NCBI GenBank assembly: GCA_902785605.1
Contig: CACZZL010000014.1
Location: 31,873 to 95,872 of the forward strand
Direction: 5' to 3'
Length of the DNA stretch: 64,000 nucleotides
Source of the DNA: an uncultured Bacteroidales bacterium
Lineage (GTDB): Bacteria > Bacteroidota > Bacteroidia > Bacteroidales > Paludibacteraceae
The notes beneath the pieces were generated by a model. The model made no database searches. It was not told the origin of the DNA and worked only from the letters and a program-made list of their open reading frames with translations. Shown here piece by piece: positions 1 through 64,000 of the stretch; positions within the stretch are counted from its first letter, which is position 1, and each line of letters begins with the position of its first letter. The position numbers and the translations under genes are program-made.

Positions 1-1
1 T

Positions 2-538
2 GCTGAAGAAGCCGAACAGGTTGACATAGAGGCGGAGCCGGAGATAACGACATCCAAGAAAGCCTCTATTCTTCTCGAACTATCATGCGCTCCCTCAATC
101 ATGATTCCGTTTTCTCCTTTCGGAAATGCCGCCATAGACCTGCTCGCCGGAACACATCATATCAAGGATAGACATATCTTTATTGGAGCCGGAGTGGGAT
201 ATCATGGTTATTTCCAGGATGGCTGCTCCTATAACTTTTTGCCAATAGAGGCCAAACTGTCTGTCCCGTTCATGGAAGCCACGCATGCTCCTGTTTTCGG
301 TATCGCACTCGGATATGGTGTCGCGCTCAGCAAGGACTATATAGGGGGTATATATACCGGCATCGATTTCGGCTATAGATATCAGATCAATCCGAAATCC
401 GCTTTAGCTGTTATGGTTTTTGCTTCGTTTCAGCAGGCAAGGCTCAATACGACCGTGACCATCGATGGTAATACCTATACGCATAAAGCAGGTCGCAATT
501 TTGTCTCACCGGGCATCAAATTTGCATTGTTCTTCTAA
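2..538 (+). CDS. C-terminal part of an outer-membrane beta-barrel-like protein (5' end outside window)
   Basis: The reading frame is open from the first bases of the window, so the start codon lies upstream; 178 residues are visible. The sequence alternates short hydrophobic and aromatic strands separated by polar turns (for example IFIGAGVGYHGYF and GGIYTGIDFGYRYQI) and ends in the aromatic run KFALFF. That is the pattern of a small outer-membrane beta-barrel ending on a C-terminal aromatic residue. No catalytic motif is visible, and I do not recognise a named family. An ATG at 101 lies in the same frame, but upstream codons remain open and read like normal protein, so I do not take it as the start. 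The next gene follows 14 bases later on the same strand. Confidence 0.6.
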   Translation, partial: AEEAEQVDIEAEPEITTSKKASILLELSCAPSIMIPFSPFGNAAIDLLAGTHHIKDRHIFIGAGVGYHGYFQDGCSYNFLPIEAKLSVPFMEATHAPVFGIALGYGVALSKDYIGGIYTGIDFGYRYQINPKSALAVMVFASFQQARLNTTVTIDGNTYTHKAGRNFVSPGIKFALFF

Positions 539-552
539 TACCCTCATCCTGT

Positions 553-735
553 ATGGCGAAAAAACAGCCGCGTGAACATAGAATCTCCATCTTGCTTAAC
601 GAAAGCGAACTGCGGGCATTGGAGCGTTTTTGCGGCAAGTACGATGTGGCGAACCGCAGCCGACTGATTCGCGAAACACTCATGCGCGCCATCCTCAAAC
701 AGATGGACAATGACCAGCCGACACTCTTTGATTAA
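553..735 (+). CDS. Small ribbon-helix-helix type protein, 60 aa
   Basis: This 60-residue protein has the layout of a ribbon-helix-helix DNA-binding fold: a short beta strand (HRISILLNESEL), a first helix (ESELRALERFCGKYD) and a second helix (RSRLIRETLMRAIL) with basic residues at its N-terminus. Proteins of this shape are usually dimeric repressors, antitoxins or plasmid-type regulators. No toxin-like partner lies next to it: upstream is a barrel-like membrane protein 14 bases away, downstream the convergent rpoD. The tail QPTLFD is hydrophilic and may be disordered. The fold call is by pattern only, and the regulated target is unknown. Confidence 0.6.
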   Translation: MAKKQPREHRISILLNESELRALERFCGKYDVANRSRLIRETLMRAILKQMDNDQPTLFD

Positions 736-751
736 ATGTCAAACAGCCAAT

Positions 752-779
752 AAAAAACGCCTCCCGAAAAGGAGGCGTT
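752..779 (-). terminator. Rho-independent terminator of rpoD
   Basis: The arms AACGCCTCC (756-764) and GGAGGCGTT (771-779) are perfectly complementary around a 6-base loop. On the minus strand the hairpin is followed by a T-run (A-run 752-757 on the plus strand), which suits rpoD. It may also stop read-through from the plus-strand genes. Confidence 0.85.
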
Positions 780-785
780 GCCATA

Positions 786-822
786 ACTTTAGCCAATAAC
801 CTTTAGCCTTTAGCCATTAGTT
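786..822 (+). repeat. Heptanucleotide array (TTTAGCC / ATAACCT units)
   Basis: About five units of period 7, C-rich on the plus strand, sit between the rpoD stop and its terminator. They would be transcribed in the rpoD 3' untranslated region. Confidence 0.7.
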
Positions 823-829
823 ATTGCAA

Positions 830-1690
830 TCATCCAAGGTAAGTCTGTAGTATGTGACTACGTTGACCGGAGTTCAGTTTCTTGATTGCTTTCTCTTTGA
901 TCTGACGCACACGTTCGCGGGTGAGATGCAGCTCATCGCCAATCTCTTCCAGCGTCTTTTCCGGTGTGCCGATACCAAAGAACTTACGCAAAATGTCCGC
1001 CTCACGTGGGGTGAGTGTGGCCAGCGCACGGCTGATCTCGGTAGAGAGCGACTCGTTGATAAGGCCACGGTCCGCATTCGGCGAATCTTCGTTGACCATC
1101 ACGTCGATCAGACTATTGTCCTCTCCTTCTACAAACGGCGCATCGACACTCACGTGACGACCGGACATCTTCAGCGTCTCTGCAATCTTGTCAACCGGCA
1201 TATCCAGCTCTTCCGCCAACTCCTCCGCACTCGGCTTGCGTTCGTGCTCCTGCTCGAAACGTTGATAAGCTTTGTTGATCTTGTTGAGCGAACCAACCTG
1301 GTTCAGCGGCAGACGTACAATACGGCTCTGCTCTGCTAATGCCTGAAGAATAGACTGACGAATCCACCATACTGCGTACGAGATAAACTTGAAACCACGT
1401 GTCTCATCGAATTTCTCTGCGGCCTTGATCAAACCTAAGTTACCTTCATTAATCAAATCCGGCAAACTCAATCCTTGATTCTGATACTGCTTGGCTACAG
1501 ATACTACAAAACGTAGGTTGCTTTTGGTCAGTTTCTCTAATGCAGCACGGTCTCCGTTTCGGATACGACCGGCCAGTTCCACTTCTTCCTCCACCGAAAT
1601 CAAATCCTCACGACCTATCTCCTGAAGATACTTGTCGAGAGAAGCAGACTCACGGTTGGTGATTGATTTTGTAATTTTTAATTGACGCAT
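830..1690 (-). CDS. rpoD: Primary sigma factor RpoD (sigma-70 family, Bacteroidetes short form)
   Basis: This is the housekeeping sigma subunit that directs RNA polymerase to TTTG/TAnnTTTG promoters. Its 286 residues are the usual length in Bacteroidetes, which lack the acidic region 1.1. Region 1.2 begins near residue 15 ([12 protein letters not shown]). Region 2 spans about 62-118, with the core-binding [16 protein letters not shown] and the promoter-melting [16 protein letters not shown]. Region 3 follows. Region 4.2 carries the helix-turn-helix [18 protein letters not shown] near residues 247-265. Directly before the ATG the message can fold a 6-bp hairpin (CTTAAC/GTTAAG, 1693-1708), and a 7-bp repeat array precedes that. 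I could not find a clean TAnnTTTG promoter between this gene and the upstream tRNA, so the two may be co-transcribed. Confidence 0.97.
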
Positions 1691-1707
1691 GTCTTAACTT
1701 TTGTTAA

Positions 1708-1740
1708 GAGTTTAGAGTTTAAAGTTTAGAGTTTAGAGAA
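1708..1740 (-). repeat. Heptanucleotide array (GAGTTTA units)
   Basis: Five near-identical units of period 7 lie in the rpoD leader. This is one of the few arrays whose C-rich strand is the minus strand (TAAACTC). Confidence 0.75.
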
Positions 1741-1786
1741 GTTTGTGAGTTTATGAGTAGCAAGTTATGCAGACTAATACCTATAT

Positions 1787-1845
1787 AACTTTCAACTTTC
1801 CACTAGAAGACTTCTTTCAACTTTCAACTTTCAACTCTCAACTAT
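1787..1845 (+). repeat. Heptanucleotide array (CTTTCAA / CTCTCAA units)
   Basis: Two blocks of CTTTCAA-type units (1787-1803 and 1811-1845) lie between rpoD and tRNA-Arg. The same unit recurs near 6.6 kb and 12.5 kb. Confidence 0.8.
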
Positions 1846-1851
1846 ATTCAG

Positions 1852-1925
1852 TGATCCGGTCGGGATTCGAACCCGAGACCCACAGCTTAGAAGGCTGTTG
1901 CTCTATCCAGCTGAGCTACCGGACC
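1852..1925 (-). tRNA. tRNA-Arg (anticodon TCT)
   Basis: A full cloverleaf is visible on the minus strand. The acceptor stem GGTCCGG pairs with CCGGATC (one G-T wobble), T8 and A9 are present, and the anticodon stem ACAGC/GCTGT encloses the loop CTTCTAA with anticodon TCT. The T-arm is TCGGG-TTCGAAT-CCCGA and the discriminator base is A. CCA is not encoded. It has its own strong promoter upstream (1974-2005). Confidence 0.95.
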
Positions 1926-1973
1926 CGGAGCGTAGGCACACAAAAACTGTGCCTACTAAGGCAAAATAGGGCG

Positions 1974-2005
1974 CAAAGGTACTGCTTTTTTTTGATATAC
2001 GCAAA
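1974..2005 (-). promoter_or_regulatory. Bacteroidetes sigma promoter for tRNA-Arg
   Basis: On the minus strand the -33 TTTG (2002-2005) and the -7 TACCTTTG (1974-1981) are separated by exactly 20 bp. This matches the published Bacteroides consensus. The -33 continues as TTTGCGTATATC. Confidence 0.85.
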
Positions 2006-2041
2006 TAAAATCGTACTTTTTTGCGTTTTTAGTGCTCTTTT

Positions 2042-2356
2042 TTATAAAAGAACATCAAAAAGCTGTGCCAAATCCTGCTTACGGCATGCTCCTACGTGAC
2101 GGTTTACCAACTCGCCGTTGTTGAAGAACAACATCGTCGGGATGTTCATGATACCGTACTCTTCGCAAGTGTCCGGGTTATCATCTACATTCAGTTTACC
2201 TACCACCACTTTGCCGTCATACTCGTTGGAGAGCTCCTCCAGAATCGGAAGCATCATCTTACACGGGCCGCACCAAGCTGCCCAGAAATCAACGACTACC
2301 GGTTTGCCTGACGCAATCACATCCTTGATGTTAGCGTCTGTAATTTCTACTGTCAT
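2042..2356 (-). CDS. trxA: Thioredoxin
   Basis: A 104-residue cytoplasmic thioredoxin reduces protein disulphides through the redox-active WCGPC motif, seen here as FWAAWCGPCKMM near residues 25-36. The cis-proline loop MNIPTMLFF is also present, and the length is normal for a single-domain thioredoxin. Its start codon overlaps the stop of clpC in an ATGA arrangement (2353-2356), so the two are translationally coupled. Pairing a thioredoxin with a Clp ATPase suggests shared expression under protein-damage stress, but that is inference. Confidence 0.96.
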   Translation of the reverse strand: MTVEITDANIKDVIASGKPVVVDFWAAWCGPCKMMLPILEELSNEYDGKVVVGKLNVDDNPDTCEEYGIMNIPTMLFFNNGELVNRHVGACRKQDLAQLFDVLL

Positions 2357-4644
2357 ACTGTTTGTTGTTTTATGTTTTTTATTGTGATTCGTTTTTGGTT
2401 GGGTCGGCGGAGCAAAATGTCCGTCAGCGGATCTTCCAGATACGTCTGCACCGCCCGTTTGACAGGACGGGCACCGTTCTTGGTGTCATAACTCTTCTCC
2501 ACCAACTGTCCCACCACTTCAGAGGTGACACTCAGTTGGTGTCCCTGTGTCCGCATACGTTGTTGCAGCATACTGATCTCAATGCGCACGATCTGGTTAA
2601 TGGTCTCACGGCTCAGCGGTTCGAACGTCACTACATTGTCAATTCGGTTGACGAACTCCGGCGGGAACTGTTTCTGCAGCGCTTTGAGCAGCGTCTTATT
2701 CACCTCTTTCTGGCTCATCTCACCGGAACCGAAACCGACACCGCCTCCGAACTCCTGCAACTGGCGTGTGCCGACATTGCTCGTGAGTACGATGATCGTG
2801 TTCTTGAAATCAACCACCTTACCCTGCCGGTCGGTCAGACGGCCTTCGTCCAACACCTGCAGCAGCACGTTGAAGATATCGGGATGCGCTTTCTCGATCT
2901 CGTCAAACAGCACAATGGAGTAGGGCTTGCGTCGCACAGCTTCGGTCAACTTGCCGCCGTCTTCATGCGCTACATATCCCGGAGGCGCGCCTACGAGCAG
3001 GCTCACCGCGTGCTTCTCCATATACTCTGACATATCGAACCGGATCATCGCATCCTTGCTACCGAACAACTCTTCTGCCAGACACTGTGCCAGATACGTC
3101 TTACCCACACCGGTCTGGCCGAGGAAGAAGAACGAACCGATTGGTCGTTTGGGGTCTCTCAATCCCAACCGGCTGCGTTGGATCGCACGCACGACTGTCT
3201 CTACCGCTTTGTCCTGCCCGATGATCTTGCGCTTGAGCACTTCCGCCATCGTTCGCAGACGTTCGGTCTCGGCGGTCGCCACACGTTGTACGGGCACACC
3301 GCTCATCATACTCACGACGCCGGCTACATCATCCGTGGTGATCGTGTAGGCCTCTCCTTCCAATTCACCCTTCGCTTGTTGGCGTGCGTGACTGCGGGCA
3401 CCGGCCTCGTCCATGACGTCAATCGCTTTGTCCGGGAATGCGCGGTCGGTCAGGTATCGCTCACTCATGCTCACACAAGCCTTGAGCACCTCTTCTGTGT
3501 ACACCACATGGTGGTACTGTGCGTAGTGAAGGCTGAGGCGGGCAAGGATATTCAAGGTCTCTTCGGTCGTCGTCGGACGTACTTGCACTTTCTGGAAACG
3601 GCGTTCGAGTGCCCCGTCTTTCTCAATTGACTTGGCGTACTCAGCTGTAGTGGTAGCCCCAATACACTGCACTTCACCGCGGGCCAGCGCCGGCTTGAGG
3701 ATATTAGCTGCATCGAGCGAACCCGATGCGTTGCCGGCTCCGATGATCGTGTGGATCTCGTCAATGAACAAGATCACCTCGGGATGGTTCTTCAACTCAG
3801 AGAGCACGTTCTTCATGCGCTCCTCAAACTGACCGCGGTACGTAGTACCGGCTACCATTGACGCCAAATCGAGTGTCACAATACGTTTACCGTGCAACGC
3901 ACCCGTCGTGTCGTCCTGAATACGCAGCGCCAGCCCTTCCACAATAGCCGACTTGCCCACACCGGGCTCGCCGATCAAAATGGGGTTGTTCTTCTTACGT
4001 CGACTTAATATCTGCACCACGCGTTCTATCTCAGTCTCGCGTCCCACTACCGGATCGAGCTGTTTGAGCTCAGCCAACTTGGTCAGATCACGACCGTACT
4101 TGTCCAACGCGGTCGTCGTACCGGCTGCTTTCTTGTTGTTCTGCAGCGGTTTCTGCGGCTGCCAGTCACCGTCTTCCACATCCCCCATCTGCTGTGCGCT
4201 GTTACTCGGCGCATTCGTGCGGAACTGTGGCTGACCGTAGATGCCTACCAACTGCTGGTAATTGATATTCCACGTGTTCTCCAGATACGCGGCAGCTATG
4301 TTCAACTCCTCGCGCATGATGGCCAACAGCAGATGAGCCGAACCGACAGCTTCCGCTCTGTACTCGCGGCTGATGCTCTCCGCAATGCGTAAGATACGAT
4401 CTGCATGCGCACTGCGTTGCACCGGTTCGATCATAGCGTGGTTTTGACGTAAACTCTCGTCCAGATATGCCTTCGCCTCCTCCGGCTTGAACGAGGTCTG
4501 ACACAGCAAATCATAAGCCGTGCCTTCCCCTAACCGCAGAATACCCAACAGCAAGTGCTCCGGCTCAACGGTCTTGTTGAGCAGACGCTCTGCCTCCTCT
4601 TGGGCATAGACGATGATCTTGTTTAAGTTCTGTGTTACTATCAT
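2353..4644 (-). CDS. clpC: ClpC-type AAA+ protease-associated unfoldase with a shortened middle domain
   Basis: This ATP-driven unfoldase would feed proteins to ClpP. It has a ClpN double repeat (about 1-145) and AAA-1 with Walker A GEPGVGKS (225-232) and Walker B ILFIDEIH near 291. AAA-2 has Walker A GQTGVGKT (509-516), Walker [13 protein letters not shown] and a ClpB-D2-type C-terminus. At 763 residues it is shorter than usual ClpC. Only about 30 residues separate EAGARSHA from the SGVPV motif, so the coiled middle domain with its UVR motif, normally the adaptor-binding site, is essentially missing. It lies 14 bases after the porin gene and overlaps trxA by 4 bases, so all three could share a message. 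Confidence 0.93.
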
Positions 4645-4658
4645 ATAAATCCTAACTC

Positions 4659-6602
4659 CTAGTTATAAAAGTGCCAAGCCAGGCCTGCGCGGAACACATC
4701 TCGGTTGGTCGGGTAGCCGGGCATGGTCAAATATCCTGTGTTGTTCTTAAAGAACCAATAACTGACATGTTGGTAATGCGCAAAGAAGCGCAAGCGGATC
4801 GAACGTACATAGAAATTGGCATATACGTTCATCCATGGGTAGTTTCCTACCGTTTCTGTCTGCTGCGTGGCATAAAGCCCCGTGGACGGACAGAGCACCG
4901 GTGCGTGGTACTTGGTGAAGTACCGTAAATCCACACCGATCTGGGCATCCAGCGCCCGGAACCAGGTTCCGTGGTAGTACAGCCGATGCTGTAGAATAAC
5001 CAGCGGAACAGGTAACACGCTGTCGTTGGTGGAGTGCTGAATGACTGCGCGGTTCTCTAAATTAATCCACGGCGTGGTCAAGTCCACTCCTGCGTCCCCG
5101 GTCAAGATCTGTACATTGCCTCCGTACTGGCGGGGACACCAGTCCGAAGCAGAGAAATAAATAGGACGGGTCTGATTCTCGAAACTGAAGTCCAGTCTCA
5201 ACTTGACCCATTTGGTGGGGTAGGCGACCGTTGCTCCTCCCAGGAAACGGTACGTGAACTTGAAATCGTTCTCCCACCGGATATGGTTAGAGCGGTAGTG
5301 CTGTAAGTACCAACTCGGTTTCTCGCTCTTCGCATAAGCGCGCGCAGCGATAATAAACGGATACTTACCGGCCATGAACTTCGTCTCCAAACGGCCGTTC
5401 ACGTCAAACTCACCGATCTTATATCCCACCACGCACACTTTGCCTTCCACGTTGTAGTGCACGTGCGTACCGCTGTGTTTGTGCAACGCACCTCCGACAT
5501 ACGTATTGTTCGTCCATTTGTAGTCGTAGATGCTGTCGTATGGAACCGTGTCGTTCAAGAACCGTTGGCACTCGTTCATCGCAAACGCGGTGATACCGAA
5601 CTTGAGTTTGGTATTATACGCCTCGCAGAACGTGACCGCGATCGTGTTGCGAATGGTCAGCACATCGGTCGAATCGTGCGTCTTGCTCTGGTCGTAATAC
5701 GTGGTATCATAAAAATCCTGATTCGCCGTCTTCTCAATATACCTACGATTAGAGTTATTAGTCTCGAACACATGACTGAATGTCAGCAACGGGATATACT
5801 CTACCTTGATCGTATCTTTTTTAATTCGCCGTCCGTCCTCAATCACATAAACCGAATCATGATACTCCCGCTCCGTGGAGATGGCGTACTGGTTATGCAG
5901 GTAGCCGCTCAAATACCGATAGCCGGTCATGGCGTTCATCTTCACCGGTAAGTCTTCGGCACTCAGACTTCCGCCTAACTGGCTCACATCCCGTAAACCT
6001 CCGTTGTCGAACGAACTGAGCTTACTCCATCCGAACGCTGCATGCATACTGTAATGCGCACCGGTGTAACTGCCCCATACCGATCCGCGGAACAGCTTTC
6101 CGGCTGTGTTGGCATAGTGACCGATCGAATTGAGGTAGTCCATCTCCACTCCTAAGTTCAGCCGTTTGCTCAAGTTGCCGGTGAACAGAAAATCCACGTC
6201 GTTCTCCTCGTGTGCGCTCACAAAACCTTTCTTGTACGCCACCGTCGAATACGGCGTAGTGGTGTTGAAAAAACGTTGCTGCTGAGGCGTGACTACATAA
6301 GGCGCCAAGCTCCATGCAAACGGGTCGTCTATCGTACGCACGCGGTCATTGATGATGCGGCTCTCGATAGGCGAAACCAGCACGTTGCCATTAGTCACAC
6401 TGCTCATCGAGTACAACTGCTGCACATCGACGTCGTGGAAATTGAGTGTGGCCGTGTCGGTGAACACCACCGTATCCGCCACCGCAGTGTAACCCGGCAT
6501 CTGCCACGTATGCACAATAGTCGGTGTACGCGGCTGTTTGGCAGCGGCCACAATGGTCGCTGCCAACAGCACTAATACTATTAAAAGTCTTTTAACTTTC
6601 AA
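4659..6602 (-). CDS. Putative outer-membrane porin (Porin_10 type)
   Basis: This 647-residue exported protein starts with a signal peptide (KRLLIVLVLLAATIVAAA) and then shows dozens of alternating amphipathic strands typical of a large outer-membrane barrel. It ends in an aromatic-terminated strand (DVFRAGLAWHFYN). Length and overall character match the Bacteroidetes putative porin family (Porin_10). No TonB plug or SusC-type motif is visible, so passive diffusion is the likeliest mode. Its ATG lies just after a CTTTCAA heptad array, 50 bases downstream of the GH57 gene, and clpC follows 14 bases later. The substrate is unknown; the glycogen operon upstream does not by itself make it a maltodextrin porin. 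Confidence 0.8.
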   Translation of the reverse strand: MKVKRLLIVLVLLAATIVAAAKQPRTPTIVHTWQMPGYTAVADTVVFTDTATLNFHDVDVQQLYSMSSVTNGNVLVSPIESRIINDRVRTIDDPFAWSLAPYVVTPQQQRFFNTTTPYSTVAYKKGFVSAHEENDVDFLFTGNLSKRLNLGVEMDYLNSIGHYANTAGKLFRGSVWGSYTGAHYSMHAAFGWSKLSSFDNGGLRDVSQLGGSLSAEDLPVKMNAMTGYRYLSGYLHNQYAISTEREYHDSVYVIEDGRRIKKDTIKVEYIPLLTFSHVFETNNSNRRYIEKTANQDFYDTTYYDQSKTHDSTDVLTIRNTIAVTFCEAYNTKLKFGITAFAMNECQRFLNDTVPYDSIYDYKWTNNTYVGGALHKHSGTHVHYNVEGKVCVVGYKIGEFDVNGRLETKFMAGKYPFIIAARAYAKSEKPSWYLQHYRSNHIRWENDFKFTYRFLGGATVAYPTKWVKLRLDFSFENQTRPIYFSASDWCPRQYGGNVQILTGDAGVDLTTPWINLENRAVIQHSTNDSVLPVPLVILQHRLYYHGTWFRALDAQIGVDLRYFTKYHAPVLCPSTGLYATQQTETVGNYPWMNVYANFYVRSIRLRFFAHYQHVSYWFFKNNTGYLTMPGYPTNRDVFRAGLAWHFYN

Positions 6603-6659
6603 CTAAACTACTTTCAACTATAAGACTTCTCTCAACTCTCAACTTTCAACTCTCAACTT
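6594..6659 (+). repeat. Heptanucleotide array (CTTTCAA / CTCTCAA units)
   Basis: Units of period 7 fill the gap between the GH57 amylase stop and the porin start and run into the first porin codons. Orientation is C-rich on the plus strand although both genes are on the minus strand. Confidence 0.8.
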
Positions 6660-7918
6660 TTTTTCTTCAACTTCGCTTGAAGAACTTGAATCTCCTCCTC
6701 CTGATTGCGGATAGTCTTGAGCAACTCGTTCAATTCTTCGTTCTCGATCGTTGTCGGATATTGCTCCTCTACCGTCTGCAGGAAGTCAGACAGCACGTTC
6801 ATGTAGTTGATGAACGCATCGTAAGCCGATTCATACTGCGTCTCGCCTTGGTCGATGTGGTTCATGTAGTGCAGATAGTTCACATCCTGCAGACGGAGCC
6901 AGTTGGTCTTCAGGCTCTTGTCCTGGCACAGGTGTACACGCTCTGCTACAGCGAACAACTTATGAATAGCCTCTTGCTGCAGGTCATTACCGGCGTAAAC
7001 GCTCAGGTCTTTCGCCTCTCCGCTCCATGTCAACGGATACGGACTCGACAGTACGTCGTTAGCAGCCAGTTTCTTGGCAGCCTCAGCCGGGGTCATGAAG
7101 CCCATCTCACGCTCCAATGCATAGTACGGTAGCGCCTTGAGGAAATCGAAGATACCCGTTCCTGCATTCTGACGAACACCGAACGTCTCGGCGCCTACCC
7201 AGATATTGACGATCTCGTCCTCTGCAGGCAGAGACTGCAACATGTTCGCATATTTCTCCGCATCCATCGGGAAATTAGCCCAATTGGGGTCCGAGAAATG
7301 GAAACTCAACTCGTCGCTGAGATTGGTGTTGCGCAGCAGCACTTTCATCTTCGGTGCACCGGCCGACTGATACAGATGATTCGGGGTCTTCCAACTGATG
7401 ATATGCTTGGCACCTTCGGTGAGCATCACCTTATAACCCATCTTGTTCAACTGATAAGCGGTCTCATCCGTGTACAGCAACTCGGTGTTCCAAATAGTGG
7501 TAGCTTTCACACCGAAAATCGACTCCAGCAACTCAGCCTGTTTCTTGAACTGCTCTTTCATCTCGCTCTCGTTGTACTCCGATGCCAGCGAATAACTGTA
7601 CGGGGTAGCCAGGAACTCAACGCACTTGGTAGCTGCCAACTCCTTGAGGATATCAATCATCTCAGGGTTGAACTGCTCGAACATCTCAATCATCGTTCCG
7701 CTTACGCTCAATGCGCAGTGGAATTTGCCTTTGCTCAACTTGATCATGTCATTGATAGTCTGGCAGAGCGGCATGTAGGAGGTTTGAACAAGCCAGTTAA
7801 CATGTTCCTCGGTAGCCATGTCATCGTAGTAGTAATGATCATGACCGATTTCGAAGAAACGATAGCGCTTCAGACGATATGGGCTGTGCATCTGGAAGCA
7901 GAAACATATATTTTTCAT
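6653..7918 (-). CDS. Glycoside hydrolase family 57 alpha-amylase-type enzyme
   Basis: This 421-residue protein has no signal peptide and matches the GH57 alpha-amylase type found in Bacteroides glycogen/starch operons. The N-terminal FCFQMHSPYRLKRY holds the histidine expected in GH57 region 1. The later IWNTELLYTDE places Glu146 as the candidate nucleophile; this residue is assigned by motif position only. The last 35 residues (from about 385) form a charged coiled-coil tail. It is the third gene of an operon with a debranching enzyme and a GT4 glycosyltransferase, so intracellular breakdown or remodelling of glycogen-like glucan is likely. A 36-base AT-rich heptad array separates it from the upstream glycosyltransferase. 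Confidence 0.88.
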   Translation of the reverse strand: MKNICFCFQMHSPYRLKRYRFFEIGHDHYYYDDMATEEHVNWLVQTSYMPLCQTINDMIKLSKGKFHCALSVSGTMIEMFEQFNPEMIDILKELAATKCVEFLATPYSYSLASEYNESEMKEQFKKQAELLESIFGVKATTIWNTELLYTDETAYQLNKMGYKVMLTEGAKHIISWKTPNHLYQSAGAPKMKVLLRNTNLSDELSFHFSDPNWANFPMDAEKYANMLQSLPAEDEIVNIWVGAETFGVRQNAGTGIFDFLKALPYYALEREMGFMTPAEAAKKLAANDVLSSPYPLTWSGEAKDLSVYAGNDLQQEAIHKLFAVAERVHLCQDKSLKTNWLRLQDVNYLHYMNHIDQGETQYESAYDAFINYMNVLSDFLQTVEEQYPTTIENEELNELLKTIRNQEEEIQVLQAKLKKKS

Positions 7919-7953
7919 AATCTTAATTTTTAATTCTTAATTTTTAATTTTGA
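7918..7953. repeat. AT-rich heptanucleotide array (TTAATTT units)
   Basis: Five units of period 7 (TTAATTT with single changes) fill the 36-base gap between the GT4 and GH57 genes. Confidence 0.7.
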
Positions 7954-7954
7954 A

Positions 7955-9217
7955 TTACAACGTATGATTGATCACACCGTCATAGATTCTACGCACTTTC
8001 AGTCCTGCGTCAGACCACTTGATGTTGTTGACTTCCTCCATACCCAGCTCGTGCAGACTCTTGTACATCGCCGGGTACTTGACAATGGCGTAGATCGCAT
8101 CGGCCATGGCATCAATGTCCCAATAGTCGGTCTTAATAGCGTGTTGCAGAATCTCTGCACAACCGGATTGGTGACTGATGATTGACGGACAGCCGACTTG
8201 CATAGCCTCCAACGGACTGATACCGAACGGCTCACTCACGGACGGCATGATATACACGTCACTCATCGCCAGCATCTCCTGTACCTGCTTGCCGCGCATG
8301 AAGCCCGGGAAGTGGAACTTGTCGGCGATACCGCGTTTGGCTACGAGATCAATCATCTCCGCCATCTTGTCACCGCTACCGGCCATCACGAAACGAACAC
8401 CGTCCGTCTTGCTCAGCACGCGCGCTGCGGCTTCCACAAAGTACTCCGGTCCTTTCTGCATCGTGATACGGCCGAGGAACGTAACCAGCTTGTCCTTGCG
8501 CTCCGGCTTGGTGAACTCTTCCGGATGAGCCAAAGGCTCAACGGCGTTGTGCACCGTGCTCACTTTGCGCGGATCAATACCGTATTTCTCAATGACCGTG
8601 TTACGCGTCAAGTTACTTACACAGATGATGTGGTTCGCCTCCTCCATACCGCGTTTCTCAATAGCGAACACGGTCGGGTTCACATTACCACGGCTTCTGT
8701 CAAAGTCCGTTGCATGAACGTGAATAACGAGCGGCTTACCGCTGATCTGTTTTGCGAACACACCGGCCGGATAAGTCAACCAGTCGTGGCTGTGGATGAT
8801 ATCAAAATCCAGACTGTGTGCTAACACACTCGCTACAGCCTCGTAGTTACCGATCTCTTCAATCAGGTTATCCGGATAACGGCCCGAGAAACTGATGCAG
8901 CCCAGATCATCCGTCCCGATACGACGGTAGTCGTAATGAATACCGTTGCGGAAATGGAAATACTCTTCGGGGCTCATCTTGCCCTCCATACGCTGCTTGA
9001 CGTAGTCGTAACTGTTCTCTTTCCAAACAACCGGGATACTGTTGGCACCGATGATGCGCAGGAAAGACTGATCCTCGTCGCCCCATGGTTTCGGGATAAC
9101 GAACGTGATCTCCATGTCTTTCTGCTCGCTCATACCGCGCGTCAGACCGTAACTGGCTGTTCCTAAACCACCTAAGATATGGGGAGGAAACTCCCAACCG
9201 AACATTAACGCTTTCAT
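7955..9217 (-). CDS. GT4-family glycosyltransferase, glycogen-synthase-like
   Basis: This 420-residue cytoplasmic glycosyltransferase has a GT-B fold. The N-terminal nucleotide-sugar loop appears as FPPHILGGLGTASYGL, the second Rossmann half begins around VTFLGRITMQKGPEYFVEAA, and the retaining GT4 signature is EPFGISPLEAMQ near residue 330. The N-terminal KALMFGWEFPPHILGGLG resembles starch/glycogen synthases (the GGLG loop). In Bacteroides this gene sits between a GH57 amylase and a debranching enzyme, as here, so glucan chain elongation is the best guess; the donor (ADP- or UDP-glucose) cannot be read from sequence. Its start overlaps the debranching gene by 4 bases (ATGA). Confidence 0.88.
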   Translation of the reverse strand: MKALMFGWEFPPHILGGLGTASYGLTRGMSEQKDMEITFVIPKPWGDEDQSFLRIIGANSIPVVWKENSYDYVKQRMEGKMSPEEYFHFRNGIHYDYRRIGTDDLGCISFSGRYPDNLIEEIGNYEAVASVLAHSLDFDIIHSHDWLTYPAGVFAKQISGKPLVIHVHATDFDRSRGNVNPTVFAIEKRGMEEANHIICVSNLTRNTVIEKYGIDPRKVSTVHNAVEPLAHPEEFTKPERKDKLVTFLGRITMQKGPEYFVEAAARVLSKTDGVRFVMAGSGDKMAEMIDLVAKRGIADKFHFPGFMRGKQVQEMLAMSDVYIMPSVSEPFGISPLEAMQVGCPSIISHQSGCAEILQHAIKTDYWDIDAMADAIYAIVKYPAMYKSLHELGMEEVNNIKWSDAGLKVRRIYDGVINHTL

Positions 9218-11208
9218 TGTTGTGCCTCCTTTCCTTGAACATTAGCCTCTAACCTTTCGCCATTAGCCTCATTTTGATATTTCTTCAGCGTATCCAGCAG
9301 ACTGATCACAGCCGCTACGCTCGGGGCGCTACTCATACCACCGCGTCCTCTGTAAGGCGGGTTCGGCTCGTAGAACTCACTCAACGTACCAATCGTCAAC
9401 TCGTCCATCTCGGCCTCAAAGCCGACCAACAGACGCTCCATGAAACTGGTTCCGCTATACTTGTACACGTTCATGTATGCACGCGAATAAGCAGTGATCG
9501 TGGACGGCCAAACGATACCGTTGTACAACGCACGCTCGCGCTCTGCCGGATCGGTGCCGTAGTACGGATGATACAAACCGCTCTTCGGACTCAAGCTGCG
9601 CAGACCCTTCGGCGTGAGCAACTCTTTCGTACAGATATCCACAACCGCTTTCTGCTGTTTGCGATCCAGCGGACTGTACGGCAGACCGACTGCCCAGATC
9701 ATGTTCGGACGAACCTCGCGATTCTGGTAGTTATCCACTACGTAGTCGTTCAGATACAGTCCGTTCCAGAATGTCTTAACGAATGCGTCCTTCGTGATCT
9801 CTGCCTGATATTCCATCAGATCAGCACTCGTCTCTTTACCCATCTCACGCAGCATCTCTGCCGTGAAACGCATCGCGTTGTACCACAGTGCGTTGATCTC
9901 AACTACATAACCGGTACGCGGTACAATAGGCCAGCCGTTCTCGGTCGCACTCATCCACGTAGCAGGACGCTGTGTGCCATCTACCCACAACAGACCGTTC
10001 TGGTGCAATTTGGCACGCGGGTGATTTTGCTTGCGATACCAGGTGATGATATCCAGACACAACTGACCGTATAGGTCGGCTGCTTCCCGTACCGTGTACT
10101 TATGAGCGTACTTCTGACAAGCGCGAATGAACCACAACAGCACGTCCGGTTCGTCCATACCCGTCATCTTGTTCTCATTACCGCGGCCGTGCATGAAATT
10201 GAGCACTTCGTCAATCGCCGTCTTGTTCATGATCGCATCCCAGTACTCAGGACGGTCAATATCGAGCGTGCAACTGGCAACCGAGAAGAACGTAGCTCTT
10301 GCGTTCGCATGGAACCACGGGAAACCGGCTAACAAATAGCACTTGTCGCCTTCGCGTTTGTAGAACTGGCTGGCGCTGTTCTTCAACGTGCTGAACATGT
10401 CCAGACGTTTATTGCGACGCTCCAACTCTTTCTTCCAAACCGTCTTCAACTGGTTCGTCTTGCACTCGGTCACACCGGCTGCGAAAATAACGCTCTCGCC
10501 CTTCTTCATCGGCAACTCGAAGTAACCCGGAACCAGCAAGTCCTCCTTGAACGCATAACCGCGTTCGCGCTCCTTGCGATACACGATGTCCTTGTACCAC
10601 TGCGGATCGTGATGATACTCAACCGCCTTGCTGAACTGCATGTACAGATTCGGGAATCCCGGGTACATGCGGTTGAAACGACCATTCTCGCAGTCGTTCA
10701 TGTCGGCATTAGCCAACGGGTTCTCGTGCGTCAACTCGTTCACACTGCGGAAAGCAAGGAACGGACGGAAACGTAATGTCGTCGGACTACCGCTCTCCAA
10801 CAGCGTGTAGCGAATCAGTACACGCGGCTCGAAACTAACCAGCATACGCTCTTTCTCCAACACCATCGCTCCTACGCGATAAACCGTTTTTGAGATCAAC
10901 TCGCAGTCAAACTCGCGGATGTACTTGTGTCCGTTCGGACTGAAATGGTTCTCTCCGTACTCGTGCAAGCCTAAGTTGAACTCCGCGCCGTGCTGGATCA
11001 CCGTCTCGTCCAGCGAACTGAGCAACACGAAGTTGTCATCGCTGATGTGCGGTAACGGCATCACCAACTGGCCGTGGTACTTACGCGTGTTACAATCTAC
11101 CAACGTGGTCGAGTTGTACACACCTGCACGGTTCGTCCGAATCATCTCTTTCTGAAGCGAGCGCTCCAGATTAACAAGCACTGTCTTGTCAAAATTAAGA
11201 TAACTCAT
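9214..11208 (-). CDS. Glycogen debranching enzyme (amylo-alpha-1,6-glucosidase family)
   Basis: This 664-residue enzyme would cleave alpha-1,6 branch points of glycogen. The N-terminal beta domain (about 1-240) contains the family hallmark RAGVYNSTTLVDCNTRKYHG. A C-terminal (alpha/alpha)6 barrel follows, with FPWFHANARATFFS, MDEPDVLLWFIRA and RSLSPKSGLYHPYY. The active-site region is TGYVVEINALWYNA, and WPSTITAYSRAYM lies near the end. It is first in the operon debranching enzyme - GT4 - GH57. The last residues (NGERLEANVQGKEAQQ) are not conserved enzyme sequence: they are encoded by a 7-bp repeat array at the 3' end. Confidence 0.93.
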   Translation of the reverse strand: MSYLNFDKTVLVNLERSLQKEMIRTNRAGVYNSTTLVDCNTRKYHGQLVMPLPHISDDNFVLLSSLDETVIQHGAEFNLGLHEYGENHFSPNGHKYIREFDCELISKTVYRVGAMVLEKERMLVSFEPRVLIRYTLLESGSPTTLRFRPFLAFRSVNELTHENPLANADMNDCENGRFNRMYPGFPNLYMQFSKAVEYHHDPQWYKDIVYRKERERGYAFKEDLLVPGYFELPMKKGESVIFAAGVTECKTNQLKTVWKKELERRNKRLDMFSTLKNSASQFYKREGDKCYLLAGFPWFHANARATFFSVASCTLDIDRPEYWDAIMNKTAIDEVLNFMHGRGNENKMTGMDEPDVLLWFIRACQKYAHKYTVREAADLYGQLCLDIITWYRKQNHPRAKLHQNGLLWVDGTQRPATWMSATENGWPIVPRTGYVVEINALWYNAMRFTAEMLREMGKETSADLMEYQAEITKDAFVKTFWNGLYLNDYVVDNYQNREVRPNMIWAVGLPYSPLDRKQQKAVVDICTKELLTPKGLRSLSPKSGLYHPYYGTDPAERERALYNGIVWPSTITAYSRAYMNVYKYSGTSFMERLLVGFEAEMDELTIGTLSEFYEPNPPYRGRGGMSSAPSVAAVISLLDTLKKYQNEANGERLEANVQGKEAQQ
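9238..9270 (+). repeat. Heptad array inside the 3' end of the debranching-enzyme gene
   Basis: Units such as TTAGCCT, CTAACCT and TTCGCCA (period 7, C-rich on the plus strand) are translated on the minus strand into the tail NGERLEAN. Confidence 0.7.
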
Positions 11209-11239
11209 GATTGTGATTTAATATTAAGTAATAATGTTA

Positions 11240-11289
11240 AAAAATCCTAAAACCTAAATCCTAAATTTGAAATCCTAAATCCCAAATTA
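11240..11289 (+). repeat. Heptanucleotide array (AAATCCT units)
   Basis: AAATCCT/AAACCTA-type units of period 7 fill most of the gap between the manC stop and the start of the debranching enzyme. No TAnnTTTG promoter is evident in the gap. Confidence 0.75.
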
Positions 11290-12402
11290 CAATTCATTTA
11301 TGAATTGTTTAATCCGCTGCTCCTCCGCTTTCTTGCAGATGAGCAACGCACCGCTCTGCTCGGCAATGATCATATCATCCACCCCTTGTACAATCGCCAC
11401 CTTACCGGGCTCTAACACCACAATATTACCTTGCGCCTCATGGAAATGAGCGGTACTATGCAGACTCACGTTCTGCTGTTCATCCTTCTCGCTCAACTCA
11501 TACAGGCTGCCCCAGGTGCCCAGGTCACTCCAGCCGAAACTGGACGGCAACACATAGACATTGTCCGCTTTCTCCATAATACCGTAGTCAACGGATATAT
11601 TCGGGCATTTGGGAAAATTATGCTCGATGAAATCGCGCTCTTTCTCCGTTCCTATCAACCCCTCTCCCTGTGCAAAGATGTCCGCTATCTCCGGCATATA
11701 GCGCCGAATAGCCTCATCAATCGTCTTCAGACTCCACACGAAAATACCGCTGTTCCACAGATAGTCTCCGCTCGCCAGGTACTTCTTCGCTGTCTCTAAA
11801 TCCGGCTTCTCCTTGAACTCCTTAACCGAATAGATACCATCTCCTTTCGCCTTCAACCTTTCACCTTTCACCTCATCCAATTCGTTCGCGAATTGGATGT
11901 ACCCGTATCCGGTCTCGGGACGGGTAGGCTGCATGCCTAACGTACAGATAGCCTCGTTCTTGCCTACAAAATCAAACGCCTGCAATATCGTCTGACGGAA
12001 CTTCTCCTCCTCCAGAATCAAATGATCACTCGCCGCCACAACTATCTTTGCTTCCTGTAACCCGTAACCGGTAACCCGTAACCGCTCTTTTATCCAAGCA
12101 ACGGCATACGCGATACACGGAGCTGTATTACGCCGCGCCGGCTCGCACAGAATCTGACTCTCCTGCATGTCCGGAACCTGCTCCAAAATCAACTCCTTGT
12201 ATGCCACATTCGTTACAATCACCATGTTCTCAATTGGAACAATCGGACGAAAACGGTCCACCGTCATCTGCAACAAACTTCTACCCGTACCGAAGAAATC
12301 CAAGAACTGCTTCGGCTTACGCTCTGTGCTGAACGGCCAGAAACGGCTTCCAATGCCGCCGGCCATGATCACGCAATAATTGTTTTTATGATTTTCTGTC
12401 AT
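11287..12402 (-). CDS. manC: Mannose-1-phosphate guanylyltransferase
   Basis: This 371-residue enzyme makes GDP-mannose from mannose-1-phosphate and GTP for polysaccharides and glycans. The nucleotide-binding N-terminus is VIMAGGIGSRFWPFSTERKP, and later family signatures are EPARRNTAPCIAYA, ASDHLI, YLWNSGIFVW, SVDYGIMEKA and FGWSDLGTW. I start it at the ATG at 12402 because the promoter -7 element lies at 12425-12432, inside a longer possible reading frame. Two loops are abnormal: ERLRVTGYGLQEA, before the VVAASDHLI strand, and VKGERLKAKGDG, in a hairpin loop. Both are direct translations of 7-bp repeat arrays inserted in frame. Confidence 0.95.
   Translation of the reverse strand: MTENHKNNYCVIMAGGIGSRFWPFSTERKPKQFLDFFGTGRSLLQMTVDRFRPIVPIENMVIVTNVAYKELILEQVPDMQESQILCEPARRNTAPCIAYAVAWIKERLRVTGYGLQEAKIVVAASDHLILEEEKFRQTILQAFDFVGKNEAICTLGMQPTRPETGYGYIQFANELDEVKGERLKAKGDGIYSVKEFKEKPDLETAKKYLASGDYLWNSGIFVWSLKTIDEAIRRYMPEIADIFAQGEGLIGTEKERDFIEHNFPKCPNISVDYGIMEKADNVYVLPSSFGWSDLGTWGSLYELSEKDEQQNVSLHSTAHFHEAQGNIVVLEPGKVAIVQGVDDMIIAEQSGALLICKKAEEQRIKQFINEL
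11843..11880 (+). repeat. Heptad array inside manC (first)
   Basis: Units of period 7 (CTTTCGC, CTTCAAC, CTTTCAC) lie in coding sequence. They read on the minus strand as VKGERLKAKGDG, an extra hairpin loop relative to usual guanylyltransferases. Confidence 0.75.
12055..12086 (+). repeat. Heptad array inside manC (second)
   Basis: Units alternate TAACCCG and TAACCGG with period 7. On the minus strand they encode RLRVTGYGLQ, a loop between a helix and the VVAASDHLI strand. Confidence 0.8.
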
Positions 12403-12424
12403 GTTCAATTTTTGAAAAAGCGTG

Positions 12425-12456
12425 CAAATATACAACTTTTATTTTATATATGCAAG
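12425..12456 (-). promoter_or_regulatory. Promoter of manC
   Basis: Minus strand: -33 CTTG (12453-12456), 20 bp, -7 TATATTTG (12425-12432). Transcription would begin roughly 15 bases before the chosen manC start at 12402, which decides against any start further upstream. Confidence 0.75.
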
Positions 12457-12507
12457 CGCGCGCGAAAATATTTTTAAAAAAGTGACTTTTTGTTCAAAAA
12501 AAGCGTT

Positions 12508-12541
12508 TCTTTCAACTTTCAACTTTCAACTTTCAACTTTA
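12508..12541 (+). repeat. Heptanucleotide array (CTTTCAA units) over the gldD promoter region
   Basis: Four or five CTTTCAA units occupy the position where the -33 box of the gldD promoter should lie. Confidence 0.8.
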
Positions 12542-12554
12542 ATTAGTACCTTTG
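12523..12554 (+). promoter_or_regulatory. Probable promoter of gldD
   Basis: A good -7 TACCTTTG lies at 12547-12554. The position 20 bp upstream reads CTTT, inside the heptad array, so the -33 box is poor. The -7 and its position 20 bases before the gldD ATG support the call. Confidence 0.5.
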
Positions 12555-12573
12555 CATCGTAATTTGGAGTAAA

Positions 12574-13179
12574 ATGGAGTTTTTGCAAAAAAATAGAATT
12601 TTAAATTTTAAATTTTTAATTTTTAATTTGGCGGTGTTGTTAACATGCGTTGCTTGCAACCATGTGTCAACGCCTCGCCCCTACGGCTACTACCGTATCA
12701 CGACGCCGGACACTGCATACCTGCCCTTCGATACACGTCATGCGAACTATCCCTACACTTTCGATCTGTCGCAAAACGCAGAAGTCAGACCGCGCACAGA
12801 TGTGACCGAACCCTATTGGATCAACATCTACTACCCCGCTCTGGATGCAACCATCCACTGCTCCTACAAAACCGTGAACCGTAACCTGCGGGAGCTGACC
12901 AATGATGCACTCGAGTTTGTGTACCGCAACGCATCCTTTGCCAATGCCATCCCGGAGAGAGAGTACTCCCATCCCGAAGCAGACGTCTATGGAGTACTGT
13001 TCGACTTGGAAGGCAACACCGCTTCCTCTTGTCAGTTCTTTGTCACGGATTCAACGCACCATTTCTTCCGCGCGTCCGTCTACTGTAACTGCCCGCCGAA
13101 CGCCGATTCGTTGGCACCCGTATACGACTATTTGCGCACAGATGTAATTCGCATGGTCGAGTCCTTTGAGTGGAGGTAA
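12574..13179 (+). CDS. gldD: Gliding-motility lipoprotein GldD
   Basis: This 201-residue protein matches GldD: a lipoprotein-type signal ending in LLTCVAC, then PRPYGYYRI, a central EPYWINIYYPALDATIHCSY and the C-terminal VIRMVESFEWR. In Flavobacteria GldD is needed for gliding and is linked to the type IX secretion/motility machinery. In non-gliding gut Bacteroidales its exact role is uncertain, although the secreted proteins further along fit a type IX secretion lifestyle. The hydrophobic signal (RILNFKFLIFNLAV) is encoded by AT-rich 7-bp units (12598-12629), so the repeat supplies part of the export signal. Confidence 0.88.
   Translation: MEFLQKNRILNFKFLIFNLAVLLTCVACNHVSTPRPYGYYRITTPDTAYLPFDTRHANYPYTFDLSQNAEVRPRTDVTEPYWINIYYPALDATIHCSYKTVNRNLRELTNDALEFVYRNASFANAIPEREYSHPEADVYGVLFDLEGNTASSCQFFVTDSTHHFFRASVYCNCPPNADSLAPVYDYLRTDVIRMVESFEWR
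12598..12629. repeat. AT-rich heptads encoding part of the GldD signal peptide
   Basis: Four units of period 7 (TTTTAAA, TTTTAAA, TTTTTAA, TTTTTAA) are translated as NFKFLIFNL inside the signal peptide. Confidence 0.6.
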
Positions 13180-13181
13180 AT

Positions 13182-13240
13182 CGTCAATTAAAATCAATCG
13201 TCAATCAATCGTAAATCGTAAATTTGTCAATCGTCAATAA
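13182..13240 (+). repeat. Heptanucleotide array (AATCGTC / AATCGTA units)
   Basis: The array fills the whole gldD to pcrB-tadA gap and runs into the first codons of the fusion gene, supplying its TTG start at 13224. The preceding in-frame stop is at 13212-13214, and no in-frame ATG lies between that stop and the TTG. Confidence 0.8.
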
Positions 13241-14423
13241 AAATAGAAAAGCTCTCGCTCTCCTTCTCGACCCCGAGAAAGCAGATCTCTCCCGCCTTTC
13301 CTTTACCGAAGAGGTGCACCCCGACTACGTTTTCGTCGGCGGTTCCACCGGTGGGGATACCACAGATTTTGTCCGTGCCCTCAAGAAAAAACTATCACCA
13401 ATCACCAATCACCAATCACCAATAGTTTTATTCCCCGGAAACGCGGAGCAGTTCACACCCGAGGCAGATGCGATCCTCTTTCTCTCCCTTCTCTCCGGTC
13501 GGAACCCCGAGTACCTGGTAGAGCAGCAGATACGAAGTGCTGAGGCAATCAAAAAATCGCAGATTCGCTCGATTCCAACGGCCTATATCCTCATAGACGG
13601 TGGGGTAGAGACATCCACCATGCGTGTGACCCATACTTTGCCGATTTCATCGGACAAAAAAGACGAGATAGTGGCTACTTGTGTAGCAGCTGAACTGATG
13701 GGTAAAGAGGCAATCTATCTGGAGGCTGGAAGTGGTGCAAAAGTGCCGGTTTCAACGGAAATAATCCAAGCCGTTCGTGCAGCTACAAAATGTACGCTCA
13801 TCGTTGGTGGCGGAATTCGTACACCCCAAGCCATGAACGCCGCCTACGAGGCCGGAGCAGACATCGTCGTCATCGGAAACCACTTCGAGTCCCATCCCGA
13901 GGAATTGGCACAATTCTGTCGAGAGGTCGATCGTCAATCTAATCAATTGGACAATAAATCGTTAAATCGTCAATCGTCAAATCGTCAATTAGACGATGAG
14001 CGCTTCATGCGTCTCGCCTTGCTCGAGGCCGAAAAAGCCCTTGACGCTAATGAGATACCCATCGGTTGCGTGATCGTTTCGCAAAACCAGATCATCGGCC
14101 GCGGTCATAACCTCACAGAGACCTTGTCCGATGTCACCGCGCATGCCGAGATGCAAGCAATAACAGCTGCAACCCAGACCGTAGGAGGCAAATACATTCC
14201 CGATGCCACGCTCTATGTCACCGTCGAACCCTGTCCGATGTGCGCAGGGGCGATCGGCTGGGCGCAGATAAGCCGAATCGTTTACGGCGCACCTGATCCC
14301 AAACGCGGCTACACGACCTACGCGCCTCGCGCCTTCCACCCCAAAGCAACCGTCACGGCAGGGGTGCTCGAAGCCGAGTGTCGCGAATTAATGCAGAACT
14401 TCTTTAAAAAGAAAAGAATATGA
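13224..14423 (+). CDS. Fusion of PcrB/geranylgeranylglyceryl-phosphate synthase with tRNA adenosine deaminase TadA
   Basis: This 399-residue frame contains two complete enzymes. Residues about 7-236 are a PcrB/GGGP-synthase TIM barrel (LLLDPEKADL, FVGGSTGGDT, VLFPGNAEQFTPEADAIL, SLLSGRNPEYLV, YLEAGSGAKVPV, VGGGIRTPQAM), which joins a polyprenyl diphosphate to glycerol-1-phosphate. Residues about 257-399 are a TadA deaminase (A34 to inosine in tRNA-Arg) with zinc/catalytic residues H307, E309, C337 and C340 (TAHAEMQA and EPCPMCAGA). The 20-residue linker is polar, rich in N, Q, R and S, and is the translation of an AATCGTC heptad array. A second array adds SPITNHQSPI in a PcrB loop. The start must be TTG at 13224. 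An internal ATG at 14006 could also release a separate TadA. The gene overlaps the next one by 4 bases. Confidence 0.85.
   Translation: MSIVNKNRKALALLLDPEKADLSRLSFTEEVHPDYVFVGGSTGGDTTDFVRALKKKLSPITNHQSPIVLFPGNAEQFTPEADAILFLSLLSGRNPEYLVEQQIRSAEAIKKSQIRSIPTAYILIDGGVETSTMRVTHTLPISSDKKDEIVATCVAAELMGKEAIYLEAGSGAKVPVSTEIIQAVRAATKCTLIVGGGIRTPQAMNAAYEAGADIVVIGNHFESHPEELAQFCREVDRQSNQLDNKSLNRQSSNRQLDDERFMRLALLEAEKALDANEIPIGCVIVSQNQIIGRGHNLTETLSDVTAHAEMQAITAATQTVGGKYIPDATLYVTVEPCPMCAGAIGWAQISRIVYGAPDPKRGYTTYAPRAFHPKATVTAGVLEAECRELMQNFFKKKRI
13394..13423 (+). repeat. Heptad array inside the PcrB domain (AATCACC x4)
   Basis: Four near-perfect units of period 7 encode the extra loop ITNHQSPI before the VLFPGNA strand. 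Confidence 0.85.
13929..13991 (+). repeat. Heptad array forming the PcrB-TadA linker
   Basis: AATCGTC-type units, partly degenerate, run between the two domains. They contain no in-frame stop and no ATG at the expected TadA start (that codon reads TTA). Confidence 0.8.
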
Positions 14424-16297
14424 AAAATGACAAAGACAAAGTGCTGAATACCGTTTTGCGCATGGGCGCATTCGTTGTGCTGGCCGTTGTGCTGGTGTTG
14501 CTTTTTCCGCGATACAACAACTCGTTCCGATATCACTACGAGGTAGGTAAGCCATGGGGATATGCTACCCTGACGGCGGATTTCGACTTCCCGATATACA
14601 AAACGGACGAGCAGATGGCCAAAGAGCAAGAGCAACTGCTCTCAACCTTCGCTCCTACCTTCAAATATATCCCGCGAGTGCAGCGTGAGGTCAAAGTGGT
14701 GTCGCTCGAAACAATGGAGTGGCTTCAAAAAGAAGGGTACTCACGCATCGCTATCAACCAGAACAAATACCCGCTGTCGGAAATCTATACCCCCATGACA
14801 GCGCGTAAGAAATTCGGATACGACTGCGCGCTCAACCTGACGCTGGATACAGCACGGACAGAGTCATTGCGCGATAAACTGCTGGCCACCCTCTCACCGA
14901 CCCAAGGCTTGGTGCAGAAAGGGGAGAAGATAGTAGAGCAGGGTGAGATTCTGTCCGAGCGGGACTATCAGCGTTTGCAGTCCTTGAGTCGCGCGTACAA
15001 GGATGAATCGCGCGGGAAGGCTGAACGCGTCCTGTCTATCGTCGGAGAATCGCTGCTCGTACTCCTCTTCCTCGGCCTTTTTGTGCTCTACTTGTACGTG
15101 TTCCGTCGCACCTACATGCAAAAAACATCGACGGTGCTCTTCTTCTGCCTGCAGATCTTCATCGTCATCGCATTGGCATGTATCATCCTGCATCTGGGCT
15201 GGTCGGTATACCTCATCCCGTTTGCATGGGTACCCATCCTCACACGCGTCTTCTTTGACTCGCGCACCGCGCTCTATCTCCATTTCACAACGGTTCTGAT
15301 CGCATCCGTGATCGTTCCGGCTCCGGTTGAGTTCTTCTTCATCCAGATCGTGGTCGGCATGGTTGCCGTCTCCTCGTTGTCCGATATGACACGCCGCGCA
15401 CAACTGGTACAAACAGCCTTATGGATCCTGCTTGCACAGACGCTGGCATACACCGCTATCACCTTCGCCCAGATGGGTTCGATCACGGCCGTCAACCCCT
15501 GGATGTACCTATACTTCGCTATCTGCGCCATCTTTACGGTCGGTTGTTACGGCCTGATCTACGCCTTCGAGAAAGTGTTCCGTTTCATCTCGTCCATTAC
15601 TCTGGTCGAACTGACGGATATCAACTCCGAACTGCTCCATACCTTGGCAGAGAAAGCGCCGGGCACTTTCCAACACTCCATGCAAGTCTCCAACTTGGCT
15701 GCGGAGGCAGCGAAAGCGATTGGTGCCAATGCCCTATTGGTCCGCACCGGTGCGCTCTATCATGATATCGGTAAGATAGTCGATCCGCTCTCCTACATAG
15801 AGAACCAGAACGGAGTGGAGAATATGCTCCTGAAAATGGACCCGCGGGATGCCGCACAAGTGATCATGGCACACGTCACCGAAGGAGAGAAACTGGCACG
15901 TAAGAACCATCTGCCCGAAGTGGTTGTTAACTTCATCACGACCCATCACGGCACATCCCTCGTGCGCTATTTCTATAACACCTACTGCAACGCGCATCCC
16001 GACGAACAAGTGGACGACAAACAGTTCCGCTACCCCGGTCCCAAACCTTCGACCAAAGAAGGCGCCATCCTCATGATGGCAGATGCGATCGAAGCCCGTT
16101 CACGTAGCCTCAACGAGTTCACCGAAGAAGCGATCTCCAAAGCGGTGAACCAGATGATCGATACGCAGATTGCAGATGGCCAGTTCTCGGAGACACCGCT
16201 GAGTTTCAAAGATGTAGAGGATATCCGCCGCGTCTTCACTTCGCGTCTCATCGCCATGAACCATCATCGTATCAGTTATCCGACGCTAAACAAATAA
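14420..16297 (+). CDS. Membrane HD-domain phosphodiesterase (PgpH / 7TMR-HDED type)
   Basis: This 625-residue protein matches the PgpH/YqfF group that hydrolyses cyclic di-AMP. It has one N-terminal membrane segment (AFVVLAVVLVLLF, near residue 15), an extracytoplasmic domain to about residue 190, then a bundle of about seven hydrophobic segments. The C-terminal HDIG phosphohydrolase domain carries TFQHSMQVSNLAAEAA, GALYHDIGKI, HVTEGEKLA, THHGTSLVRYF and MMADAIEARSR, which hold the metal-binding His/Asp residues. Substrate assignment comes from the family only. It starts by a 4-base overlap with the PcrB-TadA gene and is probably translationally coupled to it. Confidence 0.88.
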   Translation: MKNDKDKVLNTVLRMGAFVVLAVVLVLLFPRYNNSFRYHYEVGKPWGYATLTADFDFPIYKTDEQMAKEQEQLLSTFAPTFKYIPRVQREVKVVSLETMEWLQKEGYSRIAINQNKYPLSEIYTPMTARKKFGYDCALNLTLDTARTESLRDKLLATLSPTQGLVQKGEKIVEQGEILSERDYQRLQSLSRAYKDESRGKAERVLSIVGESLLVLLFLGLFVLYLYVFRRTYMQKTSTVLFFCLQIFIVIALACIILHLGWSVYLIPFAWVPILTRVFFDSRTALYLHFTTVLIASVIVPAPVEFFFIQIVVGMVAVSSLSDMTRRAQLVQTALWILLAQTLAYTAITFAQMGSITAVNPWMYLYFAICAIFTVGCYGLIYAFEKVFRFISSITLVELTDINSELLHTLAEKAPGTFQHSMQVSNLAAEAAKAIGANALLVRTGALYHDIGKIVDPLSYIENQNGVENMLLKMDPRDAAQVIMAHVTEGEKLARKNHLPEVVVNFITTHHGTSLVRYFYNTYCNAHPDEQVDDKQFRYPGPKPSTKEGAILMMADAIEARSRSLNEFTEEAISKAVNQMIDTQIADGQFSETPLSFKDVEDIRRVFTSRLIAMNHHRISYPTLNK

Positions 16298-16299
16298 AT

Positions 16300-16358
16300 C
16301 GTCAATTAATAACAATCGTCAATAAATCGTAAATCGTAAATTGGTAAATCGTAAATTA
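16300..16358 (+). repeat. Heptanucleotide array (AATCGTC / AATCGTA) at the dus start
   Basis: The array fills the 43-base gap after the HD-domain gene and continues through the first codons of dus, including its TTG start at 16341. Confidence 0.8.
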
Positions 16359-17396
16359 TATCTGGCTCCCATGGAGGATGTGACAGATCCCGCCTTCCGC
16401 ATGTTGTGCAAACGCTACGGCGCCGATCGTGTCTATACCGAGTTCGTCAACGCAGACGCACTCGTTCGGGATATCGCCTCCACAACACGCAAACTCACCA
16501 TCCATGATGAGGAGCGTCCGGTCGCAATCCAGATATACGGTCGTGAACCCGAATCAATGGCAGAGGCCGCACGCATCGTTGAGACGGCAAAGCCCGATTT
16601 CATCGACATAAATTTCGGCTGCCCGGTCAAAAAAGTGGCAGGGAAAGGAGCGGGAGCTGGCTTGCTCAAAGATGTTCCCAAAATGCTGGAGATCACCCGT
16701 GCTGTTGTCAACGCTGTTCACACACCCGTCACCGCCAAAACACGCCTCGGTTGGGATGAGTCCGATTTGATCCCAAGAATCAATCCTTTGGGATTGCCCG
16801 TAACCGGTAACCCCTCACCCGTAACCCCTGTTCCCTTCATCGTCGATCTCGCAGAGCGCCTGCAAGACTGCGGCATTCAGGAACTGGCTATCCACGGTCG
16901 TACCCGCTCTCAGATGTACCGCGGCGAGGCCGATTGGACACTCATCGGAGAAGTGAAAAACTGTCCCCGCATCCACATCCCCATCATCGGAAACGGCGAT
17001 GTCACAACACCCGAACGGGCACGCGAGTGCTTCGACAAGTACGGTGTCGATGCCATCATGATCGGTCGCGCAACCTTTGGCGCCCCCTGGATATTTTCTG
17101 AGATGAAAGCAGCCCTTGATCCTTCTTTCCCTCCCTTGGGGGGAGGGGCAGGGAGGGGTTTCTCCATGAGCGAGAAAGTAGCTGTTCTCAAAGAGCATGT
17201 CCTGGCCTCGATCGCTTGGTGTGGAAACGATGAGCGCAAAGGTATCGTTCATTCCCGTCGTCATTTTGCCGCATCACCCGTCTTCAAGGGCCTCGATAAC
17301 TTCAAACAGACCCGCATTGCCCTCCTCCGCGCCGAAACCGTCTCCGAGGTCTTCGCTATCATGGACGAGATCGTTGCCAAATGGGGCAATGAATAA
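16341..17396 (+). CDS. dusB: tRNA-dihydrouridine synthase
   Basis: This FMN-dependent enzyme reduces uridine to dihydrouridine in tRNA D-loops. Diagnostic motifs are LYLAPMEDVTDPAFR, FIDINFGCPVKKV with the catalytic cysteine, GAGAGLL, AIHGRTRSQMY, IIGNGDV and IMIGRATFGAPWIF. Length is 351 residues, somewhat more than usual because of two insertions. The first, LPVTGNPSPVTPVPF after GWDESD, is a translated heptad array. The second, DPSFPPLGGGAGRGFS, comes from a G-rich element. The start is TTG at 16341, inside a repeat array; no in-frame ATG exists nearby upstream. The subfamily (B versus others) is a best guess. Confidence 0.88.
   Translation: MVNRKLYLAPMEDVTDPAFRMLCKRYGADRVYTEFVNADALVRDIASTTRKLTIHDEERPVAIQIYGREPESMAEAARIVETAKPDFIDINFGCPVKKVAGKGAGAGLLKDVPKMLEITRAVVNAVHTPVTAKTRLGWDESDLIPRINPLGLPVTGNPSPVTPVPFIVDLAERLQDCGIQELAIHGRTRSQMYRGEADWTLIGEVKNCPRIHIPIIGNGDVTTPERARECFDKYGVDAIMIGRATFGAPWIFSEMKAALDPSFPPLGGGAGRGFSMSEKVAVLKEHVLASIAWCGNDERKGIVHSRRHFAASPVFKGLDNFKQTRIALLRAETVSEVFAIMDEIVAKWGNE
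16796..16831 (+). repeat. Heptad array inside dus (TAACCGG / TAACCCC units)
   Basis: Units of period 7 encode PVTGNPSPVTPVP, an insertion before the FIVDLAERLQD helix. Confidence 0.75.
17127..17164 (+). repeat. G-rich element inside dus
   Basis: A C-run followed by four G-runs (GGGGGG, GGGG, GGG, GGGG between 17139 and 17160) interrupts conserved dus sequence and encodes PPLGGGAGRG. It has potential for a hairpin or a four-G-run quadruplex. Confidence 0.6.
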
Positions 17397-17442
17397 TTTT
17401 TGGGATCATTTTGGGTCTTTTTTGACTAATAAAAAAATTGTT

Positions 17443-17467
17443 GGTTAATTGTTGATAATTGTTGACT
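17443..17467 (-). repeat. Heptanucleotide array (TTGTTGA / TTAATTG units)
   Basis: Three to four units lie just before the transporter start; the C-bearing strand is the minus strand here. Confidence 0.6.
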
Positions 17468-17469
17468 AA

Positions 17470-18453
17470 ATGCGTAAGTTTTTTGACAGCAATGCCCTCT
17501 GGCTCTCGATGCTGATCGGCGCCCTCGGTTACAAGCTCTTTTTGCCGCTGAAGCCTACCCTTCCGTGGTGGATATTCTTTATGCTCTTTTTTACGTTCTG
17601 CAAGGTTAATCCGCTCGATCTGCGGTTACACAAATGGCATTGGGTGCTGCTCATCACGCAGATGGTTTTCTCCTTTGCGACGTACGCAGGGGTACTGTAT
17701 TTTACCGCCAACCCCGTCCTCGCCCAGGGGCTGCTCATGTGCTTCATCATGCCTACCGCCACCGCCGCACCGATCATCGCCGGTAAGATGGGCGGGTCCA
17801 TCCAAAACCTCACTACTTTCACCCTCCTCTCTAACTTCGCTACCGCCATCATCGTCCCCGCTACTTTCCCCCTCATCTATCCGGCGGCTGACATGAGTTT
17901 CTGGAGTGCATTTTTAATGATTCTGCAAAGAATTGCCCCACTATTATTAGGTCCTTTCTGTTTAGCCTGGCTCGTCCGGATCGCCTTTGAATGGCGTACT
18001 AAAAAAGAGTTTGTACTGCCGGTAAAACTCGCCGTCGTCCCCTTCTATTTGTGGGTCTGTTCGATTACTGTATTGTCGTCGGTTGTCACCGAAACCGTCA
18101 TCGCCAATTACCAATTGCAAATGACAAATATGCTAATTTTATTAGCATGCTCCTTCCTTGCTTGCCTTCTCCAGTTCGGTCTTGGCAAACTGATCGGCTA
18201 TTATTGCCCCGCACCTTCGAAGGGTCGTGACTACCAGGATGTGCTCATCAACCCTGCTGCCGCACCCAAAACAATGGCAGGTGTCTCTTCGATCACCGCA
18301 GGACAAGCCTTCGGACAGAAAAACACTTCCCTCGGTGTCTGGATGGCCAACACCTACCTCGATCCCCTCGCTTCGCTCGGAGCCGCTGCTTACATCATCT
18401 GGCAAAACCTCTTCAACTCCGTCCAACTCTTCATCGCTGCCCATAAAAAATAA
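17470..18453 (+). CDS. BASS-family (bile acid:sodium symporter-like) transporter
   Basis: This 327-residue inner-membrane protein has eight to ten hydrophobic segments. Family-type motifs include CFIMPTATAAPIIAGKMGG in the first half and the conserved GQKNTSLGVWMA near residue 280. Members of the BASS/arsenite-permease-like superfamily move organic anions with sodium. The substrate cannot be read from sequence, and bile salts should not be assumed. The start ATG follows a short TTGTTGA array, and no promoter is clear. Downstream lies a 378-base gap before the secreted-protein cluster. Confidence 0.75.
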   Translation: MRKFFDSNALWLSMLIGALGYKLFLPLKPTLPWWIFFMLFFTFCKVNPLDLRLHKWHWVLLITQMVFSFATYAGVLYFTANPVLAQGLLMCFIMPTATAAPIIAGKMGGSIQNLTTFTLLSNFATAIIVPATFPLIYPAADMSFWSAFLMILQRIAPLLLGPFCLAWLVRIAFEWRTKKEFVLPVKLAVVPFYLWVCSITVLSSVVTETVIANYQLQMTNMLILLACSFLACLLQFGLGKLIGYYCPAPSKGRDYQDVLINPAAAPKTMAGVSSITAGQAFGQKNTSLGVWMANTYLDPLASLGAAAYIIWQNLFNSVQLFIAAHKK

Positions 18454-18554
18454 GGTATTCTCGTTCTTCAACCTGTTTCCTTTTGCCCCCTCGTTAACGT
18501 TGTCCCTTCCTCCTTACAACGTTCCTTCTTTCGTTTTCGGTCCTATAGTACGAG

Positions 18555-18620
18555 ATTAGTAGAATATTAGTAGGATATTAGTAGGTGATTAGTAGGTGAT
18601 TAGTAGGTTATTAGTAGGTG
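18555..18620 (+). repeat. Six tandem 11-bp repeats (ATTAGTAGGTG)
   Basis: Six head-to-tail units: ATTAGTAGAAT, ATTAGTAGGAT, ATTAGTAGGTG (twice), ATTAGTAGGTT and ATTAGTAGGTG. The spacing is about one helical turn, so all copies face the same side of the DNA. They lie 90-155 bp upstream of the promoter at 18711. Confidence 0.9.
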
Positions 18621-18710
18621 ATAATCGGTCCGATTAACGGATAATTACCTTACGTCTTTATCCCGTTTATGTCCGCTTACAGAGTAAAAATGAAAAATTC
18701 TGCAAATTTA

Positions 18711-18742
18711 TTTGCATATGTCGTAAAAAAGTAGTAACTTTG
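18711..18742 (+). promoter_or_regulatory. Promoter of the secreted-protein gene at 18832
   Basis: -33 TTTG (18711-18714), exactly 20 bp, -7 TAACTTTG (18735-18742). The -33 continues as TTTGCATATGTC. It leaves a leader of about 80 bases. Confidence 0.85.
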
Positions 18743-18831
18743 CAGGCGATTTTGAAAAGCATATCGGCCCATACATGGGCGATCAAAAAATAACAAACCA
18801 ATTTAATTACTACTAACAAAAATTTTTCTTT

Positions 18832-20223
18832 ATGAAGAAAATCTTCTCTATTTTTGCAGCTGTCCTCTTTGCAGGCAGCATGATGGCAGACTCGTTCACA
18901 ATTTCCTTTAAGGACGCCGGTGCGGGTCAAGGCGACAGCAACACTAGTCTGACAAGTACGACAGTCGCTGATTACGTTGCAGCGGGTGCTGATTATGTAT
19001 CAGCAGTTGCTGTCTCCGGAAAAGTTTACAATGGACAGGATGGTTACGGTTTGAAGTTTGGTAACAGTTCTAACCCGGGTTCTATTACTTTAACCCTGGC
19101 TGCTTCTGTCACTCCGACATCCATCGTAATGAATGCTTCGCCTTGGAGTGCAACGGAAGGCTCGGGCTTGCTCCAAGACTCTATTTTTGCAACGAAAAGC
19201 ACGGGAGCTAAAGGCACTTTTGCTGATTTTACGTATGTGTATGACGGTGCTACTGCTGTTACGACAATTGTGGTGGGTACTTCCGCGAAGCGTGGTTATG
19301 TAAAATCAATTACCATCAACTGCGAAGGTGGAGAAGTTGTTCCTCCCGTTGAGGATGACTGCAACTGGGATGAGATCGACTTCCTCGGTAATGGATCGGG
19401 CAATGCAGCTTACACCGACCGCTTCAAAGTATGTGCCGGTGATCCCGCTCCGTCGAGCATTGTAAACATCCAATCGAGCTTCGGCACCGAGCCGGGTATC
19501 TATGTTACGTTCCCGAGCGCAGAGTTTGGCGATATCTCGCTGGACGAGGATCAATACGCTATCCAAGGCGCAGGTATGCTGCTCTATGTTTCGGCATTCT
19601 TGTATGACGCAGAAACCGAAGTTACCGTCGTTTGCCAGAACGTTGAGTACTCCCTCACCGTAAAGAACGTAGACCCCGAGACCGCTCCGGTGGTTATCGC
19701 GCAGTACGAAGTAGCTGAAGCTATCGCTGCCGGCTTGGCTGAGAACGACGAGATCGAGGTTCGCGGTATCATTACCAGAATGGAGATGAAGGGTAAAAAC
19801 TTCGCTAAATACGGCTCAGTAAACATCTACGTAGCGGATGCTACCGGTGCAGAGGGCGAGTTTGAGTTCTTTAACTGCTACTCGTTGGCAGCAGATACCT
19901 TTAAAACCACTGTTCCGGCTTACGATGCTAGCGCTACCGCGTTCGCTAATGTAACCGAGGTAACGGATAAGAATGGTCTCACTATTCACGTAGGGGATAC
20001 AGTGATCGCTCACGGTAATTACACTTATTACACGCAGACTTCGATGCACGAGCTCAAAACCGGTTGCTACCTCGTTTACGCAAAGACTCCGGGTGCTCCT
20101 TATCCGACAGACATTGACAACACTGCTGCTGAGCAGAAAGCTATCAAAGTGATCGAGAACGGACAACTCTTCATCATCAAGAACGGTGTTCGTTACGACG
20201 CACAAGGTGCTGTAGTTCGCTAA
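18832..20223 (+). CDS. Secreted protein with OB-fold-like domain and shared C-terminal sorting-type tail
   Basis: This 463-residue protein has a clear signal peptide (KKIFSIFAAVLFAGSMMA) and beta-rich sequence. A carbohydrate-binding-like N-terminal part runs to about residue 165. A domain at about 290-435 (YEVAEAIAAGLAENDEIEV, GIITRMEMKGKNFAKYGSVN) looks like the OB-fold modules of secreted Bacteroidales proteins. It ends in a tail (ENGQLFIIKNGVRYDAQG) shared with the next two loci, most simply read as a type IX secretion C-terminal signal. No catalytic residues are recognised. It is the first of three secreted loci in tandem and has its own promoter and a following hairpin. Confidence 0.75.
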   Translation: MKKIFSIFAAVLFAGSMMADSFTISFKDAGAGQGDSNTSLTSTTVADYVAAGADYVSAVAVSGKVYNGQDGYGLKFGNSSNPGSITLTLAASVTPTSIVMNASPWSATEGSGLLQDSIFATKSTGAKGTFADFTYVYDGATAVTTIVVGTSAKRGYVKSITINCEGGEVVPPVEDDCNWDEIDFLGNGSGNAAYTDRFKVCAGDPAPSSIVNIQSSFGTEPGIYVTFPSAEFGDISLDEDQYAIQGAGMLLYVSAFLYDAETEVTVVCQNVEYSLTVKNVDPETAPVVIAQYEVAEAIAAGLAENDEIEVRGIITRMEMKGKNFAKYGSVNIYVADATGAEGEFEFFNCYSLAADTFKTTVPAYDASATAFANVTEVTDKNGLTIHVGDTVIAHGNYTYYTQTSMHELKTGCYLVYAKTPGAPYPTDIDNTAAEQKAIKVIENGQLFIIKNGVRYDAQGAVVR

Positions 20224-20237
20224 TCAGCACTACGCTT

Positions 20238-20264
20238 AGGAGGGGGAACGTGGTTGTTCCTCCT
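20238..20264 (+). terminator. Hairpin after the first secreted-protein gene
   Basis: AGGAGG and CCTCCT arms with an inner GAAC/GTTC form an imperfect stem. No strong T-run follows, so termination is probable rather than certain. Confidence 0.5.
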
Positions 20265-20358
20265 CTTACAACTTTTCGATATCGCAACATTTCGATATTT
20301 CGAAAATACAAACCAAATTATTAATTAACTCATTGTTTAACTAAAAAATCAAAGTATC

Positions 20359-21114
20359 ATGAGAAAGATTCTCTCGATCTTTACTGCGATGCTATGTGCA
20401 ATTGCAGTGAACGCAGTCCCCGTCGTACTGCCTGCTACCTTGGACGTCAACAACGTAAGTTTCCGTTCCGAGGGCATGCCTGACTTCGTGATTGAAGAAG
20501 GTCAAGACTATGCTGGTACCTATTTCGACATGGGTGCCCATGACAGTTCCAACGACACTCTCCTCTATGCAGAGTGGGATGTAACGATTGAACCGATCAA
20601 GTACAACATTGCTGTTGATGTGTATAACACGAACAGCTGGCGTGTACAACTCTATCTCCTCAACCAAGCAGGTGACACTCTTAAGTCGCTCCGTTACAAA
20701 GGTTCGTCCGGTCAATGTGGACAATACGGTATCGGTTCGATGGACTTGAGCGATTTGGCAGCTGGTGACTACAAGCTTCGCGCACGCGCTGCTACCGCTT
20801 GGTCGGCTATGAAACTCAAAGATGTCATCTTCGCAGCTGACTATCAGGGCGTTTCTGTTGACCTGCCGGGTACACTGCTCCCTGCTTACGCACAGTTGTC
20901 TTCCGGTGCTACCGCAACTTCCTCCGCTATCGCATTTACTCCGAGCACGGCACAAAACGAGTATGCTACTTGGAACGTAAACTTCACGGAAGCAGGTAAC
21001 TTCGATGTTACAATCGCCATTACTGTGCGGTCAATGAAGGTGGTCAGCAAGGAGACACCGGTGAGAAAACACTCGGTTCGATCGCTGTTCCCGAGGCTGG
21101 CACCTATATGGTAA
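20359..21114 (+). pseudogene. N-terminal part of a frameshifted secreted protein (paralogue 1)
   Basis: Signal peptide RKILSIFTAMLCAIAVNA, followed by a domain of about 220 residues (LPATLDVNNVSFRSEG, YAGTYFDMGAHDS, NTNSWRVQLYLLNQAGDTL). This domain is almost identical in DNA to one in the next locus. The frame is lost after FDVTIAIT at 21024. The correct continuation (NEGGQQGDTGEKTLG) resumes in another frame at 21033, and a single missing T would restore a frame reading ITCAVNEGGQQ. The residues after ITV in this frame are therefore nonsense. The intact gene would run to 24020. The leader resembles that of the next paralogue, including TTTAACTAAAA before the ATG. Confidence 0.75.
20430..21067 (+). 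repeat. Recently duplicated ~640-bp segment, copy 1
   Basis: This segment is nearly identical to 25036-25668, with stretches of more than 90 identical bases immediately before the frameshift and about 40 after it. It encodes the FRSEGMPDFVIEEGQDYAG domain. Confidence 0.8.
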
Positions 21115-24020
21115 AACTCACGAACTCGATTCAATGGTCGGAAGCTGTGCTCAACAGCATTACTTTTGCTGCTGCAGTTCCTTATGAGCCGCTCATGAAG
21201 ACCATCTACTGCAAGATGGAAAAAGGTTGGTGGAAGGCTGATGGCGCTGCTGTAGGTTGCTTTACTTGGAATGACGGTGGTGAACCGAAAGTTGCTTGGC
21301 CGGGTGAGCGTATGACTCCGGTTGAGGGCGAAGCTGACCTCTGGTCGTTCGAACTCGACATCAACACCTATCATATGTGTATCTTCACCCGCGTAAACGG
21401 CGAAGGTGACGTTGCTGAATGGGGTGCAAAGACAGCTGACCTCACGATCCCGACCGACGAGAACGACATGTTCACGATCACCAACGATGATCCTACTTGG
21501 GGTGACCCGGGTTGCACAGGCGCATGGTCCAAATACGAGCCTGCTGCTCCGGTAGTTGACGAGTGGGCTGAGATTGCTTTTAGTGCACCTGCTACTGCCG
21601 ATGAGATTGCTGCAGACGCTTCGTTTACGGTAGATGGTTTCACAGTAGCCATTACTGACCCGGACAACAAGATGTCTATTGATGCCAATGATTGCCGTTT
21701 CGGTACCGCTACGGATTATAAGATGTACTCGCACCGCCTCAAATCAGGTGGTAAGTCCTCTGCAACGAAGAACTTCATTACCCTGACTATTCCTGAGGCA
21801 GGAACTCTTCGCATCGCTGTTCGTACCGGTTCGAACTCTGCTACCGACCGTAACCTTGTTCTCAAGCAAGGTGATGATACACTCTACAACCAGGTTATTG
21901 CTGAGACGATGGCTGTTAAAGTAATGGAGGGTGAAACAGAAGTATCTGTATATCCGTTCGTAGAGGTTCCTGTTGAGGCCGGTACTGTTGCACTGAGCTA
22001 TCCGGTGAACGGTCTCAATTTCTATGCATTTGTATTCAAGGCAGCAGGTGGTGAGACTCCTGTGGTTCTTGACGCTCCGGACGCTGCTCCTGCTGCTCCG
22101 ACCTATGAAGGCTATCAAGTACACGCTGTTTACTCTGCTACCTACAATGCTGACTGCAACTTCGGCGAGTGGAGTTCTGGTACACAATACACCCAGGAAG
22201 AGTTCGGTAAGAAGTATGTAACCAACAGCATGGGTTACTTCGGCCTTGAGTTCACCGGTATGGATTGCTCCACTATGGAAGCTCTCCACCTCGACGTATG
22301 GACCGCAGCTGACGCTTCTATCCGTATTGTGCCTATCCACGGTGGTACGGAAGTGGGCATAACGGCTCAACTCGAAGGCCAGAAGTGGAACAGCATCGAC
22401 ATCGCTCTCTCTGAGTTCGAAGGTGTTACCAACTGGAGCAATGTTTACCAGATCAAGATCGACAATGCGTCGAACCTGACCTTCTGGCTCAACAATGTTT
22501 ACTTCTACACCACTCAAGAGAAGACCGTTGACCTCGTTGACGGTTACTACCTCATTGGTAATATCAACGGCTGGGATATCCACAACCTGACTGCAGATCA
22601 TCTCTTCGCTGTTAATCCGGCTAACGAGGCTGAGTATGTTCTCCACTATACCCTCGCTGAGGGCAATGAGTTCAAAGTTGTAGCGGTTGCTAACAACGAG
22701 CTCGGCGCTTGGTATCCGGGTGAGGCAGGCAACTATGTAGTTGACTTCGCTCACGTAGGTGAGAAAGACATCCTCTTCCGTCCGGACTATCAGGGTGGCG
22801 AAGGCTGGCATGCTGGCTGCATCTTCGTAGAGGGTGACGCTAACGCTAATCCGTGGGAGACTTGGTTCGCAAGTGGTGACACTTGGAACACCGAGACCGA
22901 ATCCTACCTGGAGTGGGATGGTGAGAACCAAAAGGCTACCGTTCATATCAATGTAGATAAGTACGGCCAATGGCGTGCGCAAGTGAAGTATCACGGACCG
23001 GTTGCTGAGGCTGGTAAGTGCTACCGCGTAGCGCTCAAGCTCAAAGCAAACAACGCGATCAGCAATGTAACGATCAAGTATCAGGACAACGACCAGAACG
23101 GCGCTGAGATGGTTTACGTAAGCGACGTAGCTCTTGAGGCTGGTGTTGAGTACGTATTCGATCAGACCGCTGCTGGTATCGCCGGTGGTAACGGTATCAT
23201 GGTTCTTGACTTCGGTTTCGCTCACACTGGTGACATCATCGAGATCTACGACGTAGTGATCGAAGAGACCGAGTGCCCGGCAATCGAGCATACTTACACC
23301 GTAGCAGGTGGTAGCGCTGACTTGTTCGGTACTACTTGGGATCCGGCTAACACCGCTAACGACATGACCAAATTGGAAGATGGTACCTACAAGTTTGAGA
23401 AGACTGAGATCACTCTTCCGGCTGGCAACGTTGAGTTCAAGGTCGTAGAGGATCACGCTTGGACAGTTTGCTATCCGGCAGAGAACTATCAGCTCGTTAT
23501 CCCGGAGGCTGGTGTTTATACCATCACCATCACCTACAATCCGGAAGGAAACGTAGTAGCTGGCGACGCTGTTAAGACCGGTGACGCTCAGGTTGATCCT
23601 GTTGTTTCGATCGCAGGTTCGATGAACAGCTGGAATGCATCGGCTGATGTAATGGTTCTTGCTGAGGACAAAGCAACGGCTTCCCTTACACTCAACCTGG
23701 CAGCACAGACCTATGAGTTCAAGGTTGTCATCAACGGTGGTGACTGGCGTTCGAATGCACACGAGTTCACTCGTGAGAATGCAACGGCTGCTGACATGAG
23801 CGGTAACTTGGATAATATGCATCTCGTTGCTGACGTAGCAGGTGACTATATCTTCACTTGGACCTTCGCTACCAACACGCTTGTTATCACCTTCCCGCAG
23901 GGCGAAGGCATCAATAACACCGCTGTTGAGAACCAAGTTGTTAAGATGATTGAGAATGGTCAACTGATCATCATCAAGAATGGTGTTCGTTACAATGCTC
24001 AAGGTACGATCGTTCGTTAA
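21108..24020 (+). CDS. C-terminal part of the frameshifted secreted glycan-binding protein (paralogue 1)
   Basis: This 970-residue remainder of the gene is beta-rich and modular. It contains a starch-binding CBM25/26-like module near residues 30-75 (ERM after AWPG, FTWNDGG) and repeated jelly-roll-like modules. One SusE-like module contains GYYLIGNINGWDIHNL, and a copy of it recurs in the next paralogue (FRPDYQGGEGWH). A CBM4/9-like module follows (GQWRAQVKYHGP), then GSMNSWNAS-type modules. It ends with the shared tail ENGQLIIIKNGVRYNAQG. No glycosidase active site is seen, so a surface or secreted glycan binder is likely. The true reading frame begins at 21033, upstream of this ATG, and belongs with the gene starting at 20359. 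Confidence 0.75.
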   Translation: MVKLTNSIQWSEAVLNSITFAAAVPYEPLMKTIYCKMEKGWWKADGAAVGCFTWNDGGEPKVAWPGERMTPVEGEADLWSFELDINTYHMCIFTRVNGEGDVAEWGAKTADLTIPTDENDMFTITNDDPTWGDPGCTGAWSKYEPAAPVVDEWAEIAFSAPATADEIAADASFTVDGFTVAITDPDNKMSIDANDCRFGTATDYKMYSHRLKSGGKSSATKNFITLTIPEAGTLRIAVRTGSNSATDRNLVLKQGDDTLYNQVIAETMAVKVMEGETEVSVYPFVEVPVEAGTVALSYPVNGLNFYAFVFKAAGGETPVVLDAPDAAPAAPTYEGYQVHAVYSATYNADCNFGEWSSGTQYTQEEFGKKYVTNSMGYFGLEFTGMDCSTMEALHLDVWTAADASIRIVPIHGGTEVGITAQLEGQKWNSIDIALSEFEGVTNWSNVYQIKIDNASNLTFWLNNVYFYTTQEKTVDLVDGYYLIGNINGWDIHNLTADHLFAVNPANEAEYVLHYTLAEGNEFKVVAVANNELGAWYPGEAGNYVVDFAHVGEKDILFRPDYQGGEGWHAGCIFVEGDANANPWETWFASGDTWNTETESYLEWDGENQKATVHINVDKYGQWRAQVKYHGPVAEAGKCYRVALKLKANNAISNVTIKYQDNDQNGAEMVYVSDVALEAGVEYVFDQTAAGIAGGNGIMVLDFGFAHTGDIIEIYDVVIEETECPAIEHTYTVAGGSADLFGTTWDPANTANDMTKLEDGTYKFEKTEITLPAGNVEFKVVEDHAWTVCYPAENYQLVIPEAGVYTITITYNPEGNVVAGDAVKTGDAQVDPVVSIAGSMNSWNASADVMVLAEDKATASLTLNLAAQTYEFKVVINGGDWRSNAHEFTRENATAADMSGNLDNMHLVADVAGDYIFTWTFATNTLVITFPQGEGINNTAVENQVVKMIENGQLIIIKNGVRYNAQGTIVR

Positions 24021-24042
24021 TACACGCGCGTGTATGTAATAA

Positions 24043-24070
24043 GGAGAGGGAGTTTGATCGCTCCCTCTCT
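24043..24070 (+). terminator. Hairpin after paralogue 1
   Basis: Perfect 9-bp stem GAGAGGGAG (24044-24052) / CTCCCTCTC (24061-24069) with an 8-base loop, directly after the stop. It lacks a long T-run. Confidence 0.6.
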
Positions 24071-24139
24071 TACACATGTTTATTGCAAACATAAAAAAAA
24101 TATTAATTAATCTTTTTGTTTAACTAAAATCAACGTATC

Positions 24140-25633
24140 ATGAGAAAATTTCTTTCTTTATTGATGATGGTAGCATTTAGCGTGGCTATGTTTGCCAACT
24201 CCTATTGGTATAGAGGAGGCGACAATAGTTGGGGCGCTACTGCGATGACGGTTAGTACAGACGGTTTGTACGAGTACATCCAGTCGTCTAACAATGCTAA
24301 CCAATTCAAGATTGCTACATCAGAGGACAGTTGGGATTACGGCTGGACTTATGTGCAAGCAGGTTTCAACAGTACAGATGTCACCAACATCGGTGACTAC
24401 GGACAGGACAACTGCTATTGTTGGCAGTCCGGTGACTATTACATTTTGGTGTACAAACCGAATACCGCTGTAAACACCACCGCTAACCCCATTATTTGTG
24501 CAGCAACCACTCTGCCGGAAGCGACAGCAAACGGTGCCATCAAGCTGACGTTTACCTACTTCGACAAAACAGATGGTGACGGCAGCGCAAAACTGAATAC
24601 TGTTGCTGGTATCTTTGCAGAAGCCTGTCAGGCTTATGTAAGCGAAGTAAACGTAGGTACACAAGTGTATGCTGGCCGTAAGTACAAAGAGGGTAACGAT
24701 TCTATCTTCTCGAACTTGAAATTAGGTTCCTCTTCGGCTGCGGGTGAGTTGAAGTTCACGCTTGCTAACGCAACGGAAGTGGATTCTATCGTATTCCGCG
24801 CTGCAATGTATGCGAATAATGAGGGTGGTGACGGTTTTTCGGTTAACGGTACGGCATTCACGCTTTCTACAGGTAAGTTGAAATTCGAGGACAAAGTTTG
24901 GAAACCGACAGGTGAAGTTTCGTCCATCGATATCGTTCAGACAAAAGCAAACAAAGGTCGTTTCTTCCTGACCTCTATTACGATCTATCCGAAGGCCGGC
25001 GAGACTCCCGAGCAACCCGCAGACCCTGTTGTCCTGCCTGCTACCTTGGACGTTACCAACGTAAGTTTCCGTTCTGAGGGTATGCCTGACTTCGTGATTG
25101 AAGAAGGCCAAGACTATGCCGGAACGTACTTCGACATGGGTGCGCATGATAGTGCTAATGACACGCTCCTCTATGCAGAGTGGAATGTTACAATTGAGCC
25201 GATTAAGTACAACATCGCTGTGGATGTGTATAATACCAACAGCTGGCGCGTACAACTCTATCTCCTTAACCAAGCCGGTGATACGCTTAAGTCGCTTCGT
25301 TACAAAGGTTCGTCCGAACAGAAGGGACAGTACGCTATCGGTTCCTTGGATATGAGCGATTTGGCAGCTGGTGACTACAAAGTACGCGTGCACGCTGCTA
25401 CCGCTTGGTCGGCAATGAAACTCAAAGATGTTATCTTCGCGGCTGACTATCAAGGCGTTTCTGTTGACCTGCCGGGTACACTACTCCCTGCTTATGCAGA
25501 ATTGTCTAATGGCGCTTCAGCAACGGCTGAGGCTATCGCATTTACTCCGAGCACGGCACAAAACGAGTATGCTACTTGGAACGTAAACTTCACGGAAGCA
25601 GGTAACTTCGATGTTACAATCGCCATTACTTGA
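24140..25633 (+). pseudogene. N-terminal part of a frameshifted secreted protein (paralogue 2)
   Basis: Signal peptide RKFLSLLMMVAFSVAMFA, a unique N-terminal region (about 20-295), then the duplicated domain LPATLDVTNVSFRSEG shared with paralogue 1. The frame stops at a TGA (25631-25633) directly after FDVTIAIT, the same codon at which paralogue 1 breaks. Shifting +1 continues with EGGQQGDTGEKTLGAIA. Compared with the reconstructed common sequence, 11 bases are missing here, whereas paralogue 1 lacks one base. A functional product would need frameshifting, repair, or correction of an assembly error. Confidence 0.75.
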
Positions 25634-25668
25634 AGGTGGTCAGCAAGGAGACACCGGTGAGAAAACAC
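25036..25668 (+). repeat. Recently duplicated ~640-bp segment, copy 2
   Basis: Counterpart of 20430-21067. The two copies diverge sharply outside these bounds, and the frameshifts of both genes lie inside the most identical stretch. Confidence 0.8.
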
Positions 25669-27557
25669 TCGGTGCTATCGCTGTTCCTGCTGCGGGTAAC
25701 TATATCGTAAAACTTACGAACTCGATTCAATGGTCGGAAGCTCAACTCAACAGCATTACCTTTGCTGCTGCTCCGGCACCCACAATTCCGGTAGTTAAAC
25801 TTGCCGGTTCGCTCACTTCTTGGGAAGAGCCCGTTCTCATGGCTAATGCTGAAGACAACCTTAGTGCAACACTGACCCTCAACCTGGGTATTGATCACTA
25901 TCAACTCAAGGTCGTTTCCGATGGTAACTGGCTCTCCAAAGCCGGTGACGGCGATCTCTATACGATGCACCGTGATTGGAATCATGTAGATCATCTCGAC
26001 CTCATCAACACCGGTGATAACATCAAACTCATCACCGATGTAGCAGGTGAATATACCTTCACGTGGACCTATGCAGATAGTTCGCTCGTTGTTACTTTCC
26101 CGGAGGCTCCGGCACAGCCGAAGTTCTACATCACCGGTAACGAGGACATCGTAGGCGAAGGCAATCCTACATGGGGCAAGAACGGCGCATTGGAGTCCTT
26201 CTCCGACACGCTCGTTATGAACCTCGCTGCCGGTTTCCATAAGTTTAAACTCATTACTCCGGCAGAACAATGGCTTGGCATGGAGGCTTTGACCGACACC
26301 GCTTATGGTCTCTTTACCGATGACGACACCAATATCTGTTTCAATATCGCTGAGGCAGGTGAGGTAACCGTTATTTACAATGCAACAGAGTTCAAAGTAG
26401 AGGGTAACTTCTACATCGCTCCGGTGGCTAAATACTACCTCATCGGAGACTCTGCATTCGTTGTAGACGCTGGTGCAACGGCTGACAAGGCTTGGACGCC
26501 GGACGCTATCGCTTCCTTCAACGATACCACCGTTCTTAACCTCAAGGCAGGCGTAGACTACATCATGCGACTCTCGCTGGAGGGTACTTGGGAGAACCAT
26601 CGTGACTTCCGTCACCTCACCGACACTGCTGCCGGTCTGATCGAACTTCCGGATGAGTACCAGAACCGCAGCATCGGTTTCCGTCTCAACGAGGCTGGCC
26701 CTGTGACCATCATCTATATCCCGGCTGCCGAAGAGCAACCCGAGGTATTCAAACTCATCGGTGACTTCTACGTAGCTCCAGCTCCGGATCCTACCGTATC
26801 CGTATTCGGTACGATGACTGACCCGGCATGGACTGTAGAGGTTCCGTTCACACTCTCAGATGACAAGTCCTATGCTACGCTCACCGTAGACAACATCGGC
26901 GCTGGCGAGTATAACTTCAAGTTCTTCGTAAACGGCGAATGGCGTTCGAACGGCTACCGTTTCCATCGTGAGTTCACAGGTGCTGCTGGCATCACCGAGA
27001 ACAACGATGCGAACATGGTATTCGCAGCAGACCAGGATGGTCAATATACCTTCACATGGTTCTTCGCTAACGACTCGCTCGCTATCACCTATCCGGAATA
27101 TATCGAGCCGGTCTATACCCTCACCAACGGTTACTACCTCGTAGGTAAGTTCGGAGGCGTAGACGCATGGAGCGTAGAAGACCTCTCTGCTGAGAAACTG
27201 TTTGCCCAGAACCCGGACAACAATGCCGAGTACCAACTCGCTATCAACCTTGCTGTTGGTGATGAGATCAAGGTGGTAGAGGTTGAGAACGACGCAATCA
27301 AGACATGGTTCCCGGTAGAGGGTGACAACTACCTGGTAGATGGTAACCACGCTGGTGCAACGACCATGTACTTCCGTCCTGACTATCAGGGTGGCGAAGG
27401 CTGGCACTACGGCTGCTTCTTCATCGTTCCAACCGGTACAGTCGACATCACCAACATTGATGCCAACGCTCCGGCTGTGAAGGCGATCCGCAACGGTCAG
27501 CTCTTCATCATCAAGGGTGAGAAGACTTACAACGCACAAGGTACCTTGGTTAAATAA
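25611..27557 (+). CDS. C-terminal part of the frameshifted secreted glycan-binding protein (paralogue 2)
   Basis: The continuing frame really begins at 25632 (EGGQQGDTGEKTLG); the ATG at 25611 is only an accident of the other frame. Several repeated beta modules follow, alternating a strand-rich core with FYITGNED-, YYLIGDSAF- and FKLIGDFYVAPAP-type openings. A GTMTDPAW module and a SusE-like module (GYYLVGKFGGVDAWSV ... FRPDYQGGEGWH) follow. The tail RNGQLFIIKGEKTYNAQG is a variant of the shared C-terminal signal. The modules resemble starch- and glycan-binding modules of SusE/SusF and pullulanases. No enzyme active site is visible. Confidence 0.75.
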   Translation: MLQSPLLEGGQQGDTGEKTLGAIAVPAAGNYIVKLTNSIQWSEAQLNSITFAAAPAPTIPVVKLAGSLTSWEEPVLMANAEDNLSATLTLNLGIDHYQLKVVSDGNWLSKAGDGDLYTMHRDWNHVDHLDLINTGDNIKLITDVAGEYTFTWTYADSSLVVTFPEAPAQPKFYITGNEDIVGEGNPTWGKNGALESFSDTLVMNLAAGFHKFKLITPAEQWLGMEALTDTAYGLFTDDDTNICFNIAEAGEVTVIYNATEFKVEGNFYIAPVAKYYLIGDSAFVVDAGATADKAWTPDAIASFNDTTVLNLKAGVDYIMRLSLEGTWENHRDFRHLTDTAAGLIELPDEYQNRSIGFRLNEAGPVTIIYIPAAEEQPEVFKLIGDFYVAPAPDPTVSVFGTMTDPAWTVEVPFTLSDDKSYATLTVDNIGAGEYNFKFFVNGEWRSNGYRFHREFTGAAGITENNDANMVFAADQDGQYTFTWFFANDSLAITYPEYIEPVYTLTNGYYLVGKFGGVDAWSVEDLSAEKLFAQNPDNNAEYQLAINLAVGDEIKVVEVENDAIKTWFPVEGDNYLVDGNHAGATTMYFRPDYQGGEGWHYGCFFIVPTGTVDITNIDANAPAVKAIRNGQLFIIKGEKTYNAQGTLVK

Positions 27558-27575
27558 AAGGTTCTACGTGCCAAC

Positions 27576-27609
27576 AAAATAGGGGCCCCTATCGGAGCCC
27601 CTATTTTTA
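27576..27609. terminator. Bidirectional terminator between paralogue 2 and the alkaline phosphatase
   Basis: Perfect 10-bp stem AAATAGGGGC (27577-27586) / GCCCCTATTT (27597-27606) with a T-run on both strands, between convergent genes. Confidence 0.9.
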
Positions 27610-27613
27610 TATC

Positions 27614-27646
27614 CATTAGCCTATAACCTTTAGCCTTTCACCCTTA
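27614..27646 (+). repeat. Heptanucleotide array (TAACCTT / TAGCCTT units)
   Basis: Units of period 7 lie between the terminator and the alkaline phosphatase stop and touch its last codons. The unit type matches the array after rpoD. Confidence 0.7.
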
Positions 27647-29038
27647 CTGCACCGCTTTCAAAATCGTCGGTGCGATCTCCGTATTGTCATGCCAGCCGGA
27701 GAAGAGTTCAGCGTTCGGCCCGATGCTAAAAATAGGCACCGCGTGAGCAGAGTGCGCACGAGTGGTCCATCCGATATGTGCTTTCTCGTTCAGCAGCGCA
27801 ATTCCGGCTTCACCCAGCGAATTAATAGTCTTGTACATCGTCTTCGTGTCTTTGCCTTTCTTGTTGCAGGCCGCTTTGTAGTACTCTTTCAACTTCTGCT
27901 CTTCCTTCGCACTGATCTCTACCGTGTCCCAGAATCCTAACTGCTCACGGTAGATCTGCTTCACTTGCTCCCAACTCGGTTTCTTGTTCTCCTTGAACAA
28001 CTGGGTGAACAAATCGCTCAATACCCATGCCGAGCACTGCTGATGCTGGATCATATCCAGATGAAGCGTGTAGTCGCTGTTGCCCAGCGCCAAGCCGCCT
28101 GTCTCATGGTCTGCTGTGACCACAATCAGTGTCTCCTCCGGGTGTTCCAGATAGAACTTATAGGCCACCTGCATCGCTTCGTCCATGTCCCATACCTCAC
28201 CGAACGCCGTTGCGGCATCGTCGCCATGACAGGCGTAGTCGATCATACCGCCTTCAACCATCATAAAGAACCGGTCATAACGATCCTTCAGGAACGGAAT
28301 AGCAGTGCTCACGATCTGCGCCAGCGTCAGATCACCCTCCTTGCGATCAATAGCGTACGGCAGGTTAGAACCGTGCTGCGCACCTTGGTCGTCGTTCGCC
28401 TGAACCATAATAAGTCGCTCTGCCGACTGTGCTGACTTAATCGCCTCTTCGTATCCGTGCGCAACCGTGTAACCTTTCTTCTCGGCTAAACGGTAGAGGT
28501 TCTCCGGCTCGTCATCGTTCTTGCCCTGCGGGTGATGGAAACCCGCTCCGCCGAAGAAGTCAAAACTGCTTTCGGTCAACTGCATACCTACCTTATAATA
28601 TTCATCGCGGTTGGGCACGTGCGCGTAGAATGCAGCCGGCGTAGCATGGTCGATTGCTACAGTCGTCATGATACCGATACCCCAACCTTTCTGCTTCAGC
28701 TCCTCTGCGATCGTCGTCAACTCCTTGCCCTCTCCGTCCAATCCGAGTGTGCCGTTTGTCGTCTTACTGCCCGTCGCCAGACAGGTACCTGCTGCCGCTG
28801 AATCCGTGATACCGTTGCTCTTTGAGTACGAAGAAGCACTACCCGAATACGGAAAGGTCGTCATCAGTGTCTGCACACGGCCTAACGGCTGGCCCATCAA
28901 CGCGGACTGATACATCTCGGCACCCAACACTTGATTGGAGCCCATGCCGTCGCCGATGAAGTAAAACACATATTTAACTTCAGCCGATACGGCAATAGCA
29001 ATGACTAATAAAGTCAGTAAAAAAGTGATTCGTTTCAT
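27644..29038 (-). CDS. Alkaline phosphatase, exported
   Basis: This 464-residue periplasmic or exported PhoA-family phosphomonoesterase has a signal peptide (MKRITFLLTLLVIAIAVSA). The metal-binding start of the fold is FYFIGDGMGSNQ, the nucleophile serine lies in NGITDSAAAGTCLATG, and further metal ligands are in MTTVAIDHATPAAFYAH, VEGGMIDYACH and VTADHETGGL; WTTRAHSAHAVPIF carries the last histidine. I prefer the ATG at 29038; the frame could extend two codons to a TTG at 29044, which adds nothing to the signal peptide. It is downstream of the exonuclease gene, whose stop lies 7 bases upstream. Confidence 0.95.
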   Translation of the reverse strand: MKRITFLLTLLVIAIAVSAEVKYVFYFIGDGMGSNQVLGAEMYQSALMGQPLGRVQTLMTTFPYSGSASSYSKSNGITDSAAAGTCLATGSKTTNGTLGLDGEGKELTTIAEELKQKGWGIGIMTTVAIDHATPAAFYAHVPNRDEYYKVGMQLTESSFDFFGGAGFHHPQGKNDDEPENLYRLAEKKGYTVAHGYEEAIKSAQSAERLIMVQANDDQGAQHGSNLPYAIDRKEGDLTLAQIVSTAIPFLKDRYDRFFMMVEGGMIDYACHGDDAATAFGEVWDMDEAMQVAYKFYLEHPEETLIVVTADHETGGLALGNSDYTLHLDMIQHQQCSAWVLSDLFTQLFKENKKPSWEQVKQIYREQLGFWDTVEISAKEEQKLKEYYKAACNKKGKDTKTMYKTINSLGEAGIALLNEKAHIGWTTRAHSAHAVPIFSIGPNAELFSGWHDNTEIAPTILKAVQ

Positions 29039-29044
29039 ATACAA

Positions 29045-29851
29045 TTATTGTTCTTTTTTGGATTTCTTACGTGCTGACTGACGTTGCCGTTTGCGTTTGC
29101 GTGCCTCACGACGCCGCTCTGCCTGATGCGCCTTGCGCTCCTCTGCCGTCAGATGAGGAGGCGGCTCAATGCCCTGCTCACGCAGCCGCTGGTCCTGAAC
29201 CTGCTGCTGATGTTCGATCATCTTCTCTTTCTCCTCCGTCATCAGTGATTCCACCTCTGCTTTCGACAACTGCTCGTGCTTGAGCAAATCCTCATAGATG
29301 AGCAGCGTCGCCCATGCGTCCGTGGATGCGTAACGTGCCTGCTCGGGAGTCAAATGACTGTTCTCCCAATTGGTCAACTGTTGCGCCTTGGAGATCTTGC
29401 GCCCGAAACAGATAGCGAACAGCTTCTGCAGACTCAGATCCAGAATACCGTACAGCGGAACCAACTTCTGTATGTCTACACAATTAGCCGGCGTGAAATC
29501 ATGACGGCGGCGAAGACCGTTGATATCATCTTTAAACGCCAAACCTACTTTGCATATCTGCTCGTCGGCAAACAGGTCCGCCAACTCCTGCGGCATGCCG
29601 ATATGCGTGAGACGGAACAGGAAACAACGCTTGCGATCTGCTATCTGCACCAACGCAGTAGGGTGGTGTACCCCCCGCTGAAAACTCGGACGAGACTCCG
29701 TATCTACCCCCAACACTTTGCTCTTGCGCAGATACGATACGGCCTCCGATACCTGCTCCGGACGGTCTATCACAATCACCTGACCCTCAAAAACCTGAAC
29801 AGGCAACTGTTGCAACTCTTCTTTACTGATATGATGTATCTGATATCTCAT
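29045..29851 (-). CDS. 3'-5' exonuclease domain protein (RNase D / DEDDy type) with basic tail
   Basis: A 268-residue protein. Residues about 20-190 form a DEDD exonuclease fold: VLGVDTESRPSF gives the first Asp and Glu, LAFKDDINGL the second Asp, and ARYASTDAWATLLIYE the Tyr and last Asp of the DEDDy class. The last 60 residues are a charged, Arg/Lys-rich helix (AERRREARKRKRQRQ) likely to contact nucleic acid. Whether the substrate is DNA or RNA is not decided by sequence. It overlaps the DUF5063 gene by 29 bases, the conserved neighbour in Bacteroides genomes. Confidence 0.88.
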   Translation of the reverse strand: MRYQIHHISKEELQQLPVQVFEGQVIVIDRPEQVSEAVSYLRKSKVLGVDTESRPSFQRGVHHPTALVQIADRKRCFLFRLTHIGMPQELADLFADEQICKVGLAFKDDINGLRRRHDFTPANCVDIQKLVPLYGILDLSLQKLFAICFGRKISKAQQLTNWENSHLTPEQARYASTDAWATLLIYEDLLKHEQLSKAEVESLMTEEKEKMIEHQQQVQDQRLREQGIEPPPHLTAEERKAHQAERRREARKRKRQRQSARKKSKKEQ

Positions 29852-30329
29852 GGATTGCCCTTAATACAGCTAATACTTTTCTGCCCCAACTTTTATCAAA
29901 CGACTCGCGACACAACACCACCGCATCGTGCATAATAGCCTGCTCGCCGGTTTGAAAAGCCGCGGCCATGTCCTTCAACTCCTGATAAACGTCCGCCAGA
30001 CCCTCGGATATATAGGCCGTTTGTACCTCATCCGTATAAATGCCCTGATCTACAAACACATCCAAATAAGCATCGTCCGAACCCAACAGTTCCCGCATGC
30101 CGATCAGTACAAAATTATAGTCCTCTTCGCTCACAAACCGCTGCGGCTCTTCCTCCATTACCGTCTCGTCCGGCTCCAACAAACGTGTACGGAGGTACAA
30201 AACAGGCAACAAACGCAACAACTGCTCACGCCACTCTTTCCGCTCGTACTCATTCGCTTTCTCAACCAACAGACAAGTCTGCGCTGCCGCTGTCACGAAA
30301 GCTATCGTGCTGTCATCGTAAATATTCAT
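29823..30329 (-). CDS. DUF5063 domain protein
   Basis: A 168-residue acidic, helical cytoplasmic protein beginning NIYDDSTIAFVTAAAQ and recognisable as the DUF5063 family, which in Bacteroidetes lies next to a 3'-5' exonuclease gene as here. No catalytic residues or membrane segments are visible. The 29-base overlap with the exonuclease indicates coupled expression and perhaps a joint role in nucleic-acid metabolism, which is inference. Its promoter (30354-30385) is divergent from, and interlocked with, that of the next plus-strand gene. Confidence 0.8.
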   Translation of the reverse strand: MNIYDDSTIAFVTAAAQTCLLVEKANEYERKEWREQLLRLLPVLYLRTRLLEPDETVMEEEPQRFVSEEDYNFVLIGMRELLGSDDAYLDVFVDQGIYTDEVQTAYISEGLADVYQELKDMAAAFQTGEQAIMHDAVVLCRESFDKSWGRKVLAVLRAIHEISDTSYQ

Positions 30330-30353
30330 GTACTCAAATTAATAAAAACGCTG

Positions 30354-30385
30354 CAAAGTTACACTTTTTTTTGCATATATGCAAA
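30354..30385 (-). promoter_or_regulatory. Promoter of the DUF5063-exonuclease operon
   Basis: Minus strand: -33 TTTG (30382-30385), 20 bp, -7 TAACTTTG (30354-30361). Its -33 lies in the right arm of the palindrome TTTGCATATATGCAAA (30370-30385), whose left arm is the -33 of the opposite promoter. Confidence 0.85.
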
Positions 30386-30401
30386 TTTTGTAGTATCTTT
30401 G
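30370..30401 (+). promoter_or_regulatory. Promoter of the coiled-coil protein gene
   Basis: -33 TTTG (30370-30373), 20 bp, -7 TATCTTTG (30394-30401). It overlaps the divergent promoter by 16 bases, so the two cannot easily be occupied at once. Confidence 0.85.
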
Positions 30402-30424
30402 CAGCGTTTTTTAAATTAAACGTT

Positions 30425-31066
30425 ATGAGAAAACTATTTGTAATGGCCTTTATGGCTATGAGTATGGTGATGATGGCGCAGCATGTGACTCCGCTTAACA
30501 TCCAAATTGCAGAGGTGAAACTGGATTCGCTGCGTACGTTGTATCAAACGGAGCCGACGATGTACCGCGCATCGCTCGATGTAGTGGCACAGCAATTGGC
30601 GCGTAACAATGAGGAAATCAAACAGGCGGAAGCAGAGCTGAAGTCCGAGCAGGCGCATGCCAAGGAGATGGAGAATGCCATCAAAGAGGCGACCAAAATG
30701 TCCGCATCCCTCAAGAAACTGTATGCCAAAGAGGAGTCGGAGATCAAATCCATGCAGAAGATCGTAGAGAAACAGCAGCGTGCACTCAACAAACAGAAAG
30801 CACTCAACGAAGCAAACAAACAGAACTACAGCCAGTTGCTCGAGCAGCAGCAGAAAGAACTGGGCTACGAACTGCGCGAGATAGCAGAGCGTATACGCGC
30901 CATCTCCGACCTCGAGTCCGTGCTGCAGAATAGCCAAACCAACCTTATCGCTTTCATGCGCGAGATCGAGGATAAAGCAACCCGTTTGGCTACCCTCAAA
31001 GCGCAATACAAAGAGCGTCTGGCTATCCTCAAAGCAGAGCAGAAAGCCGCTAAATCGATGCAATAA
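30425..31066 (+). CDS. Exported coiled-coil protein
   Basis: A 213-residue protein with a signal peptide (RKLFVMAFMAMSMVMMAQ) and then almost continuous heptad-patterned helix from about residue 40 to the end (EEIKQAEAELKSEQAHAKE, EIKSMQKIVEKQQRALNKQ). It is rich in K, E, Q and A. Length and layout resemble periplasmic coiled-coil or Skp-like proteins, but no family is certain. The ATG at 30425 is chosen because the promoter ends at 30401; longer reading is possible but would cross the promoter. The gene downstream is upp, after an 8-bp repeat array. Confidence 0.75.
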   Translation: MRKLFVMAFMAMSMVMMAQHVTPLNIQIAEVKLDSLRTLYQTEPTMYRASLDVVAQQLARNNEEIKQAEAELKSEQAHAKEMENAIKEATKMSASLKKLYAKEESEIKSMQKIVEKQQRALNKQKALNEANKQNYSQLLEQQQKELGYELREIAERIRAISDLESVLQNSQTNLIAFMREIEDKATRLATLKAQYKERLAILKAEQKAAKSMQ

Positions 31067-31069
31067 CAT

Positions 31070-31101
31070 CTAATTCTCTAATTCCCTAACTCCCTAATTC
31101 A
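31070..31101 (+). repeat. Octanucleotide array (CTAATTCC units)
   Basis: Four units of period 8: CTAATTCT, CTAATTCC, CTAACTCC, CTAATTCA. They fill the gap before upp and show that the period is not always 7. Confidence 0.8.
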
Positions 31102-31109
31102 CTCATCGA

Positions 31110-31784
31110 ATGCAAGTCATCAATCTATCGGAGCACAACAGCGTGCTCAACCAATACTTGCGCGAGATCCGCGATATCAACATCCAGAAAGACAGCATGC
31201 GCTTTCGCCGTAACATTGAGCGTATCGGCGAAGTGATGGCTATCGAACTGAGCAAGAGCCTGTCGTACGAGCCGGTCGAGGTGCAGACACCTCTGGCTAC
31301 TGCTACCGTCAACACGATCGCGGAACCGCTCGTTCTGGCCACTATCCTGCGTGCCGGCATGCCGCTCCACCAGGGCTTCCTCAATGTGTTTGACAATGCG
31401 GAGAACGCCTTCCTCAGTGCCTACCGCCGTGTCAATAAAGAGGGCGAACTCGAGATCGTGGCTGAGTACATGGCCGCTCCGGCAATTGATGGCAAAACGC
31501 TCATTATTGCCGATCCGATGCTGGCTACCGGTATGTCGATGGAGGTGGGTTACCTCGCACTCCTTCGTCATGGCAAACCCAAGCACACGCACCTCTGCTG
31601 CACGATCGCGACACCGCAGGCTATTGACTGCTTGCGCAAGTCCCTCAACGACAGCCCGGATATCACCGTCTGGTGCGCAGCTATTGACCCCATCCTGAAC
31701 GAGAAGAAATACATCGTTCCCGGTTTGGGCGATGCGGGAGATTTATGTTACGGAACGAAAATACACCTGTCCGATCGCAACTAA
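31110..31784 (+). CDS. upp: Uracil phosphoribosyltransferase
   Basis: A 224-residue salvage enzyme making UMP from uracil and PRPP. The PRPP loop appears as LIIADPMLATGMSM, the N-terminal substrate part as ILRAGMPLHQGFLNVF, and the uracil-binding end as YIVPGLGDAGDLCYGT. Length and motifs fit the Upp family throughout. It is preceded by an 8-bp repeat array with no visible promoter, and the VanZ-type gene starts 11 bases after its stop. Confidence 0.95.
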   Translation: MQVINLSEHNSVLNQYLREIRDINIQKDSMRFRRNIERIGEVMAIELSKSLSYEPVEVQTPLATATVNTIAEPLVLATILRAGMPLHQGFLNVFDNAENAFLSAYRRVNKEGELEIVAEYMAAPAIDGKTLIIADPMLATGMSMEVGYLALLRHGKPKHTHLCCTIATPQAIDCLRKSLNDSPDITVWCAAIDPILNEKKYIVPGLGDAGDLCYGTKIHLSDRN

Positions 31785-31794
31785 AAAATCCTAT

Positions 31795-32172
31795 ATGGCC
31801 TTTGTTCCTGCCGTCCTCGTGGCGGCAGGAATAGCTGTGCTCAGCCTCTGGGAGAACCCGGTCCTCGCACCGCAACTCACCATGAGCGACAAAGTGCTGC
31901 ACGGCTTGATGTACTCGCTGCTCTCAGCTGCGACGATGGGCGGCTGTGTCCTGATCCGCCGCACGCAGATTCGTACCTACGTGCACGTCATCCTCGCCGC
32001 TACCCTCTACGGCATTCTTATGGAACTGCTCCAGCATTTCTGTACGGTCTCCCGGACCGGTGAACTGGCAGATGTCTATGCCGACTGCCTCGGTGCCATC
32101 ATCGGAGTACTCCTCATAGCCTTTTTATACTACAGTTGGCGTCAACTGAGAAGCAAACCCAAAAAATCTTAA
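31795..32172 (+). CDS. VanZ-like membrane protein
   Basis: A 125-residue membrane protein with about four hydrophobic segments (FVPAVLVAAGIAVLSLW, VLHGLMYSLLSAATMGGCVL, YVHVILAATLYGILMELLQ and LGAIIGVLLIAFLYY). The conserved-type segment ELLQHFCTVSRTGELADVYAD resembles VanZ/phosphotransbutyrylase-neighbour proteins (ELLQ..P.R..D..D..AN). Function in Bacteroidales is unknown; only some VanZ members give teicoplanin resistance. I choose the ATG at 31795 over an upstream in-frame ATG inside upp at 31732. Confidence 0.75.
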   Translation: MAFVPAVLVAAGIAVLSLWENPVLAPQLTMSDKVLHGLMYSLLSAATMGGCVLIRRTQIRTYVHVILAATLYGILMELLQHFCTVSRTGELADVYADCLGAIIGVLLIAFLYYSWRQLRSKPKKS

Positions 32173-32206
32173 ATCACCAATCACCAATTGTCAAATCCCC
32201 AATTTG
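32166..32206 (+). repeat. Heptanucleotide array (AATCACC units) at the dprA start
   Basis: AATCACC-type units of period 7 fill the 15-base gap and continue into dprA, where they supply the TTG start and the first residues (SNPQF). Confidence 0.75.
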
Positions 32207-33261
32207 ACATAGCTCTCTCCTTTCTTTTCCGCAACAGACTGCGGAAATCGTTGGCTTTAGTCGACCATTACGGCTCGGCGCAGGAAGCGTGGCATCATCT
32301 CAACGAACCCCAAATGAAGGAGTGTTGGGAGCGGGCAGGACAAGAACTGGAATGGATTCATGCGCACGGCATTCGCGTATGGACCCTGGCCGATGATGAC
32401 TATCCCTATCGCTTGCGTCAGTGTCCCGACAAACCGCTCGTCCTGTACGGCAAAGGCAACATCGAACCCTCCGCAGGACATTTCGTGAGCATCGTCGGCA
32501 CACGTCGTCCTACCGAGCACGGCAAAGAGATCACACGCAAACTCGTACGCGAACTGCACGAACGGCTTGAGCAACTCACCATCGTCAGCGGAGGAGCGTA
32601 CGGCATCGATATCGCCGCCCATCGGGCAGCAATCGAATTCGGAGTTCCGACACTCATCATTCCGGCCCACGGTCTGGACCGCATCTACCCCTACCAACAC
32701 CGCGCAGAGGCCGTTTCTTCCTTAATGAACGGCGGCCTGCTCACCGAGTTCCCTTCCGGTGTCGAACCCCTGCCGAAAAACTTTCTGCAACGCAACCGGA
32801 TCATTGCCGGCCTCTCCGACGCGACCGTAGTCGTCGAGAGCAAAGAGCGCGGAGGAAGCCTCGTCACAGCCAACATGGCCGTCGACTATGCACGCGAACT
32901 GTTCACCTTCCCCGGACGGCCTGAGGATGCCTCCTCACAGGGCTGCAACAACCTCATCCGCTCCGATAAAGCGCATCTCATTACCTGTGCGGATGACCTC
33001 ATCACTTTCATGGGATGGAAAACCAAAAACGCAACCGCACAACCGGTTCAGACTGCTCTCGTCGGACTGTTAGCCGACCTCTCGCCTACCCAACAGACCC
33101 TGCTCGACAAACTGCAGGAAGCGGAGGAAGGACTTAACATCAATTTCCTCGTTATGGAGACCGATCTGCCCTACGAAACAGTCGCTTCCGAAATGCTTAT
33201 GCTCGAACTCCAAGGCCTCGTTCGCTCACTTCCCGGAGGAATTTACCGCTTTCAGCGATAA
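32188..33261 (+). CDS. dprA: DNA-processing protein DprA/Smf
   Basis: A 357-residue protein that in competent bacteria loads RecA on incoming single-stranded DNA. The Rossmann-like core appears from about residue 95: VSIVGTRRPTEHGKEI, IVSGGAYGIDIAAH, LIIPAHGLDRIYPYQH, LLTEFPSGVEPLPKNFLQRNRIIAGLSDATVVVE, KERGGSLVTANMAVDYARE and FPGRPEDASSQGCNNLI. A winged-helix-like DprA C-terminus ends it. The N-terminal helix-hairpin region seems worn (FLFRNRLRKSL instead of the usual IPGIG). The start codon is TTG at 32188 within a repeat array. Confidence 0.93.
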   Translation: MSNPQFDIALSFLFRNRLRKSLALVDHYGSAQEAWHHLNEPQMKECWERAGQELEWIHAHGIRVWTLADDDYPYRLRQCPDKPLVLYGKGNIEPSAGHFVSIVGTRRPTEHGKEITRKLVRELHERLEQLTIVSGGAYGIDIAAHRAAIEFGVPTLIIPAHGLDRIYPYQHRAEAVSSLMNGGLLTEFPSGVEPLPKNFLQRNRIIAGLSDATVVVESKERGGSLVTANMAVDYARELFTFPGRPEDASSQGCNNLIRSDKAHLITCADDLITFMGWKTKNATAQPVQTALVGLLADLSPTQQTLLDKLQEAEEGLNINFLVMETDLPYETVASEMLMLELQGLVRSLPGGIYRFQR

Positions 33262-33275
33262 AAAATCATTTTATG

Positions 33276-33307
33276 CTTGCATATGTGCAAAATTTTTTGT
33301 AACTTTG
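33276..33307 (+). promoter_or_regulatory. Promoter of the small membrane protein and topoisomerase genes
   Basis: -33 CTTG (33276-33279), 20 bp, -7 TAACTTTG (33300-33307); the -33 continues CTTGCATATGTG. The first gene downstream is the 55-residue protein at 33336. Confidence 0.8.
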
Positions 33308-33335
33308 CAGCCGATTTTGAAAAACGCGTTTATTT

Positions 33336-33503
33336 ATGAAATCTTTATTAAAGTATTTAGGAGTATTTGTCCTGCTTTTGGGTGTTGTACTCCTCGTGGT
33401 GTACAAGTATGCGTTCCCGGAGAACTCGCTGCTTGTTGCTTCCATCGTTTTGGAGGTAGTTGGTGTCCTTTCGTATATCTTTATCAACAAAGCGCTTGAC
33501 TAA
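33336..33503 (+). CDS. Small two-helix membrane protein, 55 aa
   Basis: A short reading frame of 55 residues with two membrane segments: YLGVFVLLLGVVLLVVYKY (about 7-25) and SLLVASIVLEVVGVLSYIFI (31-50). It has a short polar hairpin (AFPENS) between them and a charged end (NKALD). Small proteins of this shape are conserved in Bacteroidetes but have no known function. Evidence that it is real: it starts 29 bases after a good promoter, has normal codon use, and ends 3 bases before the ATG of the topoisomerase gene, giving a tight operon. Confidence 0.8.
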   Translation: MKSLLKYLGVFVLLLGVVLLVVYKYAFPENSLLVASIVLEVVGVLSYIFINKALD

Positions 33504-33506
33504 CGG

Positions 33507-36134
33507 ATGGCTGCCCAAGGTGGTTTCAATGATGCTGTGAAGTATCATCTTACGGGCATGTACCAAGATTGGTTCTTGGACTATGCGTCGTATGTGATAC
33601 TCGAGCGTGCTGTGCCTGCTGTGGAGGACGGACTAAAGCCCGTCCAACGCCGTATTCTGCATGCCATGAAGACGGTGGATGACGGCAAGTATAACAAGGT
33701 GGCGAACATCGTCGGCCAGACGATGCAATACCACCCGCACGGAGATGCGTCCATCGGAGATGCACTCGTCCAGCTCGGTCAGAAAGATCTGCTCATTGAC
33801 TGCCAGGGTAACTGGGGTAATATCCTCACGGGAGACGGCGCAGCTGCGCCTCGTTACATCGAGGCCCGCCTCTCCAAATTTGCACTTGAGACGGTCTTCA
33901 ATGCCAAAACGACCGAGTGGATGAAGTCCTACGACGGTCGTAAAAACGAACCGATCCATCTGCCGGTAAAGTTTCCCTTGTTATTGGCACAAGGAGTGGA
34001 GGGAATTGCAGTCGGACTCAATTCCAAGATCCTGCCGCATAACTTCAACGAACTCTGCGATGCGGCCTTGGCATACCTGCGCAATCAGGACTTCCAACTC
34101 TATCCGGATTTCCCGACAGGGGGCGTCATCGATGTTACCCGTTACAACGACGGAGAACGAGGTGGGGTAGTGAAAATCCGTGCCCGTATCCAGAAAGCCG
34201 ATGATAACAAGACGCTTATCATCACCGAGATACCCTTCGGCACAACCACCTCCAAGATCATCGAGACCATTCTTAAAGCCAACCAGAAAGGCAAAATCAA
34301 GATCCGTAAGATTGACGACTTCACGGCCGACACGGCCCGAATCGTCGTACAACTGGCGCCGGGATCCTCTTCCGACAAGGCGATCGATGCGCTCTACGCC
34401 TTCACCGACTGCGAGATCAATATCTCGCCCAACTGCTGCGTCGTGGAGAATAAAAAACCGATCTTCACCTCCGTCAGCAACCTGCTCAAACTCTCGACCG
34501 ATAACACCAAAGCCCTGCTCAAATGGGAGCTCGAGATCGAGAAAGCCGAACTTGAAGAGAAGTATTTCTACACCTCGCTGGAGAAGATCTTCATCGAGAA
34601 CCGCATCTATAAGCAGGAAGGCTACGAGAACGCGCCCGACAAAGAGAAACTGATCGCCTTTGTCGATGAAGCTCTCACACCCTTCAAACCGCAACTCATC
34701 CGCGAGGTGCGCACCGAGGACATCGAGAAACTGTTCGAGATTCGAATGATCCGTATCACCAAGTTCGATGCCAAGAAAGCAGACGAACTGATGAAGGATC
34801 TGGAGAAGAAAATCAAAGCCTGCATCAAGAACCTCAACCACCTCACCGACTACACGATATCGTGGTTTGAGATGCTCAAAACCAAATACGGCGAGGCCTA
34901 TCCGCGTCGTACCGAAGTGCGTAACTTCGGCGCCATCAACGTCAAAGCGGTGGTGGAGAACAATGAGAAACTCTACATCAACCGCGAAGAAGGATTCGTC
35001 GGCACAGGACTCAAGAAAGATGAGTTCCTCTTTAACTGCTCCGATATCGACGACATCATCGTCTTCCACAAGGATGGTAAGTACAAGGTGATGAAAGTGG
35101 CGGAGAAACTCTTCGTTGGTACGGACATCCTCCATATCGCGGTCTTCCAGCGCGGAGACGAACGCACCGTCTACAACGTCGTTTACCGCGACGGTAAGAA
35201 GGGCATCTATTACATGAAGCGCTTCAACGTCACCGGTGTGGCGAAAGACAAAGAGTACGACCTTACCCAAGGTAAACCGGGTTCCAGAATAGTCTATTTT
35301 ACGGCCAACCCCAACGGCGAGGCAGAGGTGATCAAAGTGACCCTCAAACCCGCTCTGCACCTCAAGAAACTGGAGGTGTGCAAAGACCTGTCCGAATTGG
35401 CAGTCAAGTCCCGCACTGCGCGAGGAAACGTGCTCACCAAATTTGAAGTCAAATCCATCACGCTCAAAGAGAAGGGCCATTCAACCATCGGCGGACGCAA
35501 AGTGTGGTTCGATGCTGACGTGCTCCGTATCAACTACGACGAGCATGGTATCTACCTCGGCGAGTTCTTCGACGAAGAGCGTATCCTCGTCATCAACAAC
35601 GACGGCACCTACTACACGACCTCCTACGACCTCACTGCGCACTTCGATGATAACATCCTGCGCATAGAGAAGTGGGATCCGGAGAAGGTGTGGTCGCTCA
35701 TCCAATGGAACGGCGAACTTAAGTACTTCTACGGTAAACGATTCAAACTCGATGACGCACAGGCGAAGATCCAATCCATCTTAGGCGACGACAAAGACTC
35801 GCGCATCGAAGTGCTGTCTGACCGCGAGGAGGCGACCTTCCGCATTAACTTCACCGATGAAGCCAAACCTGCATTGGAGATTCTCATGTCCGAATTCATC
35901 GACGAGAAATCTGCCAAAGCCAAAGGCAAACGCGTCACCACACTCGATGTCGCTTCCATCGAAGATATCACCCCCGAGCCGGTCATTGAAGAGCCCGAAG
36001 AAGTGGAAGAGGAAGAGGGAATGGGAGAAAATCTCCAATCTCCAATCTCCAATGACCAATCTACCTCAATTGAGGTAGAGGGTGTCCCCATGACCTTCGA
36101 GAAACCCCAAGATACCCAACTGGATCTGTTCTAA
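33507..36134 (+). CDS. parC: DNA gyrase / topoisomerase IV subunit A
   Basis: This 875-residue A subunit of a type II topoisomerase cuts and rejoins both DNA strands. The N-terminal breakage-reunion domain includes SYVILERAVPAVEDGLKPVQRR, MQYHPHGDASI and APRYIEARLS with the catalytic tyrosine. A long coiled-coil region (about 330-480) follows, then beta-pinwheel-like C-terminal blades with degenerate signatures. I prefer topoisomerase IV (ParC-like) because the GyrA-box is not clear. The acidic tail (residues from about 830) contains NLQSPISNDQS, a translated AATCTCC heptad array. Confidence 0.9.
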   Translation: MAAQGGFNDAVKYHLTGMYQDWFLDYASYVILERAVPAVEDGLKPVQRRILHAMKTVDDGKYNKVANIVGQTMQYHPHGDASIGDALVQLGQKDLLIDCQGNWGNILTGDGAAAPRYIEARLSKFALETVFNAKTTEWMKSYDGRKNEPIHLPVKFPLLLAQGVEGIAVGLNSKILPHNFNELCDAALAYLRNQDFQLYPDFPTGGVIDVTRYNDGERGGVVKIRARIQKADDNKTLIITEIPFGTTTSKIIETILKANQKGKIKIRKIDDFTADTARIVVQLAPGSSSDKAIDALYAFTDCEINISPNCCVVENKKPIFTSVSNLLKLSTDNTKALLKWELEIEKAELEEKYFYTSLEKIFIENRIYKQEGYENAPDKEKLIAFVDEALTPFKPQLIREVRTEDIEKLFEIRMIRITKFDAKKADELMKDLEKKIKACIKNLNHLTDYTISWFEMLKTKYGEAYPRRTEVRNFGAINVKAVVENNEKLYINREEGFVGTGLKKDEFLFNCSDIDDIIVFHKDGKYKVMKVAEKLFVGTDILHIAVFQRGDERTVYNVVYRDGKKGIYYMKRFNVTGVAKDKEYDLTQGKPGSRIVYFTANPNGEAEVIKVTLKPALHLKKLEVCKDLSELAVKSRTARGNVLTKFEVKSITLKEKGHSTIGGRKVWFDADVLRINYDEHGIYLGEFFDEERILVINNDGTYYTTSYDLTAHFDDNILRIEKWDPEKVWSLIQWNGELKYFYGKRFKLDDAQAKIQSILGDDKDSRIEVLSDREEATFRINFTDEAKPALEILMSEFIDEKSAKAKGKRVTTLDVASIEDITPEPVIEEPEEVEEEEGMGENLQSPISNDQSTSIEVEGVPMTFEKPQDTQLDLF
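36030..36061 (+). repeat. Heptad array in the topoisomerase tail (AATCTCC units)
   Basis: Four AATCTCC/AATGACC units of period 7 encode NLQSPISNDQ near the C-terminus. Confidence 0.85.
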
Positions 36135-36208
36135 TCCTTCGGGATACCGATATTCCGATATTCCGGGATGCCGAAAATTACCAATGACCAATCACAAATT
36201 ACAAATAC
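36134..36208 (+). repeat. Mixed 8-bp (CCGATATT) and 7-bp arrays before and into maf
   Basis: 36134-36166 has period 8; 36178-36208 has CAATCAC/CAAATTA units of period 7 that supply the first maf codons (TNHKLQI). Confidence 0.65.
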
Positions 36209-36783
36209 TGCTTGGTAGCGCTTCTCCCCGAAGGAGAGCGCTACTAGCAGGTCTCGACCTGCCTTTTACGGCGATTAACATCGACGCCGATGAGACCTAT
36301 CCTGCGGGTCTGAAGGCAGGAGACATTCCTTATTATATATCGCGCGCGAAAGCGCAAGCGTACGCGCCCCAACTCCAACCCGACCAGTTGCTCATCACAG
36401 CCGACACCATCGTCTGGCTGGATGGTCAGATGCTCGGCAAACCCCATGACGAAGCCGACGCAATCACCATGCTTCGACGCCTCAGCGGCAAGACCCATCA
36501 GGTCTACACCGCTGTCACGTTCGCCAATCTCCAATCTCCAATATCCAATCTCCAATTAGAGACGATAGTCGACAAAACTGACGTCACTTTCAAAGACCTC
36601 TTCGACGAAGAGATCCGTCATTACGTAACCCAATACCGCCCGCTGGACAAAGCCGGCGCCTACGGGGTGCAGGAATGGATAGGATACATCGCTTGTACTG
36701 CCATGAACGGCTCTTACTTCAACGTCATGGGTTTCCCCGTTCACCGAGTATATGAACAACTAAAAAATCGAGGCATCGTCTGA
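36184..36783 (+). CDS. maf: Maf-family nucleotide pyrophosphatase
   Basis: A 199-residue house-cleaning enzyme hydrolysing dTTP/UTP or modified nucleotides. Family motifs are LLGSASPRRRALLAGL at the start, ISRAKAQAY, LITADTIVWLDGQMLGKP with the catalytic Asp, AITMLRRLSGKTHQVYTAV and the late AGAYGVQEW. A loop after TAVTFA is replaced by NLQSPISNLQLE, the translation of a heptad array, and the N-terminal residues come from another array. The stop codon lies inside the terminator hairpin that follows. Confidence 0.93.
   Translation: MTNHKLQILLGSASPRRRALLAGLDLPFTAINIDADETYPAGLKAGDIPYYISRAKAQAYAPQLQPDQLLITADTIVWLDGQMLGKPHDEADAITMLRRLSGKTHQVYTAVTFANLQSPISNLQLETIVDKTDVTFKDLFDEEIRHYVTQYRPLDKAGAYGVQEWIGYIACTAMNGSYFNVMGFPVHRVYEQLKNRGIV
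36524..36556 (+). repeat. Heptad array inside maf (AATCTCC units)
   Basis: Four units AATCTCC, AATCTCC, AATATCC, AATCTCC encode NLQSPISNLQ, the same peptide as in the neighbouring topoisomerase tail. Confidence 0.9.
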
Positions 36784-36797
36784 TACCTCGATTTTTT
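36762..36797. terminator. Bidirectional terminator overlapping the maf stop
   Basis: Perfect 12-bp stem AAAAAATCGAGG (36762-36773) / CCTCGATTTTTT (36786-36797) between convergent maf and the prenyltransferase gene; T-runs on both strands. Confidence 0.9.
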
Positions 36798-36829
36798 CAT
36801 CTTTCATTTTTCATCTTTCATTCTTTCAT
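36797..36829 (+). repeat. Heptanucleotide array (ATCTTTC units)
   Basis: ATCTTTC/ATTTTTC units of period 7 follow the terminator up to the stop of the prenyltransferase gene. Confidence 0.65.
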
Positions 36830-37791
36830 CACGCGAGCATCCGCATAATAACAAAACTGTACAGCATCCCGATCAGCATCGTGAACTTGATCACTTGCTG
36901 GCAGGTCTTGTAGTCGCTCGGAATCTTCGCTGCCCACAGTAACCAAATGGCACTCAGCAGCGGAATAAGAATACCCAATACAATATACCGTGTGCTGAGG
37001 CTTCTCCAACTGATGTCGAACGGCAGCAGATGATACCACACATGCCCGATCAGCGCAATCGTGCCGACAATCAGCACGGTCACAAACACCTTCGTCCATG
37101 TCTCACCCCATACAACCGGCATCGAGTGGCACTCCAGTTCACGGTCACCCATCTGGTCCTGCATGTCCTTGATGATCTCGCGTATCCACGTCAGTAGGAA
37201 CGCAAACACCGCAAAACCGCCTAACCAGATATACAGGTCGTTTCCCAGCGTGGTGTAGGGCATAACAACAGCGTATCGGAGGTTCAGAATCGCCACATTA
37301 GCTATCGCAACCGTCAGCGGAACCAGGCCGGCTAACAGCGCAATCGTCAGGTTACCAATCATGAACAGCCGTTTGTAACTGCTGGAGTAGAACCACAGCA
37401 GACCCGGAACCATCACAAACAATATTCCCAGCGTCAGGCTGCGCAGCAACACCGCAACCGCGATTCCGCAAACGATGCCCGTACCGCTCAGTATCCAACT
37501 CAACCGCATCGCGGCCGGCTTACTGATCGATCTCGTTACGATCACCTCGTCCGGACGGTTGATGCGGTCGATCTTCACGTCGAAATAGTCATTCACGACG
37601 TACCCGCCGGCCGCAATCAGCGCCGTTGCGGCAATGATCAGCGCCAAGATAAACCAGGGTAACTGCTCGCCGAAGAGCGCTTGGTTCAATATCGGCGTCG
37701 CTACCCATTTCTCCATCACCCACACCAGCACAATGAGGAACAGCACATTGCTCCACCTCACCAGCTTCATTATGTCCTTGAACGTTTCCAA
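36829..37791 (-). CDS. UbiA-family prenyltransferase (digeranylgeranylglyceryl-phosphate synthase-like)
   Basis: A 320-residue inner-membrane enzyme with eight to nine hydrophobic helices and both Asp-rich UbiA motifs: GGYVVNDYFDVKIDRINRPD near residues 63-82, and IREIIKDMQDQMGD in the second half. UbiA enzymes transfer a polyprenyl chain from its diphosphate. In Bacteroidetes this branch is often annotated as geranylgeranylglycerol-phosphate geranylgeranyltransferase. Together with the PcrB domain at 13.2 kb it suggests an archaeal-type ether-lipid step, but quinone or haem substrates remain possible. It lies convergent to maf. Confidence 0.85.
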   Translation of the reverse strand: METFKDIMKLVRWSNVLFLIVLVWVMEKWVATPILNQALFGEQLPWFILALIIAATALIAAGGYVVNDYFDVKIDRINRPDEVIVTRSISKPAAMRLSWILSGTGIVCGIAVAVLLRSLTLGILFVMVPGLLWFYSSSYKRLFMIGNLTIALLAGLVPLTVAIANVAILNLRYAVVMPYTTLGNDLYIWLGGFAVFAFLLTWIREIIKDMQDQMGDRELECHSMPVVWGETWTKVFVTVLIVGTIALIGHVWYHLLPFDISWRSLSTRYIVLGILIPLLSAIWLLWAAKIPSDYKTCQQVIKFTMLIGMLYSFVIMRMLA

Positions 37792-37792
37792 A

Positions 37793-37846
37793 ATCTAAAA
37801 TCTTAAATCCTAAATTTGAAATTTGAAATCACAAATCACAAATATT
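37793..37846 (+). repeat. Heptanucleotide array (AAATCTT / AAATCCT / AAATCAC units)
   Basis: Period-7 units occupy the whole 62-base gap between the amylase stop and the prenyltransferase start. Confidence 0.75.
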
Positions 37847-37853
37847 TTGAAAA

Positions 37854-39497
37854 TCATCGGATTTTCAAAATCATCCCTTTCCACGCCTGCAGCGTCACCT
37901 CAACCATGCCGTCCGGAACAAACGCCAGTGCTTGCTTATCGCCGGTCAGCAGGTCGGTCGCCGTCGCATTCGCCTTGCCTTCCATGCCCAGATAAACGAA
38001 CGCATCGTTCGGCAGACGCACGTGGATATGTTGCTCGCGGTCGTGGAAATTGACGATCACCAGCAGCGTCTCGCCTTTGATATGACGAATGAACGCATAG
38101 TGCTGCTGTTTGTCAAACCCTTCGCCTTGCGCGTACGTGATATCGTACATCTGACCTTTCTGAATCGCCTTGTCGTCCCGCGCCAACGTCAGCAGACGTT
38201 GGTAGAACGCGCGCAACTCACGCTGGTCATCGCTCATCTTGGCACCGTCGAACTTACCCTTGTTGGTCCAGTTCTGCATACTCTTCACGCCCCAGTAGTC
38301 GAAGATCGTCGTGCGACCGTCAATACCCGAGAACCCTTCCATATCCATGCCGCGCTCGCCTAACTCCTGACCGGAGTAGATCATCACCGGACACTGGTTC
38401 AGCGTCGCTGCAACGATCATCGCCGGCTCGGCACAACGGCCGTCACCGCAGAAGAATCCGCTCGCCAGACGTTGCTCGTCGTGGTTTTCCAGGAAATAGA
38501 GCATATGCTTCAACCGCTCGTCGCCGTGTTGCATCCACTGCCGCGTGATACCCTCTGCCGGCCAACCTTTACTGGTTACACCGCGCAGGTAGTCGTACAT
38601 GCCCACTTTGTCGTACAGGTAGTCAAAACCGGCCGCCAGATAAGCATCGTACTGATTCGGATCGTAGCATTCACCGATGAAAATGAACTTCTTATTTTTC
38701 TTCTTCACCTGCGCAATCGCCCAAGCGAAGAACTCAACCGGCACCATCTCCGCCATGTCCACGCGGACGCCGTCAATGCCCTTACCTGCCCAGAAAAGCA
38801 GAATATCGCGCATCTTAACCCATGTGTTCGGAATCGGATCAAACTGTTTCTCTCGGCCGCCTTGGTAGAACACGCCGTAGTTCAACTTCACCGTCTCGTA
38901 CCAATCGTTCTCGCCCGGGTGACTCGTGAAACAATCATTACCAGTCACCTTGGCCGGGAACTCCTCATAACCCTGCAGGTCCTTGTCCATCGTGAACTTT
39001 TCCCCGGGAATATAATAAAAATTATTCAGCGGAGAGAACGCCCACTCGGGATGATCGGTCTCGCCTAAATCTTCTACACCGGCCGGCTTGCACACGCTCT
39101 TGTATTCGCGGCTCACGTGGTTGGGTACAAAATCAATGAGCACGTTCAGACCTGCCTCATGGGTCCGTTTGACCAAGGCCTCGAACTCCTCCATTCGCTT
39201 GGCTTCGTTCTTCGCCAGATCCGGATCCACATCGTAGTAGTCCGTGATCGCGTACGGAGAACCGGCCAAGCCTTTGGTGATAGCCGGGTGGTTGTGTTGT
39301 GCAGTCGCATGACGGATGATTCCTGTGTACCAAACATGCGTGGCACCCAAGTCTACTATTGACTTGAGTGCACGCTCGTTGATATCCACAAATCGTCCGC
39401 ATCCGTTCTCCTCGCGTGTTCCGAAACGCTTGCGCGTCTCGTTATAATTGGTGAACCAGCGCGGGAAGAGCTGATAAATAATCGGTTTGTTATTCAT
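37854..39497 (-). CDS. GH13 alpha-amylase family protein, cytoplasmic
   Basis: A 547-residue alpha-amylase-superfamily enzyme without a signal peptide. The four GH13 regions are present: NVLIDFVPNHVS (I), GVRVDMAEMV with the nucleophile Asp (II), FIFIGECYDPN with the acid/base Glu (III) and YFLENHDEQRLASG with the transition-state Asp (IV). A C-terminal beta domain ends in GMILKIR. It probably acts on internal maltodextrin or glycogen. The ATG at 39497 (MNNKPIIYQLFPRWF) is chosen because GH13 proteins begin just before this strand; a longer frame to 39536 exists. Downstream is the UbiA gene in the same direction. Confidence 0.93.
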   Translation of the reverse strand: MNNKPIIYQLFPRWFTNYNETRKRFGTREENGCGRFVDINERALKSIVDLGATHVWYTGIIRHATAQHNHPAITKGLAGSPYAITDYYDVDPDLAKNEAKRMEEFEALVKRTHEAGLNVLIDFVPNHVSREYKSVCKPAGVEDLGETDHPEWAFSPLNNFYYIPGEKFTMDKDLQGYEEFPAKVTGNDCFTSHPGENDWYETVKLNYGVFYQGGREKQFDPIPNTWVKMRDILLFWAGKGIDGVRVDMAEMVPVEFFAWAIAQVKKKNKKFIFIGECYDPNQYDAYLAAGFDYLYDKVGMYDYLRGVTSKGWPAEGITRQWMQHGDERLKHMLYFLENHDEQRLASGFFCGDGRCAEPAMIVAATLNQCPVMIYSGQELGERGMDMEGFSGIDGRTTIFDYWGVKSMQNWTNKGKFDGAKMSDDQRELRAFYQRLLTLARDDKAIQKGQMYDITYAQGEGFDKQQHYAFIRHIKGETLLVIVNFHDREQHIHVRLPNDAFVYLGMEGKANATATDLLTGDKQALAFVPDGMVEVTLQAWKGMILKIR

Positions 39498-39535
39498 TCT
39501 ATATTTGTGTGTTTTTCTAATGGTAAAATGTGTCA

Positions 39536-39616
39536 ATAATTAACAATCGTCAATCAATCGTGCCCCGTAGGGGCTAAGAATAATCTTAAAATCGTCAATC
39601 GTCCAATCGTCAATTA
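39536..39616 (+). repeat. Heptanucleotide array (AATCGTC units), interrupted
   Basis: Two blocks of AATCGTC-type units (39547-39560 and 39590-39614) fill the ackA to amylase gap and run to the ackA stop. Confidence 0.75.
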
Positions 39617-40804
39617 TACTAACGCAGCCGTATCGCTCGCAATCATCAGCTCCTCATCGGTCGGAATCAGGCAAACGGTCACTTTGCTGCCCTTCTTGCT
39701 GATGATACGCTCTTCGCCGCGTACTTTGTTCGCTTCGTCATCTACTTCGATACCCAGATAAGCCAGGCCCTTCATTACCTCTGCGCGGATATACGGATCG
39801 TTCTCTCCGATGCCGGCGGTGAACACCAGGATATCAATTCCGTTCATTGCAGCTGCATACGCACCGATGTACTTGATCACGCGGTAGATGAACATCTTAC
39901 GTGCCAAATCAGCACGTTTGTTGCCGGCGTTGATAGCTGCCTCGATATCACGGCAGTCGCTCGATACACCGCTCACGCCCAACAAACCGGATTTCTTGTT
40001 CACCAGGTTATTGAACTCAGCGGTGCTCAGATGCTCCTTGTCCATGATGAACGTAGCCGCACCCAGATCCAGGTCTCCTGCACGGGTACCCATTACCAGA
40101 CCCTCTACCGGCGTCAGACCCATCGACGTATCCACACACTGGCCGTTCAGCACAGCGGCACAACTGCCGCCACCTCCGATATGAGCGGTTACGATCTTCT
40201 GTTTCTTTGGATCTACGCCCAAGAACTCACACACACGTGCACTCACGTAGCGGTGACTTGTGCCGTGGAAACCGTAGCGGCGAATCGCATATTTCTCGTA
40301 CAACTCGTACGGCAGTGCGTACATGTATGCGTAGTCCGGCATCGTCTGATGGAACGCCGTATCGAACACGGCTACCTGCGGTACACCCGGCAGAATCTTC
40401 TCGATCGCATCAATACCCTTCAGGTTAGCAGGGTTGTGCAGCGGAGCCAGTTCTACGCACTTGATAATCATCTCTTTTACTTCCGGAGTGATCAGCACCG
40501 ACTTGTTGAACTTCTCTCCTCCATGGACTACACGGTGTCCGACTGCATTGATCTCTTTCAGGTCCTTGATGCAACCGATCTCCGGGTCAACGAGCTTCTC
40601 CAAGATCAACTCGATACCTACGGTATGTTCCGGCATCGGTTTTTCGAACTTCACCTTCTCACCGTTCGGCAGTTTCACCTGCAGGAACGAATCCGGTAAA
40701 CCGATCTTCTCGATTCCACCTTGTGCCATCACTGCCTTGCTCTCCATCTCAAAGAGCTTATACTTGATACTGCTACTTCCGCAGTTCAAAACCAATATCT
40801 TCAT
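39614..40804 (-). CDS. ackA: Acetate kinase
   Basis: A 396-residue enzyme converting acetyl phosphate and ADP to acetate and ATP, the last step of acetate fermentation. The N-terminal signature is ILVLNCGSSSIKYKLFEM. Other motifs are AVGHRVVHGGEKF, FDTAFHQTMP, YGFHGTSHRYVS, AHIGGGGSCAAVLNGQ, SMGLTPVEGLVMGTRAGDLD and FTAGIGENDPYIR. Full length. It follows pta on the same strand after a 72-base gap filled with AATCGTC heptads, giving the classical pta-ackA pair. Confidence 0.97.
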   Translation of the reverse strand: MKILVLNCGSSSIKYKLFEMESKAVMAQGGIEKIGLPDSFLQVKLPNGEKVKFEKPMPEHTVGIELILEKLVDPEIGCIKDLKEINAVGHRVVHGGEKFNKSVLITPEVKEMIIKCVELAPLHNPANLKGIDAIEKILPGVPQVAVFDTAFHQTMPDYAYMYALPYELYEKYAIRRYGFHGTSHRYVSARVCEFLGVDPKKQKIVTAHIGGGGSCAAVLNGQCVDTSMGLTPVEGLVMGTRAGDLDLGAATFIMDKEHLSTAEFNNLVNKKSGLLGVSGVSSDCRDIEAAINAGNKRADLARKMFIYRVIKYIGAYAAAMNGIDILVFTAGIGENDPYIRAEVMKGLAYLGIEVDDEANKVRGEERIISKKGSKVTVCLIPTDEELMIASDTAALV

Positions 40805-40810
40805 ATGTTT

Positions 40811-40876
40811 AAAAATAAATCGTCAATTACTAACAATCGTCAATCAATCGTAAATCGTCAATCGTCCAATCGTCAA
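40811..40876 (+). repeat. Heptanucleotide array (AATCGTC / AATCGTA units) between pta and ackA
   Basis: Period-7 units fill the intergenic gap almost completely, so the pta-ackA message would carry the repeat. Confidence 0.8.
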
Positions 40877-41875
40877 TTACTTAATGGCCTGGTTAGCCGT
40901 AATAACCACCATCTGCACGATATCCTGCACCTTGCAGCCGCGGCTCAGGTCATTCACCGGAGCAGCGATACCTTGCAAAATCGGTCCTACGGCATCAGCG
41001 CCGCTGAAGCGCTCAACCAGCTTGTAACCGATGTTACCTGCCTGCAGGTCCGGGAACACGAGCACGTTCGCCTTGCCGGCAACCGGACTACCCGGAGCTT
41101 TAGTCTTGGCTACGCTCTCGATCAGTGCGGCATCAGCCTGTAACTCACCGTCCAGTGCCAACTCCGGAGCCATCTCCTTCGCCAACTTGGTTGCCTCCGC
41201 TACCTTATCTACCAACTCGTGCTTAGCGCTGCCCTTCGTCGAGAAGCTCAACATCGCTACGCGCGGCTCGATACCGGCAATAGCACGGGCTGTCTCAGCC
41301 GTCGAGATAGCAATCTCCGCCAACTGCTTTGCATCGGGATTCGGGTTAACCGCGCAGTCTGCAAACAGCAGGAATCCGTTCTCGCCCAGGTGTTTCGCAG
41401 GCGTGAACATAAGGAACGCACCGCTCACGATCGAGCAACCCGGTTTGGTCTTCAATATCTGGAACGCCGGACGAATCGTGTCTGCCGTCGTACCGCGAGC
41501 ACCGGCTAACTCACCGTCTGCATCGCCGGCCTTGATCATCAAACAACCCAGATACAACGGGTCCTGCGCTTTCTTCGCAGCCTCTTCTTCCGTCATACCC
41601 TTTGCCTTACGCAGCTCAAACAGCAGCTTCGCATATTCCGGCATCTTCGGATCGTTGATCGGGTCCACGATCTTCGCCTCATGGATGTACTCGTATCCCT
41701 TCTCTTTGGCCATACCCATAATGGTCTCCGGGTTACCAATCAAAATAAGCTGCGCAATCTTATCTCTCAACAAGATGTTCGCAGCCTCTAACGTACGGGG
41801 TTCATCGCCTTCCGGCAAAACAATGCGCTGCGGATTCGCCTTCGCACGCGCAATCATTTGATTTAAAATGTCCAT
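40877..41875 (-). CDS. pta: Phosphate acetyltransferase
   Basis: A 332-residue short-form Pta that exchanges acetyl-CoA and phosphate to give acetyl phosphate. Diagnostic segments are IVLPEGDEPRTLEAA, AGDADGELAGARGTTADTIR, FADCAVNPNPDAKQLAEIA, MLSFSTKGSAKHELVDKV, LDGELQADAALIESVA and NVLVFPDLQAGNIGYKLVER. It lacks the regulatory N-terminal domain of enteric Pta, as is usual in Bacteroidetes. A promoter lies at 41948-41979, and the leader between promoter and ATG contains a TAACCGG heptad array. Confidence 0.97.
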   Translation of the reverse strand: MDILNQMIARAKANPQRIVLPEGDEPRTLEAANILLRDKIAQLILIGNPETIMGMAKEKGYEYIHEAKIVDPINDPKMPEYAKLLFELRKAKGMTEEEAAKKAQDPLYLGCLMIKAGDADGELAGARGTTADTIRPAFQILKTKPGCSIVSGAFLMFTPAKHLGENGFLLFADCAVNPNPDAKQLAEIAISTAETARAIAGIEPRVAMLSFSTKGSAKHELVDKVAEATKLAKEMAPELALDGELQADAALIESVAKTKAPGSPVAGKANVLVFPDLQAGNIGYKLVERFSGADAVGPILQGIAAPVNDLSRGCKVQDIVQMVVITANQAIK

Positions 41876-41902
41876 AATATAGTGATTTTTATATATTTGC
41901 TA

Positions 41903-41937
41903 TCCCGTAACCGGTAACCCGTAACCGGTAACCCCTC
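41903..41937 (+). repeat. Heptanucleotide array (TAACCGG / TAACCCG) in the pta leader
   Basis: Four alternating units of period 7 lie between the pta promoter and its start codon. The unit matches the one inside manC and dus. Confidence 0.85.
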
Positions 41938-41947
41938 AATTCGGGTA

Positions 41948-41979
41948 CAAAATTACAAAAAAAAATCCATATATGCAAT
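41948..41979 (-). promoter_or_regulatory. Promoter of pta-ackA
   Basis: Minus strand: -33 ATTG (41976-41979), 20 bp, -7 TAATTTTG (41948-41955); the -33 continues ATTGCATATATG. Confidence 0.7.
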
Positions 41980-42014
41980 ACTGACTTTAAAAAATAATTT
42001 TTTTTCTTAAAATA

Positions 42015-42046
42015 TTTGGTTATTTCAAAAAAAAGTTGTACCTTTG
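42015..42046 (+). promoter_or_regulatory. Promoter of the OmpA/LysM gene
   Basis: -33 TTTG (42015-42018), 20 bp, -7 TACCTTTG (42039-42046), which leaves a leader of about 40 bases before the ATG at 42093. Confidence 0.85.
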
Positions 42047-42092
42047 CACCCTGAATTGTGAATTTTTGAAACAAACAACTCTTTTTTTACGT

Positions 42093-43829
42093 ATGAAGAA
42101 AGGTTTATTTATACTGTTTACACTGTGTTTTTCCGGCCTGATGATGGCCCAGGAAGTACAGGAGATCAAGGGTGCTCACCCGTACAAACTGGAGGAGAAT
42201 GAGAATGGTATTGCTCAGGAGATCTCGCACTGGTCCCTCATCCCGCATGTGGGTTTCAATGCATTCGACGGTGACTTTACCTCGGAGATGAAGCACAACG
42301 TGGCGGTGCCTGCGCTGGGTTTGGCATTGGAGTACAACTTCACTCCGGTTTGGAATATCGGTATCGAGTACATGTACGACATGTACAACGTTACCGGTAA
42401 GCAGAACGTACCGGCCAACAATGCCGATACACTGCTCTTCGGCCATCAGCACAAGGCGGGTGCCTATGTTTCCCTGGACCTGATCAACCTGTTCTTCCCT
42501 AGAGCACAGCGTAAAATCTTCTCGCTTTTTCCCTACGTAGGAGCCGGTGGCGCTTGGTACAAGCGTAGCGCGTACTACATGGACGACAAATATTGGGGCT
42601 TTGATGCGAACGGTCAAGTCGTTCAGTACAACCCGACGCACGGTCGCGGTAATACGGCCGGTTATATCAACGCGGAAGGCAAGAATGCTCCGGAGCACGA
42701 CACCCAATACCACATGGTGGGTTACCTCCAAGCAGGTCTGAACGCTGAGTTCAACCTCAACCGTACACTCGCCTTGGGTATCCGCGCTAACTACACCTAT
42801 TTCACACGTGACTACGTGGACGGTCGTGGTTATTTTGCTAACGACGAGTCCGCAGCTTCCAAGAACAACGACGGTATCTTCGATATCACGCTCAACCTGC
42901 GATTCAAACTTGCGGCAGTCTCCAAGAGCCATGTTCGTAACATCGTTGGCTATGATGCCTTCGACAAGAACGAGCCGATCTTGGTTCACGATACGACTAT
43001 CATCATTCGTCATGACTCTGTCATCATCCGCGAAACGGAGAAAGAGACCGCTAAACAACCGGGTCGCATCTTCAATGTTTACTTTGCGAACGACGACGCG
43101 AAACTCGACGAAACGGCACATACCACCATCAACGAAGTGGCAAGTACCATGGAGGATGACGAAGAACTGTACGCTGTCGTAATCGGTTACTGCGACAACA
43201 CCGGTTCCAAGGCACATAACTACGAACTCGGTGACAAACGTTCGGCTAACGTAACGGAAGAGCTCTTGCAAGAGTACGACATCCCGGCTGACCATGTCTT
43301 CAAAGCCGGTATGGGTAAGATCGCTGCACGTAAGTCCGATAAGGCCTTTGGTCCGAACCGCCGTGTATCCATCCACCTCGTGGACAAAGAGACCTTCGAA
43401 CTCATGAAACTCCAACTCACCGATGATTCGGAGGAGCGTAACGTGGACGAGTCGCAACCGGTGACCTTCGAGAACTCGAAAGCCGTTCGTGTTCCGAAAC
43501 TGAGTGAAGATGTAGATCTGACAACCGTTCCTCTGAGCGAGAGTGCAAGAAAAGAGGGTATCAACCAGTACAAGCAGCGTAACGGTGAGACGGTAACGAT
43601 CGAGAAGGGTATGTCGCTCGCTAAACTGGCACGTAAGTACTACGACAACTCCACGTGCTGGGTATATATCTACTGCGCGAACACCGATCAGCTCGCTTCC
43701 CCGAACGATCTCAAGGAGGGTATGCAGATCCTTGTTCCCGAGCTGACAGAGGAGGAGCTGAATGTGACCAAGCAACAGTGCCTCGCACTCTATAACTACG
43801 CCGTTCATCAGCGGAAAGCAAACAAATAA
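42093..43829 (+). CDS. Outer-membrane OmpA-family protein with beta-barrel and LysM domain
   Basis: A 578-residue major outer-membrane-type protein. It has a signal peptide (KKGLFILFTLCFSGLMMAQ) and an N-terminal beta-barrel (about 40-290). An OmpA peptidoglycan-binding domain (about 330-445) follows, with FNVYFANDDAKLDE, VIGYCDNTGSKAHNYELGDK and AFGPNRRVSIHL. A C-terminal LysM-like domain (about 500-560) has VTIEKGMSLAKLARKYYDN and NPDLKEGMQILVP-like spacing. It would tether the outer membrane to peptidoglycan. The ATG at 42093 is chosen because an upstream in-frame ATG at 42036 overlaps the promoter -7 box. A tRNA follows 8 bases after the stop. Confidence 0.9.
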   Translation: MKKGLFILFTLCFSGLMMAQEVQEIKGAHPYKLEENENGIAQEISHWSLIPHVGFNAFDGDFTSEMKHNVAVPALGLALEYNFTPVWNIGIEYMYDMYNVTGKQNVPANNADTLLFGHQHKAGAYVSLDLINLFFPRAQRKIFSLFPYVGAGGAWYKRSAYYMDDKYWGFDANGQVVQYNPTHGRGNTAGYINAEGKNAPEHDTQYHMVGYLQAGLNAEFNLNRTLALGIRANYTYFTRDYVDGRGYFANDESAASKNNDGIFDITLNLRFKLAAVSKSHVRNIVGYDAFDKNEPILVHDTTIIIRHDSVIIRETEKETAKQPGRIFNVYFANDDAKLDETAHTTINEVASTMEDDEELYAVVIGYCDNTGSKAHNYELGDKRSANVTEELLQEYDIPADHVFKAGMGKIAARKSDKAFGPNRRVSIHLVDKETFELMKLQLTDDSEERNVDESQPVTFENSKAVRVPKLSEDVDLTTVPLSESARKEGINQYKQRNGETVTIEKGMSLAKLARKYYDNSTCWVYIYCANTDQLASPNDLKEGMQILVPELTEEELNVTKQQCLALYNYAVHQRKANK

Positions 43830-43837
43830 ACAGAAAG

Positions 43838-43912
43838 GGTCCTATAGCTCAGTTGGTTAGTAGCACCTGACTCATAATCAGGGGGTCCTTGGTTCAAGCC
43901 CAAGTGGGACCA
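43838..43912 (+). tRNA. tRNA with CAT anticodon (elongator tRNA-Met, or tRNA-Ile2)
   Basis: Acceptor GGTCCTA pairs with TGGGACC (one wobble); T8/A9 and D-stem GCTC are present. The anticodon stem CCTGA/TCAGG encloses the loop CTCATAA (anticodon CAT), followed by the T-loop TTCAAGC and discriminator A. The D-stem has one mismatch (GCTC/TAGC). The features are not those of an initiator, so elongator Met is most likely; lysidine-modified Ile2 cannot be excluded. Confidence 0.9.
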
Positions 43913-43914
43913 CG

Positions 43915-43946
43915 ACAGGAGGATAGTCCCGCGACTATCCTCCTGT
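43915..43946 (+). terminator. Strong hairpin after the tRNA
   Basis: Perfect 13-bp stem CAGGAGGATAGTC (43916-43928) / GACTATCCTCCTG (43933-43945) with a 4-base loop, 3 bases after the tRNA. No T-run follows, so it may act in 3' processing or termination, and it ends 14 bases before the next ATG. Confidence 0.65.
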
Positions 43947-43959
43947 TGAATTAGAAACA

Positions 43960-45021
43960 ATGCGTCACACATTATTACTCATATTCTCACTCATCTGTCT
44001 CTCCCTGCTCGGAGAGCCGCTTTATGCGATGACTCCCGCGCAGAAACGCGAGCGGGCTAAGGAGATCAAGATGCGTAAGCGAGAGGCTGCCAAACGCAAA
44101 GCGGCTAAGAAGAAAGCCGCCAAACTCAAAGCCGCCAAACGCAAACGTATCAAGGACGGCAAACCGCTTCTCTACGTCTATACCTACGATCTCAAGACAG
44201 AGGAACTGCTGCCCGGAACCTATGTCACGCTCCAGGATGTCAACGCACGGCCGGGTAAGAAACCCAAACTCTACAAAGCGACCGACACCAAACGTTCGCG
44301 TGTCTCCAAAGGACTGCAGGTAGGGGACTACTGGGTAGCAGCGGCGCGTCTGGGCTATTTCCCGTCCGATACACTCGTTTTCAAACATAAGGAGGATGAA
44401 GATACCGTCCGCCTCTCGTTGTACCCGCAGGCACGACTGACGTTCACCGTCACCGATTCGCTCACCTCCCGTACGGTGGCAGCGAATGTGAATGTGTACG
44501 ACAGCAACCACCATCGTGTCCTGCAGACCACCTCTGACTCGGTACATGCCACGCTGGCTGTCCTATTGGACGACCGGGTGCCCTTCTATACCGTCGAGGC
44601 TACGGCGACCAACTACTACCCCTTCCTCGACACCATCTTCAATGTCACGGAGTATCAGGGCGTCATCATGTCACCTAAGGAAATCAAATCGTTCGTCTTG
44701 CACAATATCTATTTCGCCACCGGCAAGACGACTATCTTGGACTCCTCCGAACCGGCGTTGGCGGAACTGTACCAGTTCCTGGCGATCCGTCCTAACCAAC
44801 GTATCCGTATTGTCGGTCATACCGATAACATCGGTTCTGACCGTTCGAACCAGATTCTCTCGGAGGGACGCTGCGAAGAAGTGCGTCGTGTGATGGTCGA
44901 GCGTGGCATCTCGCCGGACCGTATCGAAATCGAAGGCCGCGGTGAGCGCGACCCCATCGTCCCTAACGACACCGACGACCAACGCCAAATGAATCGCCGA
45001 GTGGAGATAGTTTTACTCTAA
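43960..45021 (+). CDS. OmpA-domain lipoprotein-like periplasmic protein with Lys/Ala-rich helix
   Basis: A 353-residue exported protein. The signal peptide (LLLIFSLICLSLLGEPLYA) is followed by a strongly basic helix (residues about 27-66, repeats of AAKRKAAKKKAAKLKAA type), likely to bind polyanions or peptidoglycan-linked polymers. A beta-sandwich region (carboxypeptidase-regulatory-like) precedes the C-terminal OmpA domain (about 235-353), which carries NIYFATGKTTILDSSEPALAE, VGHTDNIGSDRSNQILSEGR and MNRRVEIVLL. It shares only the OmpA domain with the preceding gene. Its stop overlaps the stop of the convergent ATPase gene by 3 to 4 bases. Confidence 0.85.
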   Translation: MRHTLLLIFSLICLSLLGEPLYAMTPAQKRERAKEIKMRKREAAKRKAAKKKAAKLKAAKRKRIKDGKPLLYVYTYDLKTEELLPGTYVTLQDVNARPGKKPKLYKATDTKRSRVSKGLQVGDYWVAAARLGYFPSDTLVFKHKEDEDTVRLSLYPQARLTFTVTDSLTSRTVAANVNVYDSNHHRVLQTTSDSVHATLAVLLDDRVPFYTVEATATNYYPFLDTIFNVTEYQGVIMSPKEIKSFVLHNIYFATGKTTILDSSEPALAELYQFLAIRPNQRIRIVGHTDNIGSDRSNQILSEGRCEEVRRVMVERGISPDRIEIEGRGERDPIVPNDTDDQRQMNRRVEIVLL

Positions 45022-46154
45022 CCATTCACCTCTACCAACCATATCTCAAAGAACTTATCATACACTTGGTATGTTCCTTTCTCATTGGTAATAAGTCCCT
45101 TGTCTAATAGTGCCGGTACAGCTGATTTGACTGAACTGACTGACAATAATCCGTGACGTTTGATAAACGCTCCTGAGGTGAGATTGCGAGCCTTTCCATC
45201 TCTTGCTATCGCGCGTAAAACAAGCGATTGTTTTTCCGGCAATTGGTACATCAAATCTTCGTAGGTAGGGGCGGCATTGAGAATGATATAGGTCAATGCA
45301 GGCTCAATATCATCTATTGTACATAAACCATTGGATGCAGTGCGCGCGAACAACTCATTCATGATACGCTGCATGTAATAGGTGATACCCTCAAAACGCT
45401 CATATAGTGCGTGCGGAACATCTGCGGATAACTGTTTGTCACGTTCTTCAAAGAGGCGCATACAGAAATCCGTATATTTGTCTTCCGGCAATAATGGTAA
45501 GTTATATATTGACACACTTTGGTAGAACGGCCGAGCCGGAGAGGTGAACATTTGGCCCATTAAATGACGTTGGGAGCCGGAGAAGATAAAATGCGTGTTG
45601 GTGCAATATTGTACATAGGTGCGCAATGTCGCTTCGATTCGTTCGTCTCCATAATGAGCAATCTGCTGAAACTCATCAATAGCGACAATACATGGTTTAT
45701 CGGCTTGTTCCAGATAAGAGAATATCTCCTCTAAGGTGGTGGTCGGGGTTGCTATATCACCGATGCTCATCATCCACGAAGGCGTTCCTGTAGCATCATA
45801 AGAGATACCTTGTCTTACAGAGGCCAATACAGCGATAAATTTCTCCCATGCTTTGCGACCCTTTGGTTTGAGGGTCTCCAATATAGAGAGTCCTAATCGG
45901 TGAACCATGTCTGCTACCGATTTTGTGGAATAAATATCGATTATAAAGGTATAGTAGTTATCTGCAATGACGGGCTGCGCAAAGCAATGACGAATCAGAT
46001 TGGTTTTTCCGTAACGGCGTGGAGAAATGAGGGCAACATTATTGCCATTAGTCAGCATACGCGTGAGATCTTCTGTCTCTTGCTCACGATCGCAGAAGTA
46101 CTTTGCTCCTGCATATCCTGTCGTAACAAACGGATTCAAAATATTCGTCTCCAT
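45018..46154 (-). CDS. AAA-type ATPase, archaeal-ATPase-like (paralogue A)
   Basis: A 378-residue P-loop ATPase of the type often annotated AAA_14/archaeal ATPase. The N-terminal NPFVTTGYAGAKYFCDREQE targeting-like segment is followed by Walker A SPRRYGKTN (44-52), Walker B CIVAIDEFQQI (acidic D160/E161), sensor region HFIFSGSQRHLM and a winged-helix-like C-terminus. Function is unknown; relatives are linked to mobile or defence contexts. The ATG at 46154 is required because the promoter -7 lies at 46178-46185; a longer frame to 46220 would contain the promoter. Its base composition is lower in GC than neighbouring housekeeping genes. Confidence 0.8.
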   Translation of the reverse strand: METNILNPFVTTGYAGAKYFCDREQETEDLTRMLTNGNNVALISPRRYGKTNLIRHCFAQPVIADNYYTFIIDIYSTKSVADMVHRLGLSILETLKPKGRKAWEKFIAVLASVRQGISYDATGTPSWMMSIGDIATPTTTLEEIFSYLEQADKPCIVAIDEFQQIAHYGDERIEATLRTYVQYCTNTHFIFSGSQRHLMGQMFTSPARPFYQSVSIYNLPLLPEDKYTDFCMRLFEERDKQLSADVPHALYERFEGITYYMQRIMNELFARTASNGLCTIDDIEPALTYIILNAAPTYEDLMYQLPEKQSLVLRAIARDGKARNLTSGAFIKRHGLLSVSSVKSAVPALLDKGLITNEKGTYQVYDKFFEIWLVEVNG

Positions 46155-46177
46155 ATGAAAGAAATTTAAATTCGCCG

Positions 46178-46209
46178 CAAAATTACTGCTTTTTTTTGAT
46201 ATATGCAAA
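46178..46209 (-). promoter_or_regulatory. Promoter of ATPase A
   Basis: Minus strand: -33 TTTG (46206-46209), 20 bp, -7 TAATTTTG (46178-46185). The spacer carries the same TTTGCATATATC and A-run as the promoter of ATPase B. Confidence 0.85.
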
Positions 46210-46251
46210 TATTTTTCCATTTTATGGAAATTATTTTATGGAAAAACATAA

Positions 46252-46270
46252 TTTTGGACTACTCGAATAA
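46252..46270 (+). repeat. 19-bp direct repeat upstream of ATPase A
   Basis: TTTTGGACTACTCGAATAA is identical at 47827-47845. In both places it lies 40-90 bases upstream of an ATPase promoter and directly before a terminator hairpin. Confidence 0.85.
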
Positions 46271-46300
46271 ATAAACGGAGCCCTCAAGCTCCGTTTATTT
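46269..46300. terminator. Terminator after ATPase B
   Basis: Perfect stem AAATAAACGGAGC (46269-46281) / GCTCCGTTTATTT (46288-46300), 6-base loop, T-rich on both strands. Confidence 0.85.
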
Positions 46301-46526
46301 TTATGTCCATTCCGTCGGATTCTATCCGACTAAATAATTGCGAATCTTTGCCCATTTTGGGCTGTTTTGGCCTACTAATGTGCACCCTCGTATCCACTGA
46401 TTATAAACGGATTATCTACAGCTTTCATATTTTTTATTATTTTATGATTATTATAAAGTAATAAAATTCAAAATCCGCTGCATCTTTACCCTGCGTTTAC
46501 GCGTAGCGCGCCAAATAAAGTACGCG

Positions 46527-47675
46527 CTATGCTCTCATGTTTCTCTTCAACCATATAGAGAATACGGGATCGGCAAAGATAATCTTTCCTTTTTCTGTAT
46601 CAATCAGTTCTTTCTCAATAAGCGCCGTTTTGATACGTGCGATATTGCTGTATGAACCTAATTGGTATTGTTCCCTTATGCCTTCTTTCGCGAAGTCAGA
46701 TTGCACTCCATTCAACATTGCGTTCAGGAAGTTAAGTTGATAGGGGGTCAGGTGCTCTGTCTGCTGAATAAACAACGAACTGTTCTCGTTGATAAGATCA
46801 TCCAATCCTTGTTGCAGATTAGTTTCGGTAACAACTTTATCTGTATTCAGCAATGTGAGCCAAGCTAACTGCTGAACATAGGAAGGATGTAGTTGGACCG
46901 TTTGGCAAAGTTGTCGTGCAATGTCTTCCGATAGTTCTTTATTCCAAGACTTGAAGCCTTGCTGTAAGTAAGGCAACCATGTAGTTTCCGGTATCGGATC
47001 CAACGGGATAATATCGCCGAACTTATAGAACGGATAACTACTCTTGAGGAACATGTTTTGTAATAGATGTTTTTTACTACCAAACAAACAATAGTTCACA
47101 CGCTCCTGATGCTGCCAAACGCTTCGCATTCGCTTTTGAACAGTCAAGCTATCCGCGAACTCGCCTATTTGTTGAAACTCGTCAATGCAAATCATCAGAT
47201 GAATATTCTTTCTTTTTGCGATGACTTCCGGTAACTGAAGTATCTCTTCCGGCTTATGCGTGCGGGGAGTGATACCAAGCGATACGGAAAATTCTTCCAT
47301 TGATGGCAGATGGTAAGATACTTTCGGCGACAAACGAGTTAAGAATTCTGCGGCCGTTTCTGTCCACTCTTCGAACCTTGAATTGGTCTGATGAAGTACC
47401 GACTCCGCGAAATGATTGTAGAACTCATACTCATCGCGACAAAAATAAGCATCTATGTAAATCACTTTTATTTGGTCGCTCTGCACTTCAGACATCGTTC
47501 GTTTCACCAAAGAAGTCTTTCCCCATCGACGAGGAGCCATGAGGATGGTATTGATTCCGTGCGAGAAATTCGCCAATAGACGTTTCTGTTCGCGCTCTCT
47601 GCCAATAAAGTGGTTTTCACCAATTGCTTGACCAAAAACAAAAGGCTTTTGCAAATCATTTTGGGCTGTTCTCAT
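46527..47675 (-). CDS. AAA-type ATPase, archaeal-ATPase-like (paralogue B)
   Basis: A 382-residue paralogue of ATPase A. The architecture is identical: N-terminal QKPFVFGQAIGENHFIGRERE, Walker A APRRWGKTS (47-55), Walker B LMICIDEFQQI (D165/E166), sensor region NYCLFGSKKHLLQNMF and C-terminal winged helix with IIFADPVFSIWLKR. Sequence is well diverged from A apart from these motifs, so the duplication is old, yet both keep the same promoter type and leader repeat. The ATG at 47675 is chosen because the promoter -7 is at 47711-47718. The role is unknown. Confidence 0.8.
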   Translation of the reverse strand: MRTAQNDLQKPFVFGQAIGENHFIGREREQKRLLANFSHGINTILMAPRRWGKTSLVKRTMSEVQSDQIKVIYIDAYFCRDEYEFYNHFAESVLHQTNSRFEEWTETAAEFLTRLSPKVSYHLPSMEEFSVSLGITPRTHKPEEILQLPEVIAKRKNIHLMICIDEFQQIGEFADSLTVQKRMRSVWQHQERVNYCLFGSKKHLLQNMFLKSSYPFYKFGDIIPLDPIPETTWLPYLQQGFKSWNKELSEDIARQLCQTVQLHPSYVQQLAWLTLLNTDKVVTETNLQQGLDDLINENSSLFIQQTEHLTPYQLNFLNAMLNGVQSDFAKEGIREQYQLGSYSNIARIKTALIEKELIDTEKGKIIFADPVFSIWLKRNMRA

Positions 47676-47710
47676 AACTGCAAATTTTAGATGTTTCTCA
47701 AAATCCGCTG

Positions 47711-47742
47711 CAAAGGTACAACTTTTTTTTGATATATGCAAA
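47711..47742 (-). promoter_or_regulatory. Promoter of ATPase B
   Basis: Minus strand: -33 TTTG (47739-47742), 20 bp, -7 TACCTTTG (47711-47718). Confidence 0.85.
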
Positions 47743-47826
47743 TAAAACTAATACAAAGTTGTGTGATACAAGGTTGTGTGATGTCTTTTTGCTGAAAACA
47801 AGCATTTTGGGGCCAATTTTTGGCGA

Positions 47827-47845
47827 TTTTGGACTACTCGAATAA
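47827..47845 (+). repeat. 19-bp direct repeat upstream of ATPase B
   Basis: Second copy of the sequence at 46252-46270, again followed directly by a terminator hairpin. Confidence 0.85.
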
Positions 47846-47846
47846 G

Positions 47847-47876
47847 AAATCGGAGCCCACAAAGAGCCCCGATTTT
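47847..47876 (-). terminator. Terminator of the surface-protein operon
   Basis: Stem AAATCGG (47847-47853) / CCGATTT (47869-47875), extended with one mismatch, and T-rich flanks. It lies downstream of the last gene of the giant surface operon. Confidence 0.7.
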
Positions 47877-47879
47877 TCT

Positions 47880-47936
47880 ATAACCCATAACCCATAACCC
47901 ATAACCCATAACCGCTTAACCCTTTAGCGCTTTCTT
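47880..47936 (+). repeat. Heptanucleotide array (TAACCCA units)
   Basis: Four perfect TAACCCA units and degenerate ones lie between the terminator and the stop of the small surface gene and enter its last codons. Confidence 0.85.
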
Positions 47937-48332
47937 CCGCCGGAAGTAAACAAGCACCCCATACGCGCCCAGCATCAGCATCAGCGGCAACACCGCATCA
48001 CCGATGGGTGAACCAGGTTCCAGAGGATTGGTGGTACCTCCAATAGTCTGTCCTCCAAACGGATCCGGGTCCTCCTTCTTCGCTCGCCTTGGCCCTCCCT
48101 GATTATTGCAGGTGGTGCTCACTCCCGTCGCGGCAGCCATAGGTAGGGCAGACCCCGAGTACCGCATAGCAGAGGTCGAGCGCATCGCTGCCGTAGGCAT
48201 CTGCACTCCTTGCGACTGCATCGGCTGGTAACTCACGTGATTTGGCGTGTAAGGCGCGCCGAACGTAGCGGCGCTGACGGCCACTACGCTGAGCACTCCT
48301 ATTACAATCAATATGTAGCGTAACTGTTTCAT
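47916..48332 (-). CDS. Small exported protein with C-terminal P-GD / membrane helix / Arg-Lys tail
   Basis: A 138-residue protein with an N-terminal signal or anchor (RYILIVIGVLSVVAVSAA), a low-complexity middle rich in S, M, A and Q, a charged motif (GGPRRAKKEDPDPFGG) and a C-terminal tripartite end: GSPIGDAV, a hydrophobic helix (LPLMLMLGAYGVLVYF) and RRKKALKG. That end resembles the motif-helix-basic tails of sortase- or exosortase-processed proteins and recurs in many Bacteroidales surface loci. No processing enzyme is in the window. It is the last gene of the three-gene surface operon, 20 bases after the 1453-residue protein. Confidence 0.65.
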   Translation of the reverse strand: MKQLRYILIVIGVLSVVAVSAATFGAPYTPNHVSYQPMQSQGVQMPTAAMRSTSAMRYSGSALPMAAATGVSTTCNNQGGPRRAKKEDPDPFGGQTIGGTTNPLEPGSPIGDAVLPLMLMLGAYGVLVYFRRKKALKG

Positions 48333-48352
48333 AAACTAATACCTTTTGCTCG

Positions 48353-51300
48353 TTACTTATTGCGGATTACTTCACCAACCTTTTTGCCGGTTGCGTCATA
48401 CATCACTCCTTCACGTAGGATATAGAGCTTATCGTTGATGATCATCTTGCGAGCTCCGCTAACCTCTAACCCTTCACCGCTAACCGTTTCAATGTCCGTC
48501 GGTGTCTCTTGACGCATCGTTACGTTCAACGCGAAGCGCGCCGTATTCTCGCCTTGCGTCATCGTGAACGTGTACGAATCCGTCATCAGGTTCGTCACTT
48601 CACCGGCCTCGTAATCGATCAGATCCAGACGGGCAATGTTCGCATCCGCATAACGTGGGTTGAGCGAGAACGTGTATTGTCCGTCTGCCGGAATACGTAC
48701 GCCCACCGGTATCGCTTGCTGTGCCTCATAGGTACTCAGCGCGTTGAACGCAAGGTTCGTGCCGTTGGTGATAGAGTAGGTACTGAGCGTAAAGGCATTA
48801 CCGAACATCTTCTCGAGGTCAGCGCCGATCTCGTATTCCGAACTATACTTGTCGGAGATGAGGAAGGTCGTCTTATCGCTCTTCTCGCCATCACTCAGCA
48901 CAATACCTGTCTTCACGACAGGACTGTTGTTCTCCGTCCGTTTCGGTGCGTAGATCGGCATATCGCTGTCTTCGCGTTGTTTGGTGGTGAGGAACGTCAA
49001 GTTACCCGTTTTCCCTACTTGTACGAAGAAGCTCCATCCCGGTACTAACTTCGCCGTAGTAATATCCGTCTGGATATATTCCGCAAAGTCATGACTCGGC
49101 ACGCTCACGTATACGACATCACCGGTCTCCCAATCGTACGGGTCGGCAGGATCACCACTTAACTCCATACGTCCTTCCATCAAGTCCGCACTGCCTTCAC
49201 CTTCGTACATATCCGTTCCGGAAGTATAGCACGACATAAACGGTACACCGAGCATGTTCCATCCCTCGTGGCGTTTATTAGCACCTCCTCCGGCTGTAGC
49301 AGCTCCTTCATGGTGTGTCACTTCGAGTACATTCTTCGTTACATCACTTACTGTCGCTTGCTCGCCATTCGTAGTCCATGCATTGGAGAACGACATCGGG
49401 AAGCGGATAACACCTCCACCATAAGCCGGTATCGAAACGGCTGTCATGATATATCCCTTACCCGGCTCAAGGTATACATCATCACCCGATTCGGGATCTG
49501 TCTTCGGCACGACTTTCCAGTTCGCATTCTGATCTGGACCATTCTCTGCGCGTGCGGCTCCATCGTATTCTTTTATGACGTAGTGCGTACCATAGGTAGC
49601 TGCTCCTGCTAAAGTCGGATTTACATAATTCACATCCTTAACTTTGACGCGGAACGGAACGGCAAACGGATAGTAATTACGTGAATCTACCGAAATATCG
49701 AAGTTCACAGTCGTGTTCGTCTTTGTCAACGATGACAGCGGGTTGATATATACGCGCGGCATGTCGTAGTCCGTATAATCACTGTTCCAACCGCCCTTCA
49801 ATGCCAATTTACCGCTGGACAAGTTCATCGTCACACCATCACCTCCGGCTGTCTTGTTGACGAACAGCGTTGCACCCGAGTTCACCGTCACGTCATGAAC
49901 GGTAGTGTTCTCGTTAATAGTCAATTCTGCTCCGTTGGTGATGAAGATATCCGTTCCGACCAAGGCTTCTGCATCATAGTCACTCAAGTTAACCGTATTG
50001 GTATTGATGATGATCGGTGAAATAACCGAACCCTGTGCCAATACAGCATTGGTATTGTTGCACCATTCTACAATCAATTGTGAACCCGGTGCAGCGGTAA
50101 ATCCGCCAGCTTCTGTAAAGTCTGCATCATTAATCGTCAACTTGGTTCCGGAGATAGAAGCGTCGTATTGATTTCCGTTGTAGGCAATTTGTGCATGGTC
50201 GTACGGATCAGGTACTGAACCTGAAGTAACCGTGAAATTAAATGCCGTCTCTTCCCAATCGGTAGCAGAAAGTCCTATATAAGCTGACACTGCATCTACC
50301 GGCAGGATCTTGAGGTCTTGAACAACGTCTCCTGCTGCATTAAACACATTCCATTTGGTTCCTTTGATACCCAAATAACGTCCTGCACCGCTATAAGAAG
50401 CATTGTTCCATAACTTATAGCTATCTGCCCCCGTATTCTCTAACCGCCATTCGTACTGATCACCCTTTGAACTTGTTCCTGTTACGAGCGCATTATCTTT
50501 GATACCATAAGTCGTGCTGCTATTACTCCATAATGTCTTATAGTCATTTGTAGAAGCCAAACGTACATAACTCTTGTTCGTCCCATCGGCTCTCGGAGCG
50601 TAGATGCTATATAGAGCTGTTTGCGGAGCCACAGTTGCCTTCGTCGGAGTTGTAGCATTATCAGGCGTGAAGGTATAGCCCATCTGCGCACCCGTTACCG
50701 AAGCATCGGAAGGCAATGCGTACCATACGCCGCCGCTCTTTGCTGCAATGATAAACTGACTCGGCAAGTGACGACCGTTGATCGTACGTGCGGTATTCTT
50801 AACCGAACGCGGCTTACCGCCATCTGCATTACGCTCTACATAAGCGCGTATACCACCAACTGCTGTAATAATATCTCGTCCATCACTCGTCGCTGTAGGC
50901 TGATAGAAGATATATACATCTGCATCTACTGCACCCGAAGCATTGGTGGAAATCGCATTACCATTACCATCTTTGAAACTAAAGATAGCGTCCAAGTCAT
51001 CATCACCGGTAGTGAACTTCACTTCCTTGTTGGCAGTCAAACCCGTTCCGGTAACGTGGAACTTCGCCAACGAACGCACTTTCTGTCCGCTCGTTGAGGT
51101 CATATAAACGACATCGCTGATTACGTTATCCGCTCCATTTGCCGGCTCATCCAATTCCAACTCCGCACATGCGAAAGTGTAGTTGGTATAAGTAGCATCT
51201 TTCCATTTAGCGTAGAACGTAATATTGTCCGTTACCGTGTGCGTATAACCTACGGCGCGTTCCGTTCCTCCGGCACTGCCCTCTGCCCAACACTTAAACA

Positions 51301-52714
51301 CCTTACCTGCTGGGGCAGTAAAGGTACATGCCGGCAGATCATAGGTCGTATTATATGCTTTCACCACATTATCCATCGAACCTGAACCACCGTTTGCATC
51401 AAACGAAATGGTATAGTTGTCCGGTGTCCAAATAGCATATAAGTTAAGTGCCGCATTGGTAGAATAAATTGCACCTTTTGCATAATCTGTACCACCTGTG
51501 CCTGCCGCTAATGTATGCCATTTGCTCAGCGTATAATGATCGCGCGAGAACTTATCCGAACTAACGGTATAGTTCACTCCGTGATCCTTATACTCCACCT
51601 CACTTGTCGCTCCTCCATCATTTTTATAATACGTCACAGCATAGCGTTGAAGCGTAGTGAATTCTACGGCTGCTCCATAACCATATATCTTTCCGTTATA
51701 TGCAAATGGACGAGCATAATAGGTGGTATTTGGCTCAAAACTTGATGTCGCTGTCTTTGAGCCAAAAGCTGTGTTAAGATTTATATCTTCACTCCAATAT
51801 GCTCCGGCTACAGGAGCATTATCACCCGTACCTCCAACGACTACAGTACTACTGGTTCCTATTATAAAGCCATAACGAGTGATGGATGCATTTCCTTTGA
51901 GAGTAACAACACCTCCAGAGAAAGTGGCACCTGTAGAGGTTATATTTGTAACTTCAAACTCTTTCCCTGTTTCATTATTTGAAAGAGTAGGAGTGAGCGC
52001 ATTAACAGTAATTTTATAAAAATCTTCATCTGCACAATATCCTCCATTTGCTGCTACAGCAACATTAATATACGTCCAACCTGCCTTATGAAGAGTGACT
52101 ACGCCATCACTTGCAACACTCGCAATTGTAGGATCATCACTACTCCAGGTAATTGTACCACTTCCTGCAGAGAGCGTGTAGTCTTGGAATTTTGCAGCTG
52201 AAGTACCAAAGTCTTTCTCAATATCATCTTCAAAACTGATAGTACGAGCAGTACAAGACTTGTGAACATTAATATTTATGACGAAATCTTGCTGGATGTA
52301 ATTATATGAATTATCAGTATAACCAGTTGCAGTTAGTGTAACAGAATAGTCACCTTCTGCATCAATATCGTAATAAACTACTATTTTACCTGAAGATAGC
52401 GAATTTGTTGTATAATGACCAGTACCCACATCACTAGAGGTGGTACCAAAACCACAGTCGTATCCATCATGAGTACCTCCAGCCGGTATGTACAGTTGCA
52501 AACCATCATTCCCGTACGGATTTACCAAGTCGGTAGTTGTATAATCGAATACGAAGTACCCTTCTGCTGTAGTAGCATCAATGTTAATTGTTTTTGATGT
52601 AGGACTAAATGTAATAGTTGCCGTTCCCCACGCACTAACGCTCATTCCCAGCATCAGTACTACTGCGCAAATGTATGTCTTAATCGAATTGCTACTTATC
52701 ATATTTGTTTTCAT
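48353..52714 (-). CDS. Large secreted surface protein with InlB-type repeats and C-terminal sorting tail
   Basis: A 1453-residue exported protein. The signal peptide (SIKTYICAVVLMLGMSVSAWG) is followed by Ig-like beta domains (including TITWSSDDPTIASVASDG, a bacterial Ig2 pattern). InlB/Listeria-Bacteroides repeats lie at about 355-510 (YTISFDANGGSGSMDNVVKAY, ending in LYAIW or FYAKW). More beta-rich domains follow, then a tail ending KLYILREGVMYDATGKKVGE that looks like the type IX secretion tail. The linker before the tail (TVSGEGLEVSGARK) is a translated heptad array. It is the second gene of the operon, 43 bases after the giant protein. Adhesion or glycan binding is likely; no enzyme motif is visible. 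Confidence 0.8.
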   Translation of the reverse strand: MKTNMISSNSIKTYICAVVLMLGMSVSAWGTATITFSPTSKTINIDATTAEGYFVFDYTTTDLVNPYGNDGLQLYIPAGGTHDGYDCGFGTTSSDVGTGHYTTNSLSSGKIVVYYDIDAEGDYSVTLTATGYTDNSYNYIQQDFVININVHKSCTARTISFEDDIEKDFGTSAAKFQDYTLSAGSGTITWSSDDPTIASVASDGVVTLHKAGWTYINVAVAANGGYCADEDFYKITVNALTPTLSNNETGKEFEVTNITSTGATFSGGVVTLKGNASITRYGFIIGTSSTVVVGGTGDNAPVAGAYWSEDINLNTAFGSKTATSSFEPNTTYYARPFAYNGKIYGYGAAVEFTTLQRYAVTYYKNDGGATSEVEYKDHGVNYTVSSDKFSRDHYTLSKWHTLAAGTGGTDYAKGAIYSTNAALNLYAIWTPDNYTISFDANGGSGSMDNVVKAYNTTYDLPACTFTAPAGKVFKCWAEGSAGGTERAVGYTHTVTDNITFYAKWKDATYTNYTFACAELELDEPANGADNVISDVVYMTSTSGQKVRSLAKFHVTGTGLTANKEVKFTTGDDDLDAIFSFKDGNGNAISTNASGAVDADVYIFYQPTATSDGRDIITAVGGIRAYVERNADGGKPRSVKNTARTINGRHLPSQFIIAAKSGGVWYALPSDASVTGAQMGYTFTPDNATTPTKATVAPQTALYSIYAPRADGTNKSYVRLASTNDYKTLWSNSSTTYGIKDNALVTGTSSKGDQYEWRLENTGADSYKLWNNASYSGAGRYLGIKGTKWNVFNAAGDVVQDLKILPVDAVSAYIGLSATDWEETAFNFTVTSGSVPDPYDHAQIAYNGNQYDASISGTKLTINDADFTEAGGFTAAPGSQLIVEWCNNTNAVLAQGSVISPIIINTNTVNLSDYDAEALVGTDIFITNGAELTINENTTVHDVTVNSGATLFVNKTAGGDGVTMNLSSGKLALKGGWNSDYTDYDMPRVYINPLSSLTKTNTTVNFDISVDSRNYYPFAVPFRVKVKDVNYVNPTLAGAATYGTHYVIKEYDGAARAENGPDQNANWKVVPKTDPESGDDVYLEPGKGYIMTAVSIPAYGGGVIRFPMSFSNAWTTNGEQATVSDVTKNVLEVTHHEGAATAGGGANKRHEGWNMLGVPFMSCYTSGTDMYEGEGSADLMEGRMELSGDPADPYDWETGDVVYVSVPSHDFAEYIQTDITTAKLVPGWSFFVQVGKTGNLTFLTTKQREDSDMPIYAPKRTENNSPVVKTGIVLSDGEKSDKTTFLISDKYSSEYEIGADLEKMFGNAFTLSTYSITNGTNLAFNALSTYEAQQAIPVGVRIPADGQYTFSLNPRYADANIARLDLIDYEAGEVTNLMTDSYTFTMTQGENTARFALNVTMRQETPTDIETVSGEGLEVSGARKMIINDKLYILREGVMYDATGKKVGEVIRNK
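48455..48490 (+). repeat. Heptad array encoding the linker before the C-terminal tail
   Basis: GCTAACC/TCTAACC/CTTCACC units of period 7 read on the minus strand as TVSGEGLEVSGA. Confidence 0.75.
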
Positions 52715-52726
52715 AATTCTCTCCTT

Positions 52727-52755
52727 TCAATTTTACAGTTTTCAATTTTCAATTC
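52727..52755 (+). repeat. Heptad-like array (TTTCAAT units)
   Basis: TTTCAAT/TTTTCAA units fill the gap between the two large surface genes. Confidence 0.55.
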
Positions 52756-52757
52756 GA

Positions 52758-55700
52758 TTATTCTATTTCTGCCCAAACGGCGTAATATGTCTTGTTACTT
52801 GCGGTCATCGTCGCTCCCACAGCGAAGAAGTGTTCGCTGTCCGCTTTCAGAGCATCCGTTGTCGGGAACGAGTCTGCCGCAATGCAAGCATCTGCATACT
52901 CGCTTTCAACCCATCCGACCAACTTCACTTTCTTCTGCTCGCACGTATTCGCGTACTCGTCTGTCCATTCCGCTTGATCACTACCAGGAGCAGTGTACGT
53001 GAATACCACTCCACCGTTCGCGACTCCTTCAGATGTCGTCAGCGTAGCCGATTGGTCTGCAAATACAACACCATGCACCAAGTCCAAGAACTTGTCTGTC
53101 GGCAAAGCGCGAACCTCCACATTAATCGTCTTCGCAAATGTTGCAGGATCGCTATCATCATTATGGGTCAACGTTATACTCGTCGTGGTACCATTCGTGG
53201 AAGCCTTGCCGATAAAGGAGAATTTATCTGTTGCTTTACTTGGACTCTTAATGTAACTGTCATCATCTGAGCGGGTATAATCATATTGCGTGTTTGCTTT
53301 ATGAGAACTTAACAATGGTTCTGGACTATATGCAATATCCAACTGAACTTTCTGATCCACATAAACCACAATTGGCGTACTAGTTATTTCTGCCCCACCT
53401 ATATGGTTTGTAAACGTCCAACCCGTTACCTTTTTCTCAGTAATGGTTGCACTAACTGTTAGATTCTCTGCTGGCATTGTAAACGCCGGAGGTGTCACCG
53501 AACTAGCATTAGCGCCAAGTAAAGTGCTCGTCATGTCTCCACTGCTAGCACCCGTAATGGTCCAACCTTCAAAAGCATATCCATCGGTAACCGCAGCACT
53601 CAGCGTCAGACTCTTGCCCGAGCAAAGCGAGTTAGCACTACTCGTCAACGTACCGCCCGTTACAGCCGTTCCACTTGTGCTTGCACCCGTTATCGTGTAC
53701 CGCGTGCAGAACTGCGTCATGTAATAAACCGTGGCAGGGCTGTAGTAGATATCCACTGAACGGATTTTGTATACGGTGCTGTTATCTCCCTTGATATAGA
53801 AATACGAAGTGCTTGCAGGCATCGTATAAACATACGGATTTGTTGACTCGCGGGAAGCCGGTGTCAGTGCGCCACCAGAAATCGTTCCTGCGCTCGATGC
53901 TACATATACTGGTACATTTGAAGTTGCATCGTAATAGCCAATTTCTACGCGGAGAATATAGTTCAACGGATCTGTATTGTAGAGTCGGCCGTATTCAGTA
54001 GAATTCTTCTTAAATTGAAGAGGTAGGTTAGTACTGCTCACATTGCCATTTAACAGGTAGTTCCATCCGAAGTTCTTGCCGCCGAATGTTTTTGTGCCAT
54101 CAGCCGAACCGGAACTTGGATAACCGGTACTAAAATCAGACGGTATTATAGTTATCCTATTCAAATTCGTATAAACCGCATAATATGTCTTTTCGGCATT
54201 GATGGTCGGAGTGCCGGTAACTAAAGTCGGTTCGCTTGTCTGTGCGCCAAACTCGGTCTCACTCCAACCAACGAAGTTAGGATAGTCATCGTCAGGCAGA
54301 TCCATACCTTGCGCAGTCATCGCTGTTGCCAAATCACTGGCTGTCGGCAGCGTCGTCGTCTCGCTCTGATATACATCTCGCGTCAAACCAGTTACCGTCA
54401 CGCCATCTACCTTATAGTAAACCTTCACTTGTACTGCGTCCGCATAGTCCACCGTCACCGTCACATTACCCGTCGCGTTAATAATGCTCCAGGTGTTATC
54501 ACCGTTATCCACTGCAGTTGCATTACTGCTGGTTACCGTTACCGTGTAGGTCTTATGATCACCCAAACCGGTGATGCTGACAATATTCGCAGAAGAGTTC
54601 GTCGCGGTACCGTAACCCGGATTCGTACCCTCGTTCACGGTCAGAGTGTAAACATTGATGACTTGATTAACGGACTTAACTGTCTCGCAAAGCGAATAGT
54701 TGATTGCGAAGTTCTGGCTTGTACCTGCCGTCAATGCGGAACTTGAATAAGTTACATCGCTCGTCACATCTTCTGTAGCGCCGCTTGCCATCGTAGCTGT
54801 TACTACCATGCCCGTTGCATCAAATGTCTCACCAACGATATAATTAGTCTTCGTCGGGGCAGTCGTAATAGCGATACTGCTTACATCCTTCGTCCAGAAG
54901 TTCTGCGAACTACTATATGCCGTACCATGTCTGTTTATCGCGTACGCACGGATATAATAATGTGTACCCTTCGTCAATCCGGTTGCATCAAACGAGAAAT
55001 CTTCTCCGATGGTCGGATCAGAAGTGCCGACTTGCAACTTCTCCACACCACTGCCACCAATAGCAGGATTGTCTGCCGTTCCAATAACGAAACCGTAATC
55101 GCTCACGTGGCAACCGTCAGCGCCCAAAGTTCCCAAACCGTCTTCCATCGTCAGCGTGGCACTCGTACAACCGATCTCACTCACTTTCGGTGCTTCGTTC
55201 GTGAACGTTGCATCCGCATCACAACTCGAACAAGAAGTTACGTAGTTGGCAGTATCAAGTTTCTGTTTATATACTATGGATCCAATTCGTACGAATCCAT
55301 TTGCAGTATAACTTTTACAATCAAAAATAACTCTATAATACTTATCTTTTGCGGGACTAGTTATTTTGAGACCTTTTACTCCAGTTTTATTAACTGGTAT
55401 ATTGATTTCATCAGGGGTACTGATACCTGAAGACGAAGATATTTGTAACTTGGCTGAATTTATATAACTATCGTTTGTGGCTGTAAGATTTATATAAACC
55501 GAATCTACACGAAAACTGATTGCAGCGTCTGTTGTGATTGAGGCAATAGATGCATTACCATTTCTTCCGCATCGGATATCCGTAGTCCATCCTGAAGAAA
55601 AATTGTTATTGTTGAAATTTGAAATCGTCCATGAATAATCATCGATTTCAGCTACCCACGATGACGTATAATTATTAACTCCACATGTAGCTTTATTGTC

Positions 55701-58700
55701 AAAAGGCAATTTAAACTCTATTACATCTCCACCGCTCACATCCGCAAACACCGCATAGAAAGTCTTATCTGCATCAATCGTCGGCGAGCCTGCTACATTG
55801 GTAAAGATTCCACTCGGGTCGCTTACTGAGGTGCCGTCAATCGCAGCAGCACGCCAACCGACAAATACCTTACTGTCATCGCAGTCGCTGCTCGTCGGAG
55901 CTGTCGGCAGTGCGCTTACCTTGGAGCCGCCGGGAACATGCGTGTTACCTTCTACAACACCGCTCTCCCACGTATCTCCGTTCACACTCCATGTTACCGT
56001 ATAAACTTGTGTCCATTTAGCATATAACGTAAAGTCTGCTGTCATTGCGGTTGCGCCGATAGACGAACCTGCACTAACCGTACAAGAGGCGTCGGTAAAC
56101 CATCCGTCGAACCGATAACCATCCTTCACACCGTTAACTAAAGCCGTTGCACTTCCATAAGTATGCGTTGTTGGTGCACCCGTCGGAACACCAGCCGTGG
56201 CATTTCCTGAATAAGCCACATCGCCTTGGTCTTTATACGTGATATTATATACGTTTGCAGTCCACTTGGCATAAACTGCAACTCCGCCGTCTTTAACCCA
56301 ATGTCCGCTACCGTCAGTCCAGTTAACGGCACTGATAGTCACGCTGTTCTGCAATACACCGGTTGTACTGATTACCAGAGTACCTGTTCCGTTGTCGCCG
56401 CTCCAGTAACCTCCGAATGAGTAACCGGTCTTGCTCGGAGCACTCCAGCCTGTCAGCGTTCCGGCATCAAAGGTCGCCGTCACACTCGTCGCACCCGATG
56501 CTGCACCTTCGCGGTCTAAAGTAATCGTATATTCTTTAGCAATCCACTTTGCATACAAGGTGGTCGGCGTGGTCGTTCTTGTCCATACACCGCCTGCACC
56601 GGTGTATCCATCTACGTTTGCCTGTAGTACACCGCTGGCATTCATTACCTGTGAACCCGTACCGTTATCGCCAGAATACCATCCACCGAAATTATATCCG
56701 GTCTTGGTGGGAGCGGTAATAGCTGTGTGACTGCTGGAGTTATATGTCATCGTCACACTCTCCGAACCGGTAGATGCTCCTTCACGGTCCAATGTAATGG
56801 TATATTCCTTGGCAACCCATTGGGCTGTGAGTGCTACATTAGAGCGGATGTCTTGTATTGTAGCTTGGTTTGCGATTGTGCTTCCGGCTGGTACAGTCGC
56901 GCCACCCACTTTTACATCCACATCAGCATGCCAGCCGTCAAAGTTATAACCGGTTTTTGTAAAATCTACATTTGACAATGCAACATCCGAACCACAGTCT
57001 TTGTTTGTCAAACTACTCATCGAGCCTGTTCCTCCGCCTCCGGCAAAACTGATAGAGTATTGGGTTAAAGCGAAATTCCCTAAAGAGCCATAACCTTTAT
57101 CTTTAGCATCACCTTCAGTTCCCCAGCCTTCAATGGTAATCTTATCATAAGTGTCGGAACCAATAGTGAAGTTCACCGATTGACCCCACCAGTTTTCTCC
57201 GCTCCAACCGAAAGGCGCAGGTGTACCGGGCTTGAAACGACCGATCAGCACTGTCTCGGCGCAAGAGGGCACTTGGGCAATATAATAACCGGCATAACAT
57301 CCTGTTCCTGCCTCCGCGAAAGTACTCATCCATGTCGAATGGGTCACATCATACAACGCAAACAAGGGGTTATCTTCTAACCATTCCGCACAGAAGGACA
57401 GATAAATCGTCTTCATATCCGGTGTATATGTCCCTGCATCGAAACCGGATTTACCGGTTGAACTAACATCCCAATTGCCGTTAAAAGTGAAGTAATTATT
57501 TGTGCTAATGGTGATATCTACTGATTGACCCCAGTTGCCATCATTACCTTTGTATATAATACTGCTGCCTTTAGACGGATCCTGTCTCGTAAATAACAAA
57601 GTGGTGTTGGCAGCCGGAATGTCGGCATAGAACACATTGCTTGCGCAGGGCTGAGCCACCAGCTCTGCATCATCGTCGGACGAACCCCATGAGTGAACAA
57701 AGAATTTCGGGCTATCTTTTCCCCATTTACCTTCTGCTGTACCGTCCGTATTCATATAGATACGCTTCATAGCGGTCACAGCCGTGATGGTGATGCTTAC
57801 ATCGCCGGTTACATCGGTTATAGAAAGAGCACCTGTGCTGCTATTCCAGCTATCAAGCGTTGCACCCGTTACCGTTATCACTGACGGCAGGGAATAATTA
57901 GCATCAGCCGTTATCGTTGTTGAGATGCTTCCGCCATAAGCTACCGTAGCAGGTATAGCAGGAGAAGCCGTCGCATGGGTTATTCCCGTAGTTGTTACAT
58001 TATAAGTTCTTGTTGAACGGCTAAAGTTAGCGGTAGCGGTGGTGTTTGCCGTTATTGATGAGCCGCTTGGTGACCAAGTCCAATTAGTAAAACCATAAGT
58101 ATATTGCGCCGTTGGATCCGAATAAGTAGCTGTGATATTGGTTGCACCTACAGAAAGCGTGTTGGTGCTTGCTGAAATGCTTGTTCCGCTCGCAACATAA
58201 AGTGTTGAAGTCGGAGAAATGGATCCGTATTCGGCATTGTTAACAGCTAATGTGACCGTATAATGCATCGTGATAGAGGCTTTGTCGCTCTCCGTTCCGG
58301 TAGTGGAACAGTAACTTCCTTGCGGTGAAACAAGAGGAGTAACGCTCACTTTGTAGGTATTTCCGGCAGTCACATTGGGACTACTAAATGTGGTAGAAAC
58401 ATCACCTCCGCCTGTTGCTACATCTGTATGCGTAATCTCCACATCGCTGTTATCATACAAGGTAAAGCGATATGAAGTTGCATTAGCATTTTTACTTGCT
58501 GAAGGCAATGTCGCCGTTAACACTCCGCTCGACTGACTCAAGTTGCTCGAAGTAAACGTCCCTGTAATCGAACCCAGTCGAGTGCAGCAATCCGGAACGG
58601 AAATGTAATATGTCGTCGAACCGCCTTCAATACGTTTGTATAAATAGCATTTCGCATTAGTTCCACTTGTGGAATAGGCTTTAAAGACACTTGTTGCACT

Positions 58701-60170
58701 TTCTATTCCAACGCCTATATAGCGGGTGTTCGTTCCGACATTTAAAGTCATAGGATCCGATGTGCTGCAAGTCCACAAATAATTATTCGATGCTGGAGTT
58801 GAAGTTGTGAAAGCAAGACCCGCGCTGGAGCCACTATATCCTACATAGTTAGTGCCATCAGGTGTAATAATGAAATAGTTGCTATTATTGCCATTTTTTG
58901 TAATGGTAAATTCATATGATGTGTATTCTGTAGTGCCTGGAGTCAGCGTTGTAACCTCAAGGGCGGTTGACGAAAATTTGCTGCCAGTAGCAGTTAACGT
59001 TCCATCAGAAATTAAATACTTTCCGCTCCAATCACTTTGTGCTGATGTAACTTTAGTATAACTGCTGAATCCACTTCCAGATTCTGTCTTTGTATATACA
59101 GGATAAAGGTTTTCATCTGCTGCCGGAGTATAACTTCCTGCGTCAATAATGGTCGGAGCAGTAGATGTCCAACTTGATTGTTCCGCAACCCATGATTTCG
59201 TCCAGCCGGCAAACGTATAACCTGAACACCCTGTTCGGGACGGAAGAGTGACGGAGGCACCATAAGAAGCTTGAGTGCGAGTATCACTATCGTCCATCAA
59301 TGTAACGGTGTATAAAGGACAATCAGATGTCGCTTGAGTCTTGACATTCGTATATGATGTTCCTGAACTATTGGTGGCATACCCACGTACATAGTATGTT
59401 GTCCCACATGCCAAACCGGTAATCGTCACTTCTTTGTTTGCTGCAGTACCTCCGCATGCTGTTGTGGTAACTTTTGTACAATTAGCAGCCCCTACGGTTG
59501 GTGTTGCAACAGATGTAGAGTACACCAAACCATTCTCAGTAATGTTGCACCCTCCGGTTGCACTGATAGGAACTGTTGCGGTAATGCTATTTGTAGTTGT
59601 ACTTACCGATGTCAAGGCACTTCCTACTGTCGGCGCAGAACAAGCAGATGCCGTATAAGTAATGACTATTTTTTGAACATAAGCAACTCTACTATTAGAA
59701 CCTTCGTTCTTAAACTTATAAGAACCTGCTGTTTGTTCCGTCCCAGTAAGAGTTATTGTTACATTTCCAGATGGTTGTGTTATGGTCTGTTTTAATGTAT
59801 TTCCGCAATACACTTTAAGATTGGCCTTTTGAGCCCAACTATTAGACGTTTTATATACAACGATTTGGGTAACGGTAGCCCCATCTGGCATCGTAGCAAC
59901 GACTTGGCCGTTTACATTAAAACCCGAATTGGCACTATTTGAACCAAACACACAACCTGAATATGCAAAACTAACGCTATTGTTTGTAGTGGGTGATCCA
60001 GGGGCGCTTGCTTGCCATAAATTGAATGTTGCGTCTGTTCCCCACGTATTCCCAACTCCGACAGTCAGCATACATAGGCAAATCAGACTGGCGAGAGAGA
60101 ATCGATAGAGATGCGAATCGAGACTATGTCGGAGGCAAGTCGAGGTAATCCTAGACTTTACCCGATACAT
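52758..60170 (-). CDS. Giant surface protein with InlB-type and beta-sandwich repeats
   Basis: About 2470 residues. From the ATG at 60170 the protein begins with MYRVKSRI and a signal peptide (FSLASLICLCMLTVGVGNTWG). A lectin-like N-terminal domain follows, then fibronectin-like units (LACGTTYYVRGYATNSSGT) and many InlB/Listeria-Bacteroides repeats with the FxGWYxxxxxTG and LYAKW pattern (GYNFGGWYSGDNGTG, VAVYAKWT, TLYAKWTQ). More modules continue to the last residues (NKTYYAVWAEIE). It lacks the sorting tail carried by the next gene. The frame stays open to an ATG at 60440, but those 90 codons cover tandem 9- and 11-bp repeats and encode no normal protein, so I take them as leader. Likely an adhesin or glycan-binding scaffold. 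Confidence 0.8.
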   Translation of the reverse strand: MYRVKSRITSTCLRHSLDSHLYRFSLASLICLCMLTVGVGNTWGTDATFNLWQASAPGSPTTNNSVSFAYSGCVFGSNSANSGFNVNGQVVATMPDGATVTQIVVYKTSNSWAQKANLKVYCGNTLKQTITQPSGNVTITLTGTEQTAGSYKFKNEGSNSRVAYVQKIVITYTASACSAPTVGSALTSVSTTTNSITATVPISATGGCNITENGLVYSTSVATPTVGAANCTKVTTTACGGTAANKEVTITGLACGTTYYVRGYATNSSGTSYTNVKTQATSDCPLYTVTLMDDSDTRTQASYGASVTLPSRTGCSGYTFAGWTKSWVAEQSSWTSTAPTIIDAGSYTPAADENLYPVYTKTESGSGFSSYTKVTSAQSDWSGKYLISDGTLTATGSKFSSTALEVTTLTPGTTEYTSYEFTITKNGNNSNYFIITPDGTNYVGYSGSSAGLAFTTSTPASNNYLWTCSTSDPMTLNVGTNTRYIGVGIESATSVFKAYSTSGTNAKCYLYKRIEGGSTTYYISVPDCCTRLGSITGTFTSSNLSQSSGVLTATLPSASKNANATSYRFTLYDNSDVEITHTDVATGGGDVSTTFSSPNVTAGNTYKVSVTPLVSPQGSYCSTTGTESDKASITMHYTVTLAVNNAEYGSISPTSTLYVASGTSISASTNTLSVGATNITATYSDPTAQYTYGFTNWTWSPSGSSITANTTATANFSRSTRTYNVTTTGITHATASPAIPATVAYGGSISTTITADANYSLPSVITVTGATLDSWNSSTGALSITDVTGDVSITITAVTAMKRIYMNTDGTAEGKWGKDSPKFFVHSWGSSDDDAELVAQPCASNVFYADIPAANTTLLFTRQDPSKGSSIIYKGNDGNWGQSVDITISTNNYFTFNGNWDVSSTGKSGFDAGTYTPDMKTIYLSFCAEWLEDNPLFALYDVTHSTWMSTFAEAGTGCYAGYYIAQVPSCAETVLIGRFKPGTPAPFGWSGENWWGQSVNFTIGSDTYDKITIEGWGTEGDAKDKGYGSLGNFALTQYSISFAGGGGTGSMSSLTNKDCGSDVALSNVDFTKTGYNFDGWHADVDVKVGGATVPAGSTIANQATIQDIRSNVALTAQWVAKEYTITLDREGASTGSESVTMTYNSSSHTAITAPTKTGYNFGGWYSGDNGTGSQVMNASGVLQANVDGYTGAGGVWTRTTTPTTLYAKWIAKEYTITLDREGAASGATSVTATFDAGTLTGWSAPSKTGYSFGGYWSGDNGTGTLVISTTGVLQNSVTISAVNWTDGSGHWVKDGGVAVYAKWTANVYNITYKDQGDVAYSGNATAGVPTGAPTTHTYGSATALVNGVKDGYRFDGWFTDASCTVSAGSSIGATAMTADFTLYAKWTQVYTVTWSVNGDTWESGVVEGNTHVPGGSKVSALPTAPTSSDCDDSKVFVGWRAAAIDGTSVSDPSGIFTNVAGSPTIDADKTFYAVFADVSGGDVIEFKLPFDNKATCGVNNYTSSWVAEIDDYSWTISNFNNNNFSSGWTTDIRCGRNGNASIASITTDAAISFRVDSVYINLTATNDSYINSAKLQISSSSGISTPDEINIPVNKTGVKGLKITSPAKDKYYRVIFDCKSYTANGFVRIGSIVYKQKLDTANYVTSCSSCDADATFTNEAPKVSEIGCTSATLTMEDGLGTLGADGCHVSDYGFVIGTADNPAIGGSGVEKLQVGTSDPTIGEDFSFDATGLTKGTHYYIRAYAINRHGTAYSSSQNFWTKDVSSIAITTAPTKTNYIVGETFDATGMVVTATMASGATEDVTSDVTYSSSALTAGTSQNFAINYSLCETVKSVNQVINVYTLTVNEGTNPGYGTATNSSANIVSITGLGDHKTYTVTVTSSNATAVDNGDNTWSIINATGNVTVTVDYADAVQVKVYYKVDGVTVTGLTRDVYQSETTTLPTASDLATAMTAQGMDLPDDDYPNFVGWSETEFGAQTSEPTLVTGTPTINAEKTYYAVYTNLNRITIIPSDFSTGYPSSGSADGTKTFGGKNFGWNYLLNGNVSSTNLPLQFKKNSTEYGRLYNTDPLNYILRVEIGYYDATSNVPVYVASSAGTISGGALTPASRESTNPYVYTMPASTSYFYIKGDNSTVYKIRSVDIYYSPATVYYMTQFCTRYTITGASTSGTAVTGGTLTSSANSLCSGKSLTLSAAVTDGYAFEGWTITGASSGDMTSTLLGANASSVTPPAFTMPAENLTVSATITEKKVTGWTFTNHIGGAEITSTPIVVYVDQKVQLDIAYSPEPLLSSHKANTQYDYTRSDDDSYIKSPSKATDKFSFIGKASTNGTTTSITLTHNDDSDPATFAKTINVEVRALPTDKFLDLVHGVVFADQSATLTTSEGVANGGVVFTYTAPGSDQAEWTDEYANTCEQKKVKLVGWVESEYADACIAADSFPTTDALKADSEHFFAVGATMTASNKTYYAVWAEIE

Positions 60171-60212
60171 TACCGTACTCTCACTGGACGCTTTGCCTAC
60201 AAAATTTGCACT

Positions 60213-60311
60213 GGCAAAAGTGGCAGAAGTGGCAAAATTTGACATGAGACTCTTGAGACTTTCATCAAAAATTTGCATGACAAAGTTGACCAAGTTGACC
60301 AACTTGACCCA
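60213..60311 (+). repeat. 9-bp tandem arrays in the giant-gene leader
   Basis: AAGTGGCAA-type units (60213-60240) and three GTTGACCAA units (60285-60311), both of period 9. Confidence 0.7.
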
Positions 60312-60349
60312 CAGCATCGCCAAAACGGCAAAAAGTTGGCGCGAGTGAA

Positions 60350-60404
60350 TCGGTCCATTCTCGGTGTAATGTCGGTCCATTCTCGGTCCATTTACGGTAC
60401 ATAA
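60350..60404 (+). repeat. Five tandem 11-bp units (TCGGTCCATTC)
   Basis: Units TCGGTCCATTC, TCGGTGTAATG, TCGGTCCATTC, TCGGTCCATTT and ACGGTACATAA lie head to tail in the leader of the giant gene. Confidence 0.8.
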
Positions 60405-60479
60405 CACGTTTTTCGATAAATTAGTAAACAACTTTGTCATACTATTTAGTTTTTATATTTTCATTTTATATTTTAGCTT

Positions 60480-60581
60480 AGTCCTTTTTGCTTGATCCCT
60501 TTTTTTGATACATAATGCAGATAAATAAAAAAGCAAGACACGAGATCTCTCTCATGTCCGGCAAAATTCAGAAAAAGGACT
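60480..60581. repeat. 10-bp inverted repeat pair enclosing a 102-bp segment
   Basis: AGTCCTTTTT (60480-60489) and AAAAAGGACT (60572-60581) are exact inverse copies. The enclosed segment contains the hairpin at 60525-60556 and lies directly upstream of the giant surface gene. Confidence 0.55.
60525..60556 (-). terminator. Terminator of the first toxin-antitoxin operon
   Basis: On the minus strand CATGAGA/TCTCGTG form a 7-bp stem (one G-T pair) with a 4-base loop, followed shortly by a T-run (A-run 60525-60531 on plus). Confidence 0.65.
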
Positions 60582-60584
60582 CAG

Positions 60585-60860
60585 TTACTTGTCGTCGTAA
60601 TGCTCTTCGACCTGAATAACAAGCACCGAAATGGTCTCCTCGTATATGTCATAGATGATCCTGTCGTGTGCTGTTATGTGGCGGGAATAGGTAATGTCTT
60701 TTCCTCCAACCAGCGGTTCTGGATGCCCCAAGCCCGTACGCGGATGCTCCATGATATCAAACAATATCTTCGTCGCCTTTTTGAATAACTGAGGATTGGA
60801 CTTTTTCCATTTCTTCAGTGTCTTCTCCGCCGCTTTGGAATATTCGATGGTGTATATCAT
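60585..60860 (-). CDS. Txe/YoeB-family mRNA interferase toxin
   Basis: A 91-residue type II toxin of the Txe/YoeB family, which cleaves mRNA at the ribosome. Typical elements are the N-terminal helix pair (SKAAEKTLKKWKKSNPQLFKK), the PRTGLGHPEPL loop, the catalytic-type SRHITAHDRIIYDIYE and the short C-terminus ending EEHYDDK, with the near-terminal His-Tyr of the family. Its start overlaps the antitoxin stop by 4 bases (ATGA, 60857-60860), the standard antitoxin-first order. A terminator follows. Confidence 0.92.
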   Translation of the reverse strand: MIYTIEYSKAAEKTLKKWKKSNPQLFKKATKILFDIMEHPRTGLGHPEPLVGGKDITYSRHITAHDRIIYDIYEETISVLVIQVEEHYDDK

Positions 60861-61099
60861 AGACTATCGAAGTATTTTTGCATCTCGACTTTGTTGCGGC
60901 ATACCTTTGTTTCGCCCTGCTTGGACTCTTTACGAGCTTTATTGATGTGGCGACGCATAGCAGGGGTGATGACTTCTGCATCATCAACCTTTTTTACAAC
61001 GGGCGACTCCTCTCTGCGGAACGTCCATCTCATCGCAAGAGCCATTTGTTCCAGCCAACCAACTTGCGAATTTGGAACTTGTAATGTTAGTGTTGCCAT
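60857..61099 (-). CDS. Antitoxin partner of the Txe/YoeB toxin
   Basis: An 80-residue protein beginning MATLTLQVPNSQVGWLEQMA. A short N-terminal strand and helix suited to DNA binding and dimerisation are followed by a charged, probably disordered C-terminal part (MRRHINKARKESKQGETK) that would wrap the toxin. It is not an evident YefM/Phd sequence; the N-terminal pattern xATLTxxxP recurs in the antitoxin at 61.7 kb, which suggests a common family. I choose the ATG at 61099; one codon set further upstream (61108) is possible. It is the first gene after the promoter/operator. Confidence 0.8.
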   Translation of the reverse strand: MATLTLQVPNSQVGWLEQMALAMRWTFRREESPVVKKVDDAEVITPAMRRHINKARKESKQGETKVCRNKVEMQKYFDSL

Positions 61100-61122
61100 A
61101 TCTGTCAAAAATTAGTTATTAA

Positions 61123-61142
61123 ACCTTTGCGCTCGCAAAGGT
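61123..61142. promoter_or_regulatory. Operator palindrome of the first toxin-antitoxin operon
   Basis: The 20-bp sequence ACCTTTGCG-CT-CGCAAAGGT has perfect 9-bp arms. One arm is the -7 promoter box, so antitoxin binding here would block transcription. Confidence 0.7.
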
Positions 61143-61167
61143 ACGACTTTTTTTTGACATACGCAAA
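61136..61167 (-). promoter_or_regulatory. Promoter of the first toxin-antitoxin operon
   Basis: Minus strand: -33 TTTG (61164-61167), 20 bp, -7 TACCTTTG (61136-61143); the -33 continues TTTGCGTATGTC. Confidence 0.85.
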
Positions 61168-61212
61168 TCTTTCGGCACTTTTTTCTCTTTTTTGCCAATT
61201 TTTAGTTATCTA

Positions 61213-61245
61213 CATTACGTCAAAGGTCATTTCGCATTCTTTTAA
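61213..61245 (+). repeat. Module-boundary element, copy 1
   Basis: CATTACGTCAAAG-R-TCATTT is shared with 62047-62068. In both places it lies about 45-50 bases upstream of a toxin-antitoxin promoter, so the upstream regions of the two modules are related. Confidence 0.65.
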
Positions 61246-61357
61246 GTGTTTGCGATAAACACTGTAGCAATCATATTGAAAAAGACTGAAAAACAAAACT
61301 GACACAGAACTTTTGTTCCATGCCAGACTGATATAAATAAGATGCTTTCGTGTTCTT

Positions 61358-61699
61358 TTAAATCAACCCTAATTCTTTGAGAGCATCTTTGAGTGCTGCG
61401 GGGTTAAAGTTGTCAGCAACTTGTTTATCGTACAACAACAGGAGATTTATCTCCATGTTTTCCTCGTCAACCAAGATGTTGAGCGTAATTACTCGCGCAC
61501 CTCCAGACTTGCCTCTTCCTTTAGAAGCAATCGCCATGCGTACCTTACGCACACCATTCCCCAAGTCATCTCCTTGATATGGATCTTCTTTGAGCGATTT
61601 CAGGAACTCACTATAGTCGTTCTTGAAAGAAGGATAATGCTTCGCCAGCCGTTTTGCTTCGTGTGCGAAATAACTGGAGATGCGAATATCAAAGTTCAT
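61358..61699 (-). CDS. RelE/ParE-superfamily toxin
   Basis: A 113-residue protein (from MNFDIRIS) with the RelE/ParE-like pattern common in Bacteroides: SYFAHEAKRLAKHYPSFKND, DPYQGDDLGNGVRKVRMAI, then the basic loop SKGRGKSGGARVITLNI and a C-terminal LLLLYDKQVADN. Known members either cut mRNA or poison gyrase; the sequence does not decide. The antitoxin gene lies upstream and its end overlaps this start by 11 bases. An earlier in-frame ATG at 61717 is possible. Confidence 0.85.
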   Translation of the reverse strand: MNFDIRISSYFAHEAKRLAKHYPSFKNDYSEFLKSLKEDPYQGDDLGNGVRKVRMAIASKGRGKSGGARVITLNILVDEENMEINLLLLYDKQVADNFNPAALKDALKELGLI

Positions 61700-61937
61700 T
61701 GAGGAATTCATATGCATCTTGCATTTGTTGCTTACCTTCGTGATGACTCTTTACTTCACGCAAAGCCCCTTTGAGATCACTCCAGAGTTGTTGGTCAACT
61801 CCTTGGTTGGCTTTCGCTCTCTTGCGTGCGACCTCGGGACGATGTGTCGTAATAGTGAACACACCCAAAGATTGGATGTATTCCATGGTTGACATCGCTA
61901 TGCGATTACGAGGATTAAACGTTAATGTTGCAGTCAT
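61689..61937 (-). CDS. Antitoxin partner of the RelE/ParE-type toxin
   Basis: An 82-residue protein starting MTATLTFNPRNRIAMSTMEY: short N-terminal strand, helix (MEYIQSLGVFTI), then a charged tail (RKRAKANQGVDQQLWSDLKG) typical of a toxin-wrapping segment. Its opening resembles the antitoxin at 60.9 kb. It is the first gene downstream of a palindromic promoter. Confidence 0.8.
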   Translation of the reverse strand: MTATLTFNPRNRIAMSTMEYIQSLGVFTITTHRPEVARKRAKANQGVDQQLWSDLKGALREVKSHHEGKQQMQDAYEFLNEL

Positions 61938-61962
61938 AATCTCAAAATTTTTGTTGGTTCAT

Positions 61963-61986
61963 GTACCTTTGACGTTGCAAAGGTAC
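61963..61986. promoter_or_regulatory. Operator palindrome of the second toxin-antitoxin operon
   Basis: Arms GTACCTTTG (61963-61971) and CAAAGGTAC (61978-61986) are perfect inverse copies around 6 bases. The second arm is the -7 box. Confidence 0.7.
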
Positions 61987-62009
61987 AACAAATTTCTGAC
62001 ATATGCAAG
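61978..62009 (-). promoter_or_regulatory. Promoter of the second toxin-antitoxin operon
   Basis: Minus strand: -33 CTTG (62006-62009), 20 bp, -7 TACCTTTG (61978-61985); the -33 continues CTTGCATATGTC. Confidence 0.8.
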
Positions 62010-62046
62010 TGTTTGGGGATAAAAATGCAAATTATCAGTCTTTTTC

Positions 62047-62092
62047 ATTACGTCAAAGATCATTTTTGCTCATTCTCAGTGCCGAGCGCACT
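62047..62092 (+). repeat. Module-boundary element, copy 2, downstream of the recombinase
   Basis: Combines CATTACGTCAAAG-R-TCATTT (as at 61213) with GATCATT ... CAGTGCCGAGCG (as at 62706). The latter holds the small inverted repeat AGTGC/GCACT. Confidence 0.65.
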
Positions 62093-62696
62093 ATACATTG
62101 ATATACCGGTCAATATAGCGTCGGAGTGTGCTGCGGGTGCAATGAAGGCGCTTGGCGATTGCGCTTAGCGACTTACCGGCCTCCAAAGCCTTGCGGATGT
62201 ATTCCTCTTTGCCGTACAGCGAATGACTCTCCTGCCGAGTCCGCTTTCCCGGTGGACGCCCGACCCGTTTGCCTTCCGACTTAAGCCGCGCCAACGCCTC
62301 TTTGGTCCGCTGACTAATCAGGTTCCGCTCGATCTCTGCACTCAACCCAAACGCAAATGCCAACACCTTGCTCTGGATGTCATCCCCTAACCGATACCCG
62401 TCTTTGATGGTCCATACCACACATTCGCGGTGCATGCAGTAACTCAGAATCTCCATGATCATCAGCAGGTTACGACCCAACCGACTCAACTCGCTGCAGA
62501 TGATCATATCCCCTTTGCCGGCATGACGCAGCAGTCTGCCCAGTTGACGTTTCGTATAAGGCTTGGCGCCCGAAGCGGTCTCCTCGATCCAGCCGTCAAT
62601 AATCAAACCCTCCCTACGGCAAAACTGTTTGATCTCAAAACGCTGGTTCTCTACTGTCTGCCTGTCACTGCTCACACGTATATAACCGTATACCAT
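62091..62696 (-). CDS. Mpi-type serine recombinase (DNA invertase)
   Basis: A 201-residue small serine recombinase closely resembling Mpi of Bacteroides, the global invertase that flips promoters. The N-terminal catalytic domain starts VYGYIRVSSDRQTVENQR with the active-site serine. ICSELSRLGRNLLMIMEIL holds the catalytic arginines, and LAFAFGLSAEIERNLISQRT is the long helix E. The C-terminal DNA-binding helix-turn-helix is SLSAIAKRLHCTRSTLRRYI. I start at the ATG at 62696 because relatives begin MVYGYIRVSS; 62711 is also possible. Imperfect direct repeats flank the gene. Confidence 0.9.
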   Translation of the reverse strand: MVYGYIRVSSDRQTVENQRFEIKQFCRREGLIIDGWIEETASGAKPYTKRQLGRLLRHAGKGDMIICSELSRLGRNLLMIMEILSYCMHRECVVWTIKDGYRLGDDIQSKVLAFAFGLSAEIERNLISQRTKEALARLKSEGKRVGRPPGKRTRQESHSLYGKEEYIRKALEAGKSLSAIAKRLHCTRSTLRRYIDRYINV

Positions 62697-62705
62697 AATC
62701 TCAAT

Positions 62706-62747
62706 GATCATTCCCGCACATTTTTCAGTGCCGAGCGGGAGGCACTG
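62706..62747 (+). repeat. Module-boundary element, copy 3, upstream of the recombinase
   Basis: GATCATT ... CAGTGCCGAGCG as at 62059-62088. Here it forms the stem CAGTGCC (62726-62732) / GGCACTG (62741-62747). Confidence 0.65.
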
Positions 62748-62816
62748 TTCCTAAAAACAAAAAAGGCATTTCTATGCGCACATAAAAACACCAATCATCC
62801 TTAAACAGATGTTGCT

Positions 62817-62834
62817 TATAATCAAATGATTATA
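62817..62834. promoter_or_regulatory. 18-bp palindrome in the recombinase leader
   Basis: TATAATCA-AA-TGATTATA has perfect 8-bp arms and a 2-base centre, the layout expected for a small serine-recombinase site. It lies about 70 bases downstream of the promoter. Confidence 0.45.
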
Positions 62835-62901
62835 TATAGATCTTTTCTTCATACAAAAGTAGTGTCTTAACCGTTGGTACTTCGTATAACTAAAAGTGAT
62901 G

Positions 62902-62933
62902 CAAAATTACAAAAAAAATCTCATATGCGCAAG
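62902..62933 (-). promoter_or_regulatory. Promoter of the recombinase gene
   Basis: Minus strand: -33 CTTG (62930-62933), 20 bp, -7 TAATTTTG (62902-62909). It leaves an unusually long leader of about 200 bases. Confidence 0.7.
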
Positions 62934-63081
62934 AAAATTATGAAGAAAAAATAAATTGTAATCCAGACGTTACAAATAACCATTTAACCTACCATTTACA
63001 ACATTCCTACGTCGCATATTTCCCGTACCCTGATGGTGTCCCCGTTAAGCGGGGAAACCCTAGATGGAAGGGGCAAAACCA

Positions 63082-63109
63082 AACAACCCCGCCATCTGGC
63101 AGGGTTGTT
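63082..63109 (-). terminator. Terminator of the PIN toxin operon
   Basis: Stem AACAACCCCGCC (63082-63093) / GGCAGGGTTGTT (63098-63109), one wobble pair in the minus-strand RNA, followed by T-rich sequence. Almost the same hairpin recurs at 63870. Confidence 0.85.
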
Positions 63110-63117
63110 GAGAAGTT

Positions 63118-63531
63118 TTATTTTAGCATTGCTAAATATTCGGATGCTGTCATCACCGGAATCTTAGACAGAGTGAAATCTTGACCATTACGAGTAATGA
63201 TAAAATCCGCCTTAGCTTTCACTGCGGAATAATATTGCAGTGCATCTTCGAAGTCAGAAAAACCGGATATAATTGCATCATCCACAACCCTTTCGTCAGT
63301 TGCTGCTACTCGAACTAATTGGCGTAAGTTTGCCAACAAACCATGAACCGCTTCGGGGCTGTTATGCTTACCTAACAAATAGGAAGCCGTCGCAAAAGTA
63401 ATTGGTGAAACGTACAATTGTACCCGCTTATGATAAGCCTCTGCGAACAATAAAGCAGCATCTTTACAAAAAGGCTGGCGCTCCTCGAGAAGATCTATGA
63501 CTATATTGGCATCCAAGAACAAACGGCTCAT
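63118..63531 (-). CDS. PIN-domain toxin (VapC-like)
   Basis: A 137-residue PIN-domain ribonuclease-type toxin. The first metal-binding Asp is in RLFLDANIVIDLL (residue 7). A second acidic cluster is in SGFSDFEDALQYYSA, and the last Asp region is AKADFIITRNGQDFT. The fold is completed by strands IPVMTASEYL. In type II systems VapC toxins cleave specific RNAs such as tRNA. Its start overlaps the antitoxin stop by 4 bases (63528-63531). Confidence 0.88.
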   Translation of the reverse strand: MSRLFLDANIVIDLLEERQPFCKDAALLFAEAYHKRVQLYVSPITFATASYLLGKHNSPEAVHGLLANLRQLVRVAATDERVVDDAIISGFSDFEDALQYYSAVKAKADFIITRNGQDFTLSKIPVMTASEYLAMLK

Positions 63532-63779
63532 TGATATTTCTCCTCTAAATGTTTATGATATGCCTTTCGCCCATTAAGGTCGTCTTCTCTCAATTGCCCA
63601 CCTGTAGAGCCAAGTAAACTAACAACTATATCAGGCAACTCTTGCTCTTTTGCTTTAGCCTTTTCCTTATTGATGAATCGCTCGAGGTAATTCTCTATCA
63701 TCAATGTCAAATTGAGACCTCTCTGCTCAGCATAAGACTGAGCAGTTCCATATAAACTCGGGTTGATTGCTACCTGCAT
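63528..63779 (-). CDS. Antitoxin of the PIN toxin (DUF6364-like)
   Basis: An 83-residue protein starting MQVAINPSLYGTAQSYAEQR. The N-terminal strand-helix-helix pattern (LNLTLMIENYLERFI) fits a ribbon-helix-helix antitoxin of the DUF6364 kind, with a charged C-terminal toxin-binding tail (KAYHKHLEEKYQ). The ATG at 63779 is required because the promoter -7 box covers 63807-63814; a longer frame to 63809 would overlap it. Confidence 0.82.
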   Translation of the reverse strand: MQVAINPSLYGTAQSYAEQRGLNLTLMIENYLERFINKEKAKAKEQELPDIVVSLLGSTGGQLREDDLNGRKAYHKHLEEKYQ

Positions 63780-63795
63780 AAATACCTCCTCTTTC

Positions 63796-63813
63796 AATTT
63801 TGCTCGCAAAATT
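63796..63813. promoter_or_regulatory. Operator palindrome of the PIN toxin operon
   Basis: AATTTTGC-TC-GCAAAATT has perfect 8-bp arms; one arm is the -7 box. Confidence 0.7.
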
Positions 63814-63838
63814 ACAACAAATTTTTGACATATGCAAG
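63807..63838 (-). promoter_or_regulatory. Promoter of the PIN toxin operon
   Basis: Minus strand: -33 CTTG (63835-63838), 20 bp, -7 TAATTTTG (63807-63814); the -33 continues CTTGCATATGTC. Confidence 0.8.
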
Positions 63839-63869
63839 TTTTTGAGTGATTTTCTTGCGATTTATACCA

Positions 63870-63897
63870 AACAACCCTGCCAAACGGCAGGGCTGTT
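63870..63897 (-). terminator. Terminator of the gene at the right edge
   Basis: Stem AACAACCCTGCC (63870-63881) / GGCAGGGCTGTT (63886-63897), nearly the same sequence as the hairpin at 63082. Confidence 0.8.
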
Positions 63898-63916
63898 GAG
63901 GTTTCGCCAAAGGCGT

Positions 63917-64000
63917 TTATAGCATTGCTGCGACGCGCATATCCAATGCTTGGCTGATAAACGCATTGATAGATTCTCCGGTTTGTTTGGCAAGCGCGGC
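63917..64000 (-). CDS. C-terminal end of an antitoxin-like protein (start outside window)
   Basis: The last 27 residues of a minus-strand gene are visible (AKQTGESINAFISQALDM, then RVAAML and a stop). The pattern K-x-TG-x-S-(I/L)-N-x-(F/L)-I-x-x-A-L is the second helix of ribbon-helix-helix HicB-type antitoxins. It continues the toxin-antitoxin patch beyond the window. The assignment rests on this short piece only. Confidence 0.5.
   Translation of the reverse strand, partial: AALAKQTGESINAFISQALDMRVAAML

Follow-up and report, generated by a model that had tools for sequence, protein, structure and literature searches.

The tandem heptamer arrays of this genome are probably short interspersed elements built from heptamers, dispersed in the manner of REP elements and resized by slippage. 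They are not merely independent stutters, as indicated by a preferred length of about 31 nt, largely fixed end phases and genome-specific words. Discrete copies ended sharply and lay in unrelated flanks, congeners differed strongly in their word sets and copy numbers, and the sites occupied included gene borders, a protein loop (in the Maf model) and the linker of a fusion protein. Word sharing and end phase, rather than long copies, suggest a dispersed origin for most single-block arrays.

Period-7 arrays in the window and source genome

The window (the whole stretch of DNA that was analysed, 64,000 nt) belongs to G000, a rumen Paludibacteraceae genome of 83.5 % completeness. Together with 791 kb in 40 further stretches it gave a sample of 855 kb, or 41 % of the genome. 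TRF at a score of at least 30 returned 81 rows for the window, 31 of them with period 7; by hand count these represent 28 places, 27 inside 786–52755. Many of the rows are weak, and 17 period-7 arrays were left in the window under a stricter scored search.

Exact lag-7 runs (≥10) numbered 14 in the window against 0.07 expected from 30 dinucleotide shuffles. Runs at lags 14, 15, 21, 22, 11 and 17 were raised too (14, 8, 5, 4, 5 and 3 respectively), with 0–1 at each of lags 4–6, 8–10, 12 and 13. In the 855 kb, the scored search found 131 period-7 arrays and at most 14 at any other tested period (14, 14, 14, 12, 10, 7, 3, 2, 1 and 0 for periods 8, 9, 11, 15, 12, 6, 10, 17, 13 and 5 respectively), and order-3 Markov sequence held none of period 7 at the same cut-off; one set of period counts also contains a single run of N for each period. 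The enrichment of period 7 over the other basic periods and over shuffled sequence therefore holds in both samples, with 7-nt units far above chance at many loci, as in heptameric repeats. An assembly artefact, which had been named as a possible refutation, is very unlikely because the arrays are short (median 31 nt), recur across many separate assemblies and occur in G109, a single 5.08-Mb contig. A second single-contig genome, G179, from outside the order, had no clear period-7 excess (3 arrays vs 1–3 at other periods).

The features of the window are listed below; gap and start positions at maf and orthologous junctions are approximate owing to tblastn limits.

787..820, + strand: TTTAGCC array, 3' of a terminator-like hairpin
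1703..1738, − strand: TTTAGAG array (TRF and scored search)
1788..1843, + strand: E2 element of CAACTTT words (left block, short spacer, 30-nt right block), adjoining tRNA-Arg
6610..6658, + strand: E2 copy, 92 % to the E2 at 1795
7923..7956, + strand: TAATTTT array, filling a 36-bp gap
11242..11287, + strand: AAATCCT array (TRF)
12057..12083, + strand: TAACCCG/TAACCGG array inside the ManC-like nucleotidyltransferase ORF, aa 118–126
12507..12540, + strand: CAACTTT block directly 5' of a promoter-like TANNTTTG box
12597..12629, + strand: AATTTTA array in the gldD N-terminus, aa 8–18
13177..13238, + strand: 62-nt E1 copy separating gldD from the pcrB-deaminase ORF; the sole apparent start codon of this ORF in its called form, TTG, lies within the TTTGTC region of the copy
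13394..13423, + strand: AATCACC array at aa 57–66, within the PcrB domain
13930..13991, + strand: E1 copy (86 % over query 4–64) inside ORF 13224–14423, between the PcrB envelope end (13907) and the deaminase envelope start (13992)
16295..16356, + strand: E1 copy separating the HDIG ORF from dus; it begins with the upstream stop codon
16797..16829, + strand: weak CCCCTAA-type array inside dus (TRF row)
18534..18632, + strand: 99-nt element of 11-bp repeats; another copy (92 %) lies at G000:C8:5722–5820
36030..36060, + strand: AATCTCC array at aa 842–851 of ParC, in its C-terminal part
36176..36206, + strand: AATNACC array, including the ATG of maf as called
36524..36556, + strand: AATCTCC array inside Maf, aa 114–124, between two strands of the model
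36795..36830, + strand: CATCTTT array between maf and the next gene
37787..37843, + strand: run of AAATCTT, AAATTTG and AAATCAC words
39532..39616, + strand: E1 copy in two pieces (39532–39561, 39589–39616) with a GCCCCGTAGGGGC palindrome between them
40816..40877, + strand: E1 copy, query for the genus search, between the 39614–40804 gene and a pta-like gene
41904..41934, + strand: TAACCGG array, 5' of the pta-like gene
47880..47922, + strand: TAACCCA array, 3' of a terminator-like hairpin
52725..52754, + strand: TTTCAAT array in a 43-bp gap

The 11-bp repeat element is a separate kind of dispersed array. Rfam over the window returned two tRNAs only and no match on the arrays.

Placement in gaps and genes

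TRF arrays of all periods made up 7.7 % of inter-ORF DNA vs 0.7 % of ORF interiors, an intergenic bias. As to the observation that arrays fill whole gaps, 34 of the 76 gaps of 25–50 bp held or touched a tandem array (any period up to 35). Arrays had also been placed in at least eight conserved genes. Six genes with a family assignment were recovered in the window, namely those for ParC, Maf, PcrB-deaminase, the ManC-like nucleotidyltransferase, GldD (N-terminus) and Dus (a weak TRF row), with further arrays in unassigned ORFs. Across the 855 kb the figure of eight is exceeded, as ORFs of 150 aa or longer contained 56/131 arrays; 19 of 20 tested array-bearing ORFs matched a Pfam family. The E1 copy at 13930..13991 is the linker of the PcrB-deaminase fusion.

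Length, phase and words

Arrays are most commonly blocks of some 31 nt, or 4.4 units, with a length peak at 29–33 nt at five thresholds; longer forms of 56–62 nt (E1, E2 and E4) and head-to-head inverted pairs also occur, and unit number varies, up to about 10. The consensus words fall into 46 or 53 classes, depending on how the consensus was taken, and 78/131 carry YAA on the pyrimidine-rich strand, in agreement with the loose YAAYNNN character first described. End phases were largely fixed (non-uniform, chi-square p 2.7e-7, 78 arrays, not all independent) and words were genome-specific, with same-word pairs within genomes at 44/358 vs 10.05 by permutation (0/2000), or 23/327 vs 6.4 (0/2000) minus the two most extreme loci; both phase and dialect statistics are inflated by shared descent.

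A universal layout of short block, spacer and long block was rejected, being present in E1, E2 and loosely E4 and absent from most arrays. Few arrays had a left block (6/131 upstream, 9/131 downstream), so most are not E1- or E2-like. In the window 13 of the 17 arrays were C-rich and one G-rich, and most other contigs were mixed. A replication-strand orientation was dropped, as the relation of C-richness to local GC skew was weak (OR 2.6, p 0.016).

Dispersed copies and inverted pairs

In G000 and three congeners, 27 full-length E1 copies had an average identity of 0.83 inside the element (last 44 nt), compared with 0.27 and 0.26 in the flanks. The same sharp end was seen in 20 E4 copies from eight genomes. 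Copies were 80–94 % alike, not identical, and dispersed copies repeated the same irregularities. No target duplication, a trait of MITEs, was seen by eye in the flanks of the aligned copies.

Inverted partners were head to head in 9/9 pairs among 40 fetched loci, a share (9/40) that is biased because several E1 loci were fetched for an already listed opposite-strand partner. All seven chosen pairs folded (z −3.06 to −4.74), and their head-to-head arrangement is that of REP/BIME. No stem-loop was found in the single unit, five single strands of E1, E2 and E4 folding at z 0.84 to −0.97; single elements are therefore not REPs by definition. The GTAG/CGTC end tag of REP/BIME was found in neither E2 nor E4, and E1 words hold CGTC internally.

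Distribution among relatives

E1 had matches in 18/41 genomes (at least 29 in G000, at least 27 in G021 and 0 in 23), and E4 in 26/41 (at least 31 in G009, 2 in G000 and 0 in 15). Both were uneven among congeners, with 20 to at least 31 matches in some and none in others. One orthologous junction held three word families, differing even between the sister genomes L028 and L079; in the ParC tree, 15/35 inner branches are open. For breadth only, a YAAYYYN x3 search, which addresses word grammar rather than tandem repetition and whose reversed control also catches period-7 arrays, had matches in 78/118 genomes of the phylum sample and in 36/41 near relatives, where the number of matches ranged from 188 (G000) down to 1 (G008, G011 and G013).

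The proposed comparison of array lengths among relatives gave whole-unit steps in two close pairs, L019/L021 and L028/L079, with differences of 21 bp (3 units) and 14 bp (2 units). These are clear cases of changed unit number, as in STRRs, and establish slippage as one mechanism.

Mechanism of spread

In the preferred reading, a trans-acting recombination or ssDNA-insertion activity would copy elements to new sites, much as REP/BIME spread; 7-nt slippage would afterwards resize and homogenise them, and selection would purge those that break reading frames. The first-pass annotation had left slippage, a polymerase and retro-element activity open. Slippage is real but incomplete as an explanation, since some arrays disperse as fixed-end elements, and retro-element activity was not supported: PF00078 (reverse transcriptase, RVT_1) was not found in G000 nor in 19 others of 26 genomes. 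It was present in 6/26, including the element-rich G015 and G018, where it may have a role. At E 0.001, the Y1 transposase (RAYT, GTAG type) was present in 7/12 genomes chosen as element-rich, their assemblies being incomplete, and in none of G000, G002 (90 % complete), G015, G021 and G050 (97 % complete). MutS was present in 25/26 genomes. None of the three candidate drivers tracks element richness, and the searches revealed no mobilising enzyme.

Heptanucleotide loops may escape MutS, which would favour slippage alone, with each array grown in place from a local seed and 7 nt as the favoured step. The unit-step indels and variable unit numbers fit this account, and a favoured 7-nt step corresponds to the polymerase-contact idea that the cited portions of PMC4679880 and PMC4692102 attribute to Mrazek 2007. 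Nevertheless it is unlikely to be the whole explanation: discrete elements with fixed, sharp ends and unrelated flanks, irregularities shared by dispersed copies, genome-specific words and a length peak in place of a monotone fall make local-seed slippage insufficient.

Slightly less probable again is homology-driven copying, in which template switching or gene conversion between arrays would spread words with no dedicated enzyme. Word replacement of this kind would give the different words seen at one junction in different genomes, and copies that are similar but not identical. However, arrays also occur where relatives have none to pair with, as at the maf start in L028 vs L079, and full E1 copies and their flanks share nothing. 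Insertion of copies may be led by microhomology.

It is improbable that the arrays represent a new kind of mobile DNA that passes on its layout (a 7-nt period, blocks of some 31 nt, pairing head to head and fixed ends) but lets the word itself change freely. A copying or synthesising machine would then recognise periodicity instead of sequence, or use a replaceable template, and each lineage would therefore have its own dialect. If true, the heptamer repeats of Bacteroidota, cyanobacteria, Xanthomonas and Beggiatoaceae might all rest on this layout.

A selected cellular function could draw on the stop codons in array words (111/131 arrays, on one strand or both, vs 76 % for shuffled words), on the 30/67 near-stop arrays that start 1–10 nt before the end of the stop codon, and on the favoured number of about four units, which is shared with Xanthomonas and Nostoc (cited portions of PMC4692102). 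Placement within 3 nt of a stop was at chance for gaps of that size (19 vs 18.2) and stop words at gene ends had no significant sense bias (15 to 7, p 0.13), so three-frame stop cassettes were rejected. Elements abut the stop codon in gap C, but target choice is not claimed because, over the whole set, random placement in equally small gaps also abuts stops. A transcription-aligned role was likewise rejected, array orientation having no bias to transcription direction (OR 1.07, p 1.0). TAATTTT, CAACTTT, CATCTTT and many other words have no G-tracts, and so do not hold the four tracts of at least 3 G of G-quadruplex heptamers; because they share the length preference, the G-quadruplex explanation for Xanthomonas and Nostoc is not general. 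With arrays also nearly absent from some congeners, selection for G-quadruplexes, post-transcriptional binding sites or three-frame stops at gene ends is highly doubtful.

Comparison with known systems

Heptamer simple repeats and REP-like dispersed elements, usually separate subjects, are linked here in a testable system where one element ranges from none to about 30 copies across congeners. Short repeat DNA here forms the linker of a fusion, carries start codons as called and adds loop sequence to conserved enzymes, which makes it a route to new protein sequence.

Paludibacter propionicigenes belongs to the same family as the source genome. Two TAACTGA sets in that species are described in the cited portions of PMC4679880, as are all features of TAACTGA repeats given here, so heptamers close to this lineage are not wholly undescribed. 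TAACTGA repeats of Beggiatoaceae, some Cyanobacteria and five Bacteroidetes likewise form short heptamer arrays near gene starts with a YAAYNNN-type word. There, however, a single word is used and its single-base variants are rarely repeated, whereas here words are many, also intragenic and without orientation bias.

The initial description of tandem heptamers with diverse words, located in gaps and conserved genes and akin to cyanobacterial STRRs, stands. According to the cited portions of PMC4692102, STRRs, Xanthomonas GGGAATC and Nostoc GGGGAYT are also 7-nt tandem units at many, mostly intergenic loci, with a preference for about four units and with changed length and sequence in the same gap of related species. 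Here, in contrast, one genome has dozens of words, mostly without G-tracts and in genome-specific sets, and the longer E1, E2 and E4 disperse as units.

As far as the cited portions of PMC3733652 describe them, REP/BIME are similarly short, dispersed, uneven among related genomes, arranged in head-to-head pairs and clusters, and sometimes intragenic; the present elements differ in a single unit without stem-loop, in heptamer iteration and in that no Y1 transposase consistently accompanies them. Rickettsia palindromic elements (same source) are also short in-frame inserts in conserved genes, but are palindromes where the present units are tandem heptamers. In the cited portions of a survey of prokaryotic satellites (PMC6749651), which covered units of 10–200 nt with at least four repeats and called transposed non-coding satellites rare, some short-unit families, heptamer-derived ones included, are likewise scattered in one genome and species-specific.

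Dominance of period 7 and sharing of words

The genome containing the window (G000) is a 2.08 Mb assembly in 28 contigs, 83.5 % complete; across 80 loci around parC, its nearest named relatives were uncultured Bacteroidales and Paludibacteraceae assemblies, many of them rumen-derived. The first-pass annotation had reported more than 25 tandem heptamer loci in gaps and conserved genes, and the dominance of period 7 in the window was confirmed by both TRF and exact-run counts. The enrichment extended beyond the window, as a scored search of 855 kb of G000 returned 131 arrays of period 7 against 14 or fewer for each of ten other periods. TRF arrays of all periods covered 7.7 % of inter-ORF DNA compared with 0.7 % of ORF interiors, and array length had its peak at 29–33 nt whichever of five thresholds was applied, one of them placing 53 of the 131 arrays there.

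The arrays are more than independent stutters. The probability of a common word (the unit sequence of an array) was 0.041 for two G000 arrays, but 0.0055 when a G000 array was paired with an array from any other source. Among sources other than G000, 44 of 358 within-source pairs had a word in common, against 10.05 by permutation, a level reached in 0 of 2000 permutations; at one relative's locus (L003), six of seven arrays over 22.6 kb carried CAATTCT. End phases were largely fixed within a word, with 10 of 14 TAACCCG arrays ending in ...TAACC and seven of eight CAACTTT arrays starting with CTTTCAACT.

Dispersed elements built from heptamers

Near-copies with identical irregularities sat far apart. 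In E1 (62 nt), a variable spacer of some 6 nt separates the left AATCGTCAAT from a right block that is conserved. The 27 aligned full-length E1 copies, from G000 and the congeners G021, G043 and G046, had sharp ends, with an identity of 0.83 inside compared with 0.26–0.27 in the flanks, and TA followed the 3′ end in 14 of them. Six copies of E2 (CAACTTT words) comprised a left block, a short spacer and a 30-nt right block, further copies being the right block alone. For E4 (AAATGACC/AAATGGT), the 3′ end was common to 20 copies and the left half was more variable. Genus-level searches matched E1 in 18 of 41 genomes (at least 29 matches in the richest) and E4 in 26 of 41 (at least 31), many matches in each case being the right half only. 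E4 copies at gene starts (L002 gap D, L168, L174) can provide ATG codons, and N-termini such as MVNDKMVNKK and MVNDQMVNSK are direct translations of E4.

Arrays within coding sequences

Within ORFs of at least 150 aa lay 56 of the 131 arrays. A Pfam family was matched by 19 of 20 array-bearing ORFs submitted, and in 11 of them an array fell within a domain envelope, in one case only from its first residue. The domains concerned were the PriA DEAD domain, PrmC-like methyltransferase, ThiF, pyridine nucleotide-disulphide oxidoreductase, MiaB/RimO-type UPF0004, class I tRNA synthetase, the RecF/SMC N-terminal domain, U32-associated DUF3656, Asp/Glu racemase, chorismate synthase (two arrays) and a carboxypeptidase-regulatory-like domain. 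Across an alignment of 34 proteins, the Maf insert differed in both sequence and length; in a predicted model (mean pLDDT 89.5), residues 114–124 form the ends of strands 104–116 and 123–136 and the intervening turn.

One window ORF carries an element at a domain join:

13224–14423: ORF combining PcrB (aa 13–228) and a deaminase (aa 257–398)
13930–13991: E1 copy filling the join

The two domains gave a single unbroken match in 20 of 61 genomes and two separate adjoining matches in at least 20 others, and the linker of the fused proteins varied by species.

Turnover at junctions between relatives

Sequence 3′ of the stop of the gene at 39614–40804, in the window and at relatives' loci around parC
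E1: window, L079
E4: L028, L012, L010, L017
CAATTCT arrays: L003, L014
Short palindrome: L007, L072
No clear element: L002, L004, L005, L018

L028 and L079 are sisters in the ParC tree (100/100) with 91.9 % identity in aligned DNA, yet differ past this stop. They also differ at the start of maf, where L079 has an overlapping stop/ATG and L028 a heptamer array. Slippage in 7-nt steps acts on the arrays: relatives differed by whole units, namely 21 bp (three units) between L019 and L021 and 14 bp (two units) between L028 and L079, in line with the replication slippage that the first-pass annotation named as one possible mechanism.

In L003, L010, L012 and L072, the frame FSIINSQFSIILG, running from the parC stop to the conserved Maf ILG(S), contains no ATG, GTG or TTG. 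The array has apparently taken the place of the ordinary maf start in these relatives, so that an unusual start codon would be needed. Period 8 took the place of period 7 in L075 (eight exact runs) and in the L006 maf gap (CGATACCT/CGATTTCT-like units).

Inverted pairs and other repeats

An inverted partner was present at 9 of 40 fetched loci, which had partly been chosen for an already listed partner, and all nine pairs were head to head. Single strands did not fold (five tested); all seven chosen inverted pairs did, and two of these came from the single-contig genome G109, which belongs to another family. In G000, nine pairs of arrays lay close together where three were expected, with orientations −+ (4), −− (2), ++ (2) and +− (1).

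Arrays of 11 bp (GTGGGTGATTA-like, about four to five units) occurred at the divergent promoter upstream of a pta-like gene in nine relatives (L003, L007, L012, L014, L017, L024, L027, L028, L072). Palindromic short dispersed elements (CCGCCAAGATTGGCGG, CTTACAG...CGGTC and others) occupied the same types of site as the heptamer elements, in gaps of L007, L012, L027, L046 and L072 and linkers of L158, L166, L169 and L170. Other window repeats were:

18534–18632: the window's 11-bp element, located elsewhere than in these relatives
20359–27557: neighbouring large genes with common repeats D1, D5 and D10 (63–90 % identity), likely paralogues by local duplication
12424, 18712, 30353, 33277, 42016, 46177, 47710, 61135, 61977, 62901, 63806: repeated segments resembling promoters, TTTGCATATATGCAAA...TANNTTTGC in either orientation (families D2, D3, D8, D13), which fit the Bacteroidota −33/−7 promoter

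Distribution across the phylum

The word grammar YAAYYYN ×3 was matched in 78 of 118 genomes of a phylum-wide sample, with high counts scattered (G101, 110; G087, 102). G040, a relative from another family of the order, had 471 matches; many of these were to a single phrase, CAATTCGTAATTTATAATTC, which recurs on many contigs, often close to contig ends, and is likely a second dispersed family. In 200 kb each, G109 showed a period-7 excess (seven arrays against two for period 8) and G179 none.

Mechanism and comparison with known repeats

Loss of mismatch repair was unsupported as the cause of the arrays, as was reverse transcription, the retro-element activity considered in the first-pass annotation. 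Two processes are probably at work: discrete elements disperse, and slippage proceeds in steps of 7 nt. By eye, no target duplication was seen in the aligned flanks of element copies, which is the main gap in the account. A Y1 transposase was not found in 5 of 12 element-rich genomes.

Our search of open-access literature on heptamer, tandem and interspersed repeats in Bacteroidetes, Bacteroidales and the rumen, judged by titles and abstract openings, found no description of the present system. Heptamer repeats are common and slippage has been suggested for them (Mrazek 2007, as cited in PMC4679880 and PMC4692102), a preference for four units is attributed to G-quadruplexes in PMC4692102, and transposed satellites are rare in prokaryotes according to PMC6749651. 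The copies themselves demonstrate that elements disperse; the manner of their copying is inferred. Although the single element lacks the stem-loop of a REP (for REP organisation, see PMC3733652) and falls outside the REP definition, REP-like spread is the closest picture for the heptamer elements.
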